This document shows, one piece after another, positions 1 through 64,000 of a stretch of DNA of 64,000 nt. The stretch covers positions 1,488,001-1,552,000 of the forward strand of contig NZ_FXWK01000001.1 of NCBI RefSeq assembly GCF_900177655.1. The letters are read 5' to 3'. Under the pieces are notes generated by a model. That model did not search any database, had not been told where the DNA came from, and saw only the letters and a list, made by a program, of their open reading frames with translations. How positions within the stretch are numbered: the first letter of the stretch is position 1; each line of letters opens with the position of its first letter. Source of the stretch: Devosia lucknowensis. GTDB lineage: Bacteria; Pseudomonadota; Alphaproteobacteria; Rhizobiales; Devosiaceae. The position numbers and the translations under genes are program-made.

Positions 1-273
1 CGCAATCACATGCAAAGCCAGCGTGGTCTTGCCAGAGCTTTCCGGCCCGAAGATTTCAACGATGCGCCCCTTGGGCAACCCGCCAATGCCAAGCGCGATA
101 TCGAGGCCGAGCGAGCCGGTCGAGATCGATTCCACTTCGATTGCGGAATTCTCGCCAAGGCGCATGATCGAGCCCTTGCCGAAATTCCGCTCGATCTGGC
201 TCAAAGCCGCCTGAAGCGCCTTGTCCTTGTCCATCGATCCACCCTCTACAACGCGAAGCGGCGAAGCTGCCAT
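1..273 (-). CDS. recA: RecA recombinase, N-terminal 91 residues (cut by window edge)
   Basis: This is the first 91 codons of RecA, the ATP-dependent strand-exchange protein that also triggers LexA self-cleavage. The translated end carries the family's Walker A loop (GPESSGKTT) preceded by the typical [14 protein letters not shown] stretch, and the early [17 protein letters not shown] segment is a RecA signature. The ATG at 271-273 is chosen because AAGGAGA lies just upstream on the minus strand. The rest of the gene runs off the left edge. The region upstream holds paired LexA-like boxes, which fits SOS control. Identification is certain; only the C-terminal part is unseen. Confidence 0.97.
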
Positions 274-356
274 GATGCTGTCTCCTTATTTCACGCTCTC
301 CGATGCTGCGCAACGAGGGGCGGATGATGGCTGATGTGTTTGTTCCGTGCTTTATT

Positions 357-401
357 TGTTCTCATTTTGTTTCGGTTCCGTCAAGGTACAAAATGAGAAC
401 A
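357..401. promoter_or_regulatory. Two inverted LexA-like boxes upstream of recA
   Basis: TGTTCTCATTTTGT at 357-370 is repeated as its exact reverse complement at 388-401, giving a 14-bp inverted repeat with a 17-bp spacer. Each arm contains GTTC-N7-GTTT or GTTC-N7-GTAC, one or two bases from the alphaproteobacterial SOS box GTTC-N7-GTTC. The position, about 85-130 bp upstream of the recA start, suits a LexA operator. Function is inferred from motif and position. Confidence 0.6.
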
Positions 402-552
402 CGGTCACATCGGCGCGGGACGCTGCTCAGGCTCGCAATAAAGCGATTCTGCTGCTCCCGTTAGCCCGACCATAAAAGTATGATTTTTAGCTGGACACGT
501 GGACGCCGGACACGTTTTATGCGGCAAAATCCATGCGACCAAGGACCACCCG

Positions 553-1548
553 ATGCATCTCCTTCAATATATCGATGACCAGGGCAAGCGCGCCGTCGGC
601 GTGACCCGCAATGGCCAAACCCACCGGATCAATGGCGTGTCGAGCACGTATGAACTGGTGCAGGCCGCCCTCGGAGCCGGGTCGGGCCTCGGGGCTGCGG
701 TGGAAGCCAGGGGAATAGGCGCGCCGGTGGACAAGCTGGCGCTGGCGACGGAGGGGCGTCTCCTCACCCCGATCGACCATCCCGATCCGGCCCACCTGCA
801 CGTCACAGGCACCGGCCTCACGCACCTGGGCTCCGCCGCCACGCGCGACGCCATGCACAAGGCCAATGGCGACAAGCCCGCGGGCGAATTGACCGACAGC
901 ATGAAGATGTTCCGCATGGGCCTCGAGAACGGCAAGCCCAAGGCCGGCGAAAAGGGCGTCCAGCCCGAATGGTTCTACAAGGGCAACGGCCATATCGTCG
1001 CCCATCCGGGCAAGCCCATCCCGTCGCCGTCCTTTGCCCTCGACGCAGGTGAGGAACCCGAGATCGCCGGCATCTACGTGATCGACGCAGACGGCCAGCC
1101 CCGGCGCCTCGGCTTTGCGCTGGGCAACGAGTTTTCCGACCACGTCACCGAGCGGATGAACTATCTCTACCTTGCCCATTCCAAGCTGCGCGCCTGTTCG
1201 TTCGGCCCCGAACTCCGCGTCGGCGACCTGCCGCGCCACATCGAGGGCAAGTCGCGCATCATCCGCGACGGCCAGGTCGTGTGGGAAAAGCCCTTCCTCT
1301 CGGGCGAGGACAATATGAGCCACACGATCGCCAACCTCGAATACCATCACTTCAAATATGACCTGTTCTGCCAGCCCGGCGACGTCCACGTGCACATGTT
1401 CGGCACGGCCACGCTGAGCTTTGCCGATGGCATTTCCAACCGCACCGGCGACACGTTCGAGATCGAGGAAAGCCAGTTCGGCCTGCCGCTGCGCAACCCG
1501 ATCCGGGTCGAGGCCGAAAAGCCGGTCGTGGTTGCCGGACTCTACTAA
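553..1548 (+). CDS. AraD1-family (fumarylacetoacetate hydrolase-like) sugar-acid enzyme
   Basis: A 331-residue protein matching what I know of the AraD1 family, FAH-fold proteins found in L-arabinose and L-fucose type oxidative sugar pathways. The C-terminal half carries FAH-like blocks (GYVxD-type ALGNEFSDHVTE, then LSGEDNMSHTIANLEYHHFKYD, and the end GDTFEIEE). I use ATG 553 rather than the in-frame ATG at 499 because AAGGA at 541-545 sits 7 bases before it. The next gene downstream is an aldo/keto reductase on the same strand, consistent with a sugar dehydrogenase step. The exact reaction, dehydratase or hydrolase on a 2-keto-3-deoxy sugar acid, cannot be fixed from sequence. Confidence 0.75.
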   Translation: MHLLQYIDDQGKRAVGVTRNGQTHRINGVSSTYELVQAALGAGSGLGAAVEARGIGAPVDKLALATEGRLLTPIDHPDPAHLHVTGTGLTHLGSAATRDAMHKANGDKPAGELTDSMKMFRMGLENGKPKAGEKGVQPEWFYKGNGHIVAHPGKPIPSPSFALDAGEEPEIAGIYVIDADGQPRRLGFALGNEFSDHVTERMNYLYLAHSKLRACSFGPELRVGDLPRHIEGKSRIIRDGQVVWEKPFLSGEDNMSHTIANLEYHHFKYDLFCQPGDVHVHMFGTATLSFADGISNRTGDTFEIEESQFGLPLRNPIRVEAEKPVVVAGLY

Positions 1549-1644
1549 CTCTGGTGCACGAAGCCGCCCTGGGTCAGGCCCACGGGCGCAATTGTGTGCG
1601 GGGTTGGCGCCACCAGGCGCCGGCCCTGCTTTACTCCCGGCAAC

Positions 1645-1658
1645 TAACATGTCAGTTA
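1645..1658. promoter_or_regulatory. Possible operator before the aldo/keto reductase gene
   Basis: TAAC-N6-GTTA forms a short inverted repeat 26-39 bp upstream of the ATG at 1684, and a second CAGTT copy follows at about 1669. It could be a repressor site for the sugar genes. No regulator gene is adjacent, so this is a weak call. Confidence 0.25.
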
Positions 1659-1683
1659 TCTTCCAGACAGTTGGGAGGCTGAA

Positions 1684-2703
1684 ATGGCAGGTCGCGGGTT
1701 TGAAAAGCGCCAGGTGGGCAAGACCGGGCTCGAAGTCACGACGCTCGGCCTCGGCGGCGCCAGCCTTGCCGGAATTTTCTCGGCCGTCCCGTCGGATCAG
1801 GCGCGCGCCACCGTCCGCCACGCTCTCCTTGCCGGCATCACCTATGTCGATACGGCACCCCAATATGGCCTCGGCCGGTCCGAGCACCTGGTGGGCGAGA
1901 TCGTGCGCGAGGCCACTCCCCGCCCGGTGATTTCCACAAAGGTCGGCCGCCTGCTCCGGCCGGTCGACCCTGCCCGGCAGGACAAGGGCAACTGGATCGA
2001 TCCCCTGCCCTTCGACCAGCGATACGACTATTCCTACGACGGCGTCATGCGCTCGCATGAGGACAGCCTCCAGCGCCTCGGCGTCGAAAAGGTCGATATC
2101 CTCTACGTGCACGACATCGGCACTGCCACGCACGGCGTCGAAGGCAACCGGCCGCTCTGGGCGCAGCTGTCAGGTGGCGGCTACGAGGCGTTGCGGGAGC
2201 TGCGCGACAGCGGCGCCGTCAAGGCCATTGGCCTCGGGGTCAACGAGTGGGAAGTGTGCATGGACGCCTTTGGCCTCGGCGACTGGGACGTGTTCCTGCT
2301 GGCCGGGCGCTACACGCTGCTCGAACAGACCGCGCTTGAGCCGTTCATGACCACCTGCATCGCCCGCGGTGCCTCGGTGGTGGTCGGCGGACCATTCAAT
2401 TCCGGCATTCTGGTCGGTGGTGACACGTTCAACTATGCAAGGGCACCCGAGGCGGTCGTCGCCCGCGTGCGCGCCATCGAGGCGGTCTGCAAGGCCTTCA
2501 ATGTGCCCTTGCCCGCGGCCGCTCTGCAATTCCCGCTGACCCACCCTGCCGTTTGCAACGTGTTGCCCGGCCCGCGCTCGCCGGGGGAACTGGACGGCAT
2601 TCTCGCCTGGTGGGACGCGACCATTCCCGATGCCCTGTGGTCGACGCTGGCTGACGAAGGCCTTCTCGCGCCCGGCACGCCCGTGCCCGGCGGACCGGTG
2701 TGA
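1684..2703 (+). CDS. Aldo/keto reductase, D-threo-aldose 1-dehydrogenase-like
   Basis: A 339-residue NAD(P)-dependent oxidoreductase of the aldo/keto reductase fold. The catalytic tetrad is visible: Asp and Tyr in YVDTAPQYGLGRSEH, Lys in ISTKVGRLL, and His in ILYVHDIG. The LLRPVD stretch and the DYSYDGVMRSHEDSL block resemble the L-fucose/D-threo-aldose 1-dehydrogenase and pyridoxal 4-dehydrogenase branch. GGGAGG at 1673-1678 supports the start. Neighbouring the AraD1-family gene, it most likely oxidises an aldose to its lactone in a non-phosphorylative pathway. The substrate is an inference. Confidence 0.8.
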   Translation: MAGRGFEKRQVGKTGLEVTTLGLGGASLAGIFSAVPSDQARATVRHALLAGITYVDTAPQYGLGRSEHLVGEIVREATPRPVISTKVGRLLRPVDPARQDKGNWIDPLPFDQRYDYSYDGVMRSHEDSLQRLGVEKVDILYVHDIGTATHGVEGNRPLWAQLSGGGYEALRELRDSGAVKAIGLGVNEWEVCMDAFGLGDWDVFLLAGRYTLLEQTALEPFMTTCIARGASVVVGGPFNSGILVGGDTFNYARAPEAVVARVRAIEAVCKAFNVPLPAAALQFPLTHPAVCNVLPGPRSPGELDGILAWWDATIPDALWSTLADEGLLAPGTPVPGGPV

Positions 2704-2717
2704 ACGCGTCGGAATCA

Positions 2718-3113
2718 CTAGTTCAGGTCGAGCGCGTAAGTCTTTAGGAATTCGAGCGGAATGAGGTCGAGCACGCGCTGGTTGGTTTGCCGCAGATAAA
2801 CCCGCGGCGCCATCCCGGCATTATGCGCCTGGGCCCATCGCGCTGCCACGAGGCACCAGCGATTGCCGGCCACGAGGCCCGGAAAGCTGAAATTCGGCAG
2901 CGGCGTGGAGAGGTCGTTCCCGACGCTCTTCGAATAGGCGAGGAAGGCGCTGCTCACCTCGATGCACACGAGGTGCACCGCCGCGCCCTCGGTGCCGGCA
3001 GCGCAATATCCCGACCGGAAATAGCCGGTAAGCGGATCGTGCGAGCAGGGCTGCAGCGCCTCGCCCAGCACGTTGAGTTCGGCTTGGCCCTCGATGCGGG
3101 GAACCACTGTCAT
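2718..3113 (-). CDS. DUF2237-family protein
   Basis: A 131-residue protein that matches the DUF2237 pattern from end to end: NVLGxxLxxCSxDPLTGYFRxGYC near the N-terminus, HxVCxEV, then SxGNDLSTPxPxxxFPGLxxGxxWCLxAxRW and LExLKxYAL at the C-terminus. Four cysteines are conserved. I prefer the ATG at 3111-3113 over the GTG two codons upstream because GAGG is spaced correctly for it. The biochemical function is unknown to me. It stands alone between the aldo/keto reductase (convergent) and cckA (same strand). Confidence 0.85.
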   Translation of the reverse strand: MTVVPRIEGQAELNVLGEALQPCSHDPLTGYFRSGYCAAGTEGAAVHLVCIEVSSAFLAYSKSVGNDLSTPLPNFSFPGLVAGNRWCLVAARWAQAHNAGMAPRVYLRQTNQRVLDLIPLEFLKTYALDLN

Positions 3114-3169
3114 CTGCACTGCCTCAAGGGTCGCCGCGACGCGGTCACGACAGAGGGAGGGTGGACCAC

Positions 3170-5737
3170 CTACTCCGCCTTGTCCATGCGCCGCAGCACG
3201 TCCTTGACCTTGGAATTGATCTGGTCGAGCGAATAGGGCTTGGGCAGGAAGTCGACGCTCTGGTCGTCCTCGATATCGCGGCGAACGCTTTCTTCGGCGT
3301 AGCCGGACACGAAGATGATCTTGAGATTGGGCATCTTGTCGCGAATGACCTTGAGCATGGTCGGCCCGTCCATTTCGGGCATCACCACGTCGGAGATGAT
3401 GAGGTCCACCTGGTAGTCGAGGTCTTCGAGCACCTCGATGGCCTCTTCGCCACCATCGGCCTCGAACACCTCGTAGCCGGTAGCCTTGAGGGCGCGGGCG
3501 GAGAAGGCGCGCACGCTCTCCTCGTCTTCGACCAGCAGAATGCGCTCGTGTCCGGTAAGATCCTTTGCCGGGGCGGCGGCGACGGCAGCCTTGGCCGCGG
3601 CTTCCTCGGCCGTCGGCACGTAGCGTGGCAGAAAAATCTTGAACGTCGTGCCCACGCCCACGGTCGACACCGGATAGATGAAGCCTTCGGTCTGCTTGAC
3701 GATGCCATAGACCGTCGAGAGCCCCAGGCCCGTGCCCTTTCCCAGTTCCTTGGTGGTAAAGAACGGCTCGAAGATCTTGGCCAGAACTTCCGCGCTCATG
3801 CCCGTCCCGGTATCCTCGACGTCGATCAGCACATAGTCGGCGGCCGCCAGGCCCTCGAACTTCATGCCTGTCGTATCCGCCTCGGTCACGTTGGCCGTGC
3901 GAATGGTGATCGAGCCGCCATTGGGCATCGCGTCGCGCGCATTGACCACGAGATTGATGATCACCTGCTCGAGCTGCACCACGTCGGCACGCACAGGCCA
4001 GATATTGCGGCCATGCTCGACCGTGAGATTGTTCTTCTCGCCGATCATGCGCTTGAGCAACACCGTGAGGTCGTCGACGATCAGCGGCAGCTCCAGCACC
4101 TGCGGCCGCAGCGTCTGCCGGCGCGAGAAGGCCAGCAGCTGGCGGGTGAGGCCGGCGGCACGGTTGGCGTTCTGCTTGATCTGCATCAGCTCGCTGAACG
4201 AGGGATCACCGGGCTTGTGCTTGAGCAGCAGCAGATCCGAAAAGCCGATGATGGCCGTGAGCAGGTTGTTGAAGTCGTGCGCCACGCCGCCGGCGAGCTG
4301 GCCGACCGCCTGCATCTTCTGGCTCTGCGCAAACTGCGCCTCGAGCTTGCGCTGGTCGGTCATGTCGAGCGCATAGACATTGACCCGTTCGGGCGATCCC
4401 GCGCTTGCTTCCGAGGCGGAAATATAGAGGCGCACCGCATGCTCGCCTTCGGCGCTCAGAACCGCATCGACCGGTTCTACCTCGGACCGCTGCGCCGAGG
4501 CATCGGCCAGTGCGCGCACGAATTTGTCGCGGCTCGCCTCCCCGATCAGGTCGCGCAACGGCTGAAGTTCGAGGCTCTTGTCCTCGCCGGCCCAATGGAA
4601 AATGCGCCCGAACGGCGCATTGGTGCGCACGATCCGACCGTCGCCGTCCAGCGTCGCGATGGCAAAGGGCGTATCGTTGAAAAAGCGCGAGAAACGCACT
4701 TCGGCGGCGCGCAGCTCTTCCTCGGTATCGGGCGCACTCGACATGTCGAGCACCAGCGTGCGGGTTTCGCCCAGCTCGCCGTCCGCGAGGCGCGCGGCGC
4801 GATGCAGCAGGCGCACGGGCAGCGACGTGCCGTTGCGACGCACGAGGTCGATATCGATGATCTCGGTACGGATTTCTCCGTCACCCCTGCCCCGCATCAG
4901 CAGCGAAGCGCCGTCGCCGCGGACGATGTCGGACAGCGAAAGTTGACCGGCATTGAACTCGGCGAGGTCGTATCCCAGCCAGTCGGCCAGCGTCGAATTG
5001 AGATACTGGATGCGGCCCTGCGCATCGGCCGAGAAGAACCCCGAAGGCGAATGGTCGAGGTAATCGATGGCCCGCTGCAGGTCACGAAAGGCCGTTTCGT
5101 TGTTCTCGCGGTCGCGGGTGATGTCTTCGACCTGCCAGGCCACCAGCGGCTTGCGGGCATCCTCGGTCTGCGGCAGCGGCCGCACCGAAACACGGTACCA
5201 GAAAACGCGGCTGGCTTCCGACTGCGACCCGCCCAGCCCACCGGGCACGCGGATGTCCTCGATGGCGCTGCGGCCGTCCCGCGCGGCGCGGGAAAGCCGG
5301 TAGATGGCTTCCCCGGCATCGGCATATCCAGAAAAGAGGCGCGGAACGCCCACCGGTACGCCATTGGTGATGGCGCCGGGAAAGCTCCCGTAATGCTGGT
5401 TCACATAGGTGATCTTGCCCTCGCGATCGGCGATCACCGCGCCGAACGGCAGGCTGTCCACCACGGCATGGCTGAGGGTTCGCCCGTCGTCGCTGGTCGA
5501 GAAGCGGAAGAGGCCTGCCGCAATGCCGAACAGGAAGAAAACCCCGGCCACGGCCAGCAGGCCGACAAAGGTCATCACCAGCTCGGGCGGGATGCTGTCG
5601 CCGAACAGCGAAAACACCACGGCGACCACCACCAGCACGATGGCCAGCAACAGGACGCGCCACAAGCCTGCGCCACCGCGCCCGCTATCCAGGACGGGTT
5701 CGGGATAGCTGCCCTCGCCGAGCGGCGTCGATGCCAT
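3170..5737 (-). CDS. cckA: Hybrid sensor histidine kinase CckA
   Basis: An 855-residue membrane kinase that in alphaproteobacteria feeds phosphate through ChpT to CtrA and CpdR. Two transmembrane helices lie at about residues 24-65, followed by PAS-like sensing regions. The dimerisation/phosphoacceptor helix contains the His motif GGVAHDFNNLLTAI. The ATPase domain shows the N box NLVVNARDAMPNGG and G boxes DTGTGMS and GTGLGLSTVYG. The C-terminal receiver domain starts ILLVEDEESVR, with phosphoacceptor Asp in IISDVVMPEMDG and Lys in LPKPYS. ATG 5737 has GGAG upstream; the track-style start 17 codons earlier lacks one. It sits directly upstream of the flhB 3' end, next to flagellar genes that carry CtrA boxes. 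Confidence 0.95.
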   Translation of the reverse strand: MASTPLGEGSYPEPVLDSGRGGAGLWRVLLLAIVLVVVAVVFSLFGDSIPPELVMTFVGLLAVAGVFFLFGIAAGLFRFSTSDDGRTLSHAVVDSLPFGAVIADREGKITYVNQHYGSFPGAITNGVPVGVPRLFSGYADAGEAIYRLSRAARDGRSAIEDIRVPGGLGGSQSEASRVFWYRVSVRPLPQTEDARKPLVAWQVEDITRDRENNETAFRDLQRAIDYLDHSPSGFFSADAQGRIQYLNSTLADWLGYDLAEFNAGQLSLSDIVRGDGASLLMRGRGDGEIRTEIIDIDLVRRNGTSLPVRLLHRAARLADGELGETRTLVLDMSSAPDTEEELRAAEVRFSRFFNDTPFAIATLDGDGRIVRTNAPFGRIFHWAGEDKSLELQPLRDLIGEASRDKFVRALADASAQRSEVEPVDAVLSAEGEHAVRLYISASEASAGSPERVNVYALDMTDQRKLEAQFAQSQKMQAVGQLAGGVAHDFNNLLTAIIGFSDLLLLKHKPGDPSFSELMQIKQNANRAAGLTRQLLAFSRRQTLRPQVLELPLIVDDLTVLLKRMIGEKNNLTVEHGRNIWPVRADVVQLEQVIINLVVNARDAMPNGGSITIRTANVTEADTTGMKFEGLAAADYVLIDVEDTGTGMSAEVLAKIFEPFFTTKELGKGTGLGLSTVYGIVKQTEGFIYPVSTVGVGTTFKIFLPRYVPTAEEAAAKAAVAAAPAKDLTGHERILLVEDEESVRAFSARALKATGYEVFEADGGEEAIEVLEDLDYQVDLIISDVVMPEMDGPTMLKVIRDKMPNLKIIFVSGYAEESVRRDIEDDQSVDFLPKPYSLDQINSKVKDVLRRMDKAE

Positions 5738-5869
5738 GATGATCTGCTCCAGCGCGCTTGAGACAGTCCCGAATCGGGACATTCCCAAGGTCTAGCAAAT
5801 GGTCTGCCCGCTTGGGAGTGCGAAGCAGCGATTTGCCGTGGATGGTGGGAAGCCTGCCACTGTTTCGGC

Positions 5870-6958
5870 CTACGCGCTTGGCCGCCAGCCACCGCCGGAG
5901 CGCTTGAGGCGCATCACGAAGCCGATCACCTCGGCGACGGCCTTGAAATGCTCGCCCGGAATGGTGTCGTCGATATCGACCGCTGCGAACAGCGCTCGCG
6001 CCAGCGGCGGATTTTCGACGATGGGGACGTCATTTTCCTTGGCCAGCTCGCGGATGCGGAACGCCACCGCGTCCGCGCCCTTGGCTACGCAGATCGGCGC
6101 CGCCATGGACTTGTCGTACTTGAGCGCCACGGCAAAGTGGGTCGGGTTGGTGATGACCACGGTTGCATCGGGCACCGCCGCCATCATGCGCTTGCGCGAC
6201 CGCTCCTGCCGCAATTGCCGCAGGCGGCCCTTCACGTGGGGGTCGCCTTCTTGCTGCTTGTATTCCTCGCGCGTTTCCTGGACCGTCATCATCTGACGCT
6301 TCCACCATTTCTGCCGCATGTAGAAGAAATCAGCGGCCGCGATGGCAGTCACCACGGCCAGCACGGCCATGAAGATCTTGATCCCGATTTCCTGGAAATC
6401 GAGCAGGATCATGATCGGCTCGACGGTAACCATGGTCTCCAGCCGGTCCCGTTCCGGCCAGCACACCACGACGACGATCACCCCGACCAATGCGATCTTG
6501 ACGAGGCCCTTGCCGAAATTGACGAGCGCATCGGGCGAGAACAATCGCTTGGCGCCGCTGAGTGGCGAAATCTTCGACAGCTTCGGCGTGATTGGATCGA
6601 CCGACCAGACAGGCCGGTGCTGCACCAGATTGGCAAGGATGCCGCACACCATGAGGATCACGAGCGGAATGGTCGTCACGCCGATGACAGCAAATGCCAG
6701 ACCGTTGAAGAAGTTTGAAAAGCCCGCACCTTCAACGTCGAACTGGTCGGCATTCATGATGATCAGCGCCAGCGAGCGGCCCAGTTCGCTGCTCACCCAT
6801 GGCGACAGCATTGCAAAGACCACCGCCGAACCCAGCAGCATAAACCAGGTGGTGACTTCCTGGCTCTTGGCGACATCGCCCTTCTTGTGGGCATCGTCGA
6901 GCTTCTTTTGGGAAGGGTCTTCTGTTTTGGAGTCTTGTTCCGGGGCTTCGTCCGACAT
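5870..6958 (-). CDS. flhB: Flagellar export apparatus protein FlhB
   Basis: A 362-residue inner-membrane component of the flagellar type III export gate that switches substrate class after self-cleavage. The N-terminal cytosolic start (SKTEDPSQKKLDDAHKKGDV) is the family signature. Four membrane helices follow at roughly residues 35-215. The autocleavage motif NPTH is present in VITNPTHFAVAL, with the C-terminal FlhBCC domain after it. It is the last gene of the minus-strand operon flgB-flgC-fliE-fliQ-fliR-flhB, starting 3 bases after fliR. Confidence 0.97.
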   Translation of the reverse strand: MSDEAPEQDSKTEDPSQKKLDDAHKKGDVAKSQEVTTWFMLLGSAVVFAMLSPWVSSELGRSLALIIMNADQFDVEGAGFSNFFNGLAFAVIGVTTIPLVILMVCGILANLVQHRPVWSVDPITPKLSKISPLSGAKRLFSPDALVNFGKGLVKIALVGVIVVVVCWPERDRLETMVTVEPIMILLDFQEIGIKIFMAVLAVVTAIAAADFFYMRQKWWKRQMMTVQETREEYKQQEGDPHVKGRLRQLRQERSRKRMMAAVPDATVVITNPTHFAVALKYDKSMAAPICVAKGADAVAFRIRELAKENDVPIVENPPLARALFAAVDIDDTIPGEHFKAVAEVIGFVMRLKRSGGGWRPSA

Positions 6959-6961
6959 GCG

Positions 6962-7729
6962 CTAACCCCTCCACATCGCCAGATGATTCTCGAAGGCGGT
7001 GATGTACCAGCCCATCATCATCACGAGGAGAATCGCGAACAGCAGCAGGCCGACGATGATGTTGGCGGGCATCAGCACGAAGTAGACCTGCAGCTGCGGC
7101 ATCAGGCGGGCCAGGATGCCAGCGCCCAGGTTGAACACAAGACCGAACACAATGAAGGGAGCCGACATCTGGACGCCGACCATGAAGGCGTTGGCCACCG
7201 TTCGTATGGCGATCTGCATCGCGTCGTCGAACATCAGCGGGTCGGTGGGCGAAAACACCATGTAGCTGTCGTAGATCGCCGCCAGCGCCATGTGGTGGAG
7301 ATCGGTGGCAAAGATCAGCGTGATACCGAGGAACGACAGAAAGCTGGAAAACACCGCTCCCTGTGCACCGGCCTGCGTCGGGTCTGCGGCCAGGGCGCCC
7401 GAAAGACCGGTCTGGAACGCGACGATCGTACCGGCCACTGTTGTCGCCATGACCGTGATCCGGATGATTGCGCCGATGATCAGCCCGACGGCCAGCTCGT
7501 GGAAAAGCAGGCCGATGATCCCGGTGAGGTCATCAGGCATGGCGGGAATGACCGAGCTCAACAATGGAAAAACAACGAACGTGAACGCCAGGGCAAAGCC
7601 GAGGCGCATGCGTACCGGAATGGTCTGCTCGCCCAGCGCCGGCATCAGCATAAGCATGGCGCCAATGCGCATGAACAAAATGAAATAGGTGAAGGCGGTG
7701 GCCGGCAGCCAGTCGAGGCTGAGCGTCAC
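6962..7729 (-). CDS. fliR: Flagellar export apparatus protein FliR
   Basis: A 255-residue polytopic protein of the FliPQR export gate. Hydrophobic helices run across the whole length, and the early FILFMRIGAMLMLMPALG block with the later GLLFHELAVGLIIG and QVYFVLMPANIIVGL blocks is typical of FliR. The start is a GTG two bases after the fliQ stop, so translation is probably coupled. Downstream, flhB begins at 6958. Confidence 0.95.
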   Translation of the reverse strand: MTLSLDWLPATAFTYFILFMRIGAMLMLMPALGEQTIPVRMRLGFALAFTFVVFPLLSSVIPAMPDDLTGIIGLLFHELAVGLIIGAIIRITVMATTVAGTIVAFQTGLSGALAADPTQAGAQGAVFSSFLSFLGITLIFATDLHHMALAAIYDSYMVFSPTDPLMFDDAMQIAIRTVANAFMVGVQMSAPFIVFGLVFNLGAGILARLMPQLQVYFVLMPANIIVGLLLFAILLVMMMGWYITAFENHLAMWRG

Positions 7730-7731
7730 CG

Positions 7732-7998
7732 TCAGCCGCCCACGATGATCATGTCGACCACGCGATCCATATAGCCGGCCATGGTCGCCCCGAGAAACGG
7801 TAGGGTGAGCAGCATGGTCACGAAGATCGCGATGATCTTGGGCACGAAGACCAGCGTCATTTCCTGGATCTGGGTCAGCGCCTGGAACAGCGCGATCACC
7901 ACGCCGACGATCAGACCCACCAGCATCATCGGCATCGACACGATGATCAGCGTCCAGATGCCCTGGCTGGCAATGTCGAGCACTTCTGCGCCGGTCAT
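7732..7998 (-). CDS. fliQ: Flagellar export apparatus protein FliQ
   Basis: An 88-residue protein with two hydrophobic helices, the normal size for FliQ. The FQALTQIQEMTLVFVPKI stretch between the helices is the family hallmark. It lies between fliE and fliR in the same minus-strand operon. A 146-bp gap separates it from fliE, the largest in the operon. Confidence 0.95.
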   Translation of the reverse strand: MTGAEVLDIASQGIWTLIIVSMPMMLVGLIVGVVIALFQALTQIQEMTLVFVPKIIAIFVTMLLTLPFLGATMAGYMDRVVDMIIVGG

Positions 7999-8144
7999 GG
8001 GGCCTTTCCTGGTCGAATCGACAAGTAGTCTAGCAGATCGCGCTACCCAACATCATCACCGGTCCGCCCTCGGGCTCGACCCGACGACCATTGTCAACAT
8101 CCATTGCGGCCATGGCGGGCCCGGGAAATGGTGCAGAAACGAGC

Positions 8145-8477
8145 CTAGATCGGCATCCGCATGATCTCTTCATAGGCAGAGATCACCCGGTCACGGATGG
8201 TGACCATGCTCTCGATGGCCATTTCGGTTTCGCTGAGGGCTGTCACCATGTCCACGACATTGGCCTTGCCGTTCACCATGTCGAGCGCCATCTGGTCGGC
8301 CTGCTTGCCGTGGTCGACCAGACCCTGAACGTTCTGTGCCAGGAGGTCGGCGAAATTGCCACCGGCGGCCGGGGCCGTCGCGGTCAGGTCCGCCTGCGGC
8401 TTGGCGGCCTGGTTGATCAGCCGGCTGGCATTGCCGTAAGCGGCGGCAGCGGCATTGAAGGGAGCGTTGATAGCCAT
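8145..8477 (-). CDS. fliE: Flagellar hook-basal body protein FliE
   Basis: A 110-residue adaptor between the MS ring and the rod, exported early by the flagellar type III system. The C-terminal helix (VVDMVTALSETEMAIESMVTIRDRV and ending YEEIMRMPI) is diagnostic. The middle is a helix following FADLLAQNVQGL. The gene follows flgC in the flgB-flhB operon and its ATG is preceded by AAAGG. Confidence 0.95.
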   Translation of the reverse strand: MAINAPFNAAAAAYGNASRLINQAAKPQADLTATAPAAGGNFADLLAQNVQGLVDHGKQADQMALDMVNGKANVVDMVTALSETEMAIESMVTIRDRVISAYEEIMRMPI

Positions 8478-8500
8478 TCTGGCGACCTTTCAGGAAACGA

Positions 8501-8911
8501 TCAGCCGCGCAGGATGTCGAGCGTGCGCCCGAGCATCTGGCGGGTCACGGTGACCACGTTGAGATTGGCCTCGTAGCTGCGCTGGGCTTCGCGCATGTCG
8601 ACCGTCTCGATCAGCGAGTTCACGTTTGGATACTGCACGTAGCCATTGGCATCGGCAGCCGGATGACCCGGTTCGTAACGGGAACTGAACGGGCTCTGGT
8701 CGTAGGCCAGCCGGCCAATCTCCACCACGCGCCCGCCAACCTCGGCGTCGTAGCTGGTCTGGAAGGTCGGGATGCGGCGGCGATACGGCTCGTCGCCCGG
8801 CGCCTTGCCGGCCGAGTCGGCATTGGCGATGTTTTCAGCGATGACACGCATGCGCGCCGTCTGGGCGTGAAGTCCGGTAGCGGCGATGCGCAGCGACGAA
8901 TTGAAGTCCAT
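8501..8911 (-). CDS. flgC: Proximal rod protein FlgC
   Basis: A 136-residue rod subunit with the N-terminal rod/hook motif (SLRIAATGLHAQTARMRVIAENIANADS) and the C-terminal counterpart (VDMREAQRSYEANLNVVTVTRQM). The length fits FlgC. It starts 11 bases after flgB and precedes fliE. Confidence 0.96.
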   Translation of the reverse strand: MDFNSSLRIAATGLHAQTARMRVIAENIANADSAGKAPGDEPYRRRIPTFQTSYDAEVGGRVVEIGRLAYDQSPFSSRYEPGHPAADANGYVQYPNVNSLIETVDMREAQRSYEANLNVVTVTRQMLGRTLDILRG

Positions 8912-8922
8912 GACCTAGCCCC

Positions 8923-9327
8923 TTATGCGTTCTTGCCCATCGCGACCCGCAGGATGCGGATGGATTTCTGGTACAGCGAGGTCGCGGCCTGATAATCCAT
9001 CATGTTGGTCGTGACCTTCATCATCTCGTCTTCGAGCGTGATGCCGTTGCCTTCGGGTGTGACCTCGAAATTGGCCATACGCTGCGCTGCAAACGCGCCC
9101 TCGCCCGACGAAGCCGAAAAGTGCATCGGCTGCGTCACGGTCGTTGACACCGCGGACGAGCCCATCATCCCCTGGCGCTCGTTGAAGTCGTATTGCTTGA
9201 GGTCACGGCCGCGGTAGTTCGGCGTATCCGCATTGGCGACGTTTTCGGCGAGCAGTCCCTGGCGGGTCTGGTGCCAACGCATCTTGTCGGTCAGAGCCGA
9301 AAAGACGGGCATATCCATGAGGCCCAT
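8923..9327 (-). CDS. flgB: Proximal rod protein FlgB
   Basis: A 134-residue rod subunit. The N-terminal half carries the rod signature (QGLLAENVANADTPNYRGRDLKQYD), and the C-terminal end forms the paired helix (YQAATSLYQKSIRILRVAMG). It is the first gene of a six-gene minus-strand operon. The upstream gap (9328-9549) holds a perfect CtrA box and two GGCA-N5-TGCC palindromes. Confidence 0.96.
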   Translation of the reverse strand: MGLMDMPVFSALTDKMRWHQTRQGLLAENVANADTPNYRGRDLKQYDFNERQGMMGSSAVSTTVTQPMHFSASSGEGAFAAQRMANFEVTPEGNGITLEDEMMKVTTNMMDYQAATSLYQKSIRILRVAMGKNA

Positions 9328-9355
9328 GGGCCGATCTCCGGGAACGTCTCAATTG

Positions 9356-9368
9356 GGCAATAATTGCC
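9356..9368. promoter_or_regulatory. ftr-like palindrome GGCA-N5-TGCC (flgB/fliO region, site 1)
   Basis: GGCAATAATTGCC, symmetric about its central base, lies 29 bp upstream of the flgB start and 10 bp from a perfect CtrA box. It is one of seven such 13-mers confined to flagellar intergenic regions. The proposed role is binding of a FlbD-type activator/repressor. Confidence 0.55.
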
Positions 9369-9378
9369 GGGCAAATGG

Positions 9379-9393
9379 TTAACCATCCGTTAA
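9379..9393. promoter_or_regulatory. Perfect CtrA box between flgB and fliO
   Basis: TTAA-CCATCCG-TTAA exactly fits the full CtrA site TTAA-N7-TTAA. It lies 52 bp upstream of flgB and 157 bp upstream of fliO in the divergent gap, so it may serve one or both early flagellar operons. Confidence 0.65.
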
Positions 9394-9451
9394 CCAACGC
9401 CGCCATATCGCTAATCCAGCGATGCATTTTGAGAATTTCTGGGCAACACCG

Positions 9452-9464
9452 GGCAGGAATTGCC
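9452..9464. promoter_or_regulatory. ftr-like palindrome GGCA-N5-TGCC (flgB/fliO region, site 2)
   Basis: GGCAGGAATTGCC lies 85 bp upstream of the fliO GTG, inside a longer CCGGGCAGGAATTGCCGA context that is almost repeated at 17790-17807. Confidence 0.55.
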
Positions 9465-9549
9465 GATCTTTGATGGGCCTGCGGCTATTGCCCCGGCCGG
9501 AATCGCGCTATGTCCCAGCCTCGGCGGAATATACTTGGAGGCCTCGTCC

Positions 9550-10227
9550 GTGCAATTTCTCACCGGCCTGTTTGGCGGCAGCGGCAACACCATTCTTACA
9601 GTGGTCTTCGCACTGGGCATCGTCCTGGTGCTCATCGTGCTGGCCGTCTGGCTTCTGAAGTGGATCTCCAGTCTTTCGGGCAACGCCGTGCGCGGCCGCA
9701 ACAAGCGGCTGGCCGTCGTCGACACGCTGTCGCTGGACCAGAAGCGGCAACTGGTGATCATCCGGCGCGACGATGTCGAGCACCTGATCCTTGTCGGTGG
9801 CCCGCAGGACCTTGTCGTCGAAAGCGGCATCGAGGTCGAGGACGTCCCGGTAGCGACTGCCCCCTCCCGCCGCCCCCTTCCCACGATCGCCCGCCAGCGC
9901 CCGGCTGAACCACTGGCCACAGTACCGCCGGTTCCGGCCCCTCAGCCCCAGGCTCCAGTGAAAGCCCCCCCTCCCGAGGCGGCGCCGGGAACCCTTCTCG
10001 CCGAACTCCAGAAGTCCGGGCACCCTGGCGACCGCAAGGCCCGGGTCTCCCTCCGTCAGACTGGCCTGCTGCGTCCCGTGACCGAGAAAACCGCGACGCA
10101 ATCCGTGCAAAACCCCGATGCCGCGACCGGCCAGCGGGCCGACTCAGCTAAAGAGTTTGGCAACGACACGGCGAGCGAAGGCAACGCGGTTGAGCATCAC
10201 GACGGAGACCAGGCCAACCGGAACTGA
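9550..10227 (+). CDS. fliO: Flagellar biosynthesis protein FliO
   Basis: A 225-residue membrane protein that helps assemble the FliP ring of the export gate. One transmembrane helix near the N-terminus (about residues 12-35) is followed by a FliO domain with RLAVVDTLSLDQKRQLVIIRRDDVEHLILVGG, a clear family core. The C-terminal 110 residues are proline- and alanine-rich, without recognisable domains. The GTG at 9550 is chosen because TTGGAGG lies at 9535-9541 with 8-bp spacing; the longer in-frame ATG at 9460 would overlap an ftr-like site. The gene overlaps the fliP start. Confidence 0.88.
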   Translation: MQFLTGLFGGSGNTILTVVFALGIVLVLIVLAVWLLKWISSLSGNAVRGRNKRLAVVDTLSLDQKRQLVIIRRDDVEHLILVGGPQDLVVESGIEVEDVPVATAPSRRPLPTIARQRPAEPLATVPPVPAPQPQAPVKAPPPEAAPGTLLAELQKSGHPGDRKARVSLRQTGLLRPVTEKTATQSVQNPDAATGQRADSAKEFGNDTASEGNAVEHHDGDQANRN

Positions 10228-10981
10228 TCCGGCGCGACGCCCGCGCTGGCGTCGTTACCTGCCGCTCGTCACCGCCGCAGGGTTCCTGATCCTCTGGACC
10301 AGCGGCGCCTTCGCGCAGGATCTTTCGATCGATTTCGGTGATGACGCGACGCTGACCGAGCGCGCCGTCCAGCTCATCGGCCTGATCACACTGCTCTCGC
10401 TCGCGCCCTCCATCCTGGTGATGGTGACGAGCTTCACCCGCATCGTGGTCGTCCTGTCGCTGTTGCGCACGGCGATCGGCCTGCAGACTGCGCCCCCGAA
10501 CACAGTGATGGTGTCGCTGGCCCTGTTTCTGACAGCTTTCATCATGCAGCCGACGCTGCAGGCCAGTTACGACCAGGGTATCGCGCCGCTGATGGCTGGT
10601 CAGATCGAGTTCGCCGAAGCCTTTGATGCCAGCGCCGCACCGCTGCACGAATTCATGCGCGCCAACGTCCGCGACAAGGATCTCGAACTTTTCTTCGACC
10701 TGACGGAAGCCGAAGTACCGGCCGAACCCGAGGCCATTCCGCTGCAACTGCTGGTACCGGCCTTCATCATTTCCGAATTGCGGCGAGCCTTCGAAATCGG
10801 CTTCCTGCTGTTCCTGCCCTTCGTGGTCATCGATATGGTCGTGGCGTCCGTGCTCATGAGCATGGGCATGATGATGCTGCCGCCAGTGGTGATTTCCCTG
10901 CCCTTCAAGCTGATCTTCTTCGTGCTCGTGGACGGCTGGTACCTTGTGGCGGGCTCGCTTGTGCGAAGTTTCACGAGCTAG
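10190..10981 (+). CDS. fliP: Flagellar export apparatus protein FliP
   Basis: The core subunit of the FliP5-FliQ4-FliR1 export gate. A signal-type helix lies at the N-terminus (LPLVTAAGFLILWTSGAFAQD), followed by the conserved LAPSILVMVTSFTRIVVVLSLLRTAIGLQ and, near the end, FVVIDMVVASVLMSMGMMMLPPVVISLPFKLIFFVLVDGW. No good ATG exists at the 5' end. I propose TTG at 10190, with GAAGG at 10177-10181, which overlaps fliO by 38 bases; a start upstream at 10118 is also open. Its TAG stop shares the CTAG palindrome with the stop of the convergent gene. Confidence 0.93.
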   Translation: MSITTETRPTGTDPARRPRWRRYLPLVTAAGFLILWTSGAFAQDLSIDFGDDATLTERAVQLIGLITLLSLAPSILVMVTSFTRIVVVLSLLRTAIGLQTAPPNTVMVSLALFLTAFIMQPTLQASYDQGIAPLMAGQIEFAEAFDASAAPLHEFMRANVRDKDLELFFDLTEAEVPAEPEAIPLQLLVPAFIISELRRAFEIGFLLFLPFVVIDMVVASVLMSMGMMMLPPVVISLPFKLIFFVLVDGWYLVAGSLVRSFTS

Positions 10982-13900
10982 AGCGACGCGACACCATTGT
11001 TGGGCGTACTGGCAGTGAGCGGCGTCAACGCGCCCTCGCCCGCATAGGTCTCGCGATAGGACGAGAGGAATGCGCCGAGGCTGTCCACGGCTGCTACCTC
11101 AGCCGCCACCCGCTTGAACTCCAGGCTGGTGGTCTGGATCGGCCCGGTAACATAGTCGAACATCGGCCACTCCGGCGAAGCCACCATCTGCTCCCCGAAC
11201 TTGGCGCGAAGCCGGGACAGGCCGAAGTCGTCCCCGGCCAGAACATAGCCTACCGCGGCCTTGATCACGCTCATCCGCGCAGCCTGATTGAGCGGCTTGC
11301 CCTTGGGCTCGGCGGCATAGATCGCTTCGATCATCTCGCCGGCCTGGCTGTAGCGACGCGCCTTCCAGTTGGCGTCGATGCGCAGCAGTTCGACATCCTT
11401 GCCGTCCATTGTGCTGATCAGATCGAGCGCCAGTTGGTCGCGACCGCCATCGATCATCGCCCGGGCCTCGAGAATCCTGCGCTGGCGCTGCAGCGACTCT
11501 GGCAGGCCCGGTAATTGCGTGGCATTGAGCACGCGAATGGCGTCCTGCGGCTTGCGATCTGCGAGGTAGATCACTGCCAGGTCCGATGCGATCTGGGTTC
11601 GCGCAACGCCGCGAAGGCGGTTGTCCAGCTGGTACTGCAGAAGGTCCGCCGCCTGTGGCAGCAGATCCACCCGTACCAGGCGGCGCGCAAGGTTGCGGAT
11701 CATTTCGTCGCCGCGGGCGCCCGATGGGGTCAGGTGCTGGAAGTCGTAATAGATCGCCAGCGCTTCCACCGGGCCGATCGAGTCGGCCACACCGTTGAGG
11801 AAAAGGTCCGAGAACATCGCCTGAGCCTGGTCACGCAGGGCGTTGACCGATGGGCTTTCGGGATAGTTGGCAACGGCCGACTTCACCGTTTCGAACCCCA
11901 GGCGATAGTCGGAATTTCGGAAATAGAGCTGCGCCAGCAGCGTCTGCATCTCGGCCTCCAGCGCATCGCCCCGCCACAGCAGCGTCTCGGCGGCGAGCGT
12001 CTGCGTTCCCTTGGCGAGATCCAGCCGACCTTCCTTGTCCAGCAAGAGCAGAGTGCGATAGACCGCTTCGGCGCGCGTGGGCCGAACCTCGGAGGCGATG
12101 ACCTGGCCATAGGTATCCAGCGCCTCCTGATTGCGGCTCTCGGCTTCGTCGACGCGTCCGGAGAGCAACTGATGCAGCGAGGCATCCTCGACGTTCAGGC
12201 TGGCGAAGTCGACGTCGTCGAGCATCCGCTGCGCAAAGCCTGAATCGCCCGCCTCGACGGCAGCGCGTGCCGCCGCAAGCCGGAAGCGATTGCGTGCCCA
12301 TTCGGGGTAGCTCTCGGCAATCGTGCGGGCCTCGAGCGCGTCGAGCCGTGCGCCCTTGTAGTCCTGGGTGTCGGCACGGGCAACCGTACGCCAGAACAGA
12401 GCGTCCACGTCCTGATCCAGCGAAGGCGCATTGAGGATCGCGAGCGCATCGCGTGGCCGGCCGGCGAGGATGTCGGCGATGGACGCGGTGCTGCGAATCT
12501 CGCGCGTCAGGTCCGTGGCCTTCAATTCGTCCTGCAACACCTTCAGCACGCCGACGGCTTCCATCGCCAGACGATTGGCAGTGAGGTACTGCGCCAGCTT
12601 GAGCCGGGCAATGTCACGGTCCCTGCCCTCGCCCGCCGCGGCCGCAGCCTCCAGGTGATCGCGTTCCTCGACGAATTTCTTCGGGTCGCGCTGCTCAAGC
12701 GTCCCGAGGTCGAGATAACCGGCGCGGGCCTGTTCGCGGGCCTGCGCACCAACTGTGCGAAGCGTGTCGATCGCGGAGACGGTCAGCCCGCCATTGGTTG
12801 AAATCAGGGCATTGGGGCTGTCGATGCTGACATCGACATTGGGCGACTTCGGCTGCACGACAAGGCCGTGAACGCTCCTCAGTGCGGCGAAATCCACATA
12901 GTCCAGCGAACGCGTCAAACCCCGCGCCGGTGGATAGGCGGTCACGACCTTGAGCACGTCACCGACCAGAGGATCGCGGAAATCATGGACACGACCGGGC
13001 CGCGCAATGTCGGCGACCATTTCGAATGACCCTTCGACATCACGCCGGCGCGATAGCGACATCGGCTCGGTCGGGCTGAGCATCATGTCACCCAATGACA
13101 GCACCCAGGCCATGCCTTCCGAACCCAAGGTCGCCAACCGGTCCTGAGAAAGATCGAGGCGGACCACCTGCGTGTCGCCCGACGACAGGACCGCGAATTC
13201 GCTGGCAATCGGATCGAGCGCAGCCATGTCGGAAGGCGCCTCGATGCCACTCACGGTGTCGAACATCATCCAAACCGTGTCGCCGCGACGGAACACCGCT
13301 GCGGGCGTATCCTGCTCGAACGGGAAGACCAGACGAACGGTATTGCCGAGCACGTTGACAAACGGCGTGACGCTTTCAGCCGCTGTCGCCTGTAACGCCG
13401 CGATCCGGGGCGCCTCGGTCGCACCATGGGCGGCAGCGGCTTCCGCGGCATGCTGCTCAGCCTCGGCCGAGAGAGCCGCCGGCGTCAGCGTCGGCAGATC
13501 GAGGCCGGCCAGATCGATATCGAGCACATACTGCGATGGCGACGTGGCGTAGAACCGCGGGGTGACTCCCTCGGCGAAAATGAACGTCGCTGCCGCACCA
13601 TCCGCCGAAGCGCCGGACTGCGCCGACACGATTTCCGCCGGCATATCGGTCAGCAGGTTGCCCAGATCGATGGTGACTGGCCATTCGAAGGTCGCAGCGC
13701 CGATCTCGCCCTGCTGCACGAACTCGCCTTCGGTGGGCACGGTCCAGTCGAACTGGAGGCGCAGGAAAGTCGCGTTGCGGCCGATACGCACGTTGACCTT
13801 GGGGTCGAGTTCGGCGGCCATTCGGGCCTTGCGTTCGCGTTCGGCCTCGATGGCAGCGATCCGGGCGCGCTCGGCCAGTTCAGCCACGACCTCCTGCGGC

Positions 13901-14361
13901 AATGCAGGCGGCATGCCCTGCCATGTGGCGGGCATCAGATCGATGAAGAGCTTCTCGCCGGCTTCGATCCGGTTGAAATTGAACCCGCTCTTGAGCGCCA
14001 ACCGCAGGCCGCGGCGGTCGGGATCCACCCGCGCCATCGAGAGGTAGTTCGGCATGGTGACGGCAACGTCGGGCAAAAGGATATCGACGGGCTCCTCGAA
14101 TTCGATGGAGACCACGTTGTTGTCGACGCGAAACTGATAGGGCGGAAGCGTATCGAGCGATGGAAAACTCAGGATCAGACGCGCGTAGCCGTCTTCCTCG
14201 GTGCCGTAGAGCTGGCCTTGGTCCTGGGCAAACGCCGGCTGAATAACGGCCAGCATGCTGACCATCGCCATCGTCGCAAAGGCGACGGAGACCCGGCGCC
14301 AACCTGTCCTGCTTGCGGTCTTCACCGGCTTCTGCCCGCCCGACGCATGTATGACGCGCAT
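10978..14361 (-). CDS. Large secreted protein with AMIN-like beta modules and TPR-rich C-terminus
   Basis: A protein of about 1127 residues with an N-terminal signal peptide ending near AFAQD. The first 400 residues contain three similar beta-rich modules (around YARLILSFPSLDTLPPYQF, FLRLQFDWTVPTEGEF and TVRLVFPFEQDTPAAVF) resembling AMIN-type domains. From about residue 540 on it is helical with TPR-like repeats (AKGTQTLAAETLLWRGDALE, ALAIYYDFQHL, AVIYLADRKPQDAIRVLNA). I do not recognise a named family. It lies between fliP and the motE-like gene, in the same direction as the latter, so a periplasmic role in motility is plausible. The start is uncertain: ATG 14361 or a TTG ten codons upstream. 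Confidence 0.8.
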   Translation of the reverse strand: MRVIHASGGQKPVKTASRTGWRRVSVAFATMAMVSMLAVIQPAFAQDQGQLYGTEEDGYARLILSFPSLDTLPPYQFRVDNNVVSIEFEEPVDILLPDVAVTMPNYLSMARVDPDRRGLRLALKSGFNFNRIEAGEKLFIDLMPATWQGMPPALPQEVVAELAERARIAAIEAERERKARMAAELDPKVNVRIGRNATFLRLQFDWTVPTEGEFVQQGEIGAATFEWPVTIDLGNLLTDMPAEIVSAQSGASADGAAATFIFAEGVTPRFYATSPSQYVLDIDLAGLDLPTLTPAALSAEAEQHAAEAAAAHGATEAPRIAALQATAAESVTPFVNVLGNTVRLVFPFEQDTPAAVFRRGDTVWMMFDTVSGIEAPSDMAALDPIASEFAVLSSGDTQVVRLDLSQDRLATLGSEGMAWVLSLGDMMLSPTEPMSLSRRRDVEGSFEMVADIARPGRVHDFRDPLVGDVLKVVTAYPPARGLTRSLDYVDFAALRSVHGLVVQPKSPNVDVSIDSPNALISTNGGLTVSAIDTLRTVGAQAREQARAGYLDLGTLEQRDPKKFVEERDHLEAAAAAGEGRDRDIARLKLAQYLTANRLAMEAVGVLKVLQDELKATDLTREIRSTASIADILAGRPRDALAILNAPSLDQDVDALFWRTVARADTQDYKGARLDALEARTIAESYPEWARNRFRLAAARAAVEAGDSGFAQRMLDDVDFASLNVEDASLHQLLSGRVDEAESRNQEALDTYGQVIASEVRPTRAEAVYRTLLLLDKEGRLDLAKGTQTLAAETLLWRGDALEAEMQTLLAQLYFRNSDYRLGFETVKSAVANYPESPSVNALRDQAQAMFSDLFLNGVADSIGPVEALAIYYDFQHLTPSGARGDEMIRNLARRLVRVDLLPQAADLLQYQLDNRLRGVARTQIASDLAVIYLADRKPQDAIRVLNATQLPGLPESLQRQRRILEARAMIDGGRDQLALDLISTMDGKDVELLRIDANWKARRYSQAGEMIEAIYAAEPKGKPLNQAARMSVIKAAVGYVLAGDDFGLSRLRAKFGEQMVASPEWPMFDYVTGPIQTTSLEFKRVAAEVAAVDSLGAFLSSYRETYAGEGALTPLTASTPNNGVASL

Positions 14362-14474
14362 CTGGGCCGGAGAAGGCTCCGGTATCCTCAAAAAACGCGA
14401 GGGTTACAACACACGGGACACCGCGCCATTCTGGACGACCGCAGCCCCACTGTTCCAACCCTAGCGTCGGCTAC

Positions 14475-14489
14475 TTAACGCGCCCCTAA
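14475..14489. promoter_or_regulatory. Near-match CtrA box upstream of the large TPR gene
   Basis: TTAA-CGCGCCC-CTAA is one base from the full CtrA site. It lies in the short gap between the motE-like gene and the AMIN/TPR gene. Confidence 0.3.
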
Positions 14490-14508
14490 GGGCATGCGGT
14501 GCAATTAT

Positions 14509-15552
14509 CTATTGTCCAACGATTTGCGGCAGTGCTGCGAGGTCTTCCGGAGCCATCTGGTCGAGCGGATCGTTCGACGCGGACGCCATGCGCACAGTGA
14601 GTTCCTGCGCTCGGGCCGTATCCATTTCTGCCAGGATCGGCGCCATCTTCCGCGGGCTCATCATCTTGGCGACGCGCAACAGCACCTCGATATCGAGCGC
14701 GTTGAATATATTGGCAGCGTCACGCGGCTTCATGGTCTCGTACATAGCGACGATGCCCGCGAACTGCCCTTCTTCCATTTCCTTGCGCTGCTCGACCAGC
14801 CCCGCGATTTGCGCCTCGATGGCGCTGAGGGCCTGTTGACGTTCCTCGAGGCGCTTCTCGGCGGCTTCAACCAGCGACGCGCGCATCGCCAGTTCCTGCT
14901 CGTAGGTGTCGAGGTCCGTGCGGCGATCCGACAGGCGTTCAAGCAAGGCCTGCTCGGTCAGAGAGCCTTCGCCGCCCCCAAGGGGCTGAGCGCCCTCGGG
15001 CGTCAGCAGTTGCGGCACGGCGTCCGCCAGGGGCGGACAATCGGCCGGCAGCACGACCAGTTCACCTTCGCTGGTATCGGCTTCCGTCTCCTCGGATACC
15101 GGGCGCGGCGCACAGGCATTTTCTTCGGCAACGATATTGGTCGGCTGCCCGCCCTCGCCTGTCGCTGGAGTTCCGGCGGCACCAACGGGAGCGTCATGCG
15201 CGCCGTCCTCCGGCGCCGGAGCATCATGCCCGCCTTCGGCAGCTGCCGGGGCACCGTGGCCGGCCGCTGCAGGCGCTCCATGGCCGCCACTGGCGGGAGC
15301 CTCACCCAGCGTCGGGGTGCCGTCGCTGACAGTGGGACTGGAATCTTCGATGGTTGGTTCGCCGGGCAGAGTGATTGTCTCTCCGGGCGCAGCAGCCGCG
15401 CCATGCCCTGAACCCGACCCGCCGCCGGCTGCCCGCGCGATCGCCACGCCGGAGAGCACATAGCCCCCATTGGTCACCAGGCCCAGGGTCTTGAGGACCA
15501 GGAGCGCGGAAATCGCGAGAATGACGATCGGCAGCAGGCGAATTTTGGTCAC
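14509..15552 (-). CDS. motE: MotE-like protein with MgtE intracellular N domain
   Basis: A 347-residue exported protein. One N-terminal hydrophobic helix (residues 7-25) is followed by about 150 low-complexity Ala/Gly/Pro/His residues, then a coiled coil and an MgtE_N-like helical domain at the C-terminus (AMYETMKPRDAANIFNALDIEVLLRVAKMMSPRKMAPILAEM). In Sinorhizobium the similar MotE is the periplasmic chaperone of the stator-associated protein MotC. The GTG start overlaps the DUF6468 stop by 4 bases (GTGA), so it is the last gene of fliL-fliM-DUF6468-motE. No motC gene is in the window; the large neighbouring secreted TPR protein is a candidate client. Confidence 0.75.
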   Translation of the reverse strand: MTKIRLLPIVILAISALLVLKTLGLVTNGGYVLSGVAIARAAGGGSGSGHGAAAAPGETITLPGEPTIEDSSPTVSDGTPTLGEAPASGGHGAPAAAGHGAPAAAEGGHDAPAPEDGAHDAPVGAAGTPATGEGGQPTNIVAEENACAPRPVSEETEADTSEGELVVLPADCPPLADAVPQLLTPEGAQPLGGGEGSLTEQALLERLSDRRTDLDTYEQELAMRASLVEAAEKRLEERQQALSAIEAQIAGLVEQRKEMEEGQFAGIVAMYETMKPRDAANIFNALDIEVLLRVAKMMSPRKMAPILAEMDTARAQELTVRMASASNDPLDQMAPEDLAALPQIVGQ

Positions 15553-15986
15553 GCAGCGGCTCCGCGGCTGCGCACGCGCTCGGACAACTGGGCCAGCGCG
15601 CTCTGCACCTTGTTCGGAGTTTCCACGGGCACCACGGGCTCGATGGCCTGGCTGTGGCGCGCGACGCTAGTAATCTTGGCGATGCGCTCCATCAGCACCG
15701 TGCCTGCGGTGACGTGATTGGCCAGCTCGATGCCGAAGCGCTCGGCTTCCTCGAGCCGTGCCGTCAGCGCCAGATCGGCCTCCACGGCACTCGACTTGAG
15801 CTCCTTGATGGCCTGGTTGGCCATATTGGTCGCGCCGACCAAATCGGCCACCATCTGTCGCATGGCATCCTTGTCCTGATGCAGGCGCTTGAGACGCCCA
15901 TTCAGGATCATGCAATAGCCGATGGTCATGGCCAGCAGGATAGCCACGGCGCCTTCCACGAAAAGTCCAAGAGGCAGCCCGAACAT
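15549..15986 (-). CDS. DUF6468-family membrane protein of the fliL-fliM operon
   Basis: A 145-residue protein with a single N-terminal membrane helix (LFVEGAVAILLAMTIGYCMIL) followed by a charged coiled coil. The RLKRLHQDKDAMRQMVADLVGAT block matches the DUF6468 family, which in alphaproteobacteria sits beside fliM. The second of two adjacent ATGs is preferred, since AAGGA is 5 bases away from it. It overlaps fliM on one side and motE on the other. A role in motor assembly is inferred from operon position only. Confidence 0.8.
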   Translation of the reverse strand: MFGLPLGLFVEGAVAILLAMTIGYCMILNGRLKRLHQDKDAMRQMVADLVGATNMANQAIKELKSSAVEADLALTARLEEAERFGIELANHVTAGTVLMERIAKITSVARHSQAIEPVVPVETPNKVQSALAQLSERVRSRGAAA

Positions 15987-17176
15987 CATCGTCCTTCCAT
16001 CGTCTCGTCGATTGCCTCGAAGGCCGCCATGGTGACCTTGGGCGGGTTGAGCGGGCGCGTGACCCGCACTGAAACATGATTGCCGATATGGCCCATGATG
16101 GCCTCGGTCAGTTCGACATCGCCGCAGCGCAGCCGCACCGGATCGCTCGGGCTGCGCTCGAACATCAGCGTCTGACCCGGCTTCATGTCGAGAACTTTCG
16201 AAAGGGGCAGTTGCTGCTCGTGCAGCACCGCCTCGATCTCGACGTCGGCCTGGAAGATTTCGGTCGCCAGATGCCCTTCCCAGATGGGATCCCGGCCGAA
16301 CTTTTCACCCATGAACATCTGCAGCAGCTGTTCGCGGATCGGTTCGATCGTCGCATAGGGAAGCAGAATTTCGATCTTGCCGCCGCGATCGTCCATCTCG
16401 ATGCGGAGCTCGATCAGGATCGCCGCATTGCCCGGCCGCGAAATAGCGGCAAAGCGCGGATTGGTTTCCATCCGCTCAAGCTTGAAATTGATGGTCGTCA
16501 CCGGCTCGAAGGCGCGGTGGGTGTCTTCAAGGATGACCTCGATCATCCGGCGTGCCAGCGCCATCTCGATGGTCGTGTAGGGTCGACCTTCGACGCGGAT
16601 ATTGCCGCCGACGCGACGCCCGCCGAGCAGCACGTCGATCATCGAATAGATCAGATTGCTGTCGACCGTGAGCAGGCCGTAATTCTCCCATTCTTCGGCC
16701 TTGATGACCGAAAGAATGGCGGGCAGCGGGATGGAATTGAGATAGTCGCCGAAACGGACCGAGGAAATCGAATCCATCGTCACTTCGACATTGTCGCTGG
16801 TAAAATTGCGCAGCGAGGTCGTCGACAATCGCACCAGGCGGTCGAAGACGATTTCGAGCATCGGCAGGCGCTCGTAGCTGACGAGAGCCGAATTGATCAG
16901 CGCCTGGACGCCCGTCAGTTCGACGTTGCTGCCAGCGCTGGCATCGAAGCCGAGGAGACTGTCGATTTCATCCTGGTTGAGCACACGATCGGCGCCGTTC
17001 TCGCCGTCGCCGTCACCGCCTTCGAGCATGGCAGCCCACTCAGCAGCGGCCGCGGCGGCGCGCTCCTCGTCGGTCATGCTGCTTTCATCGACGGGCGCGT
17101 CGGCATTGGGCGCCGAACCGATATCGTCCAGCCCCCAATCCTCGCTTAGCTTGTCCTGATCGCTCGGCCCCGCCAT
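15986..17176 (-). CDS. fliM: Flagellar motor switch protein FliM
   Basis: A 396-residue C-ring protein. The N-terminal CheY-P binding motif is visible as LNQDEIDSLLGF, here preceded by an unusual acidic extension of about 65 residues. The middle CheC-like domain (ALVSYERLPMLEIVFDRLVRL, then YSMIDVLLGG) and the C-terminal SpoA domain (DMKPGQTLMFERSPSDPVRLRCGDVEL) follow. The ATG overlaps the fliL stop (TGATG). FliG and FliN are not in the window. Confidence 0.95.
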   Translation of the reverse strand: MAGPSDQDKLSEDWGLDDIGSAPNADAPVDESSMTDEERAAAAAAEWAAMLEGGDGDGENGADRVLNQDEIDSLLGFDASAGSNVELTGVQALINSALVSYERLPMLEIVFDRLVRLSTTSLRNFTSDNVEVTMDSISSVRFGDYLNSIPLPAILSVIKAEEWENYGLLTVDSNLIYSMIDVLLGGRRVGGNIRVEGRPYTTIEMALARRMIEVILEDTHRAFEPVTTINFKLERMETNPRFAAISRPGNAAILIELRIEMDDRGGKIEILLPYATIEPIREQLLQMFMGEKFGRDPIWEGHLATEIFQADVEIEAVLHEQQLPLSKVLDMKPGQTLMFERSPSDPVRLRCGDVELTEAIMGHIGNHVSVRVTRPLNPPKVTMAAFEAIDETMEGR

Positions 17177-17679
17177 CACTGCACCAGGATTTCCTTGAAC
17201 AGCACGCTGTTCACGTGGGCGGGGTAGATAGCCAGGTTCACGCGGCGCAGCAGCTCTTCCTTGAGCCGGTAAATGCCTGCCGAGCCTTCGAGGTCACTCT
17301 TGCGCAGCTCGCGCATATAAACCTGGAAGGCGTCGATGACCTTGGCCAGGCGCGGCTGGATTTCGGTCATCATGTGCTCGTCGGCGACTTCGAGGGCCAC
17401 CGTCAGCTTCATGAACGACGGGTTGGCCTGCCCCTCGGAGTTGAGGTTCACCATCATCGGCGGCAGATTGAAGATGAAGGTGTCGTGCGCTTCCGTGGCC
17501 GCAGCCTCGCCATGAGCACCCTCGGCTGCCGCTTCGCCGCTGCCCGAGGATGACATGAAGAAAAAGAGTCCGCCGCCGGCCAGCAGCAGCACGACCACAG
17601 CCGCACCGATGATGATGAAGAGCTTTGGAATACCCTTCTTGGCCGGTGCCTCGGTTCCAACTTCTGCTTCCGCAGCCAT
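17176..17679 (-). CDS. fliL: Flagellar basal body-associated protein FliL
   Basis: A 167-residue single-pass inner-membrane protein that surrounds the stator. The transmembrane helix lies at about residues 19-40 (LFIIIGAAVVVLLLAGGGLFFF), followed by a Gly/Ala/His linker and the periplasmic domain (LPPMMVNLNSEGQANPSFMKLTVALEV), ending with the typical VNSVLFKEILVQ. It is the first gene of fliL-fliM-DUF6468-motE. A near-match CtrA box lies 70 bp upstream. Confidence 0.95.
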   Translation of the reverse strand: MAAEAEVGTEAPAKKGIPKLFIIIGAAVVVLLLAGGGLFFFMSSSGSGEAAAEGAHGEAAATEAHDTFIFNLPPMMVNLNSEGQANPSFMKLTVALEVADEHMMTEIQPRLAKVIDAFQVYMRELRKSDLEGSAGIYRLKEELLRRVNLAIYPAHVNSVLFKEILVQ

Positions 17680-17748
17680 ATCACGGCCCTACCAAACGCC
17701 TGCGATTCCGGACAAACCCGGCTTCCGGACCAGCTAAGGCGCAGTTGG

Positions 17749-17763
17749 TTAACGAAGTCTTAC
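17749..17763. promoter_or_regulatory. Near-match CtrA box upstream of fliL
   Basis: TTAA-CGAAGTC-TTAC is one base from the full CtrA site and lies 70 bp upstream of the fliL ATG, with two ftr-like palindromes just beyond it. Confidence 0.45.
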
Positions 17764-17778
17764 CAAAGTCACTAAAGC

Positions 17779-17791
17779 GGCAGTTTTTGCC
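17779..17791. promoter_or_regulatory. ftr-like palindrome GGCA-N5-TGCC (fliL/flgF region, site 1)
   Basis: GGCAGTTTTTGCC lies about 90 bp upstream of the flgF sigma-54 promoter and is in tandem with the next copy, 14 bp centre to centre. Confidence 0.6.
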
Positions 17792-17792
17792 G

Positions 17793-17805
17793 GGCAGCAA
17801 TTGCC
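17793..17805. promoter_or_regulatory. ftr-like palindrome GGCA-N5-TGCC (fliL/flgF region, site 2)
   Basis: GGCAGCAATTGCC sits inside the same CCGGGCA-N2-AATTGCCGA context as the site at 9452. It is about 77 bp upstream of the flgF sigma-54 promoter, a usual enhancer distance. Confidence 0.6.
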
Positions 17806-17881
17806 GATTGCAACGATAAGGTCTGTACGAGGTTGCCGACGCCGTTTCATTAAGTGATTGATTTTATTAAAATTGTTCCAT

Positions 17882-17897
17882 TGGCACGGTTTCTGCA
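17882..17897 (+). promoter_or_regulatory. Sigma-54 promoter of the flgF operon
   Basis: TGGCAC-GGTTT-CTGCA matches the -24/-12 consensus TGGCAC-N5-TTGCA at all but one base, with exact spacing. It lies 70 bp upstream of the flgF start. Confidence 0.75.
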
Positions 17898-17966
17898 AGG
17901 TAAATGGCGAGGCGACCGACTTGGGGAAGCAGGCCGTCTCGGGGAAAAACCGGGGACGATCCGATC

Positions 17967-18707
17967 ATGATCGAAAACGCGCAAATCATCGGCCTTAGTC
18001 GCCAGATCGCCTTGCAGCGCCAGATGGATGTGGTGGCCAATAACATCGCCAACCTCAACACGTCCGGTTTCAAGGCCGAGCAGCTCCTGTTCGAGGAGTA
18101 TGTGATGCCCGTCGCCCGTGACCAGGATTTCCCCCTGCTCGATCAGCCACTGTCCTATGTGCAGGATTGGGCGACCGTCCACGACCTCAGCGGCGGCGCC
18201 ATCGTCCAGACCGGCAACGAGCTCGACGTCGCGCTCAACGGTGATGGCTTCTTCGCCGTCCAGACCGCTGGCGGCGAACGCTGGACCCGCTCGGGCTCCT
18301 TCCAGCTCAACAACCAGGGCACGCTGGTCGATCTCTCGGGCAATCCCGTGCTCGGCTCCGGCGGCCCAATTACTTTCGGCCCCGAGGAAGTGGGCATAAC
18401 CATTGGTGCTGACGGTTCGATCTCGTCCAGCGCCGGGGCCAAGGGTCAGCTGCGGATCGTCGAATTCGCCAATGCCCAGCAACTGACGCGCGAAGGCTCG
18501 AACCTGTTCGCTGGCGGTCAGCCGACGCCGGCGGTCGCCACCAGCGTCATGCAGGGCCATGTCGAGCGCTCCAACGTCTCCGGCGTCTCCGAGATGGCCG
18601 AAATGATCCGCGTGCAGCGGGCTTACGAGTCCGCCGCGTCGCTGGCCCAGAAGCAGGATGAAATGCGCCGCAACGCCATCCAGCGCCTTGGCGACACCAA
18701 CGCTTGA
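17967..18707 (+). CDS. flgF: Proximal rod protein FlgF
   Basis: A 246-residue rod protein. The N-terminal signature (ALQRQMDVVANNIANLNTSGFKAEQ) and C-terminal helix (MAEMIRVQRAYESAASLAQKQDEM) bracket a beta-rich core containing LDVALNGDGFFAVQT. I use ATG 17967, with GGGGA upstream; earlier in-frame starts would place coding sequence over the leader. It is the first gene of flgF-flgG-flgA-flgH and is preceded by a sigma-54 promoter. Confidence 0.95.
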   Translation: MIENAQIIGLSRQIALQRQMDVVANNIANLNTSGFKAEQLLFEEYVMPVARDQDFPLLDQPLSYVQDWATVHDLSGGAIVQTGNELDVALNGDGFFAVQTAGGERWTRSGSFQLNNQGTLVDLSGNPVLGSGGPITFGPEEVGITIGADGSISSSAGAKGQLRIVEFANAQQLTREGSNLFAGGQPTPAVATSVMQGHVERSNVSGVSEMAEMIRVQRAYESAASLAQKQDEMRRNAIQRLGDTNA

Positions 18708-18724
18708 ACCTGAGGACCTGACCG

Positions 18725-19510
18725 ATGAAAGCTCTTTATATCGCATCGACCGGCATGGGCGCCCAGGAACGCAATGTCGAAGTCATTTCCAACAACATCG
18801 CCAATATGCGCACCACTGGCTACAAGCGCCAGCGCGCCGAGTTTCAGGACCTGCTCTACAGCCAGATCACCCGCGCCGGCTCCCAGACGTCGGACCAGGG
18901 CACCATGGTTCCCGCTGGCCTTGAAATCGGCTCGGGCGTGCGCACTGTGGCTACCCCGCGCATCATGAGCCAGGGTTCGGTCAACATGACCGAAGGCGAG
19001 CTCGACGTCGCCATCCGCGGCGAAGGCTTCTTCATGGTGCAGCTGCCGGATGGCCGCACGGCCTATACCCGCGACGGCTCCTTCGAGCGCGATGCCGAAG
19101 GCACGCTCGTCACCTCCAACGGGTACACCATCGATCCCGGCATCAGCATTCCGGGCGATGCCCGCGGCGTGTCCATTTCGCCCGATGGCACGGTCGAGGC
19201 TTTTGTCGGCACTGACACCATTCCGACGCAGATTGGGCAGCTCCAGCTGGCCCGCTTCGTCAACAAGTCCGGCCTCGAGTCGATGGGCGACAACCTGTTC
19301 CTCGAAACCGCGGCCAGCGGTGCGGCACAGGTTGGCGTGCCGAACGCCAACGGCACCGGCGACCTTCTGCAGGGCTACCTCGAAATGGCCAACGTCAATT
19401 CCGTCACGGAAATCGCCGACCTCATCGCCGCCCAGCGCGCTTATGAGATGAACGCGCGTGTGATCTCGGGCGCCGACGAGATGATGCGTGCCACAAGCCA
19501 GCTGAGCTGA
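18725..19510 (+). CDS. flgG: Distal rod protein FlgG
   Basis: A 261-residue distal rod subunit. N-terminal motif GMGAQERNVEVISNNIANMRTTGYKRQRAEFQDLLY, core LDVAIRGEGFFMVQLPDGRTAYTRDGSF and C-terminal EIADLIAAQRAYEMNARVISGADEMM are all diagnostic of FlgG. GAGGA precedes the ATG. It is 17 bases after flgF and 11 before flgA. Confidence 0.97.
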   Translation: MKALYIASTGMGAQERNVEVISNNIANMRTTGYKRQRAEFQDLLYSQITRAGSQTSDQGTMVPAGLEIGSGVRTVATPRIMSQGSVNMTEGELDVAIRGEGFFMVQLPDGRTAYTRDGSFERDAEGTLVTSNGYTIDPGISIPGDARGVSISPDGTVEAFVGTDTIPTQIGQLQLARFVNKSGLESMGDNLFLETAASGAAQVGVPNANGTGDLLQGYLEMANVNSVTEIADLIAAQRAYEMNARVISGADEMMRATSQLS

Positions 19511-19521
19511 GGAGGTTGATC

Positions 19522-20466
19522 ATGAACACACTTCGCCTTCTTACCCTGGCCCTCGCGTTCTCGGTTTCTGGCACGGTTATCGCCGCACCCGTGCTGCGCG
19601 CCGACGTCACCGTGAGCGCCCCCGTCGTCACCGTTGGCGACATGTTCGAAGAGGCAGGCCTGCTCGCGGAGCAGCCGCTGTTCCGCTCGCCGCTTCCGGG
19701 CACAACCGGCAATGTTGATCTCAACGCCGTTCGTTCGGCAATGGCTCGCATCGGCGTCACCGACATCAATGTGAACGGTCTGTCGCAGGTGCGCGTCTCC
19801 CGTGACGCAGCAGTCATTGACCACGACCTTCTCGCAAGCCTTATCGCCGATGACATGCGCCACCGCGGTATCCTCGGCAACGGCATGACGGCCAATATGC
19901 TGTTCAGCGTACCCGTCGAGGGAATCAAGGTCGCCATCAGCGACACCCCCGCCCGCCTCGAGAGCCTGCGCTACCTTCCGGGCAACGGCACCTTCTCGGC
20001 GCGCTTCCTGCTCTCGGGCATCGAACGGCCGTTCGACGTCACCGGAACGATCGAGCTCAGCATTGACGCTCCGCACCTGGTCTCCGGCCTTCCCGCCGGC
20101 ACCGTGCTGCGCCCCGACCACATCGTGATGCGGCCCATGCCTGTCTTGCAAGCCGACGCCCAAGGCGTCGCTTCGCTCGACCAGCTTGTCGGCATGGCGC
20201 TCAATCGCCAGAGCCGGGACGGCATGCTGCTGCGCGCCAGCGATGTGTCGACACCCCTGGCCGTCGCCAAGAACGACCCCGTCACCATCTACTTCCGCCA
20301 GGGTCCGATGACCCTGACCGTCAAGGGCCAGGCCGTTACCGGCGCTGCAACAGGCGCCCCTCTCCAGGTCCTCAATCTCGTTTCGCGTCGTGTCATCAGC
20401 GCCACCGTCGTGGCCCCGGGTGCCGTGGAAGTCACTTCCGCACCGATGACGCTGGCCGGCCTCTAA
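19522..20466 (+). CDS. flgA: P-ring assembly chaperone FlgA
   Basis: A 314-residue periplasmic protein that assists FlgI polymerisation into the P ring. A signal peptide (LRLLTLALAFSVSGTVIAAP) is followed by the N-terminal domain, and a SAF-type domain lies at the C-terminus (LPAGTVLRPDHIVM, VKGQAVTGAATGAPLQVLNLVSRRVISATVV). The ATG at 19522 follows GGAGG at 19511-19515; the in-frame TTG at 19516 is not used. Confidence 0.93.
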   Translation: MNTLRLLTLALAFSVSGTVIAAPVLRADVTVSAPVVTVGDMFEEAGLLAEQPLFRSPLPGTTGNVDLNAVRSAMARIGVTDINVNGLSQVRVSRDAAVIDHDLLASLIADDMRHRGILGNGMTANMLFSVPVEGIKVAISDTPARLESLRYLPGNGTFSARFLLSGIERPFDVTGTIELSIDAPHLVSGLPAGTVLRPDHIVMRPMPVLQADAQGVASLDQLVGMALNRQSRDGMLLRASDVSTPLAVAKNDPVTIYFRQGPMTLTVKGQAVTGAATGAPLQVLNLVSRRVISATVVAPGAVEVTSAPMTLAGL

Positions 20467-20478
20467 TCCAAGGGACAG

Positions 20479-21231
20479 ATGAAAATGAACATCGCCAAGA
20501 TCGCAACCATCCTGACCCTCACCCTGATGCTGGGCGCGTGCAACACCATGGATCGCCTCGCCAATGTCGGACAGGCCCCGGCGCTGACCGCCATTGCCGA
20601 CCCCACCACCACCGCAGGTTACCAGCCGGTGCGCATGCCGATGCCCGAACCCATTGCCGACACCTACCAGCCCAATTCGCTCTATCGCACCTCGGCCAAG
20701 GGTTTCTTCAAGGACGAGCGCGCTCACCGGGTCGGCGACATCCTAACGGTGATGGTCACCATCGACGACAGCGCCAAGATCAACAACAACACCCAGCGCA
20801 ATCGGACGTCGAGCAACACGGCAGGCATGGGCGGCCTCTTCGGGGCTGCCTTCTCCAACGCGACCAGCGAAGCCGAGCTCAACGTCGATCCGGGCGCCGC
20901 AGTGGAATTCAACTCCGGTATCCGTGATGCCGGCAATGGCTCGGTCAACCGCAGCGAAGCCTTGGAGACTTCGGTCGCCGCTGTCGTCACCCAGGTACTG
21001 CCGAACGGCAATCTTGTCATCGAGGGCCGACAGGAAGTGCGCGTGAACTTCGAAGTCCGCGACCTCATCGTCGCCGGTATCGTCCGTCCCTCCGATATCC
21101 AGGCCAACAACACCATTCCGTCCACCAAGATTGCCGAAGCCCGCATTTCCTACGGTGGCCGCGGTCAGATCACAGACGTGCAGCAGCCGCGCTATGGCCA
21201 GCAGGCACTCGACGCCATCCTGCCCTTTTAG
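20479..21231 (+). CDS. flgH: L-ring lipoprotein FlgH
   Basis: A 250-residue outer-membrane lipoprotein that forms the L ring. The lipobox LGAC is at about residues 18-21. The core includes SLYRTSAKGFFKDERAHRVGDILTVMVTIDDSAKINN and, further on, NGNLVIEGRQEVRVNFEVRDLIVAGIVRPSDI and ISYGGRGQITDVQQPRYGQQ. It ends the flgFGAH operon; a hairpin with a T-rich tail lies at 21375-21411. Confidence 0.96.
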   Translation: MKMNIAKIATILTLTLMLGACNTMDRLANVGQAPALTAIADPTTTAGYQPVRMPMPEPIADTYQPNSLYRTSAKGFFKDERAHRVGDILTVMVTIDDSAKINNNTQRNRTSSNTAGMGGLFGAAFSNATSEAELNVDPGAAVEFNSGIRDAGNGSVNRSEALETSVAAVVTQVLPNGNLVIEGRQEVRVNFEVRDLIVAGIVRPSDIQANNTIPSTKIAEARISYGGRGQITDVQQPRYGQQALDAILPF

Positions 21232-21374
21232 AAGGCAACAAGTTCGGCGGCGCCTCCCCCATGCGCCGCCGCGTTCCCCGGCCGAACCAGAAGAGTTCGG
21301 CACGGCCCCAAGCGCAGAATGCGCCGGGCCTTCTCCAGGGCTCCTGCTCCCCAGGCTCGGAGCCCTTCCCCAAC

Positions 21375-21411
21375 GAGGCGCAGCTCCCCCGGGCTGCGCC
21401 TCTCCCTTTTT
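21375..21411 (+). terminator. Terminator-like hairpin after flgH
   Basis: GAGGCGCAG pairs with CTGCGCCTC across a 10-base loop, followed by TCCCTTTTT. It is 140 bp after the flgH stop. The rest of the 21232-21465 gap is GC-rich with no other feature I can support. Confidence 0.5.
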
Positions 21412-21465
21412 GGGAACCCTCAGAGCTTTGCCCTGTTCAACTGGCAGGCAAGCAAGGAGAACGGC

Positions 21466-21618
21466 ATGCCCATGATGATCGTAACCATGCTCGGCACGGG
21501 CATCGGCGGAGGCATCGGAGTAGTCATAGGCAATACCCTCGTGGGGATATTTCTTGGCGCCTTCGTCGGGGCACTGGTCGGCGGCCTCCTTCTGCCGCGT
21601 ATCTGGCGCAGGTCGTGA
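21466..21618 (+). CDS. Glycine-zipper membrane microprotein (50 aa)
   Basis: A 50-residue protein, almost entirely one or two glycine-zipper membrane helices (MLGTGIGGGIGVVIGN, then GIFLGAFVGALVGGLLLP), ending in WRRS. AAGGAGA at 21454-21460 gives a strong ribosome site, so the ATG at 21466 is preferred over longer readings. It is followed 24 bases later by a second protein of the same kind. I know of no characterised homologue. Confidence 0.6.
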   Translation: MPMMIVTMLGTGIGGGIGVVIGNTLVGIFLGAFVGALVGGLLLPRIWRRS

Positions 21619-21642
21619 CCGATGAAAGAGGAGCAAGACCAG

Positions 21643-21801
21643 ATGAGCTTTGGTGTTGGACTGGCCATTGGCGTAGCGGTTGGTGTGGCGATCGGCGCTG
21701 TCATGGACAATATCGGCATGGGGATCGCGATCGGGGCGGGCATCGGCATGGCACTGGGTGGCGCGATCTACGCGTTGCAGTCGGAGCGGCCCGACAAATA
21801 G
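21643..21801 (+). CDS. Second glycine-zipper membrane microprotein (52 aa)
   Basis: A 52-residue protein with repeated GxxxG-like spacing (VGLAIGVAVGVAIGAV, then GMGIAIGAGIGMALGGAI) and a charged tail SERPDK. GAGGAG lies about 10 bases before the ATG at 21643; an in-frame ATG at 21622 is possible but has no clear ribosome site. With the gene at 21466 it forms a tandem pair between flgH and the carboxypeptidase gene. Function is unknown. Confidence 0.55.
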   Translation: MSFGVGLAIGVAVGVAIGAVMDNIGMGIAIGAGIGMALGGAIYALQSERPDK

Positions 21802-21871
21802 AGCTCTGCGCTACCGGCGCTTGATCCTCCGGCGCGACTGTGGGACCAAGTGGTGACTTCAGGAGCCTCTC

Positions 21872-23368
21872 ATGTCCTTTCAGAAACTCGATGACCTTGG
21901 CCACAAGCTGGAGGCGCTCGAGCATGCCCTCTCCATCCTCGGCGCCGACGAAGCCACGCATATGGCAGTCGGTGGCGGCGAAAAGCGTGCCGAGGCCATG
22001 TCGAACCTCGCCGGCATGTACCATGCTCAGGCCACCTCGCCCCAGATCGCCGACTGGATCGCCGACGCACGCGACGAGGATCTGAACGCCGATCAGCGCA
22101 TCGCACTCGACGAGTTTGAACGCAACTATATCAACGCGACCTGCCTTCCGACCGAATTCGTAGAGCGGCGCACGGCCGCTACGATGCGTTCCGAACAGCT
22201 CTGGCGCGACCTCCGGGCCAAGGGCGATTGGAACAGTTTCCTGCCTGCGCTGGAGGGCGTGATCGGGCTTGTCCGCGAAGAGGCCGAGCTGCGCTCGGCC
22301 GCCACTGGCCTGGCACCCTACGACGCCCTGATGGACCAATATGACCCCGGCAATCGCACCGCAGGCATCGACGCCGTCTTCGCCGACCTGAAGTCTTTCC
22401 TCAAGGACTTTGTCCCCACGGCCCTTTCGGTTCAGGAAGAGCGTCTGTCGCGCACGCCGCGCAAGGCGCTCAACGCCCCCTTCCCCATCGAGAGGCAGCG
22501 AGAACTCGGCTTGGCCGCCATGCGGGCCGTCGGTTTCGACTTCACCCACGGCTCACTTGCCGTATCCCACCATCCGTTCTGCGGCGGCGTTCCCACGGAC
22601 GTGCGCATGACCACGCGCTATCGCACCGACGAGTTCCTGTCCTCGCTCATGGGCGTTCTTCATGAGACCGGTCATGCGCTGTACGAACAGGGCCTTCCCA
22701 AGGATTGGTCGCACTGGCCGCTCGGCAAGGCTCGTGGCATGGGCATGCACGAGAGCCAGAGCCTCTTCGTCGAAATGCAGATCGCCCGCAGCCCGGAATT
22801 CTGGGAGTTCCTGCTGCCTGTCGTGCACGATACGCTCGGGGCCGACGCTTTGGCCGGCTGGACGATCGAGGACGTGCTCAACGAGGTCAACTTCGTCGAG
22901 CGCGGCTACATCCGCGTCGATGCGGACGAGGTCACCTATCCCCTCCACGTAATCCTGCGCTACGAACTCGAACAGCAGCTGGTTTCCGGGGCACTCGAAG
23001 CGCGCCACATTCCAGAAGCATGGGATGCGAAAATGTCGGAGTATCTGGGCATTTCCACCATCAACGATGCCAAGGACGGCCCCATGCAGGACGTGCACTG
23101 GCCAGGCGGCGCCTTTGGCTACTTCCCCAGTTATACCCTGGGCGCGATGATCGCCGCGCAGCTTGGCGCCGCCATGGCCAAGGATCTGCCCGATATGAAG
23201 GATCAGGTACGGCGCGGCGACTTCAGCGCCATCAATCAGTGGCGTGCCGATCGCATCTGGTCCCAGGCGTCGCGTGGGTCTACCCCGGACCTCATTACCC
23301 GCGCCACTGGCGAGCCTCTCAACGCCGACAATTTCAAGGCACACCTGCAGCGGCGCTACGGCGCATAA
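21872..23368 (+). CDS. Metallocarboxypeptidase, M32 (Taq) family
   Basis: A 498-residue zinc carboxypeptidase. The metal/catalytic motif HETGH is in GVLHETGHALYEQGL (about residue 265), with the third ligand Glu expected in MHESQSLFVEMQI about 30 residues on. Other family blocks are DVRMTTRY, VTYPLHVILRYELE and WPGGAFGYFPSYTLGAMIAAQ. AGGAG at 21861-21865 sets the ATG. It acts on C-terminal residues of peptides in the cytoplasm. It is a single gene, ended by a 10-bp stem at 23393-23425. Confidence 0.95.
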   Translation: MSFQKLDDLGHKLEALEHALSILGADEATHMAVGGGEKRAEAMSNLAGMYHAQATSPQIADWIADARDEDLNADQRIALDEFERNYINATCLPTEFVERRTAATMRSEQLWRDLRAKGDWNSFLPALEGVIGLVREEAELRSAATGLAPYDALMDQYDPGNRTAGIDAVFADLKSFLKDFVPTALSVQEERLSRTPRKALNAPFPIERQRELGLAAMRAVGFDFTHGSLAVSHHPFCGGVPTDVRMTTRYRTDEFLSSLMGVLHETGHALYEQGLPKDWSHWPLGKARGMGMHESQSLFVEMQIARSPEFWEFLLPVVHDTLGADALAGWTIEDVLNEVNFVERGYIRVDADEVTYPLHVILRYELEQQLVSGALEARHIPEAWDAKMSEYLGISTINDAKDGPMQDVHWPGGAFGYFPSYTLGAMIAAQLGAAMAKDLPDMKDQVRRGDFSAINQWRADRIWSQASRGSTPDLITRATGEPLNADNFKAHLQRRYGA

Positions 23369-23392
23369 ACGCTGGAAAATCATCAACTTGCA

Positions 23393-23425
23393 CAAGGCAG
23401 CGGACTCTGGCGTTTCGCTGCCTTG
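23393..23425 (+). terminator. Hairpin after the carboxypeptidase gene
   Basis: CAAGGCAGCG pairs perfectly with CGCTGCCTTG across a 13-base loop; only TTC follows, so termination is likely but not of the classic T-run form. Confidence 0.45.
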
Positions 23426-23429
23426 TTCA

Positions 23430-23457
23430 TGAACCCAATCTGAATCGACACTTCAGG
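23430..23457. promoter_or_regulatory. Direct-repeat motif upstream of the first curlin gene
   Basis: TGAAC (23430-23434) and TGAAT (23441-23445) repeat at an 11-bp period, followed by TTCAGG at 23452. The same arrangement occurs before the other curlin gene at 24484, suggesting a shared activator of the OmpR type. Confidence 0.4.
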
Positions 23458-23538
23458 TGGCATTCCGGATCAGTCTTTTAGAACAGTCTCATCAACGAGC
23501 GGTCGGAGGGACCGCAGCCCCTAAAGGAGACGTCTGAA

Positions 23539-23973
23539 ATGATCCGCAAGCTTCTCGTCACTGCCCTGACCGCCACCCTGATCGTCAGCGCTGCAGCACC
23601 TGCCATGGCCAACAGCCTCTACATCGAGCAGTATGGCTGGGGCAACGCCGTCGGCGGCGGCCAGTCCGGCTGGAACAACAAGTTCGGCACCTACCAAAAC
23701 GGCAAGTGGAACACTGCCGTTTCCAACCAGAATGGCGGCAACAACACCTCGGCCGTCGGCCAGCAGGGCAAGAACAACTACGGCGACGTCTACCAGAATG
23801 GCTGGAACAACCAGGGTGGTGTCGGGCAGTTCGGCCAGGACCATAACGCGATCCTGACCCAGGACGGCAATGGCAACGTCGCCGCCGGTGTTCAGGTCGG
23901 CAAGGGCTGCAACGCCAATATGGTGCAGCACGGTTCGGGCAATGTGAGTGCATTCGTCCAGGTTTGCCCGTAA
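23539..23973 (+). CDS. Curlin-repeat (CsgA/CsgB-like) amyloid subunit
   Basis: A 144-residue secreted protein with a signal peptide (residues 1-24, ending PAMAN). The mature part is built of about ten 11-residue units of the form Q-x-G-x-x-N, for example YQNGKWNTAVS, NQNGGNNTSAV and YQNGWNNQGGV, which is the curlin repeat pattern of functional amyloids. Two cysteines lie near the C-terminus (GKGCNAN and FVQVCP), unusual for curlin. The ATG follows AAAGGAGA. A CsgH-like gene lies 60 bases downstream and a second curlin-like gene further on. Whether it is the major or the nucleator subunit cannot be told. Confidence 0.85.
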   Translation: MIRKLLVTALTATLIVSAAAPAMANSLYIEQYGWGNAVGGGQSGWNNKFGTYQNGKWNTAVSNQNGGNNTSAVGQQGKNNYGDVYQNGWNNQGGVGQFGQDHNAILTQDGNGNVAAGVQVGKGCNANMVQHGSGNVSAFVQVCP

Positions 23974-24033
23974 CGGCACCCTGCCGGGCCGGCCTTTGGC
24001 CAGCCCGGTCGCCCGTGACCAGAGGAGGACATC

Positions 24034-24417
24034 ATGGTTCCATCGAGTTTCCGTATCGCCGCGCTGGCCCTCGGGGCCGTGGCGATTGGCGGCATTGCAG
24101 CGCAGGCCAATGGCGGCAGCAGTGCCGGCCTCGACTGCGGCATCAACAGTCAGACCCAGGGCGGCATGATTGCCATCGAGGCGGTGGTGAACAGCCCCGT
24201 TGCCCTTTCGGGCGAGTATCGGCTCTCGCTCAATAGCCACGGCAATGGCGGCTCGAGCAACATCAACCAGGGCGGCGCGTTCACCGCAGCGGCCGGTACG
24301 CCTCTGGCGCTCGGCAAGGTGATGGTCAATGCAGGCTCAGAAATCGATATCGACTTCACCATCACCCACGGCGGCAAGGAGTTCGACTGCTCCGCGCCCC
24401 TGACGACCCACACCTGA
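24034..24417 (+). CDS. csgH: CsgH-like curli protein
   Basis: A 127-residue secreted protein. A signal peptide ends near AAQANGG; the mature domain is beta-rich with two cysteines (LDCGINSQ and FDCSAPL) likely to form a disulfide. The pattern EAVVNSPVALSGEYRLSL ... SNINQGGAFTAAAG ... GSEIDIDFTITHGGKEFDC resembles the alphaproteobacterial CsgH, which keeps curlin from polymerising in the periplasm. GAGGA lies upstream of the ATG, and it lies between two curlin-repeat genes. A strong terminator follows at 24442. Confidence 0.75.
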   Translation: MVPSSFRIAALALGAVAIGGIAAQANGGSSAGLDCGINSQTQGGMIAIEAVVNSPVALSGEYRLSLNSHGNGGSSNINQGGAFTAAAGTPLALGKVMVNAGSEIDIDFTITHGGKEFDCSAPLTTHT

Positions 24418-24441
24418 CCTACAGCACATCACAACCACTGG

Positions 24442-24463
24442 CCCCGCTTCGGCGGGGTCTTTT
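24442..24463 (+). terminator. Rho-independent terminator after csgH
   Basis: CCCCGC-TTCG-GCGGGG followed by TCTTTTG; a short, strong UUCG-type hairpin. Confidence 0.8.
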
Positions 24464-24483
24464 GTTTGCTTTGGCCGTTTCGA

Positions 24484-24522
24484 TGAACGCCATCTGAATG
24501 GAGCGCTCCGAACCGGTTCAGG
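24484..24522. promoter_or_regulatory. Direct-repeat motif upstream of the second curlin gene
   Basis: TGAAC (24484) and TGAAT (24495) at an 11-bp period, then TTCAGG at 24517. Compared with 23430, the TTCAGG element is shifted by exactly 11 bp, one helical turn. Confidence 0.4.
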
Positions 24523-24596
24523 CCATGCGCTCTAGGGTCATCCCAAGCGCCGGGTAAGGCCGGCAAGGGAACACAAACACCTTCGGGAGAAATCAG

Positions 24597-25010
24597 ATGA
24601 CCACTCGCTTCACCAAGACGATCGCCGTCGCCCTCACCGCCAGCCTGATCGGCCTGGCCGCCAGCCCGGCCATGGCCGCCGGACAAATTTCCTTCGGCTT
24701 CGCACCGAGCGACCCGGATCAGGCCAAGGCACTGGGGGTGGGCCTGCAGATGTTCTCTCTGGTCAAGGGATTGTCCGGAACCGGAGCCGACGTCTACCAG
24801 AACGGCAACGGCAACTCGGCCGGCGGCAGCCAGAATGGATCGAACAACCACGGCCTGATCTGGCAGGAGGGCAATGGCCACAACGGCACCGTGCACCAGA
24901 ACGGAAACAACAACAGTTGCGGCCTGTTCCAGTTCGGCGAAGCCACCGACGCCCAGTGCCTTCAGAACGGCGACAACCAGTCCGGCATCACGACTGTCTT
25001 CGGCTTCTGA
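24597..25010 (+). CDS. Second curlin-repeat protein
   Basis: A 137-residue secreted protein with a signal peptide (ending PAMAAG), a non-repetitive N-terminal segment of about 40 residues, then six 11-residue Q-x-G units (YQNGNGNSAGG, SQNGSNNHGLI, WQEGNGHNGTV and so on). It has two cysteines in the repeats. It has fewer repeats than the protein at 23539 and may be the minor or nucleating subunit. Its own promoter-like motif and a terminator at 25034 make it a separate transcript from csgH. Confidence 0.8.
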   Translation: MTTRFTKTIAVALTASLIGLAASPAMAAGQISFGFAPSDPDQAKALGVGLQMFSLVKGLSGTGADVYQNGNGNSAGGSQNGSNNHGLIWQEGNGHNGTVHQNGNNNSCGLFQFGEATDAQCLQNGDNQSGITTVFGF

Positions 25011-25033
25011 ACGTATCGCTACAGCATGCCTCT

Positions 25034-25063
25034 GGCGGGTCCACGGGCCCGCCTTTGTTTTTT
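25034..25063 (+). terminator. Rho-independent terminator after the second curlin gene
   Basis: GGCGGG pairs with CCCGCC, followed by TTTGTTTTTT. Confidence 0.8.
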
Positions 25064-25166
25064 CGCCTTCGCGGAAAAGAATGTGCGAGAAAATGTCGAA
25101 GCCGTGCGAGACCACTCGTCGGCTCGGCAGGAAGGCGATGATGCCTTCAGTCTCAAGGAGCCAGAA

Positions 25167-25586
25167 ATGCGCGTTATCGTTTTCGTCAAGGCCACTGCCG
25201 ACAGTGAAAAGGGCGTCATGCCTCCCAGCGAACTGCTCGAAGCCATGGGTCGCTATAATGAGGAGCTGATCAATGCCGGGATCATGCTGGGCGGCGATGG
25301 ACTGAAGCCAACCCAGTATGCCAAGCGCATCCGCTTCAGCGGCTCCGACCGGTCGGTAATCGATGGCCCGTTTGCCGAGACCAAGGAGCTGGTGTCCGGC
25401 TACTGGATCTGGGAAGTGCGCGACATGGACGAGGCGGTCGCCTGGGTAAAGCGCTGCCCAAACCCCATGATGGAAGACAGCGAGATCGAAATTCGCCCTG
25501 TCTTTGAGCTGGACGCCTTCGAGGAGCAGATGACCCCGGAAATTCAGGCGATCCATGACCGTAATCGCGATCAGATGCAGCGCTGA
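25167..25586 (+). CDS. YciI-like (DGPF domain) protein
   Basis: A 139-residue protein of the YciI/PhnB-DGPF type. MRVIVFVKATADSEKGVMP, LLEAMGRYNEELINAGIML, then DGPFAETKELVSGYWIWEVRDMDEAVAWVKRCP are characteristic; DGPF gives the family its name. AAGGAG at 25155-25160 fixes the ATG. It is a small cytosolic protein of unknown enzymology, often near ECF sigma factors, though none is present here. Confidence 0.9.
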   Translation: MRVIVFVKATADSEKGVMPPSELLEAMGRYNEELINAGIMLGGDGLKPTQYAKRIRFSGSDRSVIDGPFAETKELVSGYWIWEVRDMDEAVAWVKRCPNPMMEDSEIEIRPVFELDAFEEQMTPEIQAIHDRNRDQMQR

Positions 25587-25590
25587 AACA

Positions 25591-25618
25591 AAAAAGCCCG
25601 CACTGCTGCGGGCTTTTT
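25591..25618. terminator. Bidirectional terminator between the yciI-like gene and dksA
   Basis: AAAAAGCCCGCA-CTGC-TGCGGGCTTTTT is symmetric and serves both convergent genes. Confidence 0.9.
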
Positions 25619-25639
25619 CAATTCCTCACGTGGTCCAGA

Positions 25640-26056
25640 CTATTCGTCGCGATAGACCTTCTCGCGGCGCTCGTGCAGCTCCTGGGCCTCCAGGCTCAGG
25701 GTGGCGGTGGGACGCGCATCGAGACGGGCGAGCCCGATCGGATCGCCGGTTTCCTCGCAATAGCCGTAGGTACCATCATCGATGCGCTTGAGTGCCGCAT
25801 CGATCTTGGAGATCAGCTTGCGCTGACGGTCGCGTGTGCGCAGTTCCAGGGAACGGTCGCTCTCCGAGCTGGCCCGGTCGGCCATATCGGGGTGGTTCTG
25901 GCTTTCTTCCTGCAGGTTTTCGAGCGTCAGGCGGCTTTCCCGCAAGATCTCGTCCTTCCAGGCATGAAGCTTGTTCCGAAAATACTCCCGCTGGCGCGGG
26001 TTCATAAACGGCTCGTCCTCGCTGGGTCGATAATCCGTAAGTTCAACCGAAGACAT
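25640..26056 (-). CDS. dksA: RNA polymerase-binding transcription factor DksA
   Basis: A 138-residue ppGpp cofactor that binds the RNA polymerase secondary channel. The coiled-coil part (FRNKLHAWKDEILRESRLTLENL ... DMADRASSESDRSLELRTRDRQRKLISKID) includes the two acidic tip residues in the DMADRAS segment. The C-terminal globular domain reads GYCEETGDPIGLARLDARPTATLSLEAQE, so only one of the four zinc-binding cysteines of the E. coli protein remains. The ATG at 26056 is preferred to an upstream TTG. It lies 164 bp downstream of fliX on the same strand. Confidence 0.93.
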   Translation of the reverse strand: MSSVELTDYRPSEDEPFMNPRQREYFRNKLHAWKDEILRESRLTLENLQEESQNHPDMADRASSESDRSLELRTRDRQRKLISKIDAALKRIDDGTYGYCEETGDPIGLARLDARPTATLSLEAQELHERREKVYRDE

Positions 26057-26220
26057 CAGCAGACTCAACTCCAATGCGCCCTTGGCGGCCTATATATGCG
26101 CGTCCTCGGGCCCCGGCAAGCAAACAAGTTACGTCTCGTTAACGCAGGAAACATTGCCCTGCCAGCAGCATAGCTTTGCGCTGACAACATCTTGATGACG
26201 AAGGGGCAATTGTGCCTCGC

Positions 26221-26640
26221 TCAAAACTGGGGAAAGCGCCCCAACTTGGCGAGTTCGACCCGCACCCTGAGCTCGATATCGTCGATCACGGCGTCGAGGC
26301 CAGGCTCCACCCGCTCGCGCAACTGCCCCAGCTGCAGCACCATCGTGTCGAGACGCTCCGCCGAGACTTTCCCCACGAGAAGGTCGGCCTTCATGGCCTC
26401 GAGCAGATCGAGCAGGCCGCGGCCGCGCTTGACCGACTTGCGGCGGCTCTCTGTGAAATCGCCCACTGCCTGCAAAGCGAGGATGGCGTCGAGCCCGGCC
26501 GTCGGCGCGACAGGCGCGGAGGTATTGACGCGTGCGGCACTGGTCTCACCCGCTGGCACGAAGGCGGGTCCGCTGCCGGCCTTGCCGGTGGCGCTCCGCC
26601 CAGCAACACCGCTGGTTCGATTTGTGGCGTCGATACGCAC
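26221..26640 (-). CDS. fliX: Flagellar assembly regulator FliX
   Basis: A 139-residue protein resembling Caulobacter FliX: a Ser/Ala/Gly-rich N-terminus, then GLDAILALQAVGDFTESRRKSVKRGRGLLDLLEAMKADLLVGK and the ending VIDDIELRVRVELAKLG. FliX couples basal-body assembly to the activity of FlbD at sigma-54 promoters. The start is GTG with an AGG eight bases before it. It diverges from flgI, as in Caulobacter. The gap contains a perfect CtrA box and two ftr-like sites. Confidence 0.85.
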   Translation of the reverse strand: MRIDATNRTSGVAGRSATGKAGSGPAFVPAGETSAARVNTSAPVAPTAGLDAILALQAVGDFTESRRKSVKRGRGLLDLLEAMKADLLVGKVSAERLDTMVLQLGQLRERVEPGLDAVIDDIELRVRVELAKLGRFPQF

Positions 26641-26670
26641 GAGACCTGACTCACTTCAGATGCGACTACC

Positions 26671-26683
26671 GGCAAAATCTGCC
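26671..26683. promoter_or_regulatory. ftr-like palindrome GGCA-N5-TGCC (fliX/flgI region, site 1)
   Basis: GGCAAAATCTGCC lies 31 bp upstream of fliX and about 140 bp upstream of the flgI sigma-54 promoter. Confidence 0.55.
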
Positions 26684-26691
26684 CACCGAGG

Positions 26692-26706
26692 TTAACAGGG
26701 CATTAA
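26692..26706. promoter_or_regulatory. Perfect CtrA box between fliX and flgI
   Basis: TTAA-CAGGGCA-TTAA exactly fits the full CtrA site and is flanked on both sides by ftr-like palindromes, 8 and 7 bp away. Confidence 0.65.
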
Positions 26707-26713
26707 CGGGCCC

Positions 26714-26726
26714 GGCAAGAATTGCA
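26714..26726. promoter_or_regulatory. ftr-like palindrome with one mismatch (fliX/flgI region, site 2)
   Basis: GGCAAGAATTGCA departs from GGCA-N5-TGCC only at the last base; it lies about 87 bp upstream of the flgI sigma-54 promoter. Confidence 0.5.
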
Positions 26727-26812
26727 GGGCGCAACCTGCGACTGTCGACAGTCGGTCGGGACCGCTGCAAATACCACAATTAAATCAATCAACTAATCCG
26801 GATCATGCGAAT

Positions 26813-26828
26813 TGGCACGGTTCTGGCA
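26813..26828 (+). promoter_or_regulatory. Sigma-54 promoter of the flgI operon
   Basis: TGGCAC-GGTTC-TGGCA matches the -24/-12 consensus with exact spacing and both invariant dinucleotides, GG and GC. It is nearly identical to the flgF promoter at 17882. Confidence 0.75.
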
Positions 26829-26884
26829 TTGATGGATCCGAAGGCCGCGCCATGGGGATGGAACGGCATCACTCGGGGACACAA

Positions 26885-28009
26885 ATGCCGAACCGCCTGT
26901 TTCGCACCATCGCCGCCACGATCCTGAGCGTCGCCCTTGTGGTAGCGCCGCTGACCTCTGTCCAGGGCGCACCCGCGCGCATCAAGGACATCGTGGACAT
27001 GGAAGGCATTCGCGAAAACCAGCTGGTCGGTTACGGCCTCGTCGTCGGCCTCAACGGCACCGGCGACAGTCTCAACAACTCGCCATTCACCAGGCAGTCG
27101 CTGCAATCCATGCTCGAGCGCCTTGGCGTCAACACGCAGGGCGAGAACGTGCGGACCGCCAACGTGGCGGCCGTCATGGTCACCGCGAACCTGCCGCCAT
27201 TTGCGACCCAGGGATCGCGCATGGATGTCTCCGTGGCAGCTTTGGGCGATTCCGACAGCCTTCAGGGTGGCACACTGCTGGTGACCCCCCTGCTCGGCGC
27301 TGACGGCGAAGTCTATGCCATCGCCCAGGGCCCGGTGGTGATCAACGGCTTCAGCGCGCAGGGTGACGCTGCCAGCGTCATCTCCGGCGTCCCGACCACC
27401 GGCCGCATTTCCTCAGGCGCGCTGATCGAAAGGGAAATCGACTTCCATCTTGGCTCGCAGCAATCCCTGCGCCTCGCGCTCCGCAATCCCGACCTCACAA
27501 CGGCGCGGCGCATCGCCCTGGCCGTCAATGACTTCATCGGCGCGCCGACCGCTGTACCGGAAGATCCCGCAACCGTGCGCCTGACGCTGCCGCGTGGCTT
27601 CAATGGCAACATCGTCGATCTCCTGACCGATATCGAGCAGTTGATCGTGCAGACGGATCAGCCCGCAAAGATCGTCATCGACGAAAACTCCGGCATCATC
27701 GTCATGGGCAAGGATGTCCGCGTCTCGTCCGTCGCGGTGGCCCAGTCCAACCTCACCGTGACGATCGCCGAAAATCCTCAGGTGGTGCAGCCCAATCCGC
27801 TGAGCGCCGGCCAGACGGCGGTCGAGGCCAATACCAATCTCAACGTCAACCAGTCCGACACCGCACTGCAGGTTGTCGAGGAGTCGGTGACGCTGCAACA
27901 GCTCGTGGACGGGCTCAATGCGCTGGGCATCTCGCCACGCGACCTCATCGCCATCCTCCAGGCCATCAAGGCTACGGGCGCCCTTCAGGCCGAGATCGAG
28001 GTGCTGTGA
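26885..28009 (+). CDS. flgI: Flagellar P-ring protein FlgI
   Basis: A 374-residue periplasmic ring protein. A signal peptide (ending SVQGA) is followed by ARIKDIVDMEGIRENQLVGYGLVVGLNGTGD, the family hallmark, and later VTANLPPFATQGSRMDVSVAALGDSDSLQGGTLLVTPLLGADGEVYAIAQG. The C-terminal VEESVTLQQLVDGLNALGISPRDLIAILQAIKATGALQAEIEVL is also typical. ATG 26885 is chosen over 26852 because the sigma-54 promoter would leave almost no leader for the latter. The stop overlaps cheL. Confidence 0.95.
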   Translation: MPNRLFRTIAATILSVALVVAPLTSVQGAPARIKDIVDMEGIRENQLVGYGLVVGLNGTGDSLNNSPFTRQSLQSMLERLGVNTQGENVRTANVAAVMVTANLPPFATQGSRMDVSVAALGDSDSLQGGTLLVTPLLGADGEVYAIAQGPVVINGFSAQGDAASVISGVPTTGRISSGALIEREIDFHLGSQQSLRLALRNPDLTTARRIALAVNDFIGAPTAVPEDPATVRLTLPRGFNGNIVDLLTDIEQLIVQTDQPAKIVIDENSGIIVMGKDVRVSSVAVAQSNLTVTIAENPQVVQPNPLSAGQTAVEANTNLNVNQSDTALQVVEESVTLQQLVDGLNALGISPRDLIAILQAIKATGALQAEIEVL

Positions 28010-28353
28010 TGAACACGATCGATCCGTCGGCTCAGACCACCCTCAGCCCGCATCAGCTCCAGACCATCCGCCGCCAGGCCGAAGAACTCGAAGGCGTGTT
28101 TCTCAACATGCTGACCAAGGAGATGTTCGCCTCGATCAAGGGCAACGAGACGGTTGGCGGCGGCGGCTTTGGCGAGGAGACCTGGCGCTCCATGCAGTCC
28201 GAGCAACTCGCCAACACCATGGCCCAAAATGGCGGCATCGGCCTCGCCGATGACCTCATGAGCCAGATGATCACCCTTCAGGAAGCGGCCAATACCAGCC
28301 GCGACCTTACCAGTTCCAACATGATTGCCAGTTCCGGAGTATACGGGAAATGA
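28009..28353 (+). CDS. cheL: Rod-binding protein CheL (FlgJ N-terminal domain only)
   Basis: A 114-residue protein equivalent to the rod-binding half of FlgJ, without the muramidase domain. AEELEGVFLNMLTKEMFASI and the GGGGFGEETWRSMQSEQLANTMAQNGGIGLADDLMSQM block are typical. The ATG overlaps the flgI stop (TGATG). The order flgI-cheL-flbY matches the Caulobacter arrangement. Confidence 0.9.
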   Translation: MNTIDPSAQTTLSPHQLQTIRRQAEELEGVFLNMLTKEMFASIKGNETVGGGGFGEETWRSMQSEQLANTMAQNGGIGLADDLMSQMITLQEAANTSRDLTSSNMIASSGVYGK

Positions 28354-28817
28354 CCGCAGCCGCCCGCCTCGCCGCCCTCGACGCCCTGCCCGCACAGGAG
28401 CTGTGCACCCATGCCGAGCAGGCCCTGACCGCACTGGTCGACGTCATGAACCAGGAAACCACCCTGCTGCGCGCCGGCCATATGCGCCAGGCCGGACAGT
28501 TGACGCCCGACAAGACCCGTCTCGCTCAGGACTACGTCACGTTCGCGCGGGCCATTCAACGGCAGAGCGCACGTCTTGCGGCCGAAGCACCTGCCCTCGT
28601 CCAGCGTCTACGCGCCGGGCACGAAAGCCTCGCCACCCAGATGGCGGAAAACCTGCGCGTGCTGGCCACGGCCAAGTCGGTGACTGAAGACGTGCTGACC
28701 GATGTCGCCCGCATGGTCGGACAACAGAACCGCGCCAAGACGTATGGCACGGCCGGCACGGTGGCCAGCGACGGCGCGTCGGCAGCCAAGGGCATCGCCA
28801 TCAACCGCGCCTTGTAA
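28350..28817 (+). CDS. flbY: FlbY / FlgN-like flagellar protein
   Basis: A 155-residue mostly helical protein with a 4-base ATGA overlap with cheL. The N-terminal half (LCTHAEQALTALVDVMNQETTLLRAGHMRQAGQLTPDKTRLAQDYV) resembles FlgN-type chaperones of hook-filament junction proteins. The position after flgI-cheL is that of Caulobacter flbY. I rely mainly on synteny and the FlgN-like helix pattern. Confidence 0.7.
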   Translation: MTAAARLAALDALPAQELCTHAEQALTALVDVMNQETTLLRAGHMRQAGQLTPDKTRLAQDYVTFARAIQRQSARLAAEAPALVQRLRAGHESLATQMAENLRVLATAKSVTEDVLTDVARMVGQQNRAKTYGTAGTVASDGASAAKGIAINRAL

Positions 28818-28913
28818 CGTCTGCCATTTTATTCAAATGCGCAACGCAGCGGTTACGCGAGCATAAGAGGCAGGACTTACCGTTTCATCGAATAGGTGCA
28901 TTCGGGGAACGTC

Positions 28914-29261
28914 ATGGTTTTGAGCCTCGCCGTCGAGCCCGTCACTTCGGGCGCAACACATATGAGCGAGTTCCGCTATCGCCCCGCCATGGGCGAGCGG
29001 ACCGTACTGCCAGATGGCCCCCAGAAGTCTCCCGCCGGCGCCAGGCCGGGCGACCGTGATCGTCTTCCCTTTGAGCCGAAGGCCGACAAGCAGGAGCAGC
29101 CTGCGGAAACCGAGCGCGATCGCTCGGCAGACTTTGCAGCAGCTGTCATTGCCGGTGCACTCTCGCCGACGCCGCAGACGATGGGGGAGCTGCTCCGCCG
29201 CATCGGGTCAGCCGAAATTCCCGAGGAATCCCAGGCCCGGCTCAAGGACCTTCTGGCTTAA
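28914..29261 (+). CDS. Small unknown protein downstream of flbY
   Basis: A 115-residue hydrophilic protein of unknown function. The middle is Pro/Asp/Arg/Glu-rich and probably disordered; the C-terminal 45 residues (FAAAVIAGALSPTPQTMGELLRRIGSAEIPEESQARLKDLLA) look helical. GGGGAA lies just before the ATG at 28914. It is 96 bp after flbY and ends at a terminator, so it may be a late gene of the flgI transcript or stand alone. Confidence 0.6.
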   Translation: MVLSLAVEPVTSGATHMSEFRYRPAMGERTVLPDGPQKSPAGARPGDRDRLPFEPKADKQEQPAETERDRSADFAAAVIAGALSPTPQTMGELLRRIGSAEIPEESQARLKDLLA

Positions 29262-29302
29262 GTTAACGCATTCCTAGACCTCCCAAGACGGCTCCAAACT
29301 TC

Positions 29303-29328
29303 AAAGCCCCGGATTTCCGGGGCTTTTT
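29303..29328 (+). terminator. Rho-independent terminator before the flagellin genes
   Basis: AAAGCCCCGG-ATTT-CCGGGGCTTTTT, a strong hairpin with a T run. Confidence 0.9.
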
Positions 29329-29382
29329 CGTTTTCACGGTGCCGCCGGAGCAGCGCCTTTTGCCCAAAGTTTCGGCATCCAT

Positions 29383-29397
29383 TTAACGCTTCTTTAT
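29383..29397. promoter_or_regulatory. Near-match CtrA box upstream of flagellin 1
   Basis: TTAA-CGCTTCT-TTAT is one base from the full CtrA site, 80 bp upstream of the flagellin ATG. The second flagellin has a perfect box at a similar distance. Confidence 0.4.
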
Positions 29398-29477
29398 GTC
29401 CTGCCGGATGAGGATCGCCGCAGCCTCAGGAAGAGGCGTGTTTGTATGCGTAATCCTAGAAAAGGACTTGAAGCCAA

Positions 29478-31376
29478 ATGGCCGATATTTCGCTCTCCAA
29501 AGCCGTCCGCTCGAACCTGCTGTCCCTCAAGGGCACTGCCGACATGATGGCCTCCACCCAGAACCGCCTCGCCACTGGTAACAAGGTGAACTCGGCTCTG
29601 GACAATCCCTCCAGCTGGTTCACTGCAAAGGGCCTCACCAATCGCGCAAGCGATTTGGGATCCCTGCTCGACTCCATGGCCAATGGCGTCAAGACCCTCC
29701 AGGCTGCGGACAATGGCCTCTCGGCCATGACCAAGACCCTGGAATCGATGCAGTCGACCCTGCGTCAGGCCCGTCAGGACAAGTCCTTCCAGACCGCTTC
29801 CTACTCGATCGGTGCAAACGCAACCGGCAACCTGACCTTCGCCGGTGGCGCTCTCGACGAAGCATCGTCGATCTCGCTGACCAAGGCACAGCCGGCCACC
29901 GTTACTTCTGGTTCCGACTTTGCACTTGCCGGTTCCGTAGGTGGTGCTGACTTCACCTTCGGCACGGGCCTGAACTTCGACGAAGCCACTGACAAGATGG
30001 CCTTCGACGTTACCATTGATGGCAAGACCGAAACGGTTGAAATCACCAAGGCCATTGCCGATGCCGCAACTACCGGCAACGACGGCAATATCAGCACCGC
30101 GGACGAAATGGTCGACGCGATGAAGGCAGCCTTCGTTGCCGCCGGCCATGAAGCCGCAAGCTTCAAGATCACGAACACCGCCGGCGTCATCAAGGTCGAG
30201 TCCGCCTCAAGCGGTTCCAACTCCGCCGTGACCCTGGGTACTGCCACCTACACCAACGGCGGCGCCAACGACCTTGTCGCTGCCGGTTCTGGCTGGGGCT
30301 CGGTCGCTGCCGACAATACTGCTGCTGCTACCGCCACGATCACCATTGGCGACGGCACCAACACCACCGCCAACATCGTCCTGAATGGTGATGACCACAA
30401 CACGCCCGAAAAGGCTGCCAAGGCCATCAACGACGCCATCAAGACGCTCAATGACTCGCTGGCTGGCACCGATGACGATCTGCCGTTCACCGCATCGGTG
30501 AAGGACGGTCGCCTTGTGATCACTGGTGCTGCAGATGGTACGGGCGCAAACCCCGTCATCGGTGGCGGCGGTGCTGATGCAGTGTTCGGTACAGCTGCCC
30601 AGCGCGACACGAAGCTGGCTTCCACCACCGGCGGTGCAACCAAGACTGTTGACGAACTGGTCACCGAGATCAACTCGGCTACTCTCGCCAACGGCGATGT
30701 CAATCCGCTCAAGGGTGCCATCCGCGCCTCGAACGACAACGGCAAGCTGCGCATCGAAAACCAGTCCACCTCTGACCTGTCGGTCAACGGCGTGAACTCT
30801 CTCGGTGTGGCAGATGGCGTTACCGTTGCAGACACGCTGATCAAGAAGATCGACGGCAACTCGGTTCGCTCGGGCCTGGCCGATCAGTTCAACGAACTGC
30901 GCGACCAGCTCGACAAGCTCGCCGACGACGCTTCGTTCAACGGTATCAACCTGCTGCGCGGCGACAAGCTGGCCATCACCTTCAACGAAACTGGCACGTC
31001 GTCCATCGACATCCAGACCAAGAATGGCGAAACCATCAACTCGTCCAACCTCGGCGTGTCCACCACGCTGAACAAGGCCGATCTCGATAGCGACGCCAAG
31101 ATCGACGAAGAACTGGGCAAGCTCAAGTCTGCACTGAACGAAGTCCGTTCGCAGGCCTCGTCCTTCGGTTCCAATCTCTCCATCGTCGAAAATCGCCAGA
31201 GCTTCACCAAGGCGATGATCAACACCCTGGAAGATGGCGCCGGCGACCTGACCCTGGCCGACATGAACACGGAAGCTGCGAACCTGCTGGCTCTGCAGAC
31301 CCGTCAGTCCCTGTCGCAGAACTCGCTCTCGCTGGCGAGCCAGGCCGATCAGTCGATTCTCCAGCTCATCCGTTAA
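29478..31376 (+). CDS. Flagellin (copy 1, intact, 632 aa)
   Basis: The filament subunit. The N-terminal D0/D1 helices (ADISLSKAVRSNLLSLKGTADMMASTQNRLATG) and C-terminal D1/D0 helices (ADMNTEAANLLALQTRQSLSQNSLSLASQADQSILQL) are typical of alphaproteobacterial flagellins. Between them lies an insert of about 400 residues rich in Thr, Ala, Gly and Asp that would form D2/D3 surface domains; 632 residues is well above the 270-400 of most alphaproteobacterial flagellins. A second copy with high DNA similarity follows directly. The terminator at 31402 separates the two. Confidence 0.95.
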   Translation: MADISLSKAVRSNLLSLKGTADMMASTQNRLATGNKVNSALDNPSSWFTAKGLTNRASDLGSLLDSMANGVKTLQAADNGLSAMTKTLESMQSTLRQARQDKSFQTASYSIGANATGNLTFAGGALDEASSISLTKAQPATVTSGSDFALAGSVGGADFTFGTGLNFDEATDKMAFDVTIDGKTETVEITKAIADAATTGNDGNISTADEMVDAMKAAFVAAGHEAASFKITNTAGVIKVESASSGSNSAVTLGTATYTNGGANDLVAAGSGWGSVAADNTAAATATITIGDGTNTTANIVLNGDDHNTPEKAAKAINDAIKTLNDSLAGTDDDLPFTASVKDGRLVITGAADGTGANPVIGGGGADAVFGTAAQRDTKLASTTGGATKTVDELVTEINSATLANGDVNPLKGAIRASNDNGKLRIENQSTSDLSVNGVNSLGVADGVTVADTLIKKIDGNSVRSGLADQFNELRDQLDKLADDASFNGINLLRGDKLAITFNETGTSSIDIQTKNGETINSSNLGVSTTLNKADLDSDAKIDEELGKLKSALNEVRSQASSFGSNLSIVENRQSFTKAMINTLEDGAGDLTLADMNTEAANLLALQTRQSLSQNSLSLASQADQSILQLIR

Positions 31377-31401
31377 TCGAATCGAGCTCGAAACCAATAC
31401 G

Positions 31402-31436
31402 AAGGGGCGGGTCGCAAGACCCGCCCCTTCCCTTTT
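31402..31436 (+). terminator. Rho-independent terminator after flagellin 1
   Basis: GGGGCGGGTC-GCAA-GACCCGCCCC followed by TTCCCTTTT; a 10-bp GC stem. Confidence 0.9.
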
Positions 31437-31488
31437 AGGCCCGCCAAACCGCTGAAAAATATGGTTTATGCGCCGTCAATCCGCATGG

Positions 31489-31503
31489 TTAACACCCCTT
31501 TAA
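31489..31503. promoter_or_regulatory. Perfect CtrA box upstream of flagellin 2
   Basis: TTAA-CACCCCT-TTAA exactly fits the full CtrA site, 62 bp upstream of the ATG at 31566. Confidence 0.55.
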
Positions 31504-31565
31504 GAAACTGCGGTTAACTCTTTTGCCAAGGGGCCAGAAACGGCCTGAGGCAAGGATTGCATTAG

Positions 31566-33466
31566 ATGGCGGACATCTCACTCTCGAAGGCCGTTCGGGC
31601 CAATCTTCTCTCCCTCAAGGGCACGGCCGATATGATGGCGACGACGCAGAATCGTCTCGCCACCGGCAACAAGGTGAATTCCGCCCTCGACAACCCCTCC
31701 AGCTGGTTCACGGCCAAGGGATTGACCAACCGCGCCAGCGACCTTGGCTCCCTGATCGACTCCATGGCCAATGCATCCAGACCCTTCAGGCTGCGGACAA
31801 TGGCCTCTCGGCCATGACCAAGACCCTGGAATCGATGCAGTCGACCCTGCGCCAGGCTCGCCAGGACAAGTCCTTCCAGACCGGCTCCTATACGATCGCG
31901 CCGAATGCAACCGGCAACCTGTCCTTCTCCGGCGGCGCCCTGGAGGCTGCCTCGTCCGTTTCACTGACCAAGGCCCAGCCGGCTACGGTCACGGCAGGCT
32001 CTGATTTTGCGTTGGCCGGCACAATCGCTGGCGCCGACTTCACCTTCGGCACGGGCCTGAACTTCGACGAAGCCACTGACAAAATGGCCTTCGACGTCAC
32101 CATTGATGGCAAGACCGAAACGGTTGAAATCACCAAGGCCATCGCCGATGCAGCAACCGTCGGGAACGATGGCAACATCAGCACCGCAGACGAAATGGTC
32201 GACGCGATGAAGGCAGCCTTCGTTGCCGCCGGTCATGACGCCGCAAGCTTCAAGATCACGAACACCGCCGGTGTCATTAAGGTCGAGTCTGCCACCAGCG
32301 GCTCGAACTCCGCAGTGATCCTGGGCGCTGCCACCTACACCAACGGCGGCGCCAACAACCTTGTCGCCGCCGGCTCTGGATGGGGTTCTGTCGCGCCGGA
32401 CGACACCCCTGCTGGCATTGCCACGATCACCATTGGCGACGGCACAAACACAACCGCAAACATCAATCTCAACGGCGATGACCACAACACGCCCGAAAAG
32501 GCTGCCAAGGCCATCAACGACGCCATAAAGACGCTCAATGACTCGCTGGCTGGCACAGATGACGATCTGCCGTTCACCGCATCGGTGAAGGACGGACGCC
32601 TGGTGATTACCGGAGCCGCGGACGGCACCGGTGCGGATCCGGTTATCGGCGGCCTTGGCGCCGACACGGTCTTCGGCACCGCAGCACAGCGCGACGTGAA
32701 GCTCGCCTCCACCACTGGCGGCGCGACCAAGACGATCGATGAGCTGGTCACCGAGATCAACTCCAAGACCATTGCCGACGGCACCGATAACCCGCTCAAG
32801 GGCAAGATTCGTGCGTCCAACGACAACGGCAAGCTGCGCATCGAGAACCAGTCGACCCAGGAACTCCTGGTCGACGGCATCAACAGCCAGGGCGTCGCCA
32901 ATGGTGTCAGCATCGCCGATCCCGACCTGCGCCGCTCGATCGACGGCAACGCCGTCCGTGCCGGCCTGGCCGATCAGTTCAACGAACTGCGCGACCAGCT
33001 CGACAAGTTGGCCGACGACGCTTCGTTCAACGGTATCAACCTGCTGCGCGGCGACAAGCTGACCATCACCTTTAACGAAACCGGCACTTCGGCCATCGAC
33101 ATCCAGACCAAGGATGGCGAGACCGTCAACGCGCTGAACCTAGGTGTACCCACCCAGCTCGAGGAAAAGCAGCTCGACAGCGACGTGACCATCGACCAGC
33201 TCCTGACTGGTCTCAAGGCTGCTCTCGACGAGGTCCGTTCGCAGGCGTCGACCTTCGGCTCGAACCTCTCGATCGTGCAGAACCGCAAGGCCTTCACCGA
33301 GGCGATGATCAACACACTCGAGACCGGCGCGGGCAACCTCACCCTGGCCGACATGAACACGGAAGCGGCCAACCTCCTGGCCCTCCAGACCCGCCAGCAG
33401 CTCTCGCAGAACTCGCTGTCGCTGGCCAGCCAGGCCGATCAGTCGATCCTGCAGCTCCTGCAGTAA
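31566..33466 (+). pseudogene. Flagellin (copy 2) interrupted by a -1 frameshift
   Basis: The reading frame starts at 31566 with MADISLSKAVRANLLSLKGTADMM and matches flagellin 1 until Met-Ala-Asn at 31773. It then shifts, because one G is missing relative to the codon GGC in copy 1. The remaining 564 codons (LQAADNGLSAMTKTLESM through to SILQLLQ) continue in the next frame to a stop at 33464-33466. Read as annotated, the first frame ends at 31817 after 83 residues. Codon changes against copy 1 are mostly silent on both sides of the shift. The break is therefore recent, a sequencing or assembly error, or rescued by frameshifting. A CtrA box precedes it and a terminator follows. Confidence 0.85.
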
Positions 33467-33489
33467 ATCGGTTACCAACCGACGTTCGG

Positions 33490-33521
33490 AAGGCGGGCCC
33501 AAAGCCCGCCTTCGTTGTTTT
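33490..33521 (+). terminator. Rho-independent terminator after flagellin 2
   Basis: AAGGCGGGC-CCAAA-GCCCGCCTT followed by CGTTGTTTTT. Confidence 0.9.
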
Positions 33522-33579
33522 TGCCGCAATCTCGGGCTAGACAGATTCGGTCAATCCACACATCGGGGCACCGACGATA

Positions 33580-34005
33580 ATGGCGCTGAAGGTCGAACTG
33601 AAGCCGGGCGAGAAACTGCTCGTCGGCAATTGCATCATTACTAATTCCGACCAGCGCACCCGTCTCTTCATCGACGGCAACGCCCCTATCCTGCGCGAAA
33701 AGGATATCCTCACCTCCGATACCGCCAACACGCCGGCCAAACGCATCTATCTGGCGGTTCAGCTCATGTATATCGAGGAAGATGCTGAAAAGGCGCAGGC
33801 GACCTACAGCGAGATGTCGAGAGACTTTGTGGCCGCAGTGCCCAGTTCTCTACCGATTGTCGACCAAATCAATAACGAGATATTAACCGGGTCCCTGTAC
33901 AAGGCTCTGAAGGCTGCTCAGAAGCTCATCGAATACGAACAGGACCTGCTCAATCATGCATCAAACAGGCGCCCAGGCGTACAATCAGACGGCGAAAGTC
34001 GTTGA
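33580..34005 (+). CDS. flbT: Flagellin mRNA regulator FlbT
   Basis: A 141-residue post-transcriptional regulator that binds flagellin mRNA leaders in Caulobacter and promotes their decay until the hook is complete. The start ALKVELKPGEKLLVGNCIITNSDQRTRLFIDGNAPILREKDIL is diagnostic, as is AKRIYLAVQLMYIEED. It sits directly after the flagellin genes and overlaps flaF by 50 bases in another frame. Confidence 0.93.
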   Translation: MALKVELKPGEKLLVGNCIITNSDQRTRLFIDGNAPILREKDILTSDTANTPAKRIYLAVQLMYIEEDAEKAQATYSEMSRDFVAAVPSSLPIVDQINNEILTGSLYKALKAAQKLIEYEQDLLNHASNRRPGVQSDGESR

Positions 34006-34330
34006 AACTCCGCGCCAGCGTGAATCCGCCCTGCTGATGAAGGCCGCCGCCGGCCTCCAGAAGGTGAAGGATGAGTGGGAGACCTCCACCCAGGACGAAC
34101 TGCGCTCGGCGCTGACGTTCAACCGCAAGCTCTGGACAATCTTCATGTCCGCGGTAACTCAGGACGACAGCCCCCTGCCCGGCGAAGTGCGTCAGAACAT
34201 CGCCAATCTCGGCATGTTCGTCATGAACCAGACGCGCGAAATTCTCTACGAAGGCGTTCCTCAGGCCGACCAGCTGACCGTCCTCGTACAGCTCAACCGA
34301 CAGATTGCGGCGGGCCTGCGCGGCATGTAA
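33956..34330 (+). CDS. flaF: Flagellin synthesis/secretion protein FlaF
   Basis: A 124-residue protein needed for flagellin translation and export, partner of FlbT. MHQTGAQAYNQTAKVVETPRQRESALLMKAA and LRSALTFNRKLWTIFMSAVTQ with LPGEVRQNIANLGMFV are family markers. Its ATG lies inside the last 50 bases of flbT, so the two are probably translationally coupled. Confidence 0.93.
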   Translation: MHQTGAQAYNQTAKVVETPRQRESALLMKAAAGLQKVKDEWETSTQDELRSALTFNRKLWTIFMSAVTQDDSPLPGEVRQNIANLGMFVMNQTREILYEGVPQADQLTVLVQLNRQIAAGLRGM

Positions 34331-34347
34331 GCCGTTGGGTCGTGACC

Positions 34348-34378
34348 AAAAAAGCCCCGCAGCGATGCGGGGCTTTTT
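34348..34378 (+). terminator. Rho-independent terminator after flaF
   Basis: AAAAAAGCCCCGC-AGCGAT-GCGGGGCTTTTT. A second GC hairpin at about 34473-34492 (CCCTCGGG with CCCGAGGG) lies beyond the flgL stop and may serve the minus strand. Confidence 0.9.
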
Positions 34379-34531
34379 CTTTTGGGGTTGAGATTATGCC
34401 CGCTAACGACCCGGTTCCGTCCTGGGGCTGACCCGAGGACTAGTTTCCACCGGCATATTATACGTGTCTGGGTGGCCCTCGGGTCGGGCCCGAGGGCGGA
34501 GCGCTGTGGGAAAGCCCCCTGCCCAACGGGC

Positions 34532-36505
34532 TTAGAGGTAGTTCACGAGGCTCAGCTTGCTGACCATCGACGTCACCTGGTAGCTCGCCGTGAGACGGGT
34601 CTGCAAGGCCAGCAATTCCATGGCCACGTCTTCCTTGCTCACCGTCTCGACGTCGCTGAGCAAGTTGTCAAGCTGGGCCTTGTAGTTGGTGTGGCGCTCG
34701 CCGGCGGACTTCAGTGCCGAACGCGCGACGCCCAGTTCCATGGTGATGAGTTCGATCGAACCGCGCTCGGAATTCCGGGATTCGGACAGCTCGAGCTGCT
34801 GGCGCCGAGCCATGGCATCGAAGCGCGCCTTGGCCGGATTGAGATTGACCGAGTTGGGATCGGCAGCGTTGGTGATCTCGGGATAGGTCTCGACGGTCAT
34901 CGCCGCCATCGAGCGCACCATGCGCAGGTAACCGCTCTCGTTGGCCTGCATGCCATAGGCAACGCGCCCGGAATCCTCCACCGATGCGGTCACCGACTGG
35001 CGCGGATTGCCTTCAGCCGCAGAAGCGGCTTCGGTTACCGAACGCGTCATGGCCTGTTGGATATTGGCGGCGGTCTCGGCCGCATCCGCACCGATCTTGA
35101 ATTGTCCCGGACCGGCCTTGCCGGCAACCGCGGTCAGCGTCACTTCACGCGTCTTGCCGCCCGGCTCCTTGAGCGTGAACGTGACGGTATCGTTGGCATC
35201 GATCTCTGCATTGTCGACGACCGAGATAGTCATGTCCACCGGTGGTCCGGCATTGCGCACGGCCGTGATGCCGGTCGTGTTGGACGACGCCACCGGGCCC
35301 GCGATCTGGAATCCATGCGCGGCTGACGCGGGCTGGTTTTCGGTCAGGGTCACGGTGCCGGCATTGCTGGCAGCCGTCAGCCGCCCCATGCCGATTGCCG
35401 ACACTGCGGCCGTCTCGCCGCTATACCACATGACGGTATCGGTCTTCTGCGCCACGCGCAGGCTGGTCGCATTGAAGGGATCCGCCGGCGAACCGGGATC
35501 GATGCGCAGCACCGGCTCACCGGCCGCGTTGAAGAAATTCTGGGCCGCGGCGAAGGTCGATGCAGCCTTGAGTTCGCTCTCGCCCGTCTTCTGCAACGTG
35601 GCCTTGAGCGCTGCGTCGAAGTTCTCTGCCGTCGTGATTGTGTCGCCGATGACGAACTCATTCGTGGCGCCCGTCGCGTTTGCGGCGCTGACGGCCTTGA
35701 GCGTGATCTGGGTCTCGGTGCCGTCGGGCAGCGTAAAGCCCATCGTGACGCTATCGCCCTCGGCTACCGTGCCGGGGTCGCCGGGGAAGGTGAACTCGAT
35801 GTCCGCAGGAGAGGCGGCGAAATCGGATACGATACCGATATTGGCGCCGATCGCCGACACCGTGGACAGCTTCAAGCCGAACGGATGATTGCCGTCCTCG
35901 GCGAGGGTCACCGTTACCGGATCCGTCGGCAACGCCGGTACCGCAGGCGCAATGCTGGTCGTCAGGCGGCCCTGCCCGAATTCGCCCAGATCGGCCGCCT
36001 GGCGTTCCGTAACCACGGTGCGATAGCCCGCACGGCCGCCGGCGCCGTCAAGCAGCTCTGTTGTCGTTGGCAGCGGCGCCTTGTCGGTCTTGTTGCCACC
36101 AAACAGGTACCGACCGCCGATATCGGAATTGAGCAGCGTCACCATCTCGTCCAGCCGGGCCTTTGACAGGCTCGAGATGGTTGCCATGTTGATGTTATTC
36201 GAGCCGTACTGGCCCTGCACAGCCGAATTGCGGGCTTGCCCTTCGATCTGGTCGAGCCGCGTCAGGGCGTTGTCGTAAAAGCTGAGCCGCAGGTCGACCT
36301 GATCGATATTGGCGCCATAGCCCTCGATCGCCGTGAGGCGCGACCGCACCGACAAGGACACCGGCAGGTCGCGGCCCATGTCGGCGAGCGTCTGCGCCTT
36401 CACGCCTGTACCAAGCTGGGTCTGCAGCAGGGCGAATTTGTCCTGCATCTTCGAGATGACCGAGAAACCGGTCTGCAGCGGGAACATCGACTTATTGACG
36501 ATCAT
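34532..36505 (-). CDS. flgL: Hook-filament junction protein FlgL (HAP3), extended
   Basis: A 657-residue hook-associated protein. Flagellin-like N-terminal helices (FPLQTGFSVISKMQDKFALLQTQLGTGVKAQTLADMGRDLPVSLSVRSRL) and C-terminal helices (LDNLLSDVETVSKEDVAMELLALQTRLTASYQVTSMVSKLSLVNYL) flank a central beta-rich region of about 400 residues. That region contains two similar modules (VTVTLAEDGNHPFGLKL and VTLTENQPASAAHGFQI). FlgL is usually 300-400 residues, so the middle is expanded, matching the enlarged flagellins. It is the last gene of flgE-flgK-flgL. Confidence 0.93.
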   Translation of the reverse strand: MIVNKSMFPLQTGFSVISKMQDKFALLQTQLGTGVKAQTLADMGRDLPVSLSVRSRLTAIEGYGANIDQVDLRLSFYDNALTRLDQIEGQARNSAVQGQYGSNNINMATISSLSKARLDEMVTLLNSDIGGRYLFGGNKTDKAPLPTTTELLDGAGGRAGYRTVVTERQAADLGEFGQGRLTTSIAPAVPALPTDPVTVTLAEDGNHPFGLKLSTVSAIGANIGIVSDFAASPADIEFTFPGDPGTVAEGDSVTMGFTLPDGTETQITLKAVSAANATGATNEFVIGDTITTAENFDAALKATLQKTGESELKAASTFAAAQNFFNAAGEPVLRIDPGSPADPFNATSLRVAQKTDTVMWYSGETAAVSAIGMGRLTAASNAGTVTLTENQPASAAHGFQIAGPVASSNTTGITAVRNAGPPVDMTISVVDNAEIDANDTVTFTLKEPGGKTREVTLTAVAGKAGPGQFKIGADAAETAANIQQAMTRSVTEAASAAEGNPRQSVTASVEDSGRVAYGMQANESGYLRMVRSMAAMTVETYPEITNAADPNSVNLNPAKARFDAMARRQQLELSESRNSERGSIELITMELGVARSALKSAGERHTNYKAQLDNLLSDVETVSKEDVAMELLALQTRLTASYQVTSMVSKLSLVNYL

Positions 36506-36518
36506 GATGTCCTACTCC

Positions 36519-38369
36519 TCAAGTCGACGCGAACAGTGTGTCGAGCAGTTCCTTGACCACCGACACGATGCGGGCGTTAGCCGCATACGCACTCTGCAAC
36601 TCGGTCAGCCGGGCCATTTCCTCGTCGGTGTTGACCCCGTATTCGGTTTCCATCTGCGTGGAGATAGTATCGAGCGTCAGTTGCCGGTTGTCCCGGGTCG
36701 TCAGCGCGGCGCTGATCGAAGTGCCCTGGAAGTTCAGCACCTGCTCGATCATCTGCTCGAGCGAACCGTTCAGCTGGTGACGGCCGACATTCTCCGCCGG
36801 TGTGCCGCCCGAAACGAACCGCATCGTCTTGAGCTGGTTGAGCAGATATTCGGGCCGCTCGGCATCGCCAAGCGTCTGCCCCACATCCGTCTGCACCAGC
36901 AGCCGATTGTCCGAGAGCACAGCCGGATTGACCTTGATGCGGGCAGCGAGGCCGACCTTTTGCGGCGGATCGGTATCGAGGTTGTTGGTGAAGGCCGCAT
37001 CGCCGTCGGTGAACAGCGCCATGGCGGATTCGCCAGCCAGAAGGCCGGTCGCGGTCGTGCGGGTGTTGAGCCCCGTCACATCGCGCACGCCAGTGGTGCC
37101 GTCATCCAGCATGGTCAGCGAGCTTGCGCTGAGCGTCACGTCGAAGCCAGGAAACTCCTTGTCGAGCAGCGCCTGCGCGTCGCCCAGGGCCGCCGGATCG
37201 CCGAGCGCCGCAAAGTTGATCGGAATGACGCGCTGTCCGCTGGCATCGGTATAGGGCTCGCCGTGGTCGCTATTGACGATGCGCGCGCGCTTTTCGGCGC
37301 CGTCGACCGTATAGGTCACCTGGATGTCGTTGCCTGGCTTGAGGCTTGACAGGTTTGCGCTGAGACCCGTCGCCCCTGCCCCATCCGACGCCGCCGTGCC
37401 GGGCGTATTGATAGTGGAAAAGGCCGAAGCCAGGCCCGCTGCCAGTTCGTCGAGCTGGTTCTGCGCTTCAACGAGTGTCTTGTCGCGGAGCTGTATGAGC
37501 CCGGCCAGTTCACCGCCCTGCAACACGCCCTGGCGGACGAGATCGATGCTGAGACCGGAAGGCGTTGTCAGCGTGAGCGTACCGACTTTGTTGCGGTCGG
37601 GGTCGAAGCTCGCGGTCGCCGTCGGCGACAGCGAGCCGACTGTTTCGAACTTGAACGTCGACACACCGTTGTCGAGCAAGCCGACGCCGGACCGCGTCAT
37701 CAGCGCAACCGTACCATCGGCGCGATAGTCGGCGCGTACGTCAATGATTTCGGCAACCGAGCCCACGAGGCGATCGCGCTGGTCGTAGAGCGCGGCGCGG
37801 GCCGTGTCGGTCATGCCGAGGTCGAGCATGCGGTTGTTCACCTCGTTGAGCGAGATGAGCATGGCATTGACTTCGTTCACATCGTTCGTGATGCGGGTCT
37901 CGGTCTCTTGGCGCAGCTCCTGCACCACGCCGGACAATTCGTTGAGACGGCGGGCCATGGCCTGCGCCTCGGATACCGCATTGGCGCGCGTCGAATAGTC
38001 GTCCGGGCTCGTCGCCAGCGCCGAGAGCGAATTCTTGAAGCTGCCGAACATGGTGTCCAGCGAGCCGGCAGAGCCGGGTTTGCCCAGAAATCCCTGGAGC
38101 TTGTTGAGGTAGTTCGCCTGGACGTTGGACGAAGCGGTGTCCGACACCTGACGGTTGTAATAGGTCTGGAGGCTAAGACTGAACGCGCGATCCACACCCG
38201 CGGTACGGGCGTAGGTGCTGTTCATCGAATTGTGGTCGACGATGTTCAGCGACTGCCGATGATAGCCGGGCGTGCCCGCATTGGCCACGTTGCGCGACAG
38301 GATCGTGATGGAATCCTGGGTGACCCGGAGACCTGAAACCGCATTCGACAGCGAAGAAACTAGACCCAT
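36519..38369 (-). CDS. flgK: Hook-filament junction protein FlgK (HAP1)
   Basis: A 616-residue hook-associated protein. The N-terminal motif GLRVTQDSITILSRNVANAGTPGYHRQSL and the C-terminal helix VNTDEEMARLTELQSAYAANARIVSVVKELLDTLFA are typical of FlgK. The middle includes the long coiled region EAQAMARRLNELSGVVQELRQETETRI. It lies 13 bases upstream of flgL and 60 bases after flgE. Confidence 0.96.
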   Translation of the reverse strand: MGLVSSLSNAVSGLRVTQDSITILSRNVANAGTPGYHRQSLNIVDHNSMNSTYARTAGVDRAFSLSLQTYYNRQVSDTASSNVQANYLNKLQGFLGKPGSAGSLDTMFGSFKNSLSALATSPDDYSTRANAVSEAQAMARRLNELSGVVQELRQETETRITNDVNEVNAMLISLNEVNNRMLDLGMTDTARAALYDQRDRLVGSVAEIIDVRADYRADGTVALMTRSGVGLLDNGVSTFKFETVGSLSPTATASFDPDRNKVGTLTLTTPSGLSIDLVRQGVLQGGELAGLIQLRDKTLVEAQNQLDELAAGLASAFSTINTPGTAASDGAGATGLSANLSSLKPGNDIQVTYTVDGAEKRARIVNSDHGEPYTDASGQRVIPINFAALGDPAALGDAQALLDKEFPGFDVTLSASSLTMLDDGTTGVRDVTGLNTRTTATGLLAGESAMALFTDGDAAFTNNLDTDPPQKVGLAARIKVNPAVLSDNRLLVQTDVGQTLGDAERPEYLLNQLKTMRFVSGGTPAENVGRHQLNGSLEQMIEQVLNFQGTSISAALTTRDNRQLTLDTISTQMETEYGVNTDEEMARLTELQSAYAANARIVSVVKELLDTLFAST

Positions 38370-38390
38370 TTTGGCCCTCTAGCTCAAGGA

Positions 38391-38412
38391 CGGCCCGGGG
38401 TGTCCCGGGCCG
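38391..38412. other. Perfect GC hairpin between flgE and flgK
   Basis: CGGCCCGGG-GTGT-CCCGGGCCG, a 9-bp stem with a tetraloop and no T run. It may attenuate transcription or shield the flgE mRNA 3' end, making hook protein more abundant than FlgK and FlgL. This role is inferred. Confidence 0.5.
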
Positions 38413-38429
38413 GCAGTTCGTGCGGGTCC

Positions 38430-40214
38430 TTAACGGACCATGTTGAGCGCTTCCTGCAGCATCTCGTCGGCGGTCGACACGATGCGGGTACCGGCCGAAT
38501 AGGCCTGCTGGGTGATGATCAGCTTGGTGAATTCGTCCGAGATATCGGTGTTGGACGCTTCGAGCGCGCCACCGAGAATGCCGGAACCGGAGAGATCAAG
38601 GATCGGCTCACCGGACTCGGACGTGGCTTCGTAGACACCGCCGTCGAGACGCTTCAACGAGTTGATGCCGTTGAACTGCGCCGTCACGACCTGCGCCATT
38701 TCGATGCGCTCGCCGTTCGAATAGGTGGCGACGACGCGACCGCTGTCAGTGATGGCGACGGACAGGAATTCACCGGCGCCATAGCCGTTCTGGTTGAGCT
38801 TGGACACGCTGACCGTGCCGTTGACGTCGGCGAACTGCGAGACGCCGCCCGTGCCATGCTTGATCTTGACGTTCTGGATTTCGACGCCGTTGATCCGGAC
38901 GCTGGAGAGCACCGGTTCGATATTGACGGTCGGATCGAGCGAGCCGTCGGAACCGAAGCTGTAGACCTGGCCAGTGCTGGTCCAGGCCGGCGATCCGCCA
39001 ACGGCGGCGCTGTCGGAGTGGTAGAACAACTGCCATTTGTCGGTACCGCCCGACGCTTCGCTGTCGATCTTGGCCCAGCGCATCACCATGTGCACCGGCG
39101 CGCCATTCTCGGCATAGACAGTCACGGCGCCACCTTCGATGGAGCGCGCAATGAAGCTGTTTTCCTGGTCCTTGGAAATGGTCGTCGCGGTAGGCAGAAC
39201 GCGCGGCGTGACGATTGGCGTGCCGAGGCCCAGGGCTGTGCTCAGCGCTGGCGTCACGTTCTTGAACTCGGCGGTGGCGTGGTAGTCCGTACCCAGCGTC
39301 ACCTGGAAAGCGCCGCCATCGAGGCCGACCGTGGCAGTCGCCGCAGCCTTGCCGCCCTTGTCGCGCAGCGCCGTCTGCATGTCCGCCAGCACCTGGCCGA
39401 CGGTCCGGCCACCGATTTCGATCGGCTGCGCCGTACCAGCATAGCCCGTGGCGGAGGTGACGAATTCGAATTCGACGTCAACACCCTTGACCGAAATGGT
39501 CATCTTCTGGCCGTTCACGAACAGGTCCGGATCGGGAGCAACCGAGACGGCCGGCTGGCCAGCCGTCAGCGTGGTGACTGTGCCGGTCACCTTGTGCGGC
39601 GAGGATGGGCTGGTGGTGAAGTTTTCGACGCCGAGTAGCTCGCTATTGTAGTTGTTGGCGTTGTAGTTCGCGGTCTTCGGCAGCTGCGGCAGGTTGGCCT
39701 GATACTCAACCTGCGCGGTTGCATTGGCCTCGAGGAAGGCATTGGAAAGACGGATCACGCCGGGCACGGAACCCGAGATATTGCCGGTCTTGCGGTCGAT
39801 ATCGAGGCCCTTGAGATAGTATCCGGCGCCATTGACGAGCAGACCATCCTTGTCGATCTCGAAGTCGCCGCGACGCGTATAGTAGTTCGAACCGGCGAAA
39901 ACCGAGTTGCCGTCCGACTGGCCAACCTTGGGCTCGACGACGAAGAAGCCGTTGGTGTTGAGAGCGATATAGGTCTCGTTGGAGCTCGTCTGGATATCGC
40001 CCTGGATGTTGTTGGTGCCGCGCGACTGCGCCAGCACCGCACCAGGCACCTGCGACTTCAGCGGCGCGTCCGGGATCAGGTCCACGAAGCTCGTTTCGAT
40101 CCGCTTGTAACCGGTGGTCTGCGAGTTCGCGATATTGCCAGAAATGTTTTCAAGCGCGTGGCTCTGCGCCCGCAGGCCAGTCACCGCACTGGAAAGAGCT
40201 CCATAGATACCCAT
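38430..40214 (-). CDS. flgE: Flagellar hook protein FlgE
   Basis: A 594-residue hook subunit. The N-terminus GIYGALSSAVTGLRAQSHALENISGNIANSQTTGYKRIETSFVDL and the C-terminus SNTDISDEFTKLIITQQAYSAGTRIVSTADEMLQEALNMVR are diagnostic. The open frame extends upstream to 40556, but the ATG at 40212-40214 has GGAG seven bases before it and begins the conserved domain. A consensus sigma-54 promoter lies 52-67 bp upstream. It is the first gene of flgE-flgK-flgL. Confidence 0.96.
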   Translation of the reverse strand: MGIYGALSSAVTGLRAQSHALENISGNIANSQTTGYKRIETSFVDLIPDAPLKSQVPGAVLAQSRGTNNIQGDIQTSSNETYIALNTNGFFVVEPKVGQSDGNSVFAGSNYYTRRGDFEIDKDGLLVNGAGYYLKGLDIDRKTGNISGSVPGVIRLSNAFLEANATAQVEYQANLPQLPKTANYNANNYNSELLGVENFTTSPSSPHKVTGTVTTLTAGQPAVSVAPDPDLFVNGQKMTISVKGVDVEFEFVTSATGYAGTAQPIEIGGRTVGQVLADMQTALRDKGGKAAATATVGLDGGAFQVTLGTDYHATAEFKNVTPALSTALGLGTPIVTPRVLPTATTISKDQENSFIARSIEGGAVTVYAENGAPVHMVMRWAKIDSEASGGTDKWQLFYHSDSAAVGGSPAWTSTGQVYSFGSDGSLDPTVNIEPVLSSVRINGVEIQNVKIKHGTGGVSQFADVNGTVSVSKLNQNGYGAGEFLSVAITDSGRVVATYSNGERIEMAQVVTAQFNGINSLKRLDGGVYEATSESGEPILDLSGSGILGGALEASNTDISDEFTKLIITQQAYSAGTRIVSTADEMLQEALNMVR

Positions 40215-40265
40215 CTGTAACTCCGTAATGCCCGTTGCGCCGACGGGCGCGTTCGAACAAGACAA

Positions 40266-40281
40266 TGCAAACGCAGTGCCA
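40266..40281 (-). promoter_or_regulatory. Sigma-54 promoter of the flgE operon
   Basis: On the minus strand TGGCAC-TGCGT-TTGCA is a perfect -24/-12 element with exact 5-base spacing, about 52 bp upstream of the flgE ATG. Confidence 0.82.
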
Positions 40282-40367
40282 AACCGCGGAGCCATTGAAA
40301 CTAAATACATTTTCGTTCCCGACGAGCCAAAATGCGGCGACAAGGCGGCAATTGAGTCCGGGCCTAC

Positions 40368-40380
40368 GGCAACTTTTGCC
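40368..40380. promoter_or_regulatory. ftr-like palindrome GGCA-N5-TGCC (flgE region)
   Basis: GGCAACTTTTGCC, extended to CGGCAA-CTT-TTGCCG, lies 87 bp upstream of the flgE sigma-54 promoter and 78 bp upstream of the divergent P-loop gene. Confidence 0.6.
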
Positions 40381-40458
40381 GATTGCTTGAGATCGGGACG
40401 TGCTTGCTTTAAACGCAACGGACGAAACAGGCCGTGCTTTGGCCTTGCGGAGCGGTGA

Positions 40459-41325
40459 ATGCTGTTTTCCAGCGTCGATGAGTTTGTGAAGGCGCCGCGC
40501 CGGGCGGTGACGGTTTTCGGCATGGCCGGTGTGGGCAAGACGCGGTTGAGCAACATGCTGCGCGCCGATCACTGGTTCCACTACTCGGCCGACTATCGCA
40601 TCGGCACGCGCTACATGGGCGAGTTCATCGTCGACAACTTCAAGCGCGAAGCCATGAAGGTGCCGTTCCTGGCCCAGCTTCTGCGCACCGATTCGATCTA
40701 CATTTCGTCCAACATCACCTTCGACAATCTCGACCCGCTCTCCACCTATCTCGGGACCCCCGGTGACCCTAATCGCGGCGGCCTGCCGCTGGAAGAGTAC
40801 CAGCGGCGTCAGGAGCAGCATCGGGTGGCCGAGATCGCGGCGCTCTGCGACCTGCCCTACTTCATTGAGCGGGCCAAGGCGCTCTATGGCTACGACGATT
40901 TCATCGCCGATACCGGCGGCTCACTGATCGAGGTGATCGACCCGGCTGACCCGGAAGATCCGGTGGTCAGGACCCTCGCCGCCCACACCGCCCTGCTCTA
41001 CATCCGCGGCACCGACAAGGATGCCACCGAGCTGGTGAAGCGCTTCAAGAAGTCGCCCAAGCCCATGTACTACCGGCCACCGTTCCTCCTCGAGAAATGG
41101 GCCGAATACAAGCTGATGCACGGCATCCTCGACGACTGCGACGTCGATCCGGCGGGATTCGGTGCCTGGGGCTTCGAAGCCTTGCTGCATGACCGCCTGC
41201 CCCGCTATCAGGCGCTGGCGGACAATTTCGGCTATGCGGTGGAAGCATCCGATCTGGCCATGGTGCGTGACGGCGACGAATTCGTCGATCTGGTTGCCGC
41301 CGCCATCGAGAAGCGAATGCGATAG
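40459..41325 (+). CDS. P-loop ATPase of unknown function
   Basis: A 288-residue protein with a Walker A motif GMAGVGKT at about residues 21-28. A later hydrophobic strand (HTALLYIRGTD) and the DTGGS segment fit a P-loop kinase or NTPase fold. I cannot name it; similar unnamed ATPases exist in Hyphomicrobiales. The ATG follows GGAG. It diverges from flgE and shares its upstream region, which holds the ftr-like site. A 6-bp plus 7-bp compound stem-loop follows at 41325-41356. Confidence 0.8.
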   Translation: MLFSSVDEFVKAPRRAVTVFGMAGVGKTRLSNMLRADHWFHYSADYRIGTRYMGEFIVDNFKREAMKVPFLAQLLRTDSIYISSNITFDNLDPLSTYLGTPGDPNRGGLPLEEYQRRQEQHRVAEIAALCDLPYFIERAKALYGYDDFIADTGGSLIEVIDPADPEDPVVRTLAAHTALLYIRGTDKDATELVKRFKKSPKPMYYRPPFLLEKWAEYKLMHGILDDCDVDPAGFGAWGFEALLHDRLPRYQALADNFGYAVEASDLAMVRDGDEFVDLVAAAIEKRMR

Positions 41326-41356
41326 CGCGCTTCGTCCCGCTGGGACGATGGCGCGC
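41325..41356 (+). other. Compound stem-loop between the P-loop gene and metA
   Basis: GCGCGC (41325) pairs with GCGCGC (41351), enclosing TCGTCCC-GCT-GGGACGA. There is no T run. It could end the upstream transcript or be a leader structure for metA, whose ATG is 43 bp on. It does not fit a SAM-II riboswitch. Confidence 0.45.
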
Positions 41357-41399
41357 CGGCTTAAATCGCTTTCTCGCTTCACCCAGTTAAGAGGCTGAT

Positions 41400-42311
41400 A
41401 TGCCTATTCGTATTCCCGACGACCTGCCCGCCCGCAAGACCCTCGAACATGAGGGCGTCTATGTCATGGATTCCAGCCGTGCCTCGCGGCAGGACATAAG
41501 GCCACTCGAATTCGGCCTTCTCAACTTGATGCCCAACAAGGAGCGAACGGAAACCCAGTTCGCCCGCCTGATCGGCGCCACGCCGCTGCAGATCAATCTC
41601 AGCCTCGTCCGCGTCACCGATCATCAGTCCAAGAACACGTCGGAGGACTACCTCAACACGTTCTACCAGACCTGGGAGCAGGTGAAGGATCGCAAGTTCG
41701 ACGGCTTCATCGTCACGGGCGCGCCCATCGCCAATATCCCGTTCGAGGACGTGCGCTACTGGCCCGAAATGCTCGAAATCATGGAATGGACGCGCACCAA
41801 CGTGCACCACACCATGTTCATCTGCTGGGGAGCCCAGGCTGCGTTGCACCACTTCCACGGCGCGCGCCGCTACCGCATGGAAGAAAAGGCGTTCGGCGTC
41901 TTCCGACACCAGATATTGAAGCCCGGCTCACCGTGGCTGCGCGGCATGTCCGACAGCCCGATGATCCCGGTGTCGCGCTACAACGACATCGACCGCCAGA
42001 GCATCGGCGGTGATCTCGAGGTTCTTATCGACAACCCCGATCTCGGCCTCTGCATGCTTGAGCGCCGGGACGGCAGCGCCGTCTACTTCCTCAATCACCT
42101 TGAATATGACAATCGCTCGCTGGCCGATGAATACGAACGCGACATCAAGTCGGGCCTCGACACGCCTCCCCCTGCGAACCTCTTTCCCAACGGCGACACC
42201 AACCTCGAGCCTGAGAACCGCTGGCGCAGCCACGCCCACCTGCTGTTCCAGAACTGGATCAACGAGATCTACCAGACGACGCCTTACCGGCTGGACGAAA
42301 TCGGGAAATAG
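41400..42311 (+). CDS. metA: Homoserine O-acyltransferase MetA
   Basis: A 303-residue enzyme that acylates homoserine in methionine synthesis. PLEFGLLNLMPNKERTETQFARLIGATPLQINLSLVR is a strong MetA block; the catalytic Cys lies in FICWGAQAALHHFHG, and the His-x-Glu pair in FLNHLEYDN. At the position that separates acetyl- from succinyl-CoA users (Glu or Gly after GAPx) it has Ala (TGAPIANIPFED), so acyl specificity is open. AAGAGG precedes the ATG. It stands alone between the P-loop gene and ycjX. Confidence 0.93.
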   Translation: MPIRIPDDLPARKTLEHEGVYVMDSSRASRQDIRPLEFGLLNLMPNKERTETQFARLIGATPLQINLSLVRVTDHQSKNTSEDYLNTFYQTWEQVKDRKFDGFIVTGAPIANIPFEDVRYWPEMLEIMEWTRTNVHHTMFICWGAQAALHHFHGARRYRMEEKAFGVFRHQILKPGSPWLRGMSDSPMIPVSRYNDIDRQSIGGDLEVLIDNPDLGLCMLERRDGSAVYFLNHLEYDNRSLADEYERDIKSGLDTPPPANLFPNGDTNLEPENRWRSHAHLLFQNWINEIYQTTPYRLDEIGK

Positions 42312-42470
42312 CCGGGACGCGGCTGAACGTGCTTTGCCTGTCCCTCCCCGCTGCTAGGAGGGGCAGGTTGCGACCTGAACACCGACCGTCGGTGACGCTT
42401 CGCGCCTCCCCGGCCCTTTCCAAACCTGTCCCCGCTCCCTACCTTTGGGCAACATAGGGGACAGCCGAAT

Positions 42471-43922
42471 TTGCCGCAGACGCCGACGACCATCACCGAC
42501 GAACTGGGCATTGCCCTCACTAATCTGGCGGACAGTGCGACGGGCGTGTTCACGCCCACCTTGCGCCTCGGCGTGACCGGCCTCAGCCGCGCCGGGAAAA
42601 CCATCTTCATAACGGCGCTGGTGCATAACCTGCTGACCCAGGGCCGCCTGCCCGGCTTCGGGCCGCTCGCCGAAGGACGGTTTATCGGGGCACGCCTCGC
42701 TGACTATCCCGACGCCACCATTCCTCGCTTCGCCTACGAGCAGCATCTGGCTTCGCTGACGGCCGATCCTCCGTCCTGGCCCGAAAGCACTAGGCGGATT
42801 TCCCAGCTGCGCATCGTGCTCAGATATCAGTCGGCCAAATGGTGGTCAGGCCTGCGCGGACCGGCCACGCTCAACCTCGACATAGTCGACTATCCCGGCG
42901 AATGGCTGCTCGACCTGCCGCTTCTGGGCTTGAGCTTTGCCGAATGGAGCGCCGAAGCCCTCGAGCGCGCACGGCAGCCGGGCCATGCGAGGGAAGCCGG
43001 TGACTTCCTCGCGGCTCTCTACGGTATTGATGTCTCGCAGCACGCCAACGACCCATCGGCGGAGCGGCTCTCCTCGGCCTTTACCACCTACCTCCGGCGC
43101 AGCCGTGAACACGGCGCACTGTCGACCTTGCCACCGGGGCGGTTTCTCCTGCCGGGCGACCTCGAAGGCTCCCCCGCTCTCACGTTCGCGCCTTTGCCGC
43201 CGCCGCAGAGCGGTGCTCCGAGGGATAGTCTTTACACCGTTCTGGAAAAGCGGTTCGAAGCATACAAGGCCCAGGTCGTACGACCCTTTTTCCGCGATCA
43301 TTTCGCTCGCCTCGATCGTCAGGTCGTGCTGGTGGATACCCTGCGCGCCCTCAATACCGGTCCCGAGGCGGTCAACGATCTCGAAACTGCGCTGAGCTCC
43401 GTTCTCGCCTGTTTCCGTCAGGGCGAGGCCAATCCGCTCTTGCGGCCTTTCGTGCGCAGTATCGACCGCATTCTTTTCGCGGCCACCAAGGCCGATCACG
43501 TTCACCACACCAGTCACGACCGTCTTGAAGCGATCCTGAACCGCCTCGTCGCCAATGCCGCGAGGCGCGCCCATTTCGCCGGCGCCGAAACGCGGTCCGT
43601 CGCCATGGCCGGCATACGCGCCACCAGCGAAGGCACGATCCGCGAAGGCGGCGAAACGCTGCCGACTCTGATCGGGACCCCCATGCCGGGCGAGGTGCTG
43701 GACGACGTTTCCTACGATGGGATAACCGAAATTGCCTTGTTTCCCGGAGACTTGCCGGAACGTCCGGATTCACTGTTCAAGGATGGCAATCCGGTGGCGC
43801 TGAACTTTCTGCGCTTCACCCCGCCGCAAAAGCTCGAGCGCAACTCCGCCGGCGACGTGGTGCTGCCGCATATCCGGCTAGACCGGGCCCTTGATTACCT
43901 TATCGGAGACTGGATGGCATGA
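42471..43922 (+). CDS. YcjX-family P-loop GTPase
   Basis: A 483-residue protein of the YcjX/DUF463 family. Walker A GLSRAGKT lies at about residues 37-44, followed by FITALVHNLL and the family blocks SAKWWSGLRGPATLNLDIVDYPGEWLLDLPLL and FVRSIDRILFAATKADHVH, with a G4-like TKAD. The start is TTG with AGGGGA upstream. It overlaps the next gene by 4 bases (ATGA); the two are conserved partners. They are linked to stress and envelope functions in other bacteria, with no defined reaction. Confidence 0.92.
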   Translation: MPQTPTTITDELGIALTNLADSATGVFTPTLRLGVTGLSRAGKTIFITALVHNLLTQGRLPGFGPLAEGRFIGARLADYPDATIPRFAYEQHLASLTADPPSWPESTRRISQLRIVLRYQSAKWWSGLRGPATLNLDIVDYPGEWLLDLPLLGLSFAEWSAEALERARQPGHAREAGDFLAALYGIDVSQHANDPSAERLSSAFTTYLRRSREHGALSTLPPGRFLLPGDLEGSPALTFAPLPPPQSGAPRDSLYTVLEKRFEAYKAQVVRPFFRDHFARLDRQVVLVDTLRALNTGPEAVNDLETALSSVLACFRQGEANPLLRPFVRSIDRILFAATKADHVHHTSHDRLEAILNRLVANAARRAHFAGAETRSVAMAGIRATSEGTIREGGETLPTLIGTPMPGEVLDDVSYDGITEIALFPGDLPERPDSLFKDGNPVALNFLRFTPPQKLERNSAGDVVLPHIRLDRALDYLIGDWMA

Positions 43923-44941
43923 AGCGTCCTATCGCCCGCCCCACGGCTGCGGCAGACATATCCGCCGAGGCCACCCGTGCGCCCCGCGCTTTCACGCCCC
44001 AGCGCGCGGAAATCGTTGAAGTCGCCTTCGAGCCCGAAGCCGAACCCGTTCTCGTGGCCCCGCCACCTCGCCGCATGGGCTGGCTCGGAAAGCTTGTCTG
44101 GACCACGGGCGGCATCCTTGTTTCTGCTGGCCTGGGTCTGGCCGCAGATCGCCTGATTCGCGATCTCTTCGCCACGCAGGAATGGCTCGGATGGCTCGGC
44201 CTCGGAGTCCTCGGCGCTTTCCTCCTCGCGGTGGCAGCGCTGATTATTCGCGAAATGCTGGCTTTGCGGCGCCTCTCCGTGCTCGACGCGACGCGGGCTG
44301 ACGCAAGCCGCGCCTACCGCGACAATGACCGCAAGGGCGCGGGTGCCGTGGTCGACCATTTGCGCGTGATCTACGCAACGCGGCCCGATCTCGCTCGTGC
44401 CCGCGAGGCGGTCAACATGCACCTGCCCAACCTCTTCGACGGCAATGAAGTCATCACGCTTGCCGAGCGCCAACTGATGGCAGGCCTCGACGCCCGCGCC
44501 CGGTCCCTCACGGCAGCCTCCGCCCGACGTGTCGCACTGGTGACCGCCGTCTCACCGAGGGCGCTGATCGACGTCGCTTTCGTGATCTACGAAAGCATCC
44601 GACTGGCCGGCGCCATCGCTGCGCTCTACGGCGCGCGTCCAGGCCTCTTCGGCTTCTGGCGGCTGACCGGCTCGGTTCTGGCCCACCTAGCCGTCACCGG
44701 CGGCCTCGTGCTCACCGATGGCATCGTCGAGCAACTCGTAGGCCAGGGGCTGGCGGCAAAGCTGTCCGCACGCCTGGGGGAAGGTGTGGTCAACGGCCTC
44801 ATGACCGTGCGCGTCGGTATAGCCGCAATGCGCGTTGTCAGGCCACTGCCGTTCGAGGCCCTGCCCCAGCCGACGGTGCGCGACTTCATTCCGGAATTGG
44901 TCAAGGTGACCACCGATGCAAGCAAGACATCAGGCAGCTAG
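43919..44941 (+). CDS. YcjF-family (TIGR01620) membrane protein
   Basis: A 340-residue inner-membrane protein. An N-terminal basic/proline region of about 55 residues is followed by two transmembrane helices (GILVSAGLGLAADRLI and WLGLGVLGAFLLAVAALII), then a DUF697-like domain with LAGAIAALYGARPGLFGFWRLTGSVLAHLAVTGGLVLT. The standard YcjX partner lies directly upstream, overlapping by 4 bases. The end runs 12 bases into the convergent EAL gene. Confidence 0.92.
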   Translation: MKRPIARPTAAADISAEATRAPRAFTPQRAEIVEVAFEPEAEPVLVAPPPRRMGWLGKLVWTTGGILVSAGLGLAADRLIRDLFATQEWLGWLGLGVLGAFLLAVAALIIREMLALRRLSVLDATRADASRAYRDNDRKGAGAVVDHLRVIYATRPDLARAREAVNMHLPNLFDGNEVITLAERQLMAGLDARARSLTAASARRVALVTAVSPRALIDVAFVIYESIRLAGAIAALYGARPGLFGFWRLTGSVLAHLAVTGGLVLTDGIVEQLVGQGLAAKLSARLGEGVVNGLMTVRVGIAAMRVVRPLPFEALPQPTVRDFIPELVKVTTDASKTSGS

Positions 44942-45688
44942 TTTGAGATCGTCCCGCGCGGCAAAACCTTCAAGCTGCGGCATGGCGAAATAGTAGCCCT
45001 GGAAAAGCGTGATCCCCGCAGCCTTGAGGGTCATCAGCTCGGCTTCGGTTTCGATGCCCTCTGCCAGCACCATGATGCCCAGCTGTCGCGCAATGCCAAC
45101 GATCCCTGCGACCACGGCCTGCCGGGCGACCGAGGTGTCGATGCCACGCAGGATATCCATGTCGATCTTGATGAGGTCGGTCTGGAACTTGGCCAGAAGG
45201 CCGAGCCCCGCATAACCGGCACCGAAATCGTCGAGTGCCGTCAGAAAGCCCATGCGCTTGTATTCGGCCACTATGTTGGCGACGTGCGACACGTCGCTCA
45301 TGCGCTCGTTCTCGGTGAATTCGAACATCAGGCGGCGCGGGTTGAACTGCGTCTTGGCGGCCGCGGCCAGCGTGGCGCGAATGCAGGCGCGTGGCTCGTA
45401 GACCGCGTTGGGCATGAAGTTGATCGATAGCCGCGCCGTGGATGAGGCCGGAAGATGGGCTCCCGCCAACTCGATCGCCTTGACCCGGCAGGCCTGGTCG
45501 AAAATATAGCGGTTGGCCTCGGTTACCGCCGAGAGAATGGTATGGGCGCCGGCTCCGTCCACACCCCTGACCAGGGCCTCGTAGCCCCAAATTTCACCTG
45601 CAGCGACATCGACGATGGGATGAAAGGCCATGGTGAAGGGAACAGGAAAGTCTTCGCCATCGCGGCAGCCTTGGCAGGACGTGGCCAT
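44930..45688 (-). CDS. Stand-alone EAL-domain c-di-GMP phosphodiesterase
   Basis: A 252-residue protein that is just an EAL domain plus a short N-terminus with CxxC (SCQGC). The signature residues for hydrolysis of c-di-GMP to pGpG appear intact: YEALVRG, the Asn in LSINFMP, Glu in FEFTENE, the DD pair in ALDDFGAGYAGL, Lys in IKIDMDI, Glu in LAEGIETE and Gln in FQGYYF. No GGDEF or sensor domain is fused. It could tune motility/biofilm choice given the flagellar and curli genes nearby. Convergent with the ycjF-like gene. Confidence 0.92.
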   Translation of the reverse strand: MATSCQGCRDGEDFPVPFTMAFHPIVDVAAGEIWGYEALVRGVDGAGAHTILSAVTEANRYIFDQACRVKAIELAGAHLPASSTARLSINFMPNAVYEPRACIRATLAAAAKTQFNPRRLMFEFTENERMSDVSHVANIVAEYKRMGFLTALDDFGAGYAGLGLLAKFQTDLIKIDMDILRGIDTSVARQAVVAGIVGIARQLGIMVLAEGIETEAELMTLKAAGITLFQGYYFAMPQLEGFAARDDLKLAA

Positions 45689-45844
45689 AATTAACCTATG
45701 TTATAATGAGGACTACAGTATTTCCTCATCATCACCGATAGGTCTTAAGGCATACACAAAGTCTCACCTGCACAGCACCGTTTTACGGCTCTCTGATCAA
45801 GTCCGAGGGCGGCAACTGGATGTTTGAATTCGTCTATTGAAGGA

Positions 45845-46168
45845 CTAAAAATCCTTGGCGGCGCTCGGCGCCAGTGTGAGCGTCAGGCCGTCGAGCGCAT
45901 CGGAACAGAGGATCTGGCACGAGAGCCGCGAGTTGCTCTTCACGTCGCCGACGCTATCGAGCATGTCCTCTTCTTCGTCGCTGGGCGCACCCACGGCATC
46001 CATCCATGCCGGATCCACATAGACGTGGCAGGTGGCGCAGGAGCATGCCCCGCCGCATTCGGCCTTGATGTTGAGGCCCCAGTCCCGAATGACCTCCATG
46101 ACGCGCCAGCCCTCGAGCCCTTCGAGCTCGTGCACATCGCCTGCCTGGTCGGTAACGGTGATCTTCAT
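45845..46168 (-). CDS. [2Fe-2S] ferredoxin, adrenodoxin type (copy 1)
   Basis: A 107-residue electron carrier. The cluster ligands are in ECGGACSCATCHVYVDP (C-x5-C-x2-C), with the fourth Cys in RLSCQIL. EEEDMLDSVGDVKSNSRLSCQ is typical of the vertebrate/adrenodoxin-type and rhizobial FdxB-like family. It shares this pattern with a second ferredoxin at 52291. The region between it and the NADP reductase gene upstream holds a palindromic repeat. Confidence 0.93.
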   Translation of the reverse strand: MKITVTDQAGDVHELEGLEGWRVMEVIRDWGLNIKAECGGACSCATCHVYVDPAWMDAVGAPSDEEEDMLDSVGDVKSNSRLSCQILCSDALDGLTLTLAPSAAKDF

Positions 46169-46248
46169 GGGGCGCTCCTCAACAGCGCGATGGGGATAGC
46201 GGGTTGGTGGGCGACCCGCAAGGGCAGTTTGCCTCCACCTGCACCGCC

Positions 46249-46316
46249 GTCATCCCGGCGAAGGCCGGGATCCATTTCGCCAACTTAGCATGGACCCCGG
46301 CCTTCGCCGGGGTGAC
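46249..46316. repeat. REP-like imperfect inverted repeat
   Basis: Arms of 26 bases at 46249-46274 and 46291-46316 are reverse complements with two mismatches, around CCCGGCGAAGGCCGGG and CCCCGGCCTTCGCCGGGG, separated by 16 bases. Each arm is itself a hairpin. This resembles dispersed palindromic repeats common between genes in several alphaproteobacteria. No other copy is seen in the window. Confidence 0.75.
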
Positions 46317-46341
46317 AATGTGGGTGTGGAAGCGCAGGCCC

Positions 46342-47370
<1,029 letters not shown>

Positions 47371-47511
47371 TCAAGTCCATTCGAACCCGCAGCCGGCTGG
47401 CCACGGAATTGGTCCCATCGGGGCGCCTGCCCCGCTCTGCTGTATGGGAACCGCCGCTGTCACCAGCGGCCCCGGCTCTCGCCTAAAGGCGACTAATCCG
47501 CTCCACTTATA

Positions 47512-48786
47512 TCAGGAGACGCGGCGAAGAAAGGGCCGCGTGCCCAGTGGAATCTCCGTGAGGCCGACCGGCTGGTAGAACAGCGTCATTTCCGGCAGGC
47601 GGTTCTCGATCAGGGCTTCGCGGGTCGGCTCATGCGTCACCACCAGCGCGTTGAAGCCGCAGCGGCGCATATGCGGAATCTGATCCTGCAAGACATCGCC
47701 TACAGCCCTGATTTCGCCTGCATATTTGAAGCGCTCGACCAGCAGGCGCGCAGTCGAATAGCCACGACCATCCGAAAACGACGGGAACTTGATCGCCACC
47801 GATGCGAAGCGCGACAGGTCGGCTTCCGCCTCTTCGATTTTGTCGCCCGGCACGATCAGCAGCCCCAGCGGATGCGGATTGGCGAGGAACGCCGCGCGGT
47901 TGGCGAGGAAGACCGGCAGCGGCACATGCACATATCGGGCTTCGGAGGCGTCTGCACCCTCTTCCCACTCCTTGAATGGATCGGCGATAAAGGCGCCGTC
48001 TTTCCAGAGCGTGTGGCGATTTGCGGCTTTCATCGGATTGGCGATCGCTCCACTGAAGTCATAATGGATGCCGCATTCCTTCTTGTTGAGGCCGCGCCAC
48101 CGTCCGGCACGCGGATCTTCACCCTCGGCAACGATCGAGGTGCAGGGCGCGCAACCAATGGATTTGTAGCCTTTGGCATAGAGCGGGTGCTCGGGCAAGT
48201 TGTGCGCCTGCCTGTAGGCCACCACATCGGCATCCGAAAAATAGGCCAGCGGGTTGACCTTGATCCGGTCGTCGCTGGTCAGTTCGAAATGCGGCAGCAC
48301 GCCGCGCTCTGTAGTCTGGTAGCGCTTGCGCCCCGTAACCCAGCCGCCATACTGCTCTGTGATCGGCTCCAGCGGCTCGGTCTTGCGGATATGGCAGCAC
48401 GAGTCAGGGTCGGTTTCCCACAGATTGCCCTCGGGGTCGAACCGCTTCACGTCATCCGGATTGGGGTGGATGGCATGCACGTTGACCAGCCCGAACTGCC
48501 GCTTCAGCGTCTCGACATAGTCGAGTGTCCCGCGGAAATGCTTGCCCGTCTCGAGGAAGTAGACCGGCATGGACGGATCGACCTGGGCCACCATATGCAG
48601 CAGCACGGCAGAGTCGGCACCGAAAGACGAAACGATGGCGAGATCGCCAGGCAGAACATCGCTCACGGCGTAGCGGAGCACACCCAGCGCGTCCATTTCG
48701 TCGAACATGCCGTTGAGCGCCAGGATTCCCAGCGCCTTGAGCTTGTCATGCGCCGCCTGAGCGGGTGCAAGTTTAGGCAGTCCCAT
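47512..48786 (-). CDS. cysH: CysH (APS/PAPS reductase) fused to a DUF934 domain
   Basis: A 424-residue protein. Residues 1 to about 250 are a PAPS-reductase-fold enzyme: VSSFGADSAVLLHMVAQ, then DSCCHIRKTEPL, GCAPCTSIVAEGEDPRAGRW and the catalytic KKECGIHYDF. The CC...CxxC set indicates a [4Fe-4S] cluster, as in adenylyl-sulfate reductases. The last 150 residues (VPLPVFLANRAAFLAN through FNALVVTHEPTREALIENRLPEMTLFYQP) match DUF934, normally a separate gene beside cysH. ATG 48786 has a strong AAGGAGG; the frame open upstream overlaps cysI and is not used. It overlaps the cysI 3' end by 14 bases. Confidence 0.92.
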   Translation of the reverse strand: MGLPKLAPAQAAHDKLKALGILALNGMFDEMDALGVLRYAVSDVLPGDLAIVSSFGADSAVLLHMVAQVDPSMPVYFLETGKHFRGTLDYVETLKRQFGLVNVHAIHPNPDDVKRFDPEGNLWETDPDSCCHIRKTEPLEPITEQYGGWVTGRKRYQTTERGVLPHFELTSDDRIKVNPLAYFSDADVVAYRQAHNLPEHPLYAKGYKSIGCAPCTSIVAEGEDPRAGRWRGLNKKECGIHYDFSGAIANPMKAANRHTLWKDGAFIADPFKEWEEGADASEARYVHVPLPVFLANRAAFLANPHPLGLLIVPGDKIEEAEADLSRFASVAIKFPSFSDGRGYSTARLLVERFKYAGEIRAVGDVLQDQIPHMRRCGFNALVVTHEPTREALIENRLPEMTLFYQPVGLTEIPLGTRPFLRRVS

Positions 48787-50431
48787 AGAGGGCCTCCTTG
48801 AACGGAGCTTCACCCAGCCGGCGGTAGGTGGCGAGGAAGGTTTCGGCCTCGCTCTCACGCTGGGCGATGTAGAAATCGACGAGCTTCTCGATGGCGCCGG
48901 GAACCTGGTCGGCCTCAAAACCGGGCCCGATGATCTTGCCGACCGAAGCATGCTCGGTAGCGTCGCCGCCCAGGGTGATCTGATAGAGCTCGCCGCCCTT
49001 CTTCTCGACGCCCAGGATGCCGATATGCCCCACATGGTGGTGCCCACAGGCGTTGATACAACCGGAAATCTTGATCTTGAGATCGCCGATATCTTTCTGT
49101 CGCTCCGGAGAGGCGAAAGTGTGCGAGATTTCCTGCGCGATCGGGATCGAGCGGGCATTGGCCAGAGCGCAGAAATCGAGGCCCGGGCAGCAGATCATGT
49201 CGGTGATGAGGTTGTTGTTGCCCTCAGCCAGGCCATTGGCGACCAGCACGTCATAGACGGCGCGCAGGTCCCGGACCGCCACATGCGGCAGGACGAGGTT
49301 CTGCTCGTGGGTGACGCGCAGCTCGTCGTAGGAATACCGCTGCGCCAGGTCAGCCACGACGTCGATCTGGGTATCGGTGGCATCGCCCGGCGCGCCGCCG
49401 ACGGGCTTGAGCGAAATCGTCACCGAAGCATAACCGGGCTGCTTGTGCGGATGGAGGTTGTTGTCGAGCCAGCGACCATAGGCGGGGTCGATGATCGACT
49501 GATAGGCGACATCCACGCTATCCGCGCCGCGATCGGCAAAATCGGGCGGCGCGAAGTAGGCGGTGATGCGGTCGATCTCGTCCTGCGGCAGGGTCAGTAC
49601 GCCACCGCGCACTTCGGCGAACTCGGCCTCTACCTGCCCCTTGATGCTTTCGAGACCCTCCTCGTGCACCAGGATCTTGATGCGCGCCTTGTACTTGTTG
49701 TCGCGGCGGCCATAGCGGTTGTAGACCCGCATGATGCTTTCCAGATAGGCCAGCAGATGCGCGTTGGGCACGAAGCTGTTGATCAGCTTGGCGATCATCG
49801 GCGTACGACCCAGGCCTCCACCGACCCAGACTTCCCAGCCGATTTCGCCGGCGGCATTCACCGCCGCCTGCAGACCGATATCGTGAAAGCGGATCGCAGC
49901 CCGGTCATTGGGCGAACCGGTCATGGCGATCTTGAATTTGCGCGGCAGGTACGAGAATTCCGGATGCAGGCTCGACCACTGACGGATGATCTCGGCCACC
50001 GGCCGCGGGTCGATGATCTCGTCGGCGGCAGCGCCGGCGAACTGGTCGGTCGTGACATTGCGGATGCAATTGCCCGAGGTCTGGATGGCGTGCATTTCGA
50101 CGCTGGCCAGTTCCTCGAGGATCACGGGTATATCCTTGAGCTTGGGCCAGTTGAACTGGATGTTCTGCCGCGTCGTGAAGTGGCCATAGCCGCGGTCATA
50201 GGTGCGCGCGATATGGGCCAGCTTGTGCATCTGGCGTGAACTCATCGTGCCGTACGGCACAGCAACGCGCAGCATATAGGCATGCAGCTGCAGATAGAGA
50301 CCGTTCATCAGCCGCAGTGGCCGGAACTGGTCTTCGGAAAGCTCGCCCGAAAGGCGACGCTTCACCTGGTCCGCGAATTGCGCCGTGCGACCCGCCACGA
50401 AAGCGGCGTCGAATTCGTCATATCGATACAT
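48773..50431 (-). CDS. cysI: Siroheme/[4Fe-4S] sulfite reductase hemoprotein
   Basis: A 552-residue single-subunit nitrite/sulfite reductase reducing sulfite to sulfide. Two ferredoxin-like and two catalytic half-domains are present; the cluster/siroheme cysteines lie in CCPGLDFCALANARS and GCINACGHHHVG. Early blocks YGTMSSRQMHKLAHIARTYDRGYGHFTTRQNIQFNWP are typical. No CysJ flavoprotein is present, so a ferredoxin is the likely electron donor. ATG 50431 is preferred, with a GTG four codons upstream as the alternative. It overlaps the DUF2849 gene. Confidence 0.92.
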   Translation of the reverse strand: MYRYDEFDAAFVAGRTAQFADQVKRRLSGELSEDQFRPLRLMNGLYLQLHAYMLRVAVPYGTMSSRQMHKLAHIARTYDRGYGHFTTRQNIQFNWPKLKDIPVILEELASVEMHAIQTSGNCIRNVTTDQFAGAAADEIIDPRPVAEIIRQWSSLHPEFSYLPRKFKIAMTGSPNDRAAIRFHDIGLQAAVNAAGEIGWEVWVGGGLGRTPMIAKLINSFVPNAHLLAYLESIMRVYNRYGRRDNKYKARIKILVHEEGLESIKGQVEAEFAEVRGGVLTLPQDEIDRITAYFAPPDFADRGADSVDVAYQSIIDPAYGRWLDNNLHPHKQPGYASVTISLKPVGGAPGDATDTQIDVVADLAQRYSYDELRVTHEQNLVLPHVAVRDLRAVYDVLVANGLAEGNNNLITDMICCPGLDFCALANARSIPIAQEISHTFASPERQKDIGDLKIKISGCINACGHHHVGHIGILGVEKKGGELYQITLGGDATEHASVGKIIGPGFEADQVPGAIEKLVDFYIAQRESEAETFLATYRRLGEAPFKEALYGTA

Positions 50432-50741
50432 GCCCGTCTTCACCTAAGTGCTGGCGATCATACGCCTGCCCGTTGAGAGAGAGGGGAGCGGTGGGGCCCG
50501 CCGCCCTGATACGTTCGCGCAGGCGCTTGGGGACGATCTGGCCGTCCACCTGCTCGATTTCTTCGATTTCGAGGCTGATCACCCGGCCGGTCGCCTTGGT
50601 GGCGGCCAGCGCGGCATCGCGCTCGGCTGCGGCTTCCTTTGGGAAAATGCGCGCCGCCTGCAGGTCCTCGACCCAGTTGCCGTTCCCGGCCAGATAGACC
50701 GTGGCGCCCGATGTCAGTTCGTTGCCGGTAAGGATTTCCAT
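50418..50741 (-). CDS. DUF2849-family protein
   Basis: A 107-residue protein always found with sulfite reductase and siroheme synthase genes in alphaproteobacteria. The start GNELTSGATVYLAGNGNWVEDLQAARIFP is the family signature. The function is unknown. It lies between cysG (3 bases away) and cysI (overlapping). Confidence 0.9.
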   Translation of the reverse strand: MEILTGNELTSGATVYLAGNGNWVEDLQAARIFPKEAAAERDAALAATKATGRVISLEIEEIEQVDGQIVPKRLRERIRAAGPTAPLSLNGQAYDRQHLGEDGHVSI

Positions 50742-50743
50742 CG

Positions 50744-52114
50744 CTAAGCCACCTTGAAAGAGTTTGCGGCGGCGCTCGCCGCTTCGGACCAGTCGCCGTG
50801 CGCCACGGCCCGTCCGACGAGGATGACCGCAGGGCCATCCACGAAATCCACGGCGCCATCGGCCAGTCCGCCCAACGTCCCGGCGTAGGATGTGCTGTCC
50901 GATCGCCCGGCATTGACGACGATGCCAACGGGCAGGTCAGGCGCCGCACCATGCGCGATGAGCCGCCGCGCGGTATCGGCCGCAATCGCCTTGCCCATAT
51001 AGAGCGCCACCGTCAGGCCGGACTGCGCCAATGCGGCCCAGTGGCTGAGGTCGCCGTCGTCCGCCCCATGGGCCGTGGCGACCACGAAGCCGGTCGAGAC
51101 CTGCCGCAGCGTCACGGGCGTCGCCGTGTCGGCGGCGGCGGCAAGCGCCGCGCTCACCCCCGGCACGATCTCGTAGGCAATGCCGGCCTTGCGCAGCGCT
51201 GCGATTTCCTCGCCTGCCCGGCCAAAAATCATTGGATCGCCCGACTTGAGCCGCGCTACCCGCTTGCCCTCTCCCGCCAGCCGGACGATCAGGGTATTGA
51301 TCTGAGCCTGGCTGAAGGAGTGATGGCCGCGCGCCTTGCCCACGCAGATCTGCTCGGCATCGCGGCGACCCATTTCGACCACGGCCGAAGGCACCAGTTG
51401 GTCATGCACGATGACATCGGCTTGCTGCAGCAGGCGTTGCGCCCTCAGCGTGAGCAGGTCCTCGGCGCCGGGACCGGCCCCGATCAGCCAGACCACGCCC
51501 TGGCGCGAACCCACGGCCACATGCTGGTCGAGCAGAGCCTCGGCCGCATCCCGATCCATGCCGGGGCGGGTCACGAGGTCCTCGTAATAGCGACGGCGGG
51601 CGGCGCCGTCGTGAATCAGGCTTTCAACCCGATGACGCAAGCCACCGGCAAGACTAGCGATTTTCCCGATTCCCGGCGCCAGCAGCGCTTCGATCTGAGC
51701 GCGCACGAGCCGGGCCAGCACCGGCGCATCGCCTTCGGTGGAAATGGCAACCGTCAGCGGCGCACGCTCAACGATGGACGGCGTGTAGAAATCGCACTCC
51801 GCCGGCACATCGACGACATTGAGTGGAATACCCAGCCGCCGGGCTTCGCGCTTTGCCAGTTCGGCATCGTCGCTTTCCTCGGCAACGAACACCAGCGCTG
51901 CGCCAACGATGTCGTCGACGTTCAGGCCGCGCTGATGAACGCTGACTGGAAATGCGGAAAAATCGGCTTCGATCTGTCGGGAATAAATCTCTATCGAAGC
52001 AGTAGTCTTAGAAACCAACCGGACTTTGTTCAGGGCTTCGTCGGCGCCGCCGACGATGATGATCCGTTTGCCCTTGACCTTGAAACTCAACGGGAAAGTG
52101 TTGAGGGAGCCCAT
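50744..52114 (-). CDS. cysG: Siroheme synthase CysG
   Basis: A 456-residue trifunctional enzyme making siroheme for CysI. The N-terminal precorrin-2 dehydrogenase/ferrochelatase domain shows IIIVGGADEALNKVRL and VVDVPAECDFYTPSIVERAPLTVAISTEG. The C-terminal uroporphyrinogen III methyltransferase shows VWLIGAGPGAEDLLTLRAQRLLQQADVIVHD, KARGHHSFSQAQIN, RLKSGDPMIFGRAGEE and VPGVSAALAAAA. It is the first gene of cysG-DUF2849-cysI-cysH/DUF934. The 176-bp gap upstream contains an AT-rich stretch that may hold the operon promoter. Confidence 0.95.
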   Translation of the reverse strand: MGSLNTFPLSFKVKGKRIIIVGGADEALNKVRLVSKTTASIEIYSRQIEADFSAFPVSVHQRGLNVDDIVGAALVFVAEESDDAELAKREARRLGIPLNVVDVPAECDFYTPSIVERAPLTVAISTEGDAPVLARLVRAQIEALLAPGIGKIASLAGGLRHRVESLIHDGAARRRYYEDLVTRPGMDRDAAEALLDQHVAVGSRQGVVWLIGAGPGAEDLLTLRAQRLLQQADVIVHDQLVPSAVVEMGRRDAEQICVGKARGHHSFSQAQINTLIVRLAGEGKRVARLKSGDPMIFGRAGEEIAALRKAGIAYEIVPGVSAALAAAADTATPVTLRQVSTGFVVATAHGADDGDLSHWAALAQSGLTVALYMGKAIAADTARRLIAHGAAPDLPVGIVVNAGRSDSTSYAGTLGGLADGAVDFVDGPAVILVGRAVAHGDWSEAASAAANSFKVA

Positions 52115-52290
52115 AATCGTCCTGTTCGAAAGATGCCGGAAAATACGCCGAACCGGGCACCCGCAACAAGGCGTTGGAATTCAATAGCTTTTATATTTCC
52201 CTGCGCGTCACGCCGATGGAAAGGCACGATGGCGTTTGCGCCCGCGCCGCCAAATGAATCTTCGGCGGCCGCAGCCGGAGAAAATTTTGC

Positions 52291-52611
52291 TCAGCCCTGC
52301 CGGCTGGGCACATGCACCACCAGGCCGTCCAGAGCATCCCGCACCTTGATCTGGCAGCTCAGACGGCTCGAATCTTTCACGTCGAACGCAAAATCCAGCA
52401 TGTCCTCTTCCATCGACGAGGGGCCACCGACCGTCTCGCGCCAGGCATCGTCGATATAGACATGGCAAGTCGCACAGGTGCAGGCGCCACCGCACTCCGC
52501 CACGATGCCCGGTACCGCGTTCATGATGGCCGTTTCCATCACCGTCGCGCCATTCTCCGCTTCGGTATCGATGCGTTCGCCATGCGTGGTGACATACGTG
52601 ATCTTGGTCAT
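52291..52611 (-). CDS. [2Fe-2S] ferredoxin, adrenodoxin type (copy 2)
   Basis: A 106-residue electron carrier with ligands in [17 protein letters not shown] and RLSCQIK. It is a paralogue of the ferredoxin at 45845 (similar length and the same motif order) and lies just upstream of the cysG operon. It may be the donor to CysI, or serve P450 or Fe-S assembly systems elsewhere. Confidence 0.93.
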
Positions 52612-52633
52612 GTTGGGCCTGTTTCAGTGCGGA

Positions 52634-53806
52634 TTAGAGGTCGAGCAGACCTTCAAGATAGTGCTTTTCGATGCCGAACATAGCCTTGACCGAAGCGATG
52701 CGCTCAAGTGCCGCCTCACGCGACCCGGCAGCACCCTTCTGCGCAACGATGAGGTTGTTCTTGGGCGTATGCGCGTCAGAAACGAATTCGAACACCTTGG
52801 TCCTGTAGCCACAGGCTTCGAGCAACAGCGCCCGCAGGCCGTCCGTCACCATCTCGGCCTGCCGTTCCATGAACGTGCCGTGGCGCAGGAGGAAATCGAG
52901 CCGGTCATCCGACTTGCCGGCTTCGATCTGGCGACGGATTTGCTTGTGGCAGCAGGGTGCAACCGCGATGAGCCCCGCCCCAGCCTTGATGCCCTGATAG
53001 ATGGCGTCGTCGGTCGCCGTATCACAGGCATGGAGCGCGATAACCGCATCGGCGCCCGACGCGTCGTAGTCGAGGATCGAGCCCGCCTCGAAGCGCAGGC
53101 CCGCAAAGCCGCTGTCCTTGGCCAAGGCATTGCCGGAGGTCACGAGCGCGGGGCGCAGTTCGACACCGATGATCTCGGCCGCCTGCCCTACCCGGTTGGC
53201 AAGGTAGTCGTAGAGCGCGAAATCGAGATAGCCCTTGCCCGCACCCATGTCGAGAATGCGTGGCGTCTTCGCCTTGAGCTGCTGAATCAGCGGCGCAAAG
53301 ATTTCGACCATCTTGTTGATCTGGCGGAACTTGTCCTGCGCGTCGTTGCGCACGGCGCCGTCCTTGCCGGTGATGCCGAGCGCATGCAGCCACGGGGAGG
53401 ATGTATCGCTCAGCGCCCGATTTTTCGACCGGTCGTGGCTGGCCTCGACGGCATCGCGCCCGGCCACTTCACTGCGCTTGAGCCGCTGCTTGTCGCCCTG
53501 CCGCTCGAATTGCAGGTCGATCCCCGTCGTCTCGAGCCGTGCGCTGCGATATTCCGTAGCGAGTCCGTCCGCGAGAAATGCCTTAGCCTCATCGAGCGGA
53601 ATATTCTTGGTGATGTCGCGCGTCTTGTAGCGAAAGACCAGGCTCAGCCGCTCTCCCGCCTTGATCGCGACCTTGCGCCCCTCGACCGATTTGAGATCGG
53701 CCTCTGCCCCGTGATAGCCGCCCAGCTTCAGTCGCGTGATCGTGCCATCGGCAAAAGCGTCGCCGAAGGCCGCCACGAACTCGCCGATGCGATCGGGTGC
53801 ACTCAA
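52634..53806 (-). CDS. Class I SAM-dependent methyltransferase
   Basis: A 390-residue protein. The SAM-binding motif I is RILDMGAGKGYLDFALYDYL at about residues 195-215, followed by IIGVELRPALV and ADAVIALHACDTATDDAI. VAPCCHKQIRRQIE is typical of a methyltransferase family often found next to translation factors. The N-terminal 150 residues hold a basic region with KLKLGGYHGAEADLKSVEGRKVAIKAGERLSL. The TTG at 53806 has AAGGAA upstream and overlaps the prfC stop by 4 bases (TTGA); a start at 53869 inside prfC is also open. The substrate is unknown, perhaps rRNA. Confidence 0.82.
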   Translation of the reverse strand: MSAPDRIGEFVAAFGDAFADGTITRLKLGGYHGAEADLKSVEGRKVAIKAGERLSLVFRYKTRDITKNIPLDEAKAFLADGLATEYRSARLETTGIDLQFERQGDKQRLKRSEVAGRDAVEASHDRSKNRALSDTSSPWLHALGITGKDGAVRNDAQDKFRQINKMVEIFAPLIQQLKAKTPRILDMGAGKGYLDFALYDYLANRVGQAAEIIGVELRPALVTSGNALAKDSGFAGLRFEAGSILDYDASGADAVIALHACDTATDDAIYQGIKAGAGLIAVAPCCHKQIRRQIEAGKSDDRLDFLLRHGTFMERQAEMVTDGLRALLLEACGYRTKVFEFVSDAHTPKNNLIVAQKGAAGSREAALERIASVKAMFGIEKHYLEGLLDL

Positions 53807-55404
53807 TGCCGTTCCTTCGTCGTCAGGAAGCGGATTTTCGGCCAGTCCTGTTTCGCACGGTCCGCCCACCAGGAATTCTGCGCGAGGAAGACCGGCGCCT
53901 CGGCACGATCCTCGGCCATGTTCACCTTCTGCGCGGCAATAAAGCGCTTCAATTCATCCGGGTCATCGCTTTCGACCCAGCGGGCGACCTCGAAGCCCAT
54001 GCTCTCGAAGGTGATCGGCACCCCGTACTCGCCCGCGACTCGCGCCGCCAGCACTTCGAGCTGCAGTTGTCCCACGACGCCGACGATCCAGTCAGCGCCC
54101 ACCATGCGCCGGAACACCTGGGTAACGCCCTCCTCGGCCAGGTCGGACAGCGCCTTCGACATCTGCTTGGTCTTCATCGCGTCGGTCAGGCGCACGCGGC
54201 GGATGATTTCCGGCGCAAAATTCGGAATGCCGGTGACGTTGATTGCCGCGCCCTCGGTCAGCGTATCGCCCACCGACAGCGTGCCGTGATTGGGAATCCC
54301 CACGATATCGCCGGCCACCGCTTCTTCCGCCAGTTCTCGGTTGTTACCGAAGAAAAACATGGGATTGGAGACCGCCATGTCCTTGCCGGACCGCACGTTC
54401 TTGAGACGCATGCCGCGCTCGAACTTGCCCGAACACAAGCGCACGAAGGCAATACGGTCGCGGTGATTGGCGTCCATGTTCGCCTGCACCTTGAACACGA
54501 AACCAGTGACCTTCTTATCGCTGGGCTCGATCGGCGCCGGCACGGCCGGCTGCGGCCGTGGCTCCGGCCCCCAGTCACCCAGGGTGCGCAGCAACTCGGC
54601 CACCGACACGCCCTTGAGCGCCGAGCCGAACAGGACCGGGCTCAGGTGACCTTCGTGGAACGTCTCCAGGTCGAAGCCGGGCAGCATGGCCTGCGCCATT
54701 TCCAGCGTTTCCAGCGCCGTCATGAACACCGGGTTGTCGACCAGTTCCTCGACATCGAGCAGATCTTCGAGGCTCTCGAACTCGGCGATGCTCTTTCCCT
54801 GCGGATTGAGCACCCGCTTTTCCACGAGATCGATATAGCCGCCAAAATCGACACCCTGCCCGATCGGCCACAGCACCGGAGTCAGGTCGAGCGCCAGCTT
54901 GCTCTGGATTTCGTCGATGAGGTCGAGCGGCGACTGTCCTTCGCGGTCCACCTTGTTGATGAAGGTGATGATGGGAATGTCGCGCAGCCGGCAGACTTCG
55001 AACAGCTTCAGCGTCTGCGATTCAATGCCCTTGGCCGCGTCGATCACCATGATCGCGGCGTCCACGGCCGTCAGTGTGCGATAGGTGTCCTCGGAAAAGT
55101 CCGAGTGGCCCGGCGTGTCGAGCAGGTTCAGCGTCAGACCGTCATAGTCGAAGGTCATCACCGACGAGGTGATGGAGATGCCGCGCTGCTGCTCCATTTC
55201 CATCCAGTCCGAACGGGTCGAGCGCGCCCCTGCCTTGCCGCGCACGGCGCCGGCCTGCTGGATGGCGCCGGCCGCCGCCAGGAGGCGCTCGGTCAGCGTG
55301 GTCTTGCCGGCGTCCGGGTGCGAGATGATCGCAAAGGTGCGGCGCAGGCGAAAGGGTTCAGTACTGGGCCGGGGCGAAACCGCGGCGGCATTGGACAAGG
55401 ACAT
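53803..55404 (-). CDS. prfC: Peptide chain release factor 3
   Basis: A 533-residue translational GTPase that recycles RF1/RF2. GTPase motifs: SHPDAGKTTLTERLL (G1), the RGISITSS switch, DTPGHSDF (G3) and NKVDREG (G4). Domains II and III follow, with FVFKVQANMDANHRDRIAFVRLCSG. Length and sequence are normal for RF3. It is followed directly by the methyltransferase gene. Confidence 0.96.
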   Translation of the reverse strand: MSLSNAAAVSPRPSTEPFRLRRTFAIISHPDAGKTTLTERLLAAAGAIQQAGAVRGKAGARSTRSDWMEMEQQRGISITSSVMTFDYDGLTLNLLDTPGHSDFSEDTYRTLTAVDAAIMVIDAAKGIESQTLKLFEVCRLRDIPIITFINKVDREGQSPLDLIDEIQSKLALDLTPVLWPIGQGVDFGGYIDLVEKRVLNPQGKSIAEFESLEDLLDVEELVDNPVFMTALETLEMAQAMLPGFDLETFHEGHLSPVLFGSALKGVSVAELLRTLGDWGPEPRPQPAVPAPIEPSDKKVTGFVFKVQANMDANHRDRIAFVRLCSGKFERGMRLKNVRSGKDMAVSNPMFFFGNNRELAEEAVAGDIVGIPNHGTLSVGDTLTEGAAINVTGIPNFAPEIIRRVRLTDAMKTKQMSKALSDLAEEGVTQVFRRMVGADWIVGVVGQLQLEVLAARVAGEYGVPITFESMGFEVARWVESDDPDELKRFIAAQKVNMAEDRAEAPVFLAQNSWWADRAKQDWPKIRFLTTKERH

Positions 55405-55514
55405 GGATCTGCTGAATGCTGTCGGGGCAAAAGGCCCAAAATCATATGGTGCGCTCTATAGGCGCTGGCAATGCCGCGGTCAAACCGCGGCCCTGCCCCG
55501 ATCAGCGTCCGATC

Positions 55515-56117
55515 TCAGAACTTGTAGCCGATACCCGTGCGGAAAGCGTGCGACACCACGCCCGTCTGCGTCTGGTCGTGCCACGAATTGGCCGAACCGA
55601 GCGCGGTGTAGCGGTATTCGGCGCGCGCGAAAAGTTCATCGCTGAAGGCAAATTCCGCGCCAAGACCTGCCGTCCAGCCATAGCCACCGACCGTGGCCGC
55701 CGCGATACCGGCTGTGCCGTAGACATGGAAGCTGTCGACCGCATAGCCGAGGCGGGAGCGCAAAGACCCCTGGACGGCGCAGTACCAGGCAGGCGTGGCG
55801 CAGGCCGCGGCCTGGTCGTAGCCGTTCCAGTCCACGTCCGCTTCCACGCCATAGACGAGACCGTCCTGCTCGTAGTTCACGCCGGCGAAGAAGCCGCCGA
55901 TGAGACCGAAACCTTCGAGCACCCCGTTTCCGGGCACGGTGATGCGGTTGTTCTGCCCGCCGATCGACGCACCCAGATATTGGCCGGACCAGGTCGAGGA
56001 GGAATAGCCGTATTCGGTGAATTCATGCACCGGGGTCAGGGGCGCGAAGGAATAATCGGCCGCCGTCACGGGGGACGCGGCAAGGACGAGTGCGGTACTG
56101 AAACAAAAACGACGCAT
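55515..56117 (-). CDS. Omp25/Omp31-like outer membrane beta-barrel protein
   Basis: A 200-residue outer-membrane protein. A signal peptide (ALVLAASPVTAADYS) is followed by eight likely beta strands with alternating patterns: WSGQYLGASIGGQ, GGFFAGVNYEQDGLVYGVEADVDW, SLRSRLGYAVDSFHVYGTAGIAAA and AEYRYTALG, ending in a C-terminal Phe (RTGIGYKF), which is a BAM signal. The ATG at 56117 follows GGAGGG. A perfect CtrA box lies 42 bp upstream. Confidence 0.88.
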   Translation of the reverse strand: MRRFCFSTALVLAASPVTAADYSFAPLTPVHEFTEYGYSSSTWSGQYLGASIGGQNNRITVPGNGVLEGFGLIGGFFAGVNYEQDGLVYGVEADVDWNGYDQAAACATPAWYCAVQGSLRSRLGYAVDSFHVYGTAGIAAATVGGYGWTAGLGAEFAFSDELFARAEYRYTALGSANSWHDQTQTGVVSHAFRTGIGYKF

Positions 56118-56158
56118 GATAACCCTCCGGTACATGGGAGGATTCTGCGGGATTATGC

Positions 56159-56173
56159 TTAATGGCCGATTAA
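56159..56173. promoter_or_regulatory. Perfect CtrA box upstream of the Omp25-like gene
   Basis: TTAA-TGGCCGA-TTAA exactly fits the full CtrA site, in the 96-bp gap between the omp gene and the hpt gene stop. Confidence 0.6.
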
Positions 56174-56213
56174 ACGCGGCCGATGCCCCGCTACACCCCT
56201 GGTGCCGAGCCCG

Positions 56214-56603
56214 TTAAACCTCTTCGTTGGCCAGCATGCGCGCGATGAAATCGCGCACTTCTTCTACCGCCATGCCGAGGTCCCCTACCCGCTCAGGCGC
56301 GAGGGGCCGGCCGGCCTTGAGATCCTTTTCGAGCGCGGTGGCCAGGTCGCTGACCCCCCATGCTCCGACGCCGGCTGCCGCACCCTTGATGGAGTGCAGA
56401 TTGATTGCGAGGTCGTCAAAGCTCGTCGACAGCTTCAGCCGACCGAAATAGGTGCTCAGCGTTGTGTCGAAGAGACGCAGGATCTCGAGTTCGAGGTTTT
56501 CATCCCCGAGGCACTGCTTTGCCAGATGCACGAGGTCCACCGGCCGCATGGGCCGCTTGGCATTTTCCGCGGGCGCGTGTTCGACGATAGCTCTTTGCGC
56601 CAT
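56214..56603 (-). CDS. Hpt-domain phosphotransfer protein
   Basis: A 129-residue protein consisting of one histidine phosphotransfer domain. The phospho-acceptor is His70 in NLHSIKGAAAGVGAWGVSDLATALE. No kinase or receiver is fused or adjacent. The open frame extends far upstream, but the ATG at 56603 starts the conserved part. Partner kinases could include hybrid kinases such as CckA, though ChpT normally plays that role and has a different fold. Confidence 0.85.
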   Translation of the reverse strand: MAQRAIVEHAPAENAKRPMRPVDLVHLAKQCLGDENLELEILRLFDTTLSTYFGRLKLSTSFDDLAINLHSIKGAAAGVGAWGVSDLATALEKDLKAGRPLAPERVGDLGMAVEEVRDFIARMLANEEV

Positions 56604-56953
56604 GGCAGTCTGCTCCTGGTGGTCCGGGAGGGTTGAACCTCCATTGTGGGCAACCGTAAGCCTCGCGCGTGAACAGGGAATTAAGCCACATCTTCGCCTT
56701 TGTTTGCCCCTCCATTCCTTAACGTTTCCCACCCAAAAATTAACCTTTGAGTAAGAAACCGTTCGGTTTGCATAAAATTGAATGTATGAATGGGCTTTGA
56801 ACCAGCGCGCGGCGGCGGTGGTTGAGGGGATGATGCGACGCATTTGCATCGAATTGTTCCGGTTTGGCGACCTGCCCGGAAAGGCGGGGCTGTCATGACT
56901 GCTCGTCAAGTCCGCCGTAAAGCTGTTGTGCCGACGCGAGAGTTGTAAAGAGT
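56604..56953. other. 350-bp intergenic region upstream of the GPR-like gene
   Basis: This gap separates the divergent hpt and GPR-like genes. It contains TTAA-CCTTTGA-GTAA (56738-56752), one base from a CtrA box, in an AT-rich stretch around 56700-56790 likely to hold promoters. I see no conserved open frame or RNA gene in it. Confidence 0.5.
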
Positions 56954-59900
56954 ATGGCGAAGAATCCGACCCCCCAGAACGATCCGGCCGCCTTGGCCTT
57001 CTCGGCTGTCGAGGATGCACTCAAGGATTCGGTGTTCAATCTGGAGCCCACGAGCCAACCCGCCCCCGAAAAGAAGCAGGACAAGAAGCCCGATCCTGCC
57101 CGTTCGGATCGCCTTCGTGCCGCCGACCGCATCGCTCAGCAGGCCAGCGCCGTCGCCAACGACGATCGCGTCTCGGCCAGCAAGCTTCTTTACACCCTCC
57201 AGGGTCGCTCATCGCCAGCGCCGACCTGGCTCGCCACCCTGCTCTCGATCGTCTGGATCGCAGCCGTCGGCATCGTGGCCTGGATGCGCTTTGGCACGGA
57301 GATGTCAAATTTCGGCGCCTTCATGGGCTCGATCGAGTTCGTCGCCACGCTCGCCATCATGATTTTGCCGGTGCTCGGCTTCTTCGCCGTCGCCAGCCTT
57401 TTCCGCCGTGCCGCCGACCTGCGCAACGCCGCATCGTCGATCACCCAGGCCGCTATCCGCCTCGCCGAGCCCGAAGTGACCGCCGCCGACAAGGTCGCCT
57501 CCGTCGGCCAGGCCGTTCGTCGTGAGGTCAACGCATTGGGCGACGGGCTCGAACGCGCCCTCTCCCGCGCCGGCGAACTCGAAGTGATGATCCACAACGA
57601 GGTCACCGCGCTTGAACGCACCTATTCCGACAATGAATCGCGGATGCGCGCCCTCATTGCCGAACTCGCTAGCCAGCGCGAAAGCGTCCTGACCAATACC
57701 GAGCGCGTGCGCGAAGCCATTACCGAAAGTCATACCGGTCTGGTCTTCGACCTCGACATGATCAGTCAGCGCATTGCCGGCACCATCGTGGAAAGCGGCG
57801 GCAACCTCACCCGTGCGCTCGAAACCGCCGGCAATACGCTGACAACCGGTTTCTCCGAGCGCGCCGACGGCTTCGTCAGCCTCGTCGACAACCGCACCGG
57901 CGACTTCCTCTCCGCCATCGACCAGAGCTCGAACCGGCTTGCCCTGAGCTTCGAGGACAACGCAGCCAACCTCGGCCGGTCGCTCGACGAACGCGCCAAC
58001 GATATCAACTCCGGTATCGAGCAGCGCATCGGCAAGCTGAGCCAGGCCCTCGATCACCATGCCGACAGCATTGCCCTGGCGATCGACAGCCGCACCCAGC
58101 AGCTCAATGACCGCACCGAAGTGCTGACCGGTACCTTCGAAGACCGCACCCAGACCATTGCCGCCCTCATCGAATCGCGCACCGGCGACCTGTCGACGGC
58201 TCTCGATCAGCGCACCGCCGCCCTGGCGAATCTGCTCTCCGACGGTGGCACGACGCTGCTCGAGCAACTGCGCACCCGTGGCGAGGAAGTCAGCGAGGCG
58301 CTGGCCTCCATCGGCGCGCGCGTTTCGGGCGACATTTCCAGCCGTTCGACCGAAGCCGAGCTGCTGCTGGCCACCCTGTCCCGCCAGCTCGACGAATCCG
58401 TCTCGATCCAGCTCAATGCGCTCGATAGCCGCCTGCAGTCGGCCATTATCGAGATCAACGGCGCCCTCGATGACACGTCCGAGCGGGCCCGCCTCACGCT
58501 CTCGACTGCCGGCCACGACTCCCTCAGCCTCTTCGACCAGCGCCTGACCGAGATCACGGGTCTGCTCGACGACAAGCTGCATGCGCTCGACAACGTCATC
58601 GGCGATAAGGGCGAAGAGCTTGTTCAGCGCCTCGACAAGCAGGGCGTGAGCTTCGCGGCTCGCGCCAACGTGCTCGAAATGGCACTGAACGAAGAGTCCG
58701 GCCGCTTCAACGACGTGGTTGCCGAACGCACTCGTGAGCTCAGCGAAGTCATCGGCGCCAAGACCAAGGCCATCGGTGAGACCCTGGCCAACCGCGGCCA
58801 GGAAATTTCCGACAATCTCGACGGCCATGCCCTGTCCCTGACCGAGGCTCTGGACACGCGCACCAGCAAGCTCGACGCCATGCTGGCGAGCCGTGCCATT
58901 GAAGTGGGCGAAGCCATCACCAGCCGCACTGGCGATCTGGAGGAAACGCTCTCCAACCGTGGTGCACAGCTCAGCGAATCCATTCGCCTGCGCTCGCAGG
59001 AGCTTGGGGATACCCTGCTCACAGGCACGCAGACGTTCGATCAGGCCATTGCCGGCCGCACGCAGCGTCTTGCCGAGACCATTTCCGAGCGCACCAATGC
59101 GCTCTCGCTCGAACTCGAAACGCGCACCGGCGACTTCGCCAGCCAGATCGACGAGCGCACCGCAACTCTTGCCACCAGTCTCGACGACCGGACCGCAAAG
59201 CTGGCCGACAGTTTCGACCAGCGTGCTGCAAGCCTCGCGACCACCATCGATGTGCGCACGGCGACCCTCGCCAGCCAGATCGACGAGCGCACCTCCGCCT
59301 TTGCCAGCCAGATCGAGGAACGCACCGCGACCTTCGCTTCGACGCTCGATACCCACGCCGACGCTCTGGGCGGCCAGCTCGATCAGCGCACCCAGGAACT
59401 GGCGTCGGCGGTCAACACGCGCACCCAGCAGCTTTCCGAAGCGCTCAACGCCCGGACCCAGGCCCTTTCCGATACCCTTGCCACCCATACCGCATCCATG
59501 GGTGAGACCATCGGCCTGCACACGAGCGAACTCGCCGAAACGCTCGACCAGCACGGCGCCCGCGCCCGTGACAGCATCGATGCCTCGCTGCGCCAGGTCA
59601 CCAGCACTATGGAAGGCCGCCTCGACGACCTGTCGACCCGCGTGTCCTCCAAGGTCGGTGAAGTCAACGACACGCTCGGCGCCGGTCTCGACAACGCCAT
59701 CATCCGCATTTCCGACGCAGAAGCCGGTGTCGCCGCCCGTATCGAAAGCGCCAGTGCGACCGTGGGCGAAAGCGCCCGTCAGGCTGCCGAGCTCATCGAA
59801 AGCGGCGTGAATTCCGCCCGCAAGGCGATCGCCGACATGGTCGACCAGCGTCTGGGCACCCTGCCCGAGGCCATCACGGCCCGCGCCGACATCACCGCCG

Positions 59901-62299
59901 AGCGCCTCGCGGCCCTCAATGCATCGATCAGCACCTCGATCACCCAGTCCATGGCCGATCTCGAGGCCGGTGCCGACCGCATCGAAGAGACAATCGCCAC
60001 CCGCATCACCGCGGCCACCGGCGCGATCTCGGCCGATGTCGAGAACACCGCCAACCGCATGGACTCGGCTGTGCGTGGCGCCCTCGAGCAGATCCGTCTT
60101 GCCGCCACCAATATCGACCAGCTGGTTTCGGTTCGCGCCGTCAACGCTGCCGACGCCATCGAGACGCGCCTCGATACCATCAACCGCACGGTCGAACAGC
60201 AGACCAGCCAGTTCGCCGATCTGGTCAACACCAAGTCGGCCGAACTGCAGAACGCCCTGGCCAGCCACGGCAACCTGCTGCGCGACGCCTTGGGCGAAAA
60301 TGCGCGCGAAGCCGAGGCCATCATGTCGGTGTCGACCTCGCGTATCCTCAGCGATGTCACCAACGCGCTCAACAAGCTCAACGACTCCAACCTGCTGCTG
60401 CAGCGGGTGCTCGACGCTTCTACCGCGAACCTCGCCAGCCTCGAGACCAGCGTCGCCCAGCAGACTGCGACCTACTCGAACACCATGCGCGAAGCCATGG
60501 GCCAGACCGAGGAAGCCGGTGTCATGGTCACCCAGCATGTGGGTGCCCTGCAGAACACCATCCGCGGCATGGTCGAGCAGTTCGGCTCCATCCTGGGCCG
60601 CCTCGATGCCGAGGCCGCCGGTCTCAATCAGGCCGCGCAGACCCTTGATGCATCGAGCTCCACGGCCCTCGAAAACCTCGAGGATCGTCGCGGCGCCATG
60701 GACGCCCTGGCGCAGAGCTTTGCTGCCCGTGCAGACGACATCGACGGCCGCATGCGCCTCTTTGCCCAGTCGATCGCGGACACCGTCAACGATACCGAAC
60801 GCCGCCTGATCGGTGCGCGTCGCGCCATGGACGAGGCCCTCAACGCCACGACCCACACCGTGACCGACACGCTGTCCGAAACCACCGCCACGCTCACCGC
60901 GGCGCTCGAACAGAACGCGGCCAGCGTCAACGACGCGCTCTATGCGACCAACGAGCGGTTCTCCACTGCGCTCAGCGGCAACGTTTCGCAGATGGACAAC
61001 GCCGTGCAGCGCGCTGCCGAAGCCGCTGCCGCTGCGCTCAGCCAGACCTCCGCTCAGGTCCGCATGTCGCTTTCCGAACAGACCGGCCAGGTCAATTCGG
61101 CCCTCGAGGAAAACGCTAACCGCGTCAGTGACGTGCTCGCTTCTACAGCAGGCAGCGTCACCGACGTGCTTACCTCGACCACAAGCTCGCTGGCCGACAC
61201 CATCGCGGATTCCAGCAATTCTGTGCGCAATGCCATCGCCTCGAACACCGGTCAGCTGCGCCGCGCGCTGGACGAGACCGCAGGCGAAGTCACCGGTAAG
61301 CTGGGCGAGTTCCACGAAACGGCGGATGCCGAAGGCCGTCGCGCCAACCAGGCCCTGCAGGATGCCCAGCAGCGCATGGTCACCGAGATGCAGCGTGCCA
61401 TCGAGGAAGCCACTGCCCGCTTCGCCGACACCGCCCGAGCCATGCGCGACACGGCCCGCGAAGTCGGTGGCGAACTCGAGGCCACCCGCGCCGAACTGGC
61501 CCGCAGCGTCAACGACCTGCCCGAGGAAACCCGTGCCAGCGCCGCTGCCATGCGCCGCGTCGTGGCCGAGCAGATCGAGGCCCTCAGCGAGCTCAACGCC
61601 ATCGTGCGGGCCCAGCCGGCCAGCCACGACCTCACCGATCGCCGCGCACCGCAGCGTCCGGCACGCCAGCCCGAACCGCCGGCCTACCAGCCGCCACGCC
61701 AGGTCGAGCAGCCGCGCGAGACCTATCGGCCTGAGCCACGTCAGCCGCTGGTCGACCCGATCCGCACCACCGCCGTGGTGGAACAGCCCGCCCAGGTTGT
61801 CGCTCCGGCGCCGGTTCAGGCCCCTGCTCCCGCCCCTGTTCAGACCGCACCCGTCGCCGCAACCGCCGCACCGCGGCAGACCGCCGACGCCGAGGGCGGC
61901 GGCTGGCTGCGCGACGTGCTGCGCAATGCTTCTGCCAAGCAGGCCGGCACACAGCAGGCCCCGCAGGCGCTCTCCGGCCTCAGCGAGGAAATTGCCCGCG
62001 CCATCGACGATGCTGCCCTCGGCGAAGCCTGGGCCCGCTATCAGGCTGGCGAGAGCAATGTCTTCACCCGCCGCATCTACACGCTGACCGGCCAGGGCAC
62101 CTATGACGAAGTGCGCAAGCGCATCCAGCGCGAGCCCGACTTCGCCCGCACGGCCCAGGCCTATATGAGCGAGTTCGAGCAGTTGCTGAAGCGCGCCGCC
62201 GCCGGCTCCAATCCGGCTGCCGAAACGCGCGAATATCTGCTGTCCGACAAGGGCAAGGTCTATACCACCCTCGCGCATGCCAGCGGCCGTCTGAGCTGA
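56954..62299 (+). CDS. Growth pole ring (GPR/RgsE)-like giant coiled-coil protein
   Basis: A 1781-residue protein. Two transmembrane helices lie at about residues 95-111 and 124-149. About 1400 residues of continuous coiled coil follow, much of it in 11-residue (hendecad) repeats such as ERTATLATSLD and SRTGDLSTALD, clearest at residues 712-865 (59087-59548). The end has a Pro/Gln-rich linker (about 1560-1640) and a C-terminal domain with AIDDAALGEAWARYQAGESNVFTRRIYTLTGQGTYDEVRKRIQ. In size, apolipoprotein-like repeats and architecture it matches GPR of Agrobacterium and RgsE of Sinorhizobium, which form a ring at the growing pole. That identity is inferred from architecture. Confidence 0.8.
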   Translation: MAKNPTPQNDPAALAFSAVEDALKDSVFNLEPTSQPAPEKKQDKKPDPARSDRLRAADRIAQQASAVANDDRVSASKLLYTLQGRSSPAPTWLATLLSIVWIAAVGIVAWMRFGTEMSNFGAFMGSIEFVATLAIMILPVLGFFAVASLFRRAADLRNAASSITQAAIRLAEPEVTAADKVASVGQAVRREVNALGDGLERALSRAGELEVMIHNEVTALERTYSDNESRMRALIAELASQRESVLTNTERVREAITESHTGLVFDLDMISQRIAGTIVESGGNLTRALETAGNTLTTGFSERADGFVSLVDNRTGDFLSAIDQSSNRLALSFEDNAANLGRSLDERANDINSGIEQRIGKLSQALDHHADSIALAIDSRTQQLNDRTEVLTGTFEDRTQTIAALIESRTGDLSTALDQRTAALANLLSDGGTTLLEQLRTRGEEVSEALASIGARVSGDISSRSTEAELLLATLSRQLDESVSIQLNALDSRLQSAIIEINGALDDTSERARLTLSTAGHDSLSLFDQRLTEITGLLDDKLHALDNVIGDKGEELVQRLDKQGVSFAARANVLEMALNEESGRFNDVVAERTRELSEVIGAKTKAIGETLANRGQEISDNLDGHALSLTEALDTRTSKLDAMLASRAIEVGEAITSRTGDLEETLSNRGAQLSESIRLRSQELGDTLLTGTQTFDQAIAGRTQRLAETISERTNALSLELETRTGDFASQIDERTATLATSLDDRTAKLADSFDQRAASLATTIDVRTATLASQIDERTSAFASQIEERTATFASTLDTHADALGGQLDQRTQELASAVNTRTQQLSEALNARTQALSDTLATHTASMGETIGLHTSELAETLDQHGARARDSIDASLRQVTSTMEGRLDDLSTRVSSKVGEVNDTLGAGLDNAIIRISDAEAGVAARIESASATVGESARQAAELIESGVNSARKAIADMVDQRLGTLPEAITARADITAERLAALNASISTSITQSMADLEAGADRIEETIATRITAATGAISADVENTANRMDSAVRGALEQIRLAATNIDQLVSVRAVNAADAIETRLDTINRTVEQQTSQFADLVNTKSAELQNALASHGNLLRDALGENAREAEAIMSVSTSRILSDVTNALNKLNDSNLLLQRVLDASTANLASLETSVAQQTATYSNTMREAMGQTEEAGVMVTQHVGALQNTIRGMVEQFGSILGRLDAEAAGLNQAAQTLDASSSTALENLEDRRGAMDALAQSFAARADDIDGRMRLFAQSIADTVNDTERRLIGARRAMDEALNATTHTVTDTLSETTATLTAALEQNAASVNDALYATNERFSTALSGNVSQMDNAVQRAAEAAAAALSQTSAQVRMSLSEQTGQVNSALEENANRVSDVLASTAGSVTDVLTSTTSSLADTIADSSNSVRNAIASNTGQLRRALDETAGEVTGKLGEFHETADAEGRRANQALQDAQQRMVTEMQRAIEEATARFADTARAMRDTAREVGGELEATRAELARSVNDLPEETRASAAAMRRVVAEQIEALSELNAIVRAQPASHDLTDRRAPQRPARQPEPPAYQPPRQVEQPRETYRPEPRQPLVDPIRTTAVVEQPAQVVAPAPVQAPAPAPVQTAPVAATAAPRQTADAEGGGWLRDVLRNASAKQAGTQQAPQALSGLSEEIARAIDDAALGEAWARYQAGESNVFTRRIYTLTGQGTYDEVRKRIQREPDFARTAQAYMSEFEQLLKRAAAGSNPAAETREYLLSDKGKVYTTLAHASGRLS

Positions 62300-62325
62300 T
62301 CACTCGTTCCTCACCGAACCGAACG

Positions 62326-62357
62326 AAAAAAGGCCCCGGATTGTCCGGGGCCTTTTT
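62326..62357. terminator. Bidirectional terminator after the GPR-like gene
   Basis: AAAAAAGGCCCCGGA-TTG-TCCGGGGCCTTTTT; symmetric, placed between convergent genes. Confidence 0.92.
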
Positions 62358-62381
62358 CTATCCAGCAAATTATGATGCGTC

Positions 62382-63059
62382 CTAACCTGCTTCAACCCGC
62401 TGGCTCGGCCGCAGGCAGCCGAGCAGCAGGTCATCGCCCTTGCGCGAGCCGAAGTCCGCGATGAACGGCCCGATGACGTCCATGAAGGCGGATAGCGCGC
62501 TGCCATCCGCCGGCGGTGGCAGGAACACCGTCCAGCGCAGGTGGCATTCGACTTGCCTGTCCCAACGATCCGTCACGGTCACCGGCATCAGCAGATCATC
62601 GTAGTAGACGCAGCCGGATCGCGTGGTGTTGCAGCGGATCCAGGCCACGCGATCCCCGGTGAAGTGCGCGAATGAGTATACACCGCCAAGATCGGGATGG
62701 AGGAACACCGCGCGTCCCTCCCCCTCGACCAGGGCGCCGAGCCGGAACGTCCGCTCGTCGCCGAATGGCTCCATCACGTACCCGTCTGGCGCGTAAAGCT
62801 CCCCATAGGCCTCCAGTGTCGACTGCATGAACAGGGAGCGTCCCGCCTTGGTAATTGCGAACGTTACCGGCCCCGTCGCCAAGTCCAGCGTGCAGAGGTC
62901 TTCCGAAACCCAGATGTCGTCGCTTCCGACCAGGGCGTCGAAAGCGTCATTGCAGGCCTCCAGAGCCTGCTCATATCGGGCGTGGTCGCTGGCCTGCGCG
63001 AAACAGCTGCCCGCGCCGATCGAGGACAACACGAGCGCCACCCACCATTTCGCCGTCAT
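62382..63059 (-). CDS. Exported protein of unknown function
   Basis: A 225-residue protein with a signal peptide (residues 1-22, ending CFAQA) and at least five cysteines in the mature part (LEACND, EDLCTLD, IRCNTTRSGCVYYD, VECHLRW, LGCLRP), likely forming disulfides in the periplasm. No domain is recognised. It is alone between the GPR-like gene (convergent) and the MFS gene. Confidence 0.8.
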   Translation of the reverse strand: MTAKWWVALVLSSIGAGSCFAQASDHARYEQALEACNDAFDALVGSDDIWVSEDLCTLDLATGPVTFAITKAGRSLFMQSTLEAYGELYAPDGYVMEPFGDERTFRLGALVEGEGRAVFLHPDLGGVYSFAHFTGDRVAWIRCNTTRSGCVYYDDLLMPVTVTDRWDRQVECHLRWTVFLPPPADGSALSAFMDVIGPFIADFGSRKGDDLLLGCLRPSQRVEAG

Positions 63060-63116
63060 TCATCCTGCCTTGGATCACTCATCGGTCAGGTGAAGTTTGC
63101 ATTCTTTCGGCACCGA

Positions 63117-64000
63117 TTACGAGAGCAGCGCCTTGGGCGGCCGCAGCTTGAGCGACAGCAGCACGCAGCCCACGGCCAGCAGCGATGTGACCGTCGAGAA
63201 GAAGAACGCATGGGAGCCGAAATGCTCCACCAGCACACCGAAGGCGATCAGCGCGAGCATGGCCATGGCCATGTTGAGCATATTGGCAAAGCCCTGCGCC
63301 TCGGCGGCATTGGCCTCGTTGGTCCAGTTGGCAATGAAGTGCACTACGCCGAAATAGCCCATGCCGAAGCTGAAGGCATGGAGGAACTGGGTCATGAACA
63401 ACACTTCGACCGGCGGATTGAAGGCCATGATGGTGAAGCGGATCAGGCCGGCTATGGCGCCGACGAGGATCATGTTGCGCGCCGTGACCCGGCCGCCGAA
63501 ACGGCGCCAGGCAAACATCAGGATCGCCTCGCCAACAGCTGCAAAGCCCAGCAACGGCCCGAGGAAATAGCTCGGAATTCCGTTCTCGTGCCACAACAGC
63601 GCCCCGAAGCTGCCGATGATCGAGTTGGACGAGTTGACCAGCGCGAAGGCCAGCAGCGGCAGCACGAACCACGGCTGCAGCGCATCGCGCAGCCGGCTCG
63701 AGGGCACCGGTCCTGCCGCCACCGGCTCTGCCAGCGTCACCTTCTGTGCGGGTGCGCGGAAGCGCGGCAGCAGGAAGGCGAGGAAGGCGCGCGCCGCCAC
63801 CATGGCGACATAGAGCGTCACGAAGGCACCCGAGCCCAGCGTATTGAGCAGCATCCCCAGGCCACCTGCCCCCACGATATAGCCCACCGTGGCCCACGCC
63901 CGGATCACTCCGAAATCGGTGCCGTTGCGGCGCGTCATGCGCACCGTTGCGGCGTCAATCACGGGCGCCACGAGGCCGTTGCTGGTCGCGCAGAGCGCCC
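63117..64000 (-). CDS. MFS transporter, HcaT/nucleoside-permease-like (5' end outside window)
   Basis: The last 294 or so residues of a 12-helix permease; the frame is open to the right edge. APVIDAATVRMTRRNGTDFGVIRAWATVGYIVGAGGLG is the motif of the 3-phenylpropionate (HcaT)/LacY-like MFS_1 group, followed by helices such as LIRFTIMAFNPP and MTQFLHAFSFGMGYFGVVHFI. The substrate cannot be told. Confidence 0.88.
   Translation of the reverse strand, partial: ALCATSNGLVAPVIDAATVRMTRRNGTDFGVIRAWATVGYIVGAGGLGMLLNTLGSGAFVTLYVAMVAARAFLAFLLPRFRAPAQKVTLAEPVAAGPVPSSRLRDALQPWFVLPLLAFALVNSSNSIIGSFGALLWHENGIPSYFLGPLLGFAAVGEAILMFAWRRFGGRVTARNMILVGAIAGLIRFTIMAFNPPVEVLFMTQFLHAFSFGMGYFGVVHFIANWTNEANAAEAQGFANMLNMAMAMLALIAFGVLVEHFGSHAFFFSTVTSLLAVGCVLLSLKLRPPKALLS

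Follow-up and report, generated by a model that had tools for sequence, protein, structure and literature searches.

Predicted FlbD operators at flagellar promoters of a Devosia-like genome and their spacing in FlbD-bearing relatives

In the NtrC-type architecture, a palindromic enhancer lies about 100 bp before a sigma-54 promoter, in helical phase with it and with an IHF bend between the two. The closest flagellar system described is the FlbD/FliX circuit of Caulobacter crescentus, in which FlbD represses fliF through ftr4 and activates middle genes (passages of PMC3930126); passages of PMC3096577 place IHF and FliX in the Caulobacter circuit, and a passage of PMC12421884 credits Fumeaux et al. 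with mapping the FlbD-bound promoters of Caulobacter. The flgB/fliO gap of C. crescentus is described as having a common CtrA site (144 bp apart; PMC6180460 in part, citing Boyd and Gober 2001), and the fla2 genes of Rhodobacter sphaeroides have CtrA-controlled divergent flagellar promoters; the divergent gap studied here is like both. The Rhodobacteraceae treated in the relevant part of PMC6180460 lack FlbD, whereas FlbD boxes adjoin the CtrA box here. The present locus is also like that of C. crescentus in its FlbD equivalog, FliX, CtrA boxes at class II and sigma-54 sites at class III promoters, a site before fliF, IHF-like sites, and an FlbD that has an apparently degenerate receiver and a GAFTGA loop. 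With the NtrC-type enhancers it shares enhancer position, phasing and an IHF-like site, and it differs from them in that the same protein, FlbD, would also repress CtrA-driven promoters. This is probably the known FlbD/ftr circuit in a new genus, with spacing rules that apparently apply order-wide; among the literature matches listed, we recognised no description of FlbD sites in Devosia or of the 24-bp spacing.

The original prediction placed seven copies of the palindrome GGCA-N5-TGCC in intergenic gaps of flagellar operons within the window (the whole stretch of 64 kb analysed here), and all seven, six exact and the one-mismatch site at 26714, were confirmed where they had been placed (Table 1). 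They are all intergenic once the likely gene starts are used, two of them overlapping the longest open frames. The 9452 site overlaps a TTG start of the fliO frame, in which FliO homology begins only at residue 64; the 40368 site lies inside an over-long flgE frame, in which flgE homology begins at about residue 120, and in two relatives the alignment of the 588-aa version of flgE starts at residue 1. Genes were called by codon bias, and the flgE box (L127) and flgE sigma-54 site, both called coding, were corrected by hand from homology. The predicted proximity to CtrA boxes or near-matches held for the 9356, 17779, 26671 and 26714 sites (7–15 bp) and failed for 9452, near which no CtrA box with up to two mismatches lies closer than 58 bp; among the relatives, G056 has a weak counterpart of the 9452 box, and G005 and G093 have none.

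Table 1. Predicted regulatory features and fliX in the flagellar gaps of the window
Feature	Position	Strand	Details
Predicted FlbD box GGCAATAATTGCC	9356..9368		23.8 bits, rank 1; centre 24 bp flgB-proximal of CtrA box
CtrA box TTAA-N7-TTAA, flgB/fliO gap	9379..9393		motif match
Predicted FlbD box GGCAGGAATTGCC, fliO side, no CtrA box near	9452..9464		17.2 bits, rank 3
CtrA-like box TTAA-N7-TTAC, fliL side	17749..17763		motif match
Predicted FlbD box GGCAGTTTTTGCC, first of 14-bp-spaced pair	17779..17791		15.9 bits, rank 4; centre 104.5 bp upstream of flgF sigma-54 promoter
Predicted FlbD box GGCAGCAATTGCC, second of pair	17793..17805		13.4 bits, rank 6; centre 90.5 bp upstream of flgF sigma-54 promoter
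IHF-like site	17851..17863	-	exact match to WATCAANNNNTTR, which we take to be the IHF consensus
flgF sigma-54 promoter TGGCACGGTTTCTGCA	17882..17897	+	best sigma-54 match in window
fliX	26221..26640	-	Pfam FliX 122 bits, cut-off 25
Predicted FlbD box GGCAAAATCTGCC, fliX side of CtrA box	26671..26683		18.8 bits, rank 2; centre 143.5 bp upstream of flgI sigma-54 promoter
CtrA box TTAA-N7-TTAA, fliX side	26692..26706		motif match
Predicted FlbD box GGCAAGAATTGCA, flgI side, one mismatch	26714..26726		12.3 bits, rank 7; centre 100.5 bp upstream of flgI sigma-54 promoter
IHF-like site, one mismatch	26783..26795	+	motif match
flgI sigma-54 promoter TGGCACGGTTCTGGCA	26813..26828	+	among window's three best sigma-54 matches
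flgE sigma-54 promoter TGGCACTGCGTTTGCA	40266..40281	-	among window's three best sigma-54 matches
Predicted FlbD box GGCAACTTTTGCC	40368..40380		14.7 bits, rank 5; centre 100.5 bp upstream of flgE sigma-54 promoter

The window contains eight exact matches to the palindrome, as compared with 2.38 ± 1.48 in 100 dinucleotide shuffles (largest value, 7), and six of the eight lie in flagellar control gaps. The other two, at 12259 and 13910, had been omitted from the original prediction and were rejected here: they fall inside a 1137-aa frame and outside the 40 best positions of the matrix described below. Matches with one mismatch were at the chance level (52 found, 50.8 expected), so that the motif alone gives no support to the 26714 site and a one-mismatch scan is useless as a discovery tool in the GC-rich DNA of this window; support for 26714 comes from a second box, 41–43 bp from the first, near fliX/flgI in three other Devosiaceae genomes (G005, G056 and G093), in all of which the 26671 box has a counterpart as well. 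In the whole genome, 166 sites were found, against 96 for the reversed pattern. The motif had been expected to be less frequent in non-flagellar intergenic DNA, and a sample bears this out: among the first 30 genome sites by order (30 of the 166), 28 are coding and 2 intergenic, while in the window the intergenic share is 6 of 8, with one of the six counted on the strength of the flgE frame correction (Fisher p 0.00025). A narrowed pattern gave 20 matches in the genome, 10 of them intergenic, and 8 of these 10 are at flagellar promoters, sites that had themselves shaped the pattern.

As another measure, we used a matrix built from 93 fliF-upstream sites, all from other genomes, the same-genus genome G005 included. 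The seven sites took ranks 1–7 across the 64 kb, and three of them scored above 16.3 bits, the highest value reached in ten simulated windows (mean best chance score, 11.9). A match at 48534 (12.2 bits), which is within a called gene and near the mean best chance score, was rejected. A weak site is seen at 28869 (7.7 bits).

The flbD gene called for by the original prediction is present: its product scores 829 bits against the NCBIfam equivalog model NF050807 (cut-off, 750). It lies 0.8 Mb from the window in a cluster (L136) with the order fliF-fliG-fliH-fliN-flbD-flhA, where fliF was identified by Pfam and the other structural genes were named by position and sequence inspection. FlbD has a GAFTGA loop and a Fis-type HTH (HTH_8, 55.4 bits), and its receiver appears degenerate (26.1 against a Pfam cut-off of 30.2), the acidic pair and the lysine being absent in the alignment. 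FliX is encoded in the window, as had been claimed; five NCBIfam models match it, all below cut-off (best 91.5, against 153). The sigma-54 promoters and the GAFTGA activator imply an rpoN gene in the genome. Across the 121 genomes compared, with FlbD called at a self-set threshold of 590 bits, 71 have both FlbD and FliX, 1 FlbD only, 2 FliX only and 47 neither. The proposal of an FlbD-FliX circuit in a Hyphomicrobiales-like genome is supported by the presence of both genes and more strongly by the comparative site evidence presented below, and the host it named is consistent with a Devosia-like organism.

We examined the region upstream of fliF in two sets of loci, which may overlap in genomes. 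In the named FlbD loci (the best 80 of at least 581; a fliF start could be assigned in 73, and the upstream sequence was 250 bp or longer in 72), the exact motif was found in 55 of 72, versus 0.64 in shuffles. Altered spacers gave 3 (N3), 1 (N4), 0 (N6) and 0 (N7), the reversed motif 0 and the complement palindrome ACGG-N5-CCGT 1. In the order sample, the exact motif occurs within 500 bp before fliF in 37 of 70 FlbD-bearing genomes and in 0 of 18 fliF genes unpaired with FlbD. The form GGHAA-N3-YTGCC occurs in 67 of 70 versus 0 of 18 and a looser one-mismatch form in 67 of 70 versus 1 of 18; because data from fliF went into shaping both the loose patterns and the matrix, the value of 67 is partly fitted, while the exact-motif comparison is not. 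FlbD-less genomes were compared at fliF only, and their fliF genes belong to a diverged lineage (29–36% identical to the query), so that flagellar type is confounded with FlbD presence in these comparisons; as the sampled genomes are related, the counts are not independent events.

The distance from the CtrA-like box to the centre of the FlbD box before fliF was exactly 24 bp in 50 of 70 genomes and 22 of 31 families, whereas across 500 permuted pairings the highest count for any one spacing was 7. Most of the CtrA-like boxes at fliF read TTAA-N7-TTTA; perfect boxes gave only two pairs at 24 bp and two at 23 bp. At flgB, as at fliF, the centre of the FlbD box usually lies 24 bp beyond a CtrA-like box, which places it over the predicted core promoter. 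Four loci labelled Caulobacter or Caulobacteraceae (L071, L105, L109 and L119) have GGTAA-WTC-CTGCC upstream of fliF, 24 bp past a box of the form TTAA-N7-TTTA. The 24-bp spacing was found in 0 of 28 cases at fliX, 1 of 29 at fliL and 0 of 3 at fliO (three testable loci only). As viewed from fliX or fliL, the site in the fliX/flgI and fliL/flgF gaps usually lies upstream of the CtrA box, and repression is therefore less clear there than at fliF and flgB.

In FlbD genomes, the palindrome is found at both class II and class III flagellar promoters. A site is kept at fliX/flgI in 29 of 30, at fliL/flgF in 29 of 30 and at flgE in 27 of 29 FlbD-bearing genomes. The region before fliP has one in only 19 of 29 loci; flgB is the neighbour in 15 of these loci, and a box adjoins it in 14. 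Boxes paired 14 bp apart occur in 8 of 29 fliL/flgF regions. In the present genome, such a pair precedes flgF, and the CtrA box at fliX has an FlbD box on either side.

The three best sigma-54 matches in the window are those of flgF, flgE and flgI, each with an FlbD box, and the sites lie 76–129 bp from them, within the 75–140 bp originally predicted; centre distances in this genome are 90.5–143.5 bp. Outside the window, fliK-flgD has the same layout (111.5 bp). Across the sampled genomes, both elements were found in 85 of 89 regions (29/30 for flgI, 29/29 for flgF and 27/30 for flgE). After three regions outside 60–180 bp were dropped, 76 of the remaining 82 distances fell within 77–125 bp (range, 65.5–167.5). 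These distances are phased near 11 bp, with R of 0.53 against a null maximum of 0.38 for the 82 regions, or of 0.41 for the 73 left without three Devosiaceae genomes, the null consisting of jittered distances that ignore kinship; the flgF phase is about 2 bp off from those of flgI and flgE. IHF-like sites with up to one mismatch, often between the box and the sigma-54 site, were found in 17 of 27, 22 of 28 and 18 of 27 regions, versus about 3 expected in each; flgE of this genome has no such match. C. crescentus, whose six flagellins are RpoN dependent according to a passage of PMC3930126, differs from this genome, where neither of the two flagellin genes (29478 and 31523) is preceded by an FlbD box or by a sigma-54 match scoring at least 20; a single poor GG-N10-GC lies at 29337.

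We consider it highly probable (about 0.92) that the seven palindromes are FlbD operators within an off/on flagellar switch, a reading drawn from sequence comparison, which also suggests that the FlbD circuit is common to many relatives. From the arrangement of the sites, we infer when FlbD would bind, repress and activate, and which parts CtrA, FliX and IHF would play. CtrA would first switch on the class II genes fliF, flgB, fliO, fliL and fliX. Once the basal body is assembled, FlbD, a predicted sigma-54 activator encoded elsewhere in the genome and presumably under FliX control, would become competent. Bound to a box centred 24 bp downstream of the CtrA box, it would cover the -10/start region and turn class II off, most clearly at fliF and flgB. 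On boxes mostly 78–124 bp before sigma-54 promoters, at a preferred helix face and often with IHF-like bend sites between, it would contact the sigma-54 polymerase and start the class III operons flgF, flgI, flgE and fliK-flgD. A further proposal, for which we see about even odds, is a fixed promoter grammar in which distance alone decides: a box 24 bp past CtrA would mean off, a box whole helical turns (mostly 78–124 bp) before sigma-54 would mean on, and a single box in the fliX/flgI and fliL/flgF gaps would serve two divergent promoters of opposite class. This grammar would be old, common to the FlbD-bearing families of the order and the Caulobacter-labelled genomes, and one binding event would then swap early for middle genes.

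The palindrome might instead be bound by another regulator, a sigma-54 activator or unknown factor co-inherited with FlbD. The genome has seven strong PF00158 proteins, and any factor confined to the flagellar lineage would co-occur equally. By inspection of context and sequence, however, the six other than FlbD resemble NtrC, NtrX and two DctD-like proteins, with two unassigned, and only FlbD has its gene in the fliF-fliN-flhA cluster. The phasing relative to the sigma-54 promoters speaks for a sigma-54 activator, Caulobacter FlbD is described in part of PMC3930126 as acting through ftr on both fliF and middle genes, and the four loci labelled Caulobacter or Caulobacteraceae show a box of this kind 24 bp past the CtrA-like box before fliF as well; we thus regard a different binder as improbable.

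Chance matches, or a sequence constraint in flagellar gaps with no binding motif behind it, would fit the chance-level number of one-mismatch matches and the four of seven sites that score under the best of ten simulated windows. Conservation of both spacing and sequence over many families, with the strict spacer controls, makes this very unlikely. Equally hard to credit is a reading of the boxes not as operators but as degenerate sigma-54 promoters (GGCA...TTGC): their half-sites do resemble -24 and -12 elements, but they are spaced differently, by 2 bp, and form a palindrome, and a better sigma-54 promoter is present at a separate position in each of the flgF, flgI and flgE gaps.

If the palindromes are read as FlbD operators, the FlbD/ftr circuit reaches beyond Caulobacter to a Devosia-like genome and, on comparative grounds, to FlbD-bearing families throughout the order. 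The site matrix and the spacing rules could serve to predict the class of a flagellar promoter in genomes not yet studied, and the layout suggests clean tests of one protein both repressing and activating.

FlbD control of ctrA was considered and rejected: a box-like sequence in the ctrA/fliI gap (C1:2327180) scores only 7.5 bits, and ctrA-side sites of at least 9 bits are not conserved (3 of 29 genomes, versus 12 of 290 shuffles). A mazG-side site is kept as a lead only. Its layout was found in 0 of 8 mazG-holding stretches (of 16 chosen by guessed synteny), one of which had a lone 10.7-bit site, and the 69-aa EF-hand-like protein concerned is encoded in no other compared locus. In this genome, the two mazG-side boxes (L377:1038 and L377:1057; 11.5 and 10.6 bits) are 77.5 and 96.5 bp, as measured by hand, from a perfect-looking sigma-54 site that reads into the 69-aa frame.

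Six exact copies of the palindrome GGCA-N5-TGCC (9356, 9452, 17779, 17793, 26671 and 40368) and a one-mismatch site (26714), which the original prediction had taken for FlbD-bound ftr elements, were all found where it placed them and, after correction of the over-long flgE and fliO frames, the six exact copies indeed fell in flagellar gaps. The proximity to CtrA boxes also claimed for these sites was seen at 9356, 17779, 26671 and 26714, but not at 9452. The 64-kb window contains eight exact copies (2.4 expected by chance), the two not previously mentioned being inside a 1137-aa frame. Genome-wide, there were 166 exact sites and 96 of the reversed pattern; because 28 of the first 30 exact sites in genome order are coding, an intergenic copy is unusual. 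Pfam scans of the island identified fliR, fliQ, fliE, flgC, a rod gene at the flgB position, fliO and fliP, followed by a DUF6468 gene, fliM, fliL, flgF, flgG, flgA, flgH, fliX and flgI, and then a rod-binding protein gene, two flagellins, flbT, flaF, flgK and flgE. The flgL-like gene owes its name to an NCBIfam match below the cut-off, and flgB, slightly under the cut-off of the Pfam rod model (20.2 vs 20.7), was named by position as well.

Coordinates of the features discussed (C1, positions in the D. lucknowensis genome; L, fetched loci)
Feature	Window	Genome (C1)	Locus	Strand	Remark
1137-aa frame	10978-14391			-	within flagellar island; no Pfam or NCBIfam match
Tandem FlbD boxes	17779-17805				exactly 14 bp apart
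CsgH and curlin repeat proteins	23539-25010			+	within flagellar island
Flagellin upstream regions	29262-29477; 31377-31522				
288-aa frame	40459-41325			+	control gap common with divergent flgE; no Pfam or NCBIfam match
Second FlgE-like hook protein (longer, 960 aa)		122064-124946	L375:1565-4447	-	outside flagellar cluster
mazG-side boxes		1090721-1091068	L377:722-1069		
flbD		2312019-2313383	L032, L136		order fliF, fliG, fliH, fliN, flbD, flhA
Site in ctrA/fliI divergent gap		2327180	L132/L376		

The genome has nine PF00158 matches, seven of them strong; one match is the flbD gene that the prediction called for, its product reaching the FlbD equivalog cut-off. GAFTGA is retained in this FlbD and its receiver is degenerate, both as in Caulobacter-labelled orthologues; among the best 80 of 581 loci, the closest FlbD is that of Devosia ureilytica (97% identity). 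In 121 genomes taken evenly across the order, FlbD and FliX occurred together in 71, FlbD alone in 1, FliX alone in 2 (assemblies 67% and 86% complete) and neither in 47.

Those best 80 loci gave 72 named FlbD loci with a usable fliF upstream region. The exact motif preceded fliF in 55 of the 72, and the remaining 17 all had a GGT- or GGA- one-mismatch form. As controls on the same regions, altered spacers gave 3 (N3), 1 (N4), 0 (N6) and 0 (N7), the reversed motif 0, ACGG-N5-CCGT 1 and shuffles 0.64. In the order-wide sample, 72/121 genomes had an FlbD orthologue (>590 bits) and 86/121 had FliF. The exact motif was upstream of fliF in 37/70 FlbD-bearing genomes vs 0/18 fliF genes without an FlbD partner (16 come from genomes lacking FlbD, and 2 are second fliF copies in genomes that have it); the corresponding values were 67/70 vs 0/18 for GGHAA-N3-YTGCC, 67/70 vs 1/18 for a looser one-mismatch form, and 0–2 of 70 and 0–1 of 18 for control patterns.

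A matrix built from 93 fliF sites, with the own genome left out, ranked the seven window sites one to seven (23.8 to 12.3 bits). In ten simulated windows the best match averaged 11.9 bits (maximum 16.3) and the seventh-best 4.5. Three of the seven sites score above 16.3 bits; the case for the other four draws, besides score, on how many there are, where they lie and their conservation. Among 30 FlbD-bearing genomes of mostly different families, FlbD sites were found in the fliX/flgI gap of 29/30 (shuffles 12/300), the fliL/flgF gap of 29/30 (18/300; the sole miss is a locus lacking flgF), the flgE region of 27/29 usable genomes (6/290) and ahead of fliP in 19/29 loci (13/290); flgB is the neighbour in 15 fliP loci, 14 of which have the box. 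Box pairs 14 bp apart, as in the window, occur in 8/29 fliL/flgF regions, three of the 8 being Devosiaceae. From these sequence comparisons, the palindromes are best read as the FlbD sites of a likely counterpart, in a Devosia-like genome, of the Caulobacter FlbD/FliX switch, with the main limits that the sampled genomes are related and that FlbD presence is confounded with flagellar lineage.

The window's three best sigma-54 matches are at flgF, flgE and flgI, and the FlbD box centres lie 104.5 and 90.5 bp, 100.5 bp, and 143.5 and 100.5 bp upstream of them, respectively. At fliK-flgD, outside the window, a 10.3-bit box is 111.5 bp from a sigma-54 site (measured by hand). Over 82 regions of the 30 genomes, the distances were 65.5–167.5 bp (77–125 in 76/82) and clustered, by eye, near 78, 90, 100, 111 and 122 bp. 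They had a periodicity near 11 bp: R was 0.53, and none of 5000 jittered sets gave more than 0.38. With the other Devosiaceae genomes (three) left out, the 73 remaining regions again gave R 0.53 (null maximum 0.41). The flgF distances are shifted in phase by about 2 bp relative to those at flgI and flgE. IHF-like sites with at most one mismatch to the consensus lay between box and sigma-54 site in 17/27, 22/28 and 18/27 regions (about 3 expected each), including exact matches in 4, 5 and 3 (0.1–0.25 expected). Their start is often 30–31 bp ahead of the sigma-54 site at flgF and flgE; the flgE of the own genome has no such site.

Counting as CtrA-like any TTAA-N7-TTAA box with no more than one mismatch, we found an FlbD box at fliF centred exactly 24 bp from it on the gene side in 50/70 genomes and 22/31 families, and 22–26 bp from it in 64/70; permuted pairings gave at most 7 at any single spacing. 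The CtrA-like boxes in the 24-bp pairs are mostly TTAA-N7-TTTA; perfect boxes only yield 2 pairs at 24 bp and 2 at 23 bp. The own-genome fliF has FlbD boxes at -127 (17.9 bits) and -64 (GGTAATTTTTGCC, 24.0 bits), the latter at 24 bp. Spacing was 23–25 bp in 11/15 flgB loci (24 bp in the window), and 24 bp also before fliF in four Caulobacter- or Caulobacteraceae-labelled loci. In a Caulobacter study (PMC4287350), full CtrA motifs have their 5′ base at about -35, and at -39 in some examples, so that the 13-mer would span about -14 to +2. We infer that an FlbD-bound box over the predicted core promoter would block polymerase. Repression is not obvious at fliX, fliL and fliO: the commonest box is on the opposite side of the CtrA box, 20 bp away at fliX and 29 bp at fliL, with 23–25 bp spacing in 0/28 and 1/29, and in 0/3 testable fliO loci.

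The regions upstream of the flagellins lack FlbD sites as well as good sigma-54 sites; class IV control therefore probably differs from that of Caulobacter, the flagellins here appearing to lie outside the FlbD regulon. The candidate in the ctrA/fliI gap (GGCAGGTTTTGCC) was weak (7.5 bits) and not conserved, and was rejected; in 27/29 sampled loci, ctrA and fliI are divergent neighbours. On the mazG side, two FlbD-like boxes precede a perfect-looking sigma-54 site by 77.5 and 96.5 bp; the site reads into an EF-hand-like frame of 69 aa (Pfam EF-hand 20.5 bits, under the cut-off of 25.4). This layout, absent from 8 relatives with mazG, is an unconserved lead and possibly marks a lineage-specific FlbD target. 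No FlbD box or sigma-54 match was seen in the 7-kb stretch around the second FlgE-like gene, the first 194 residues of whose product are 86% identical to the window FlgE.
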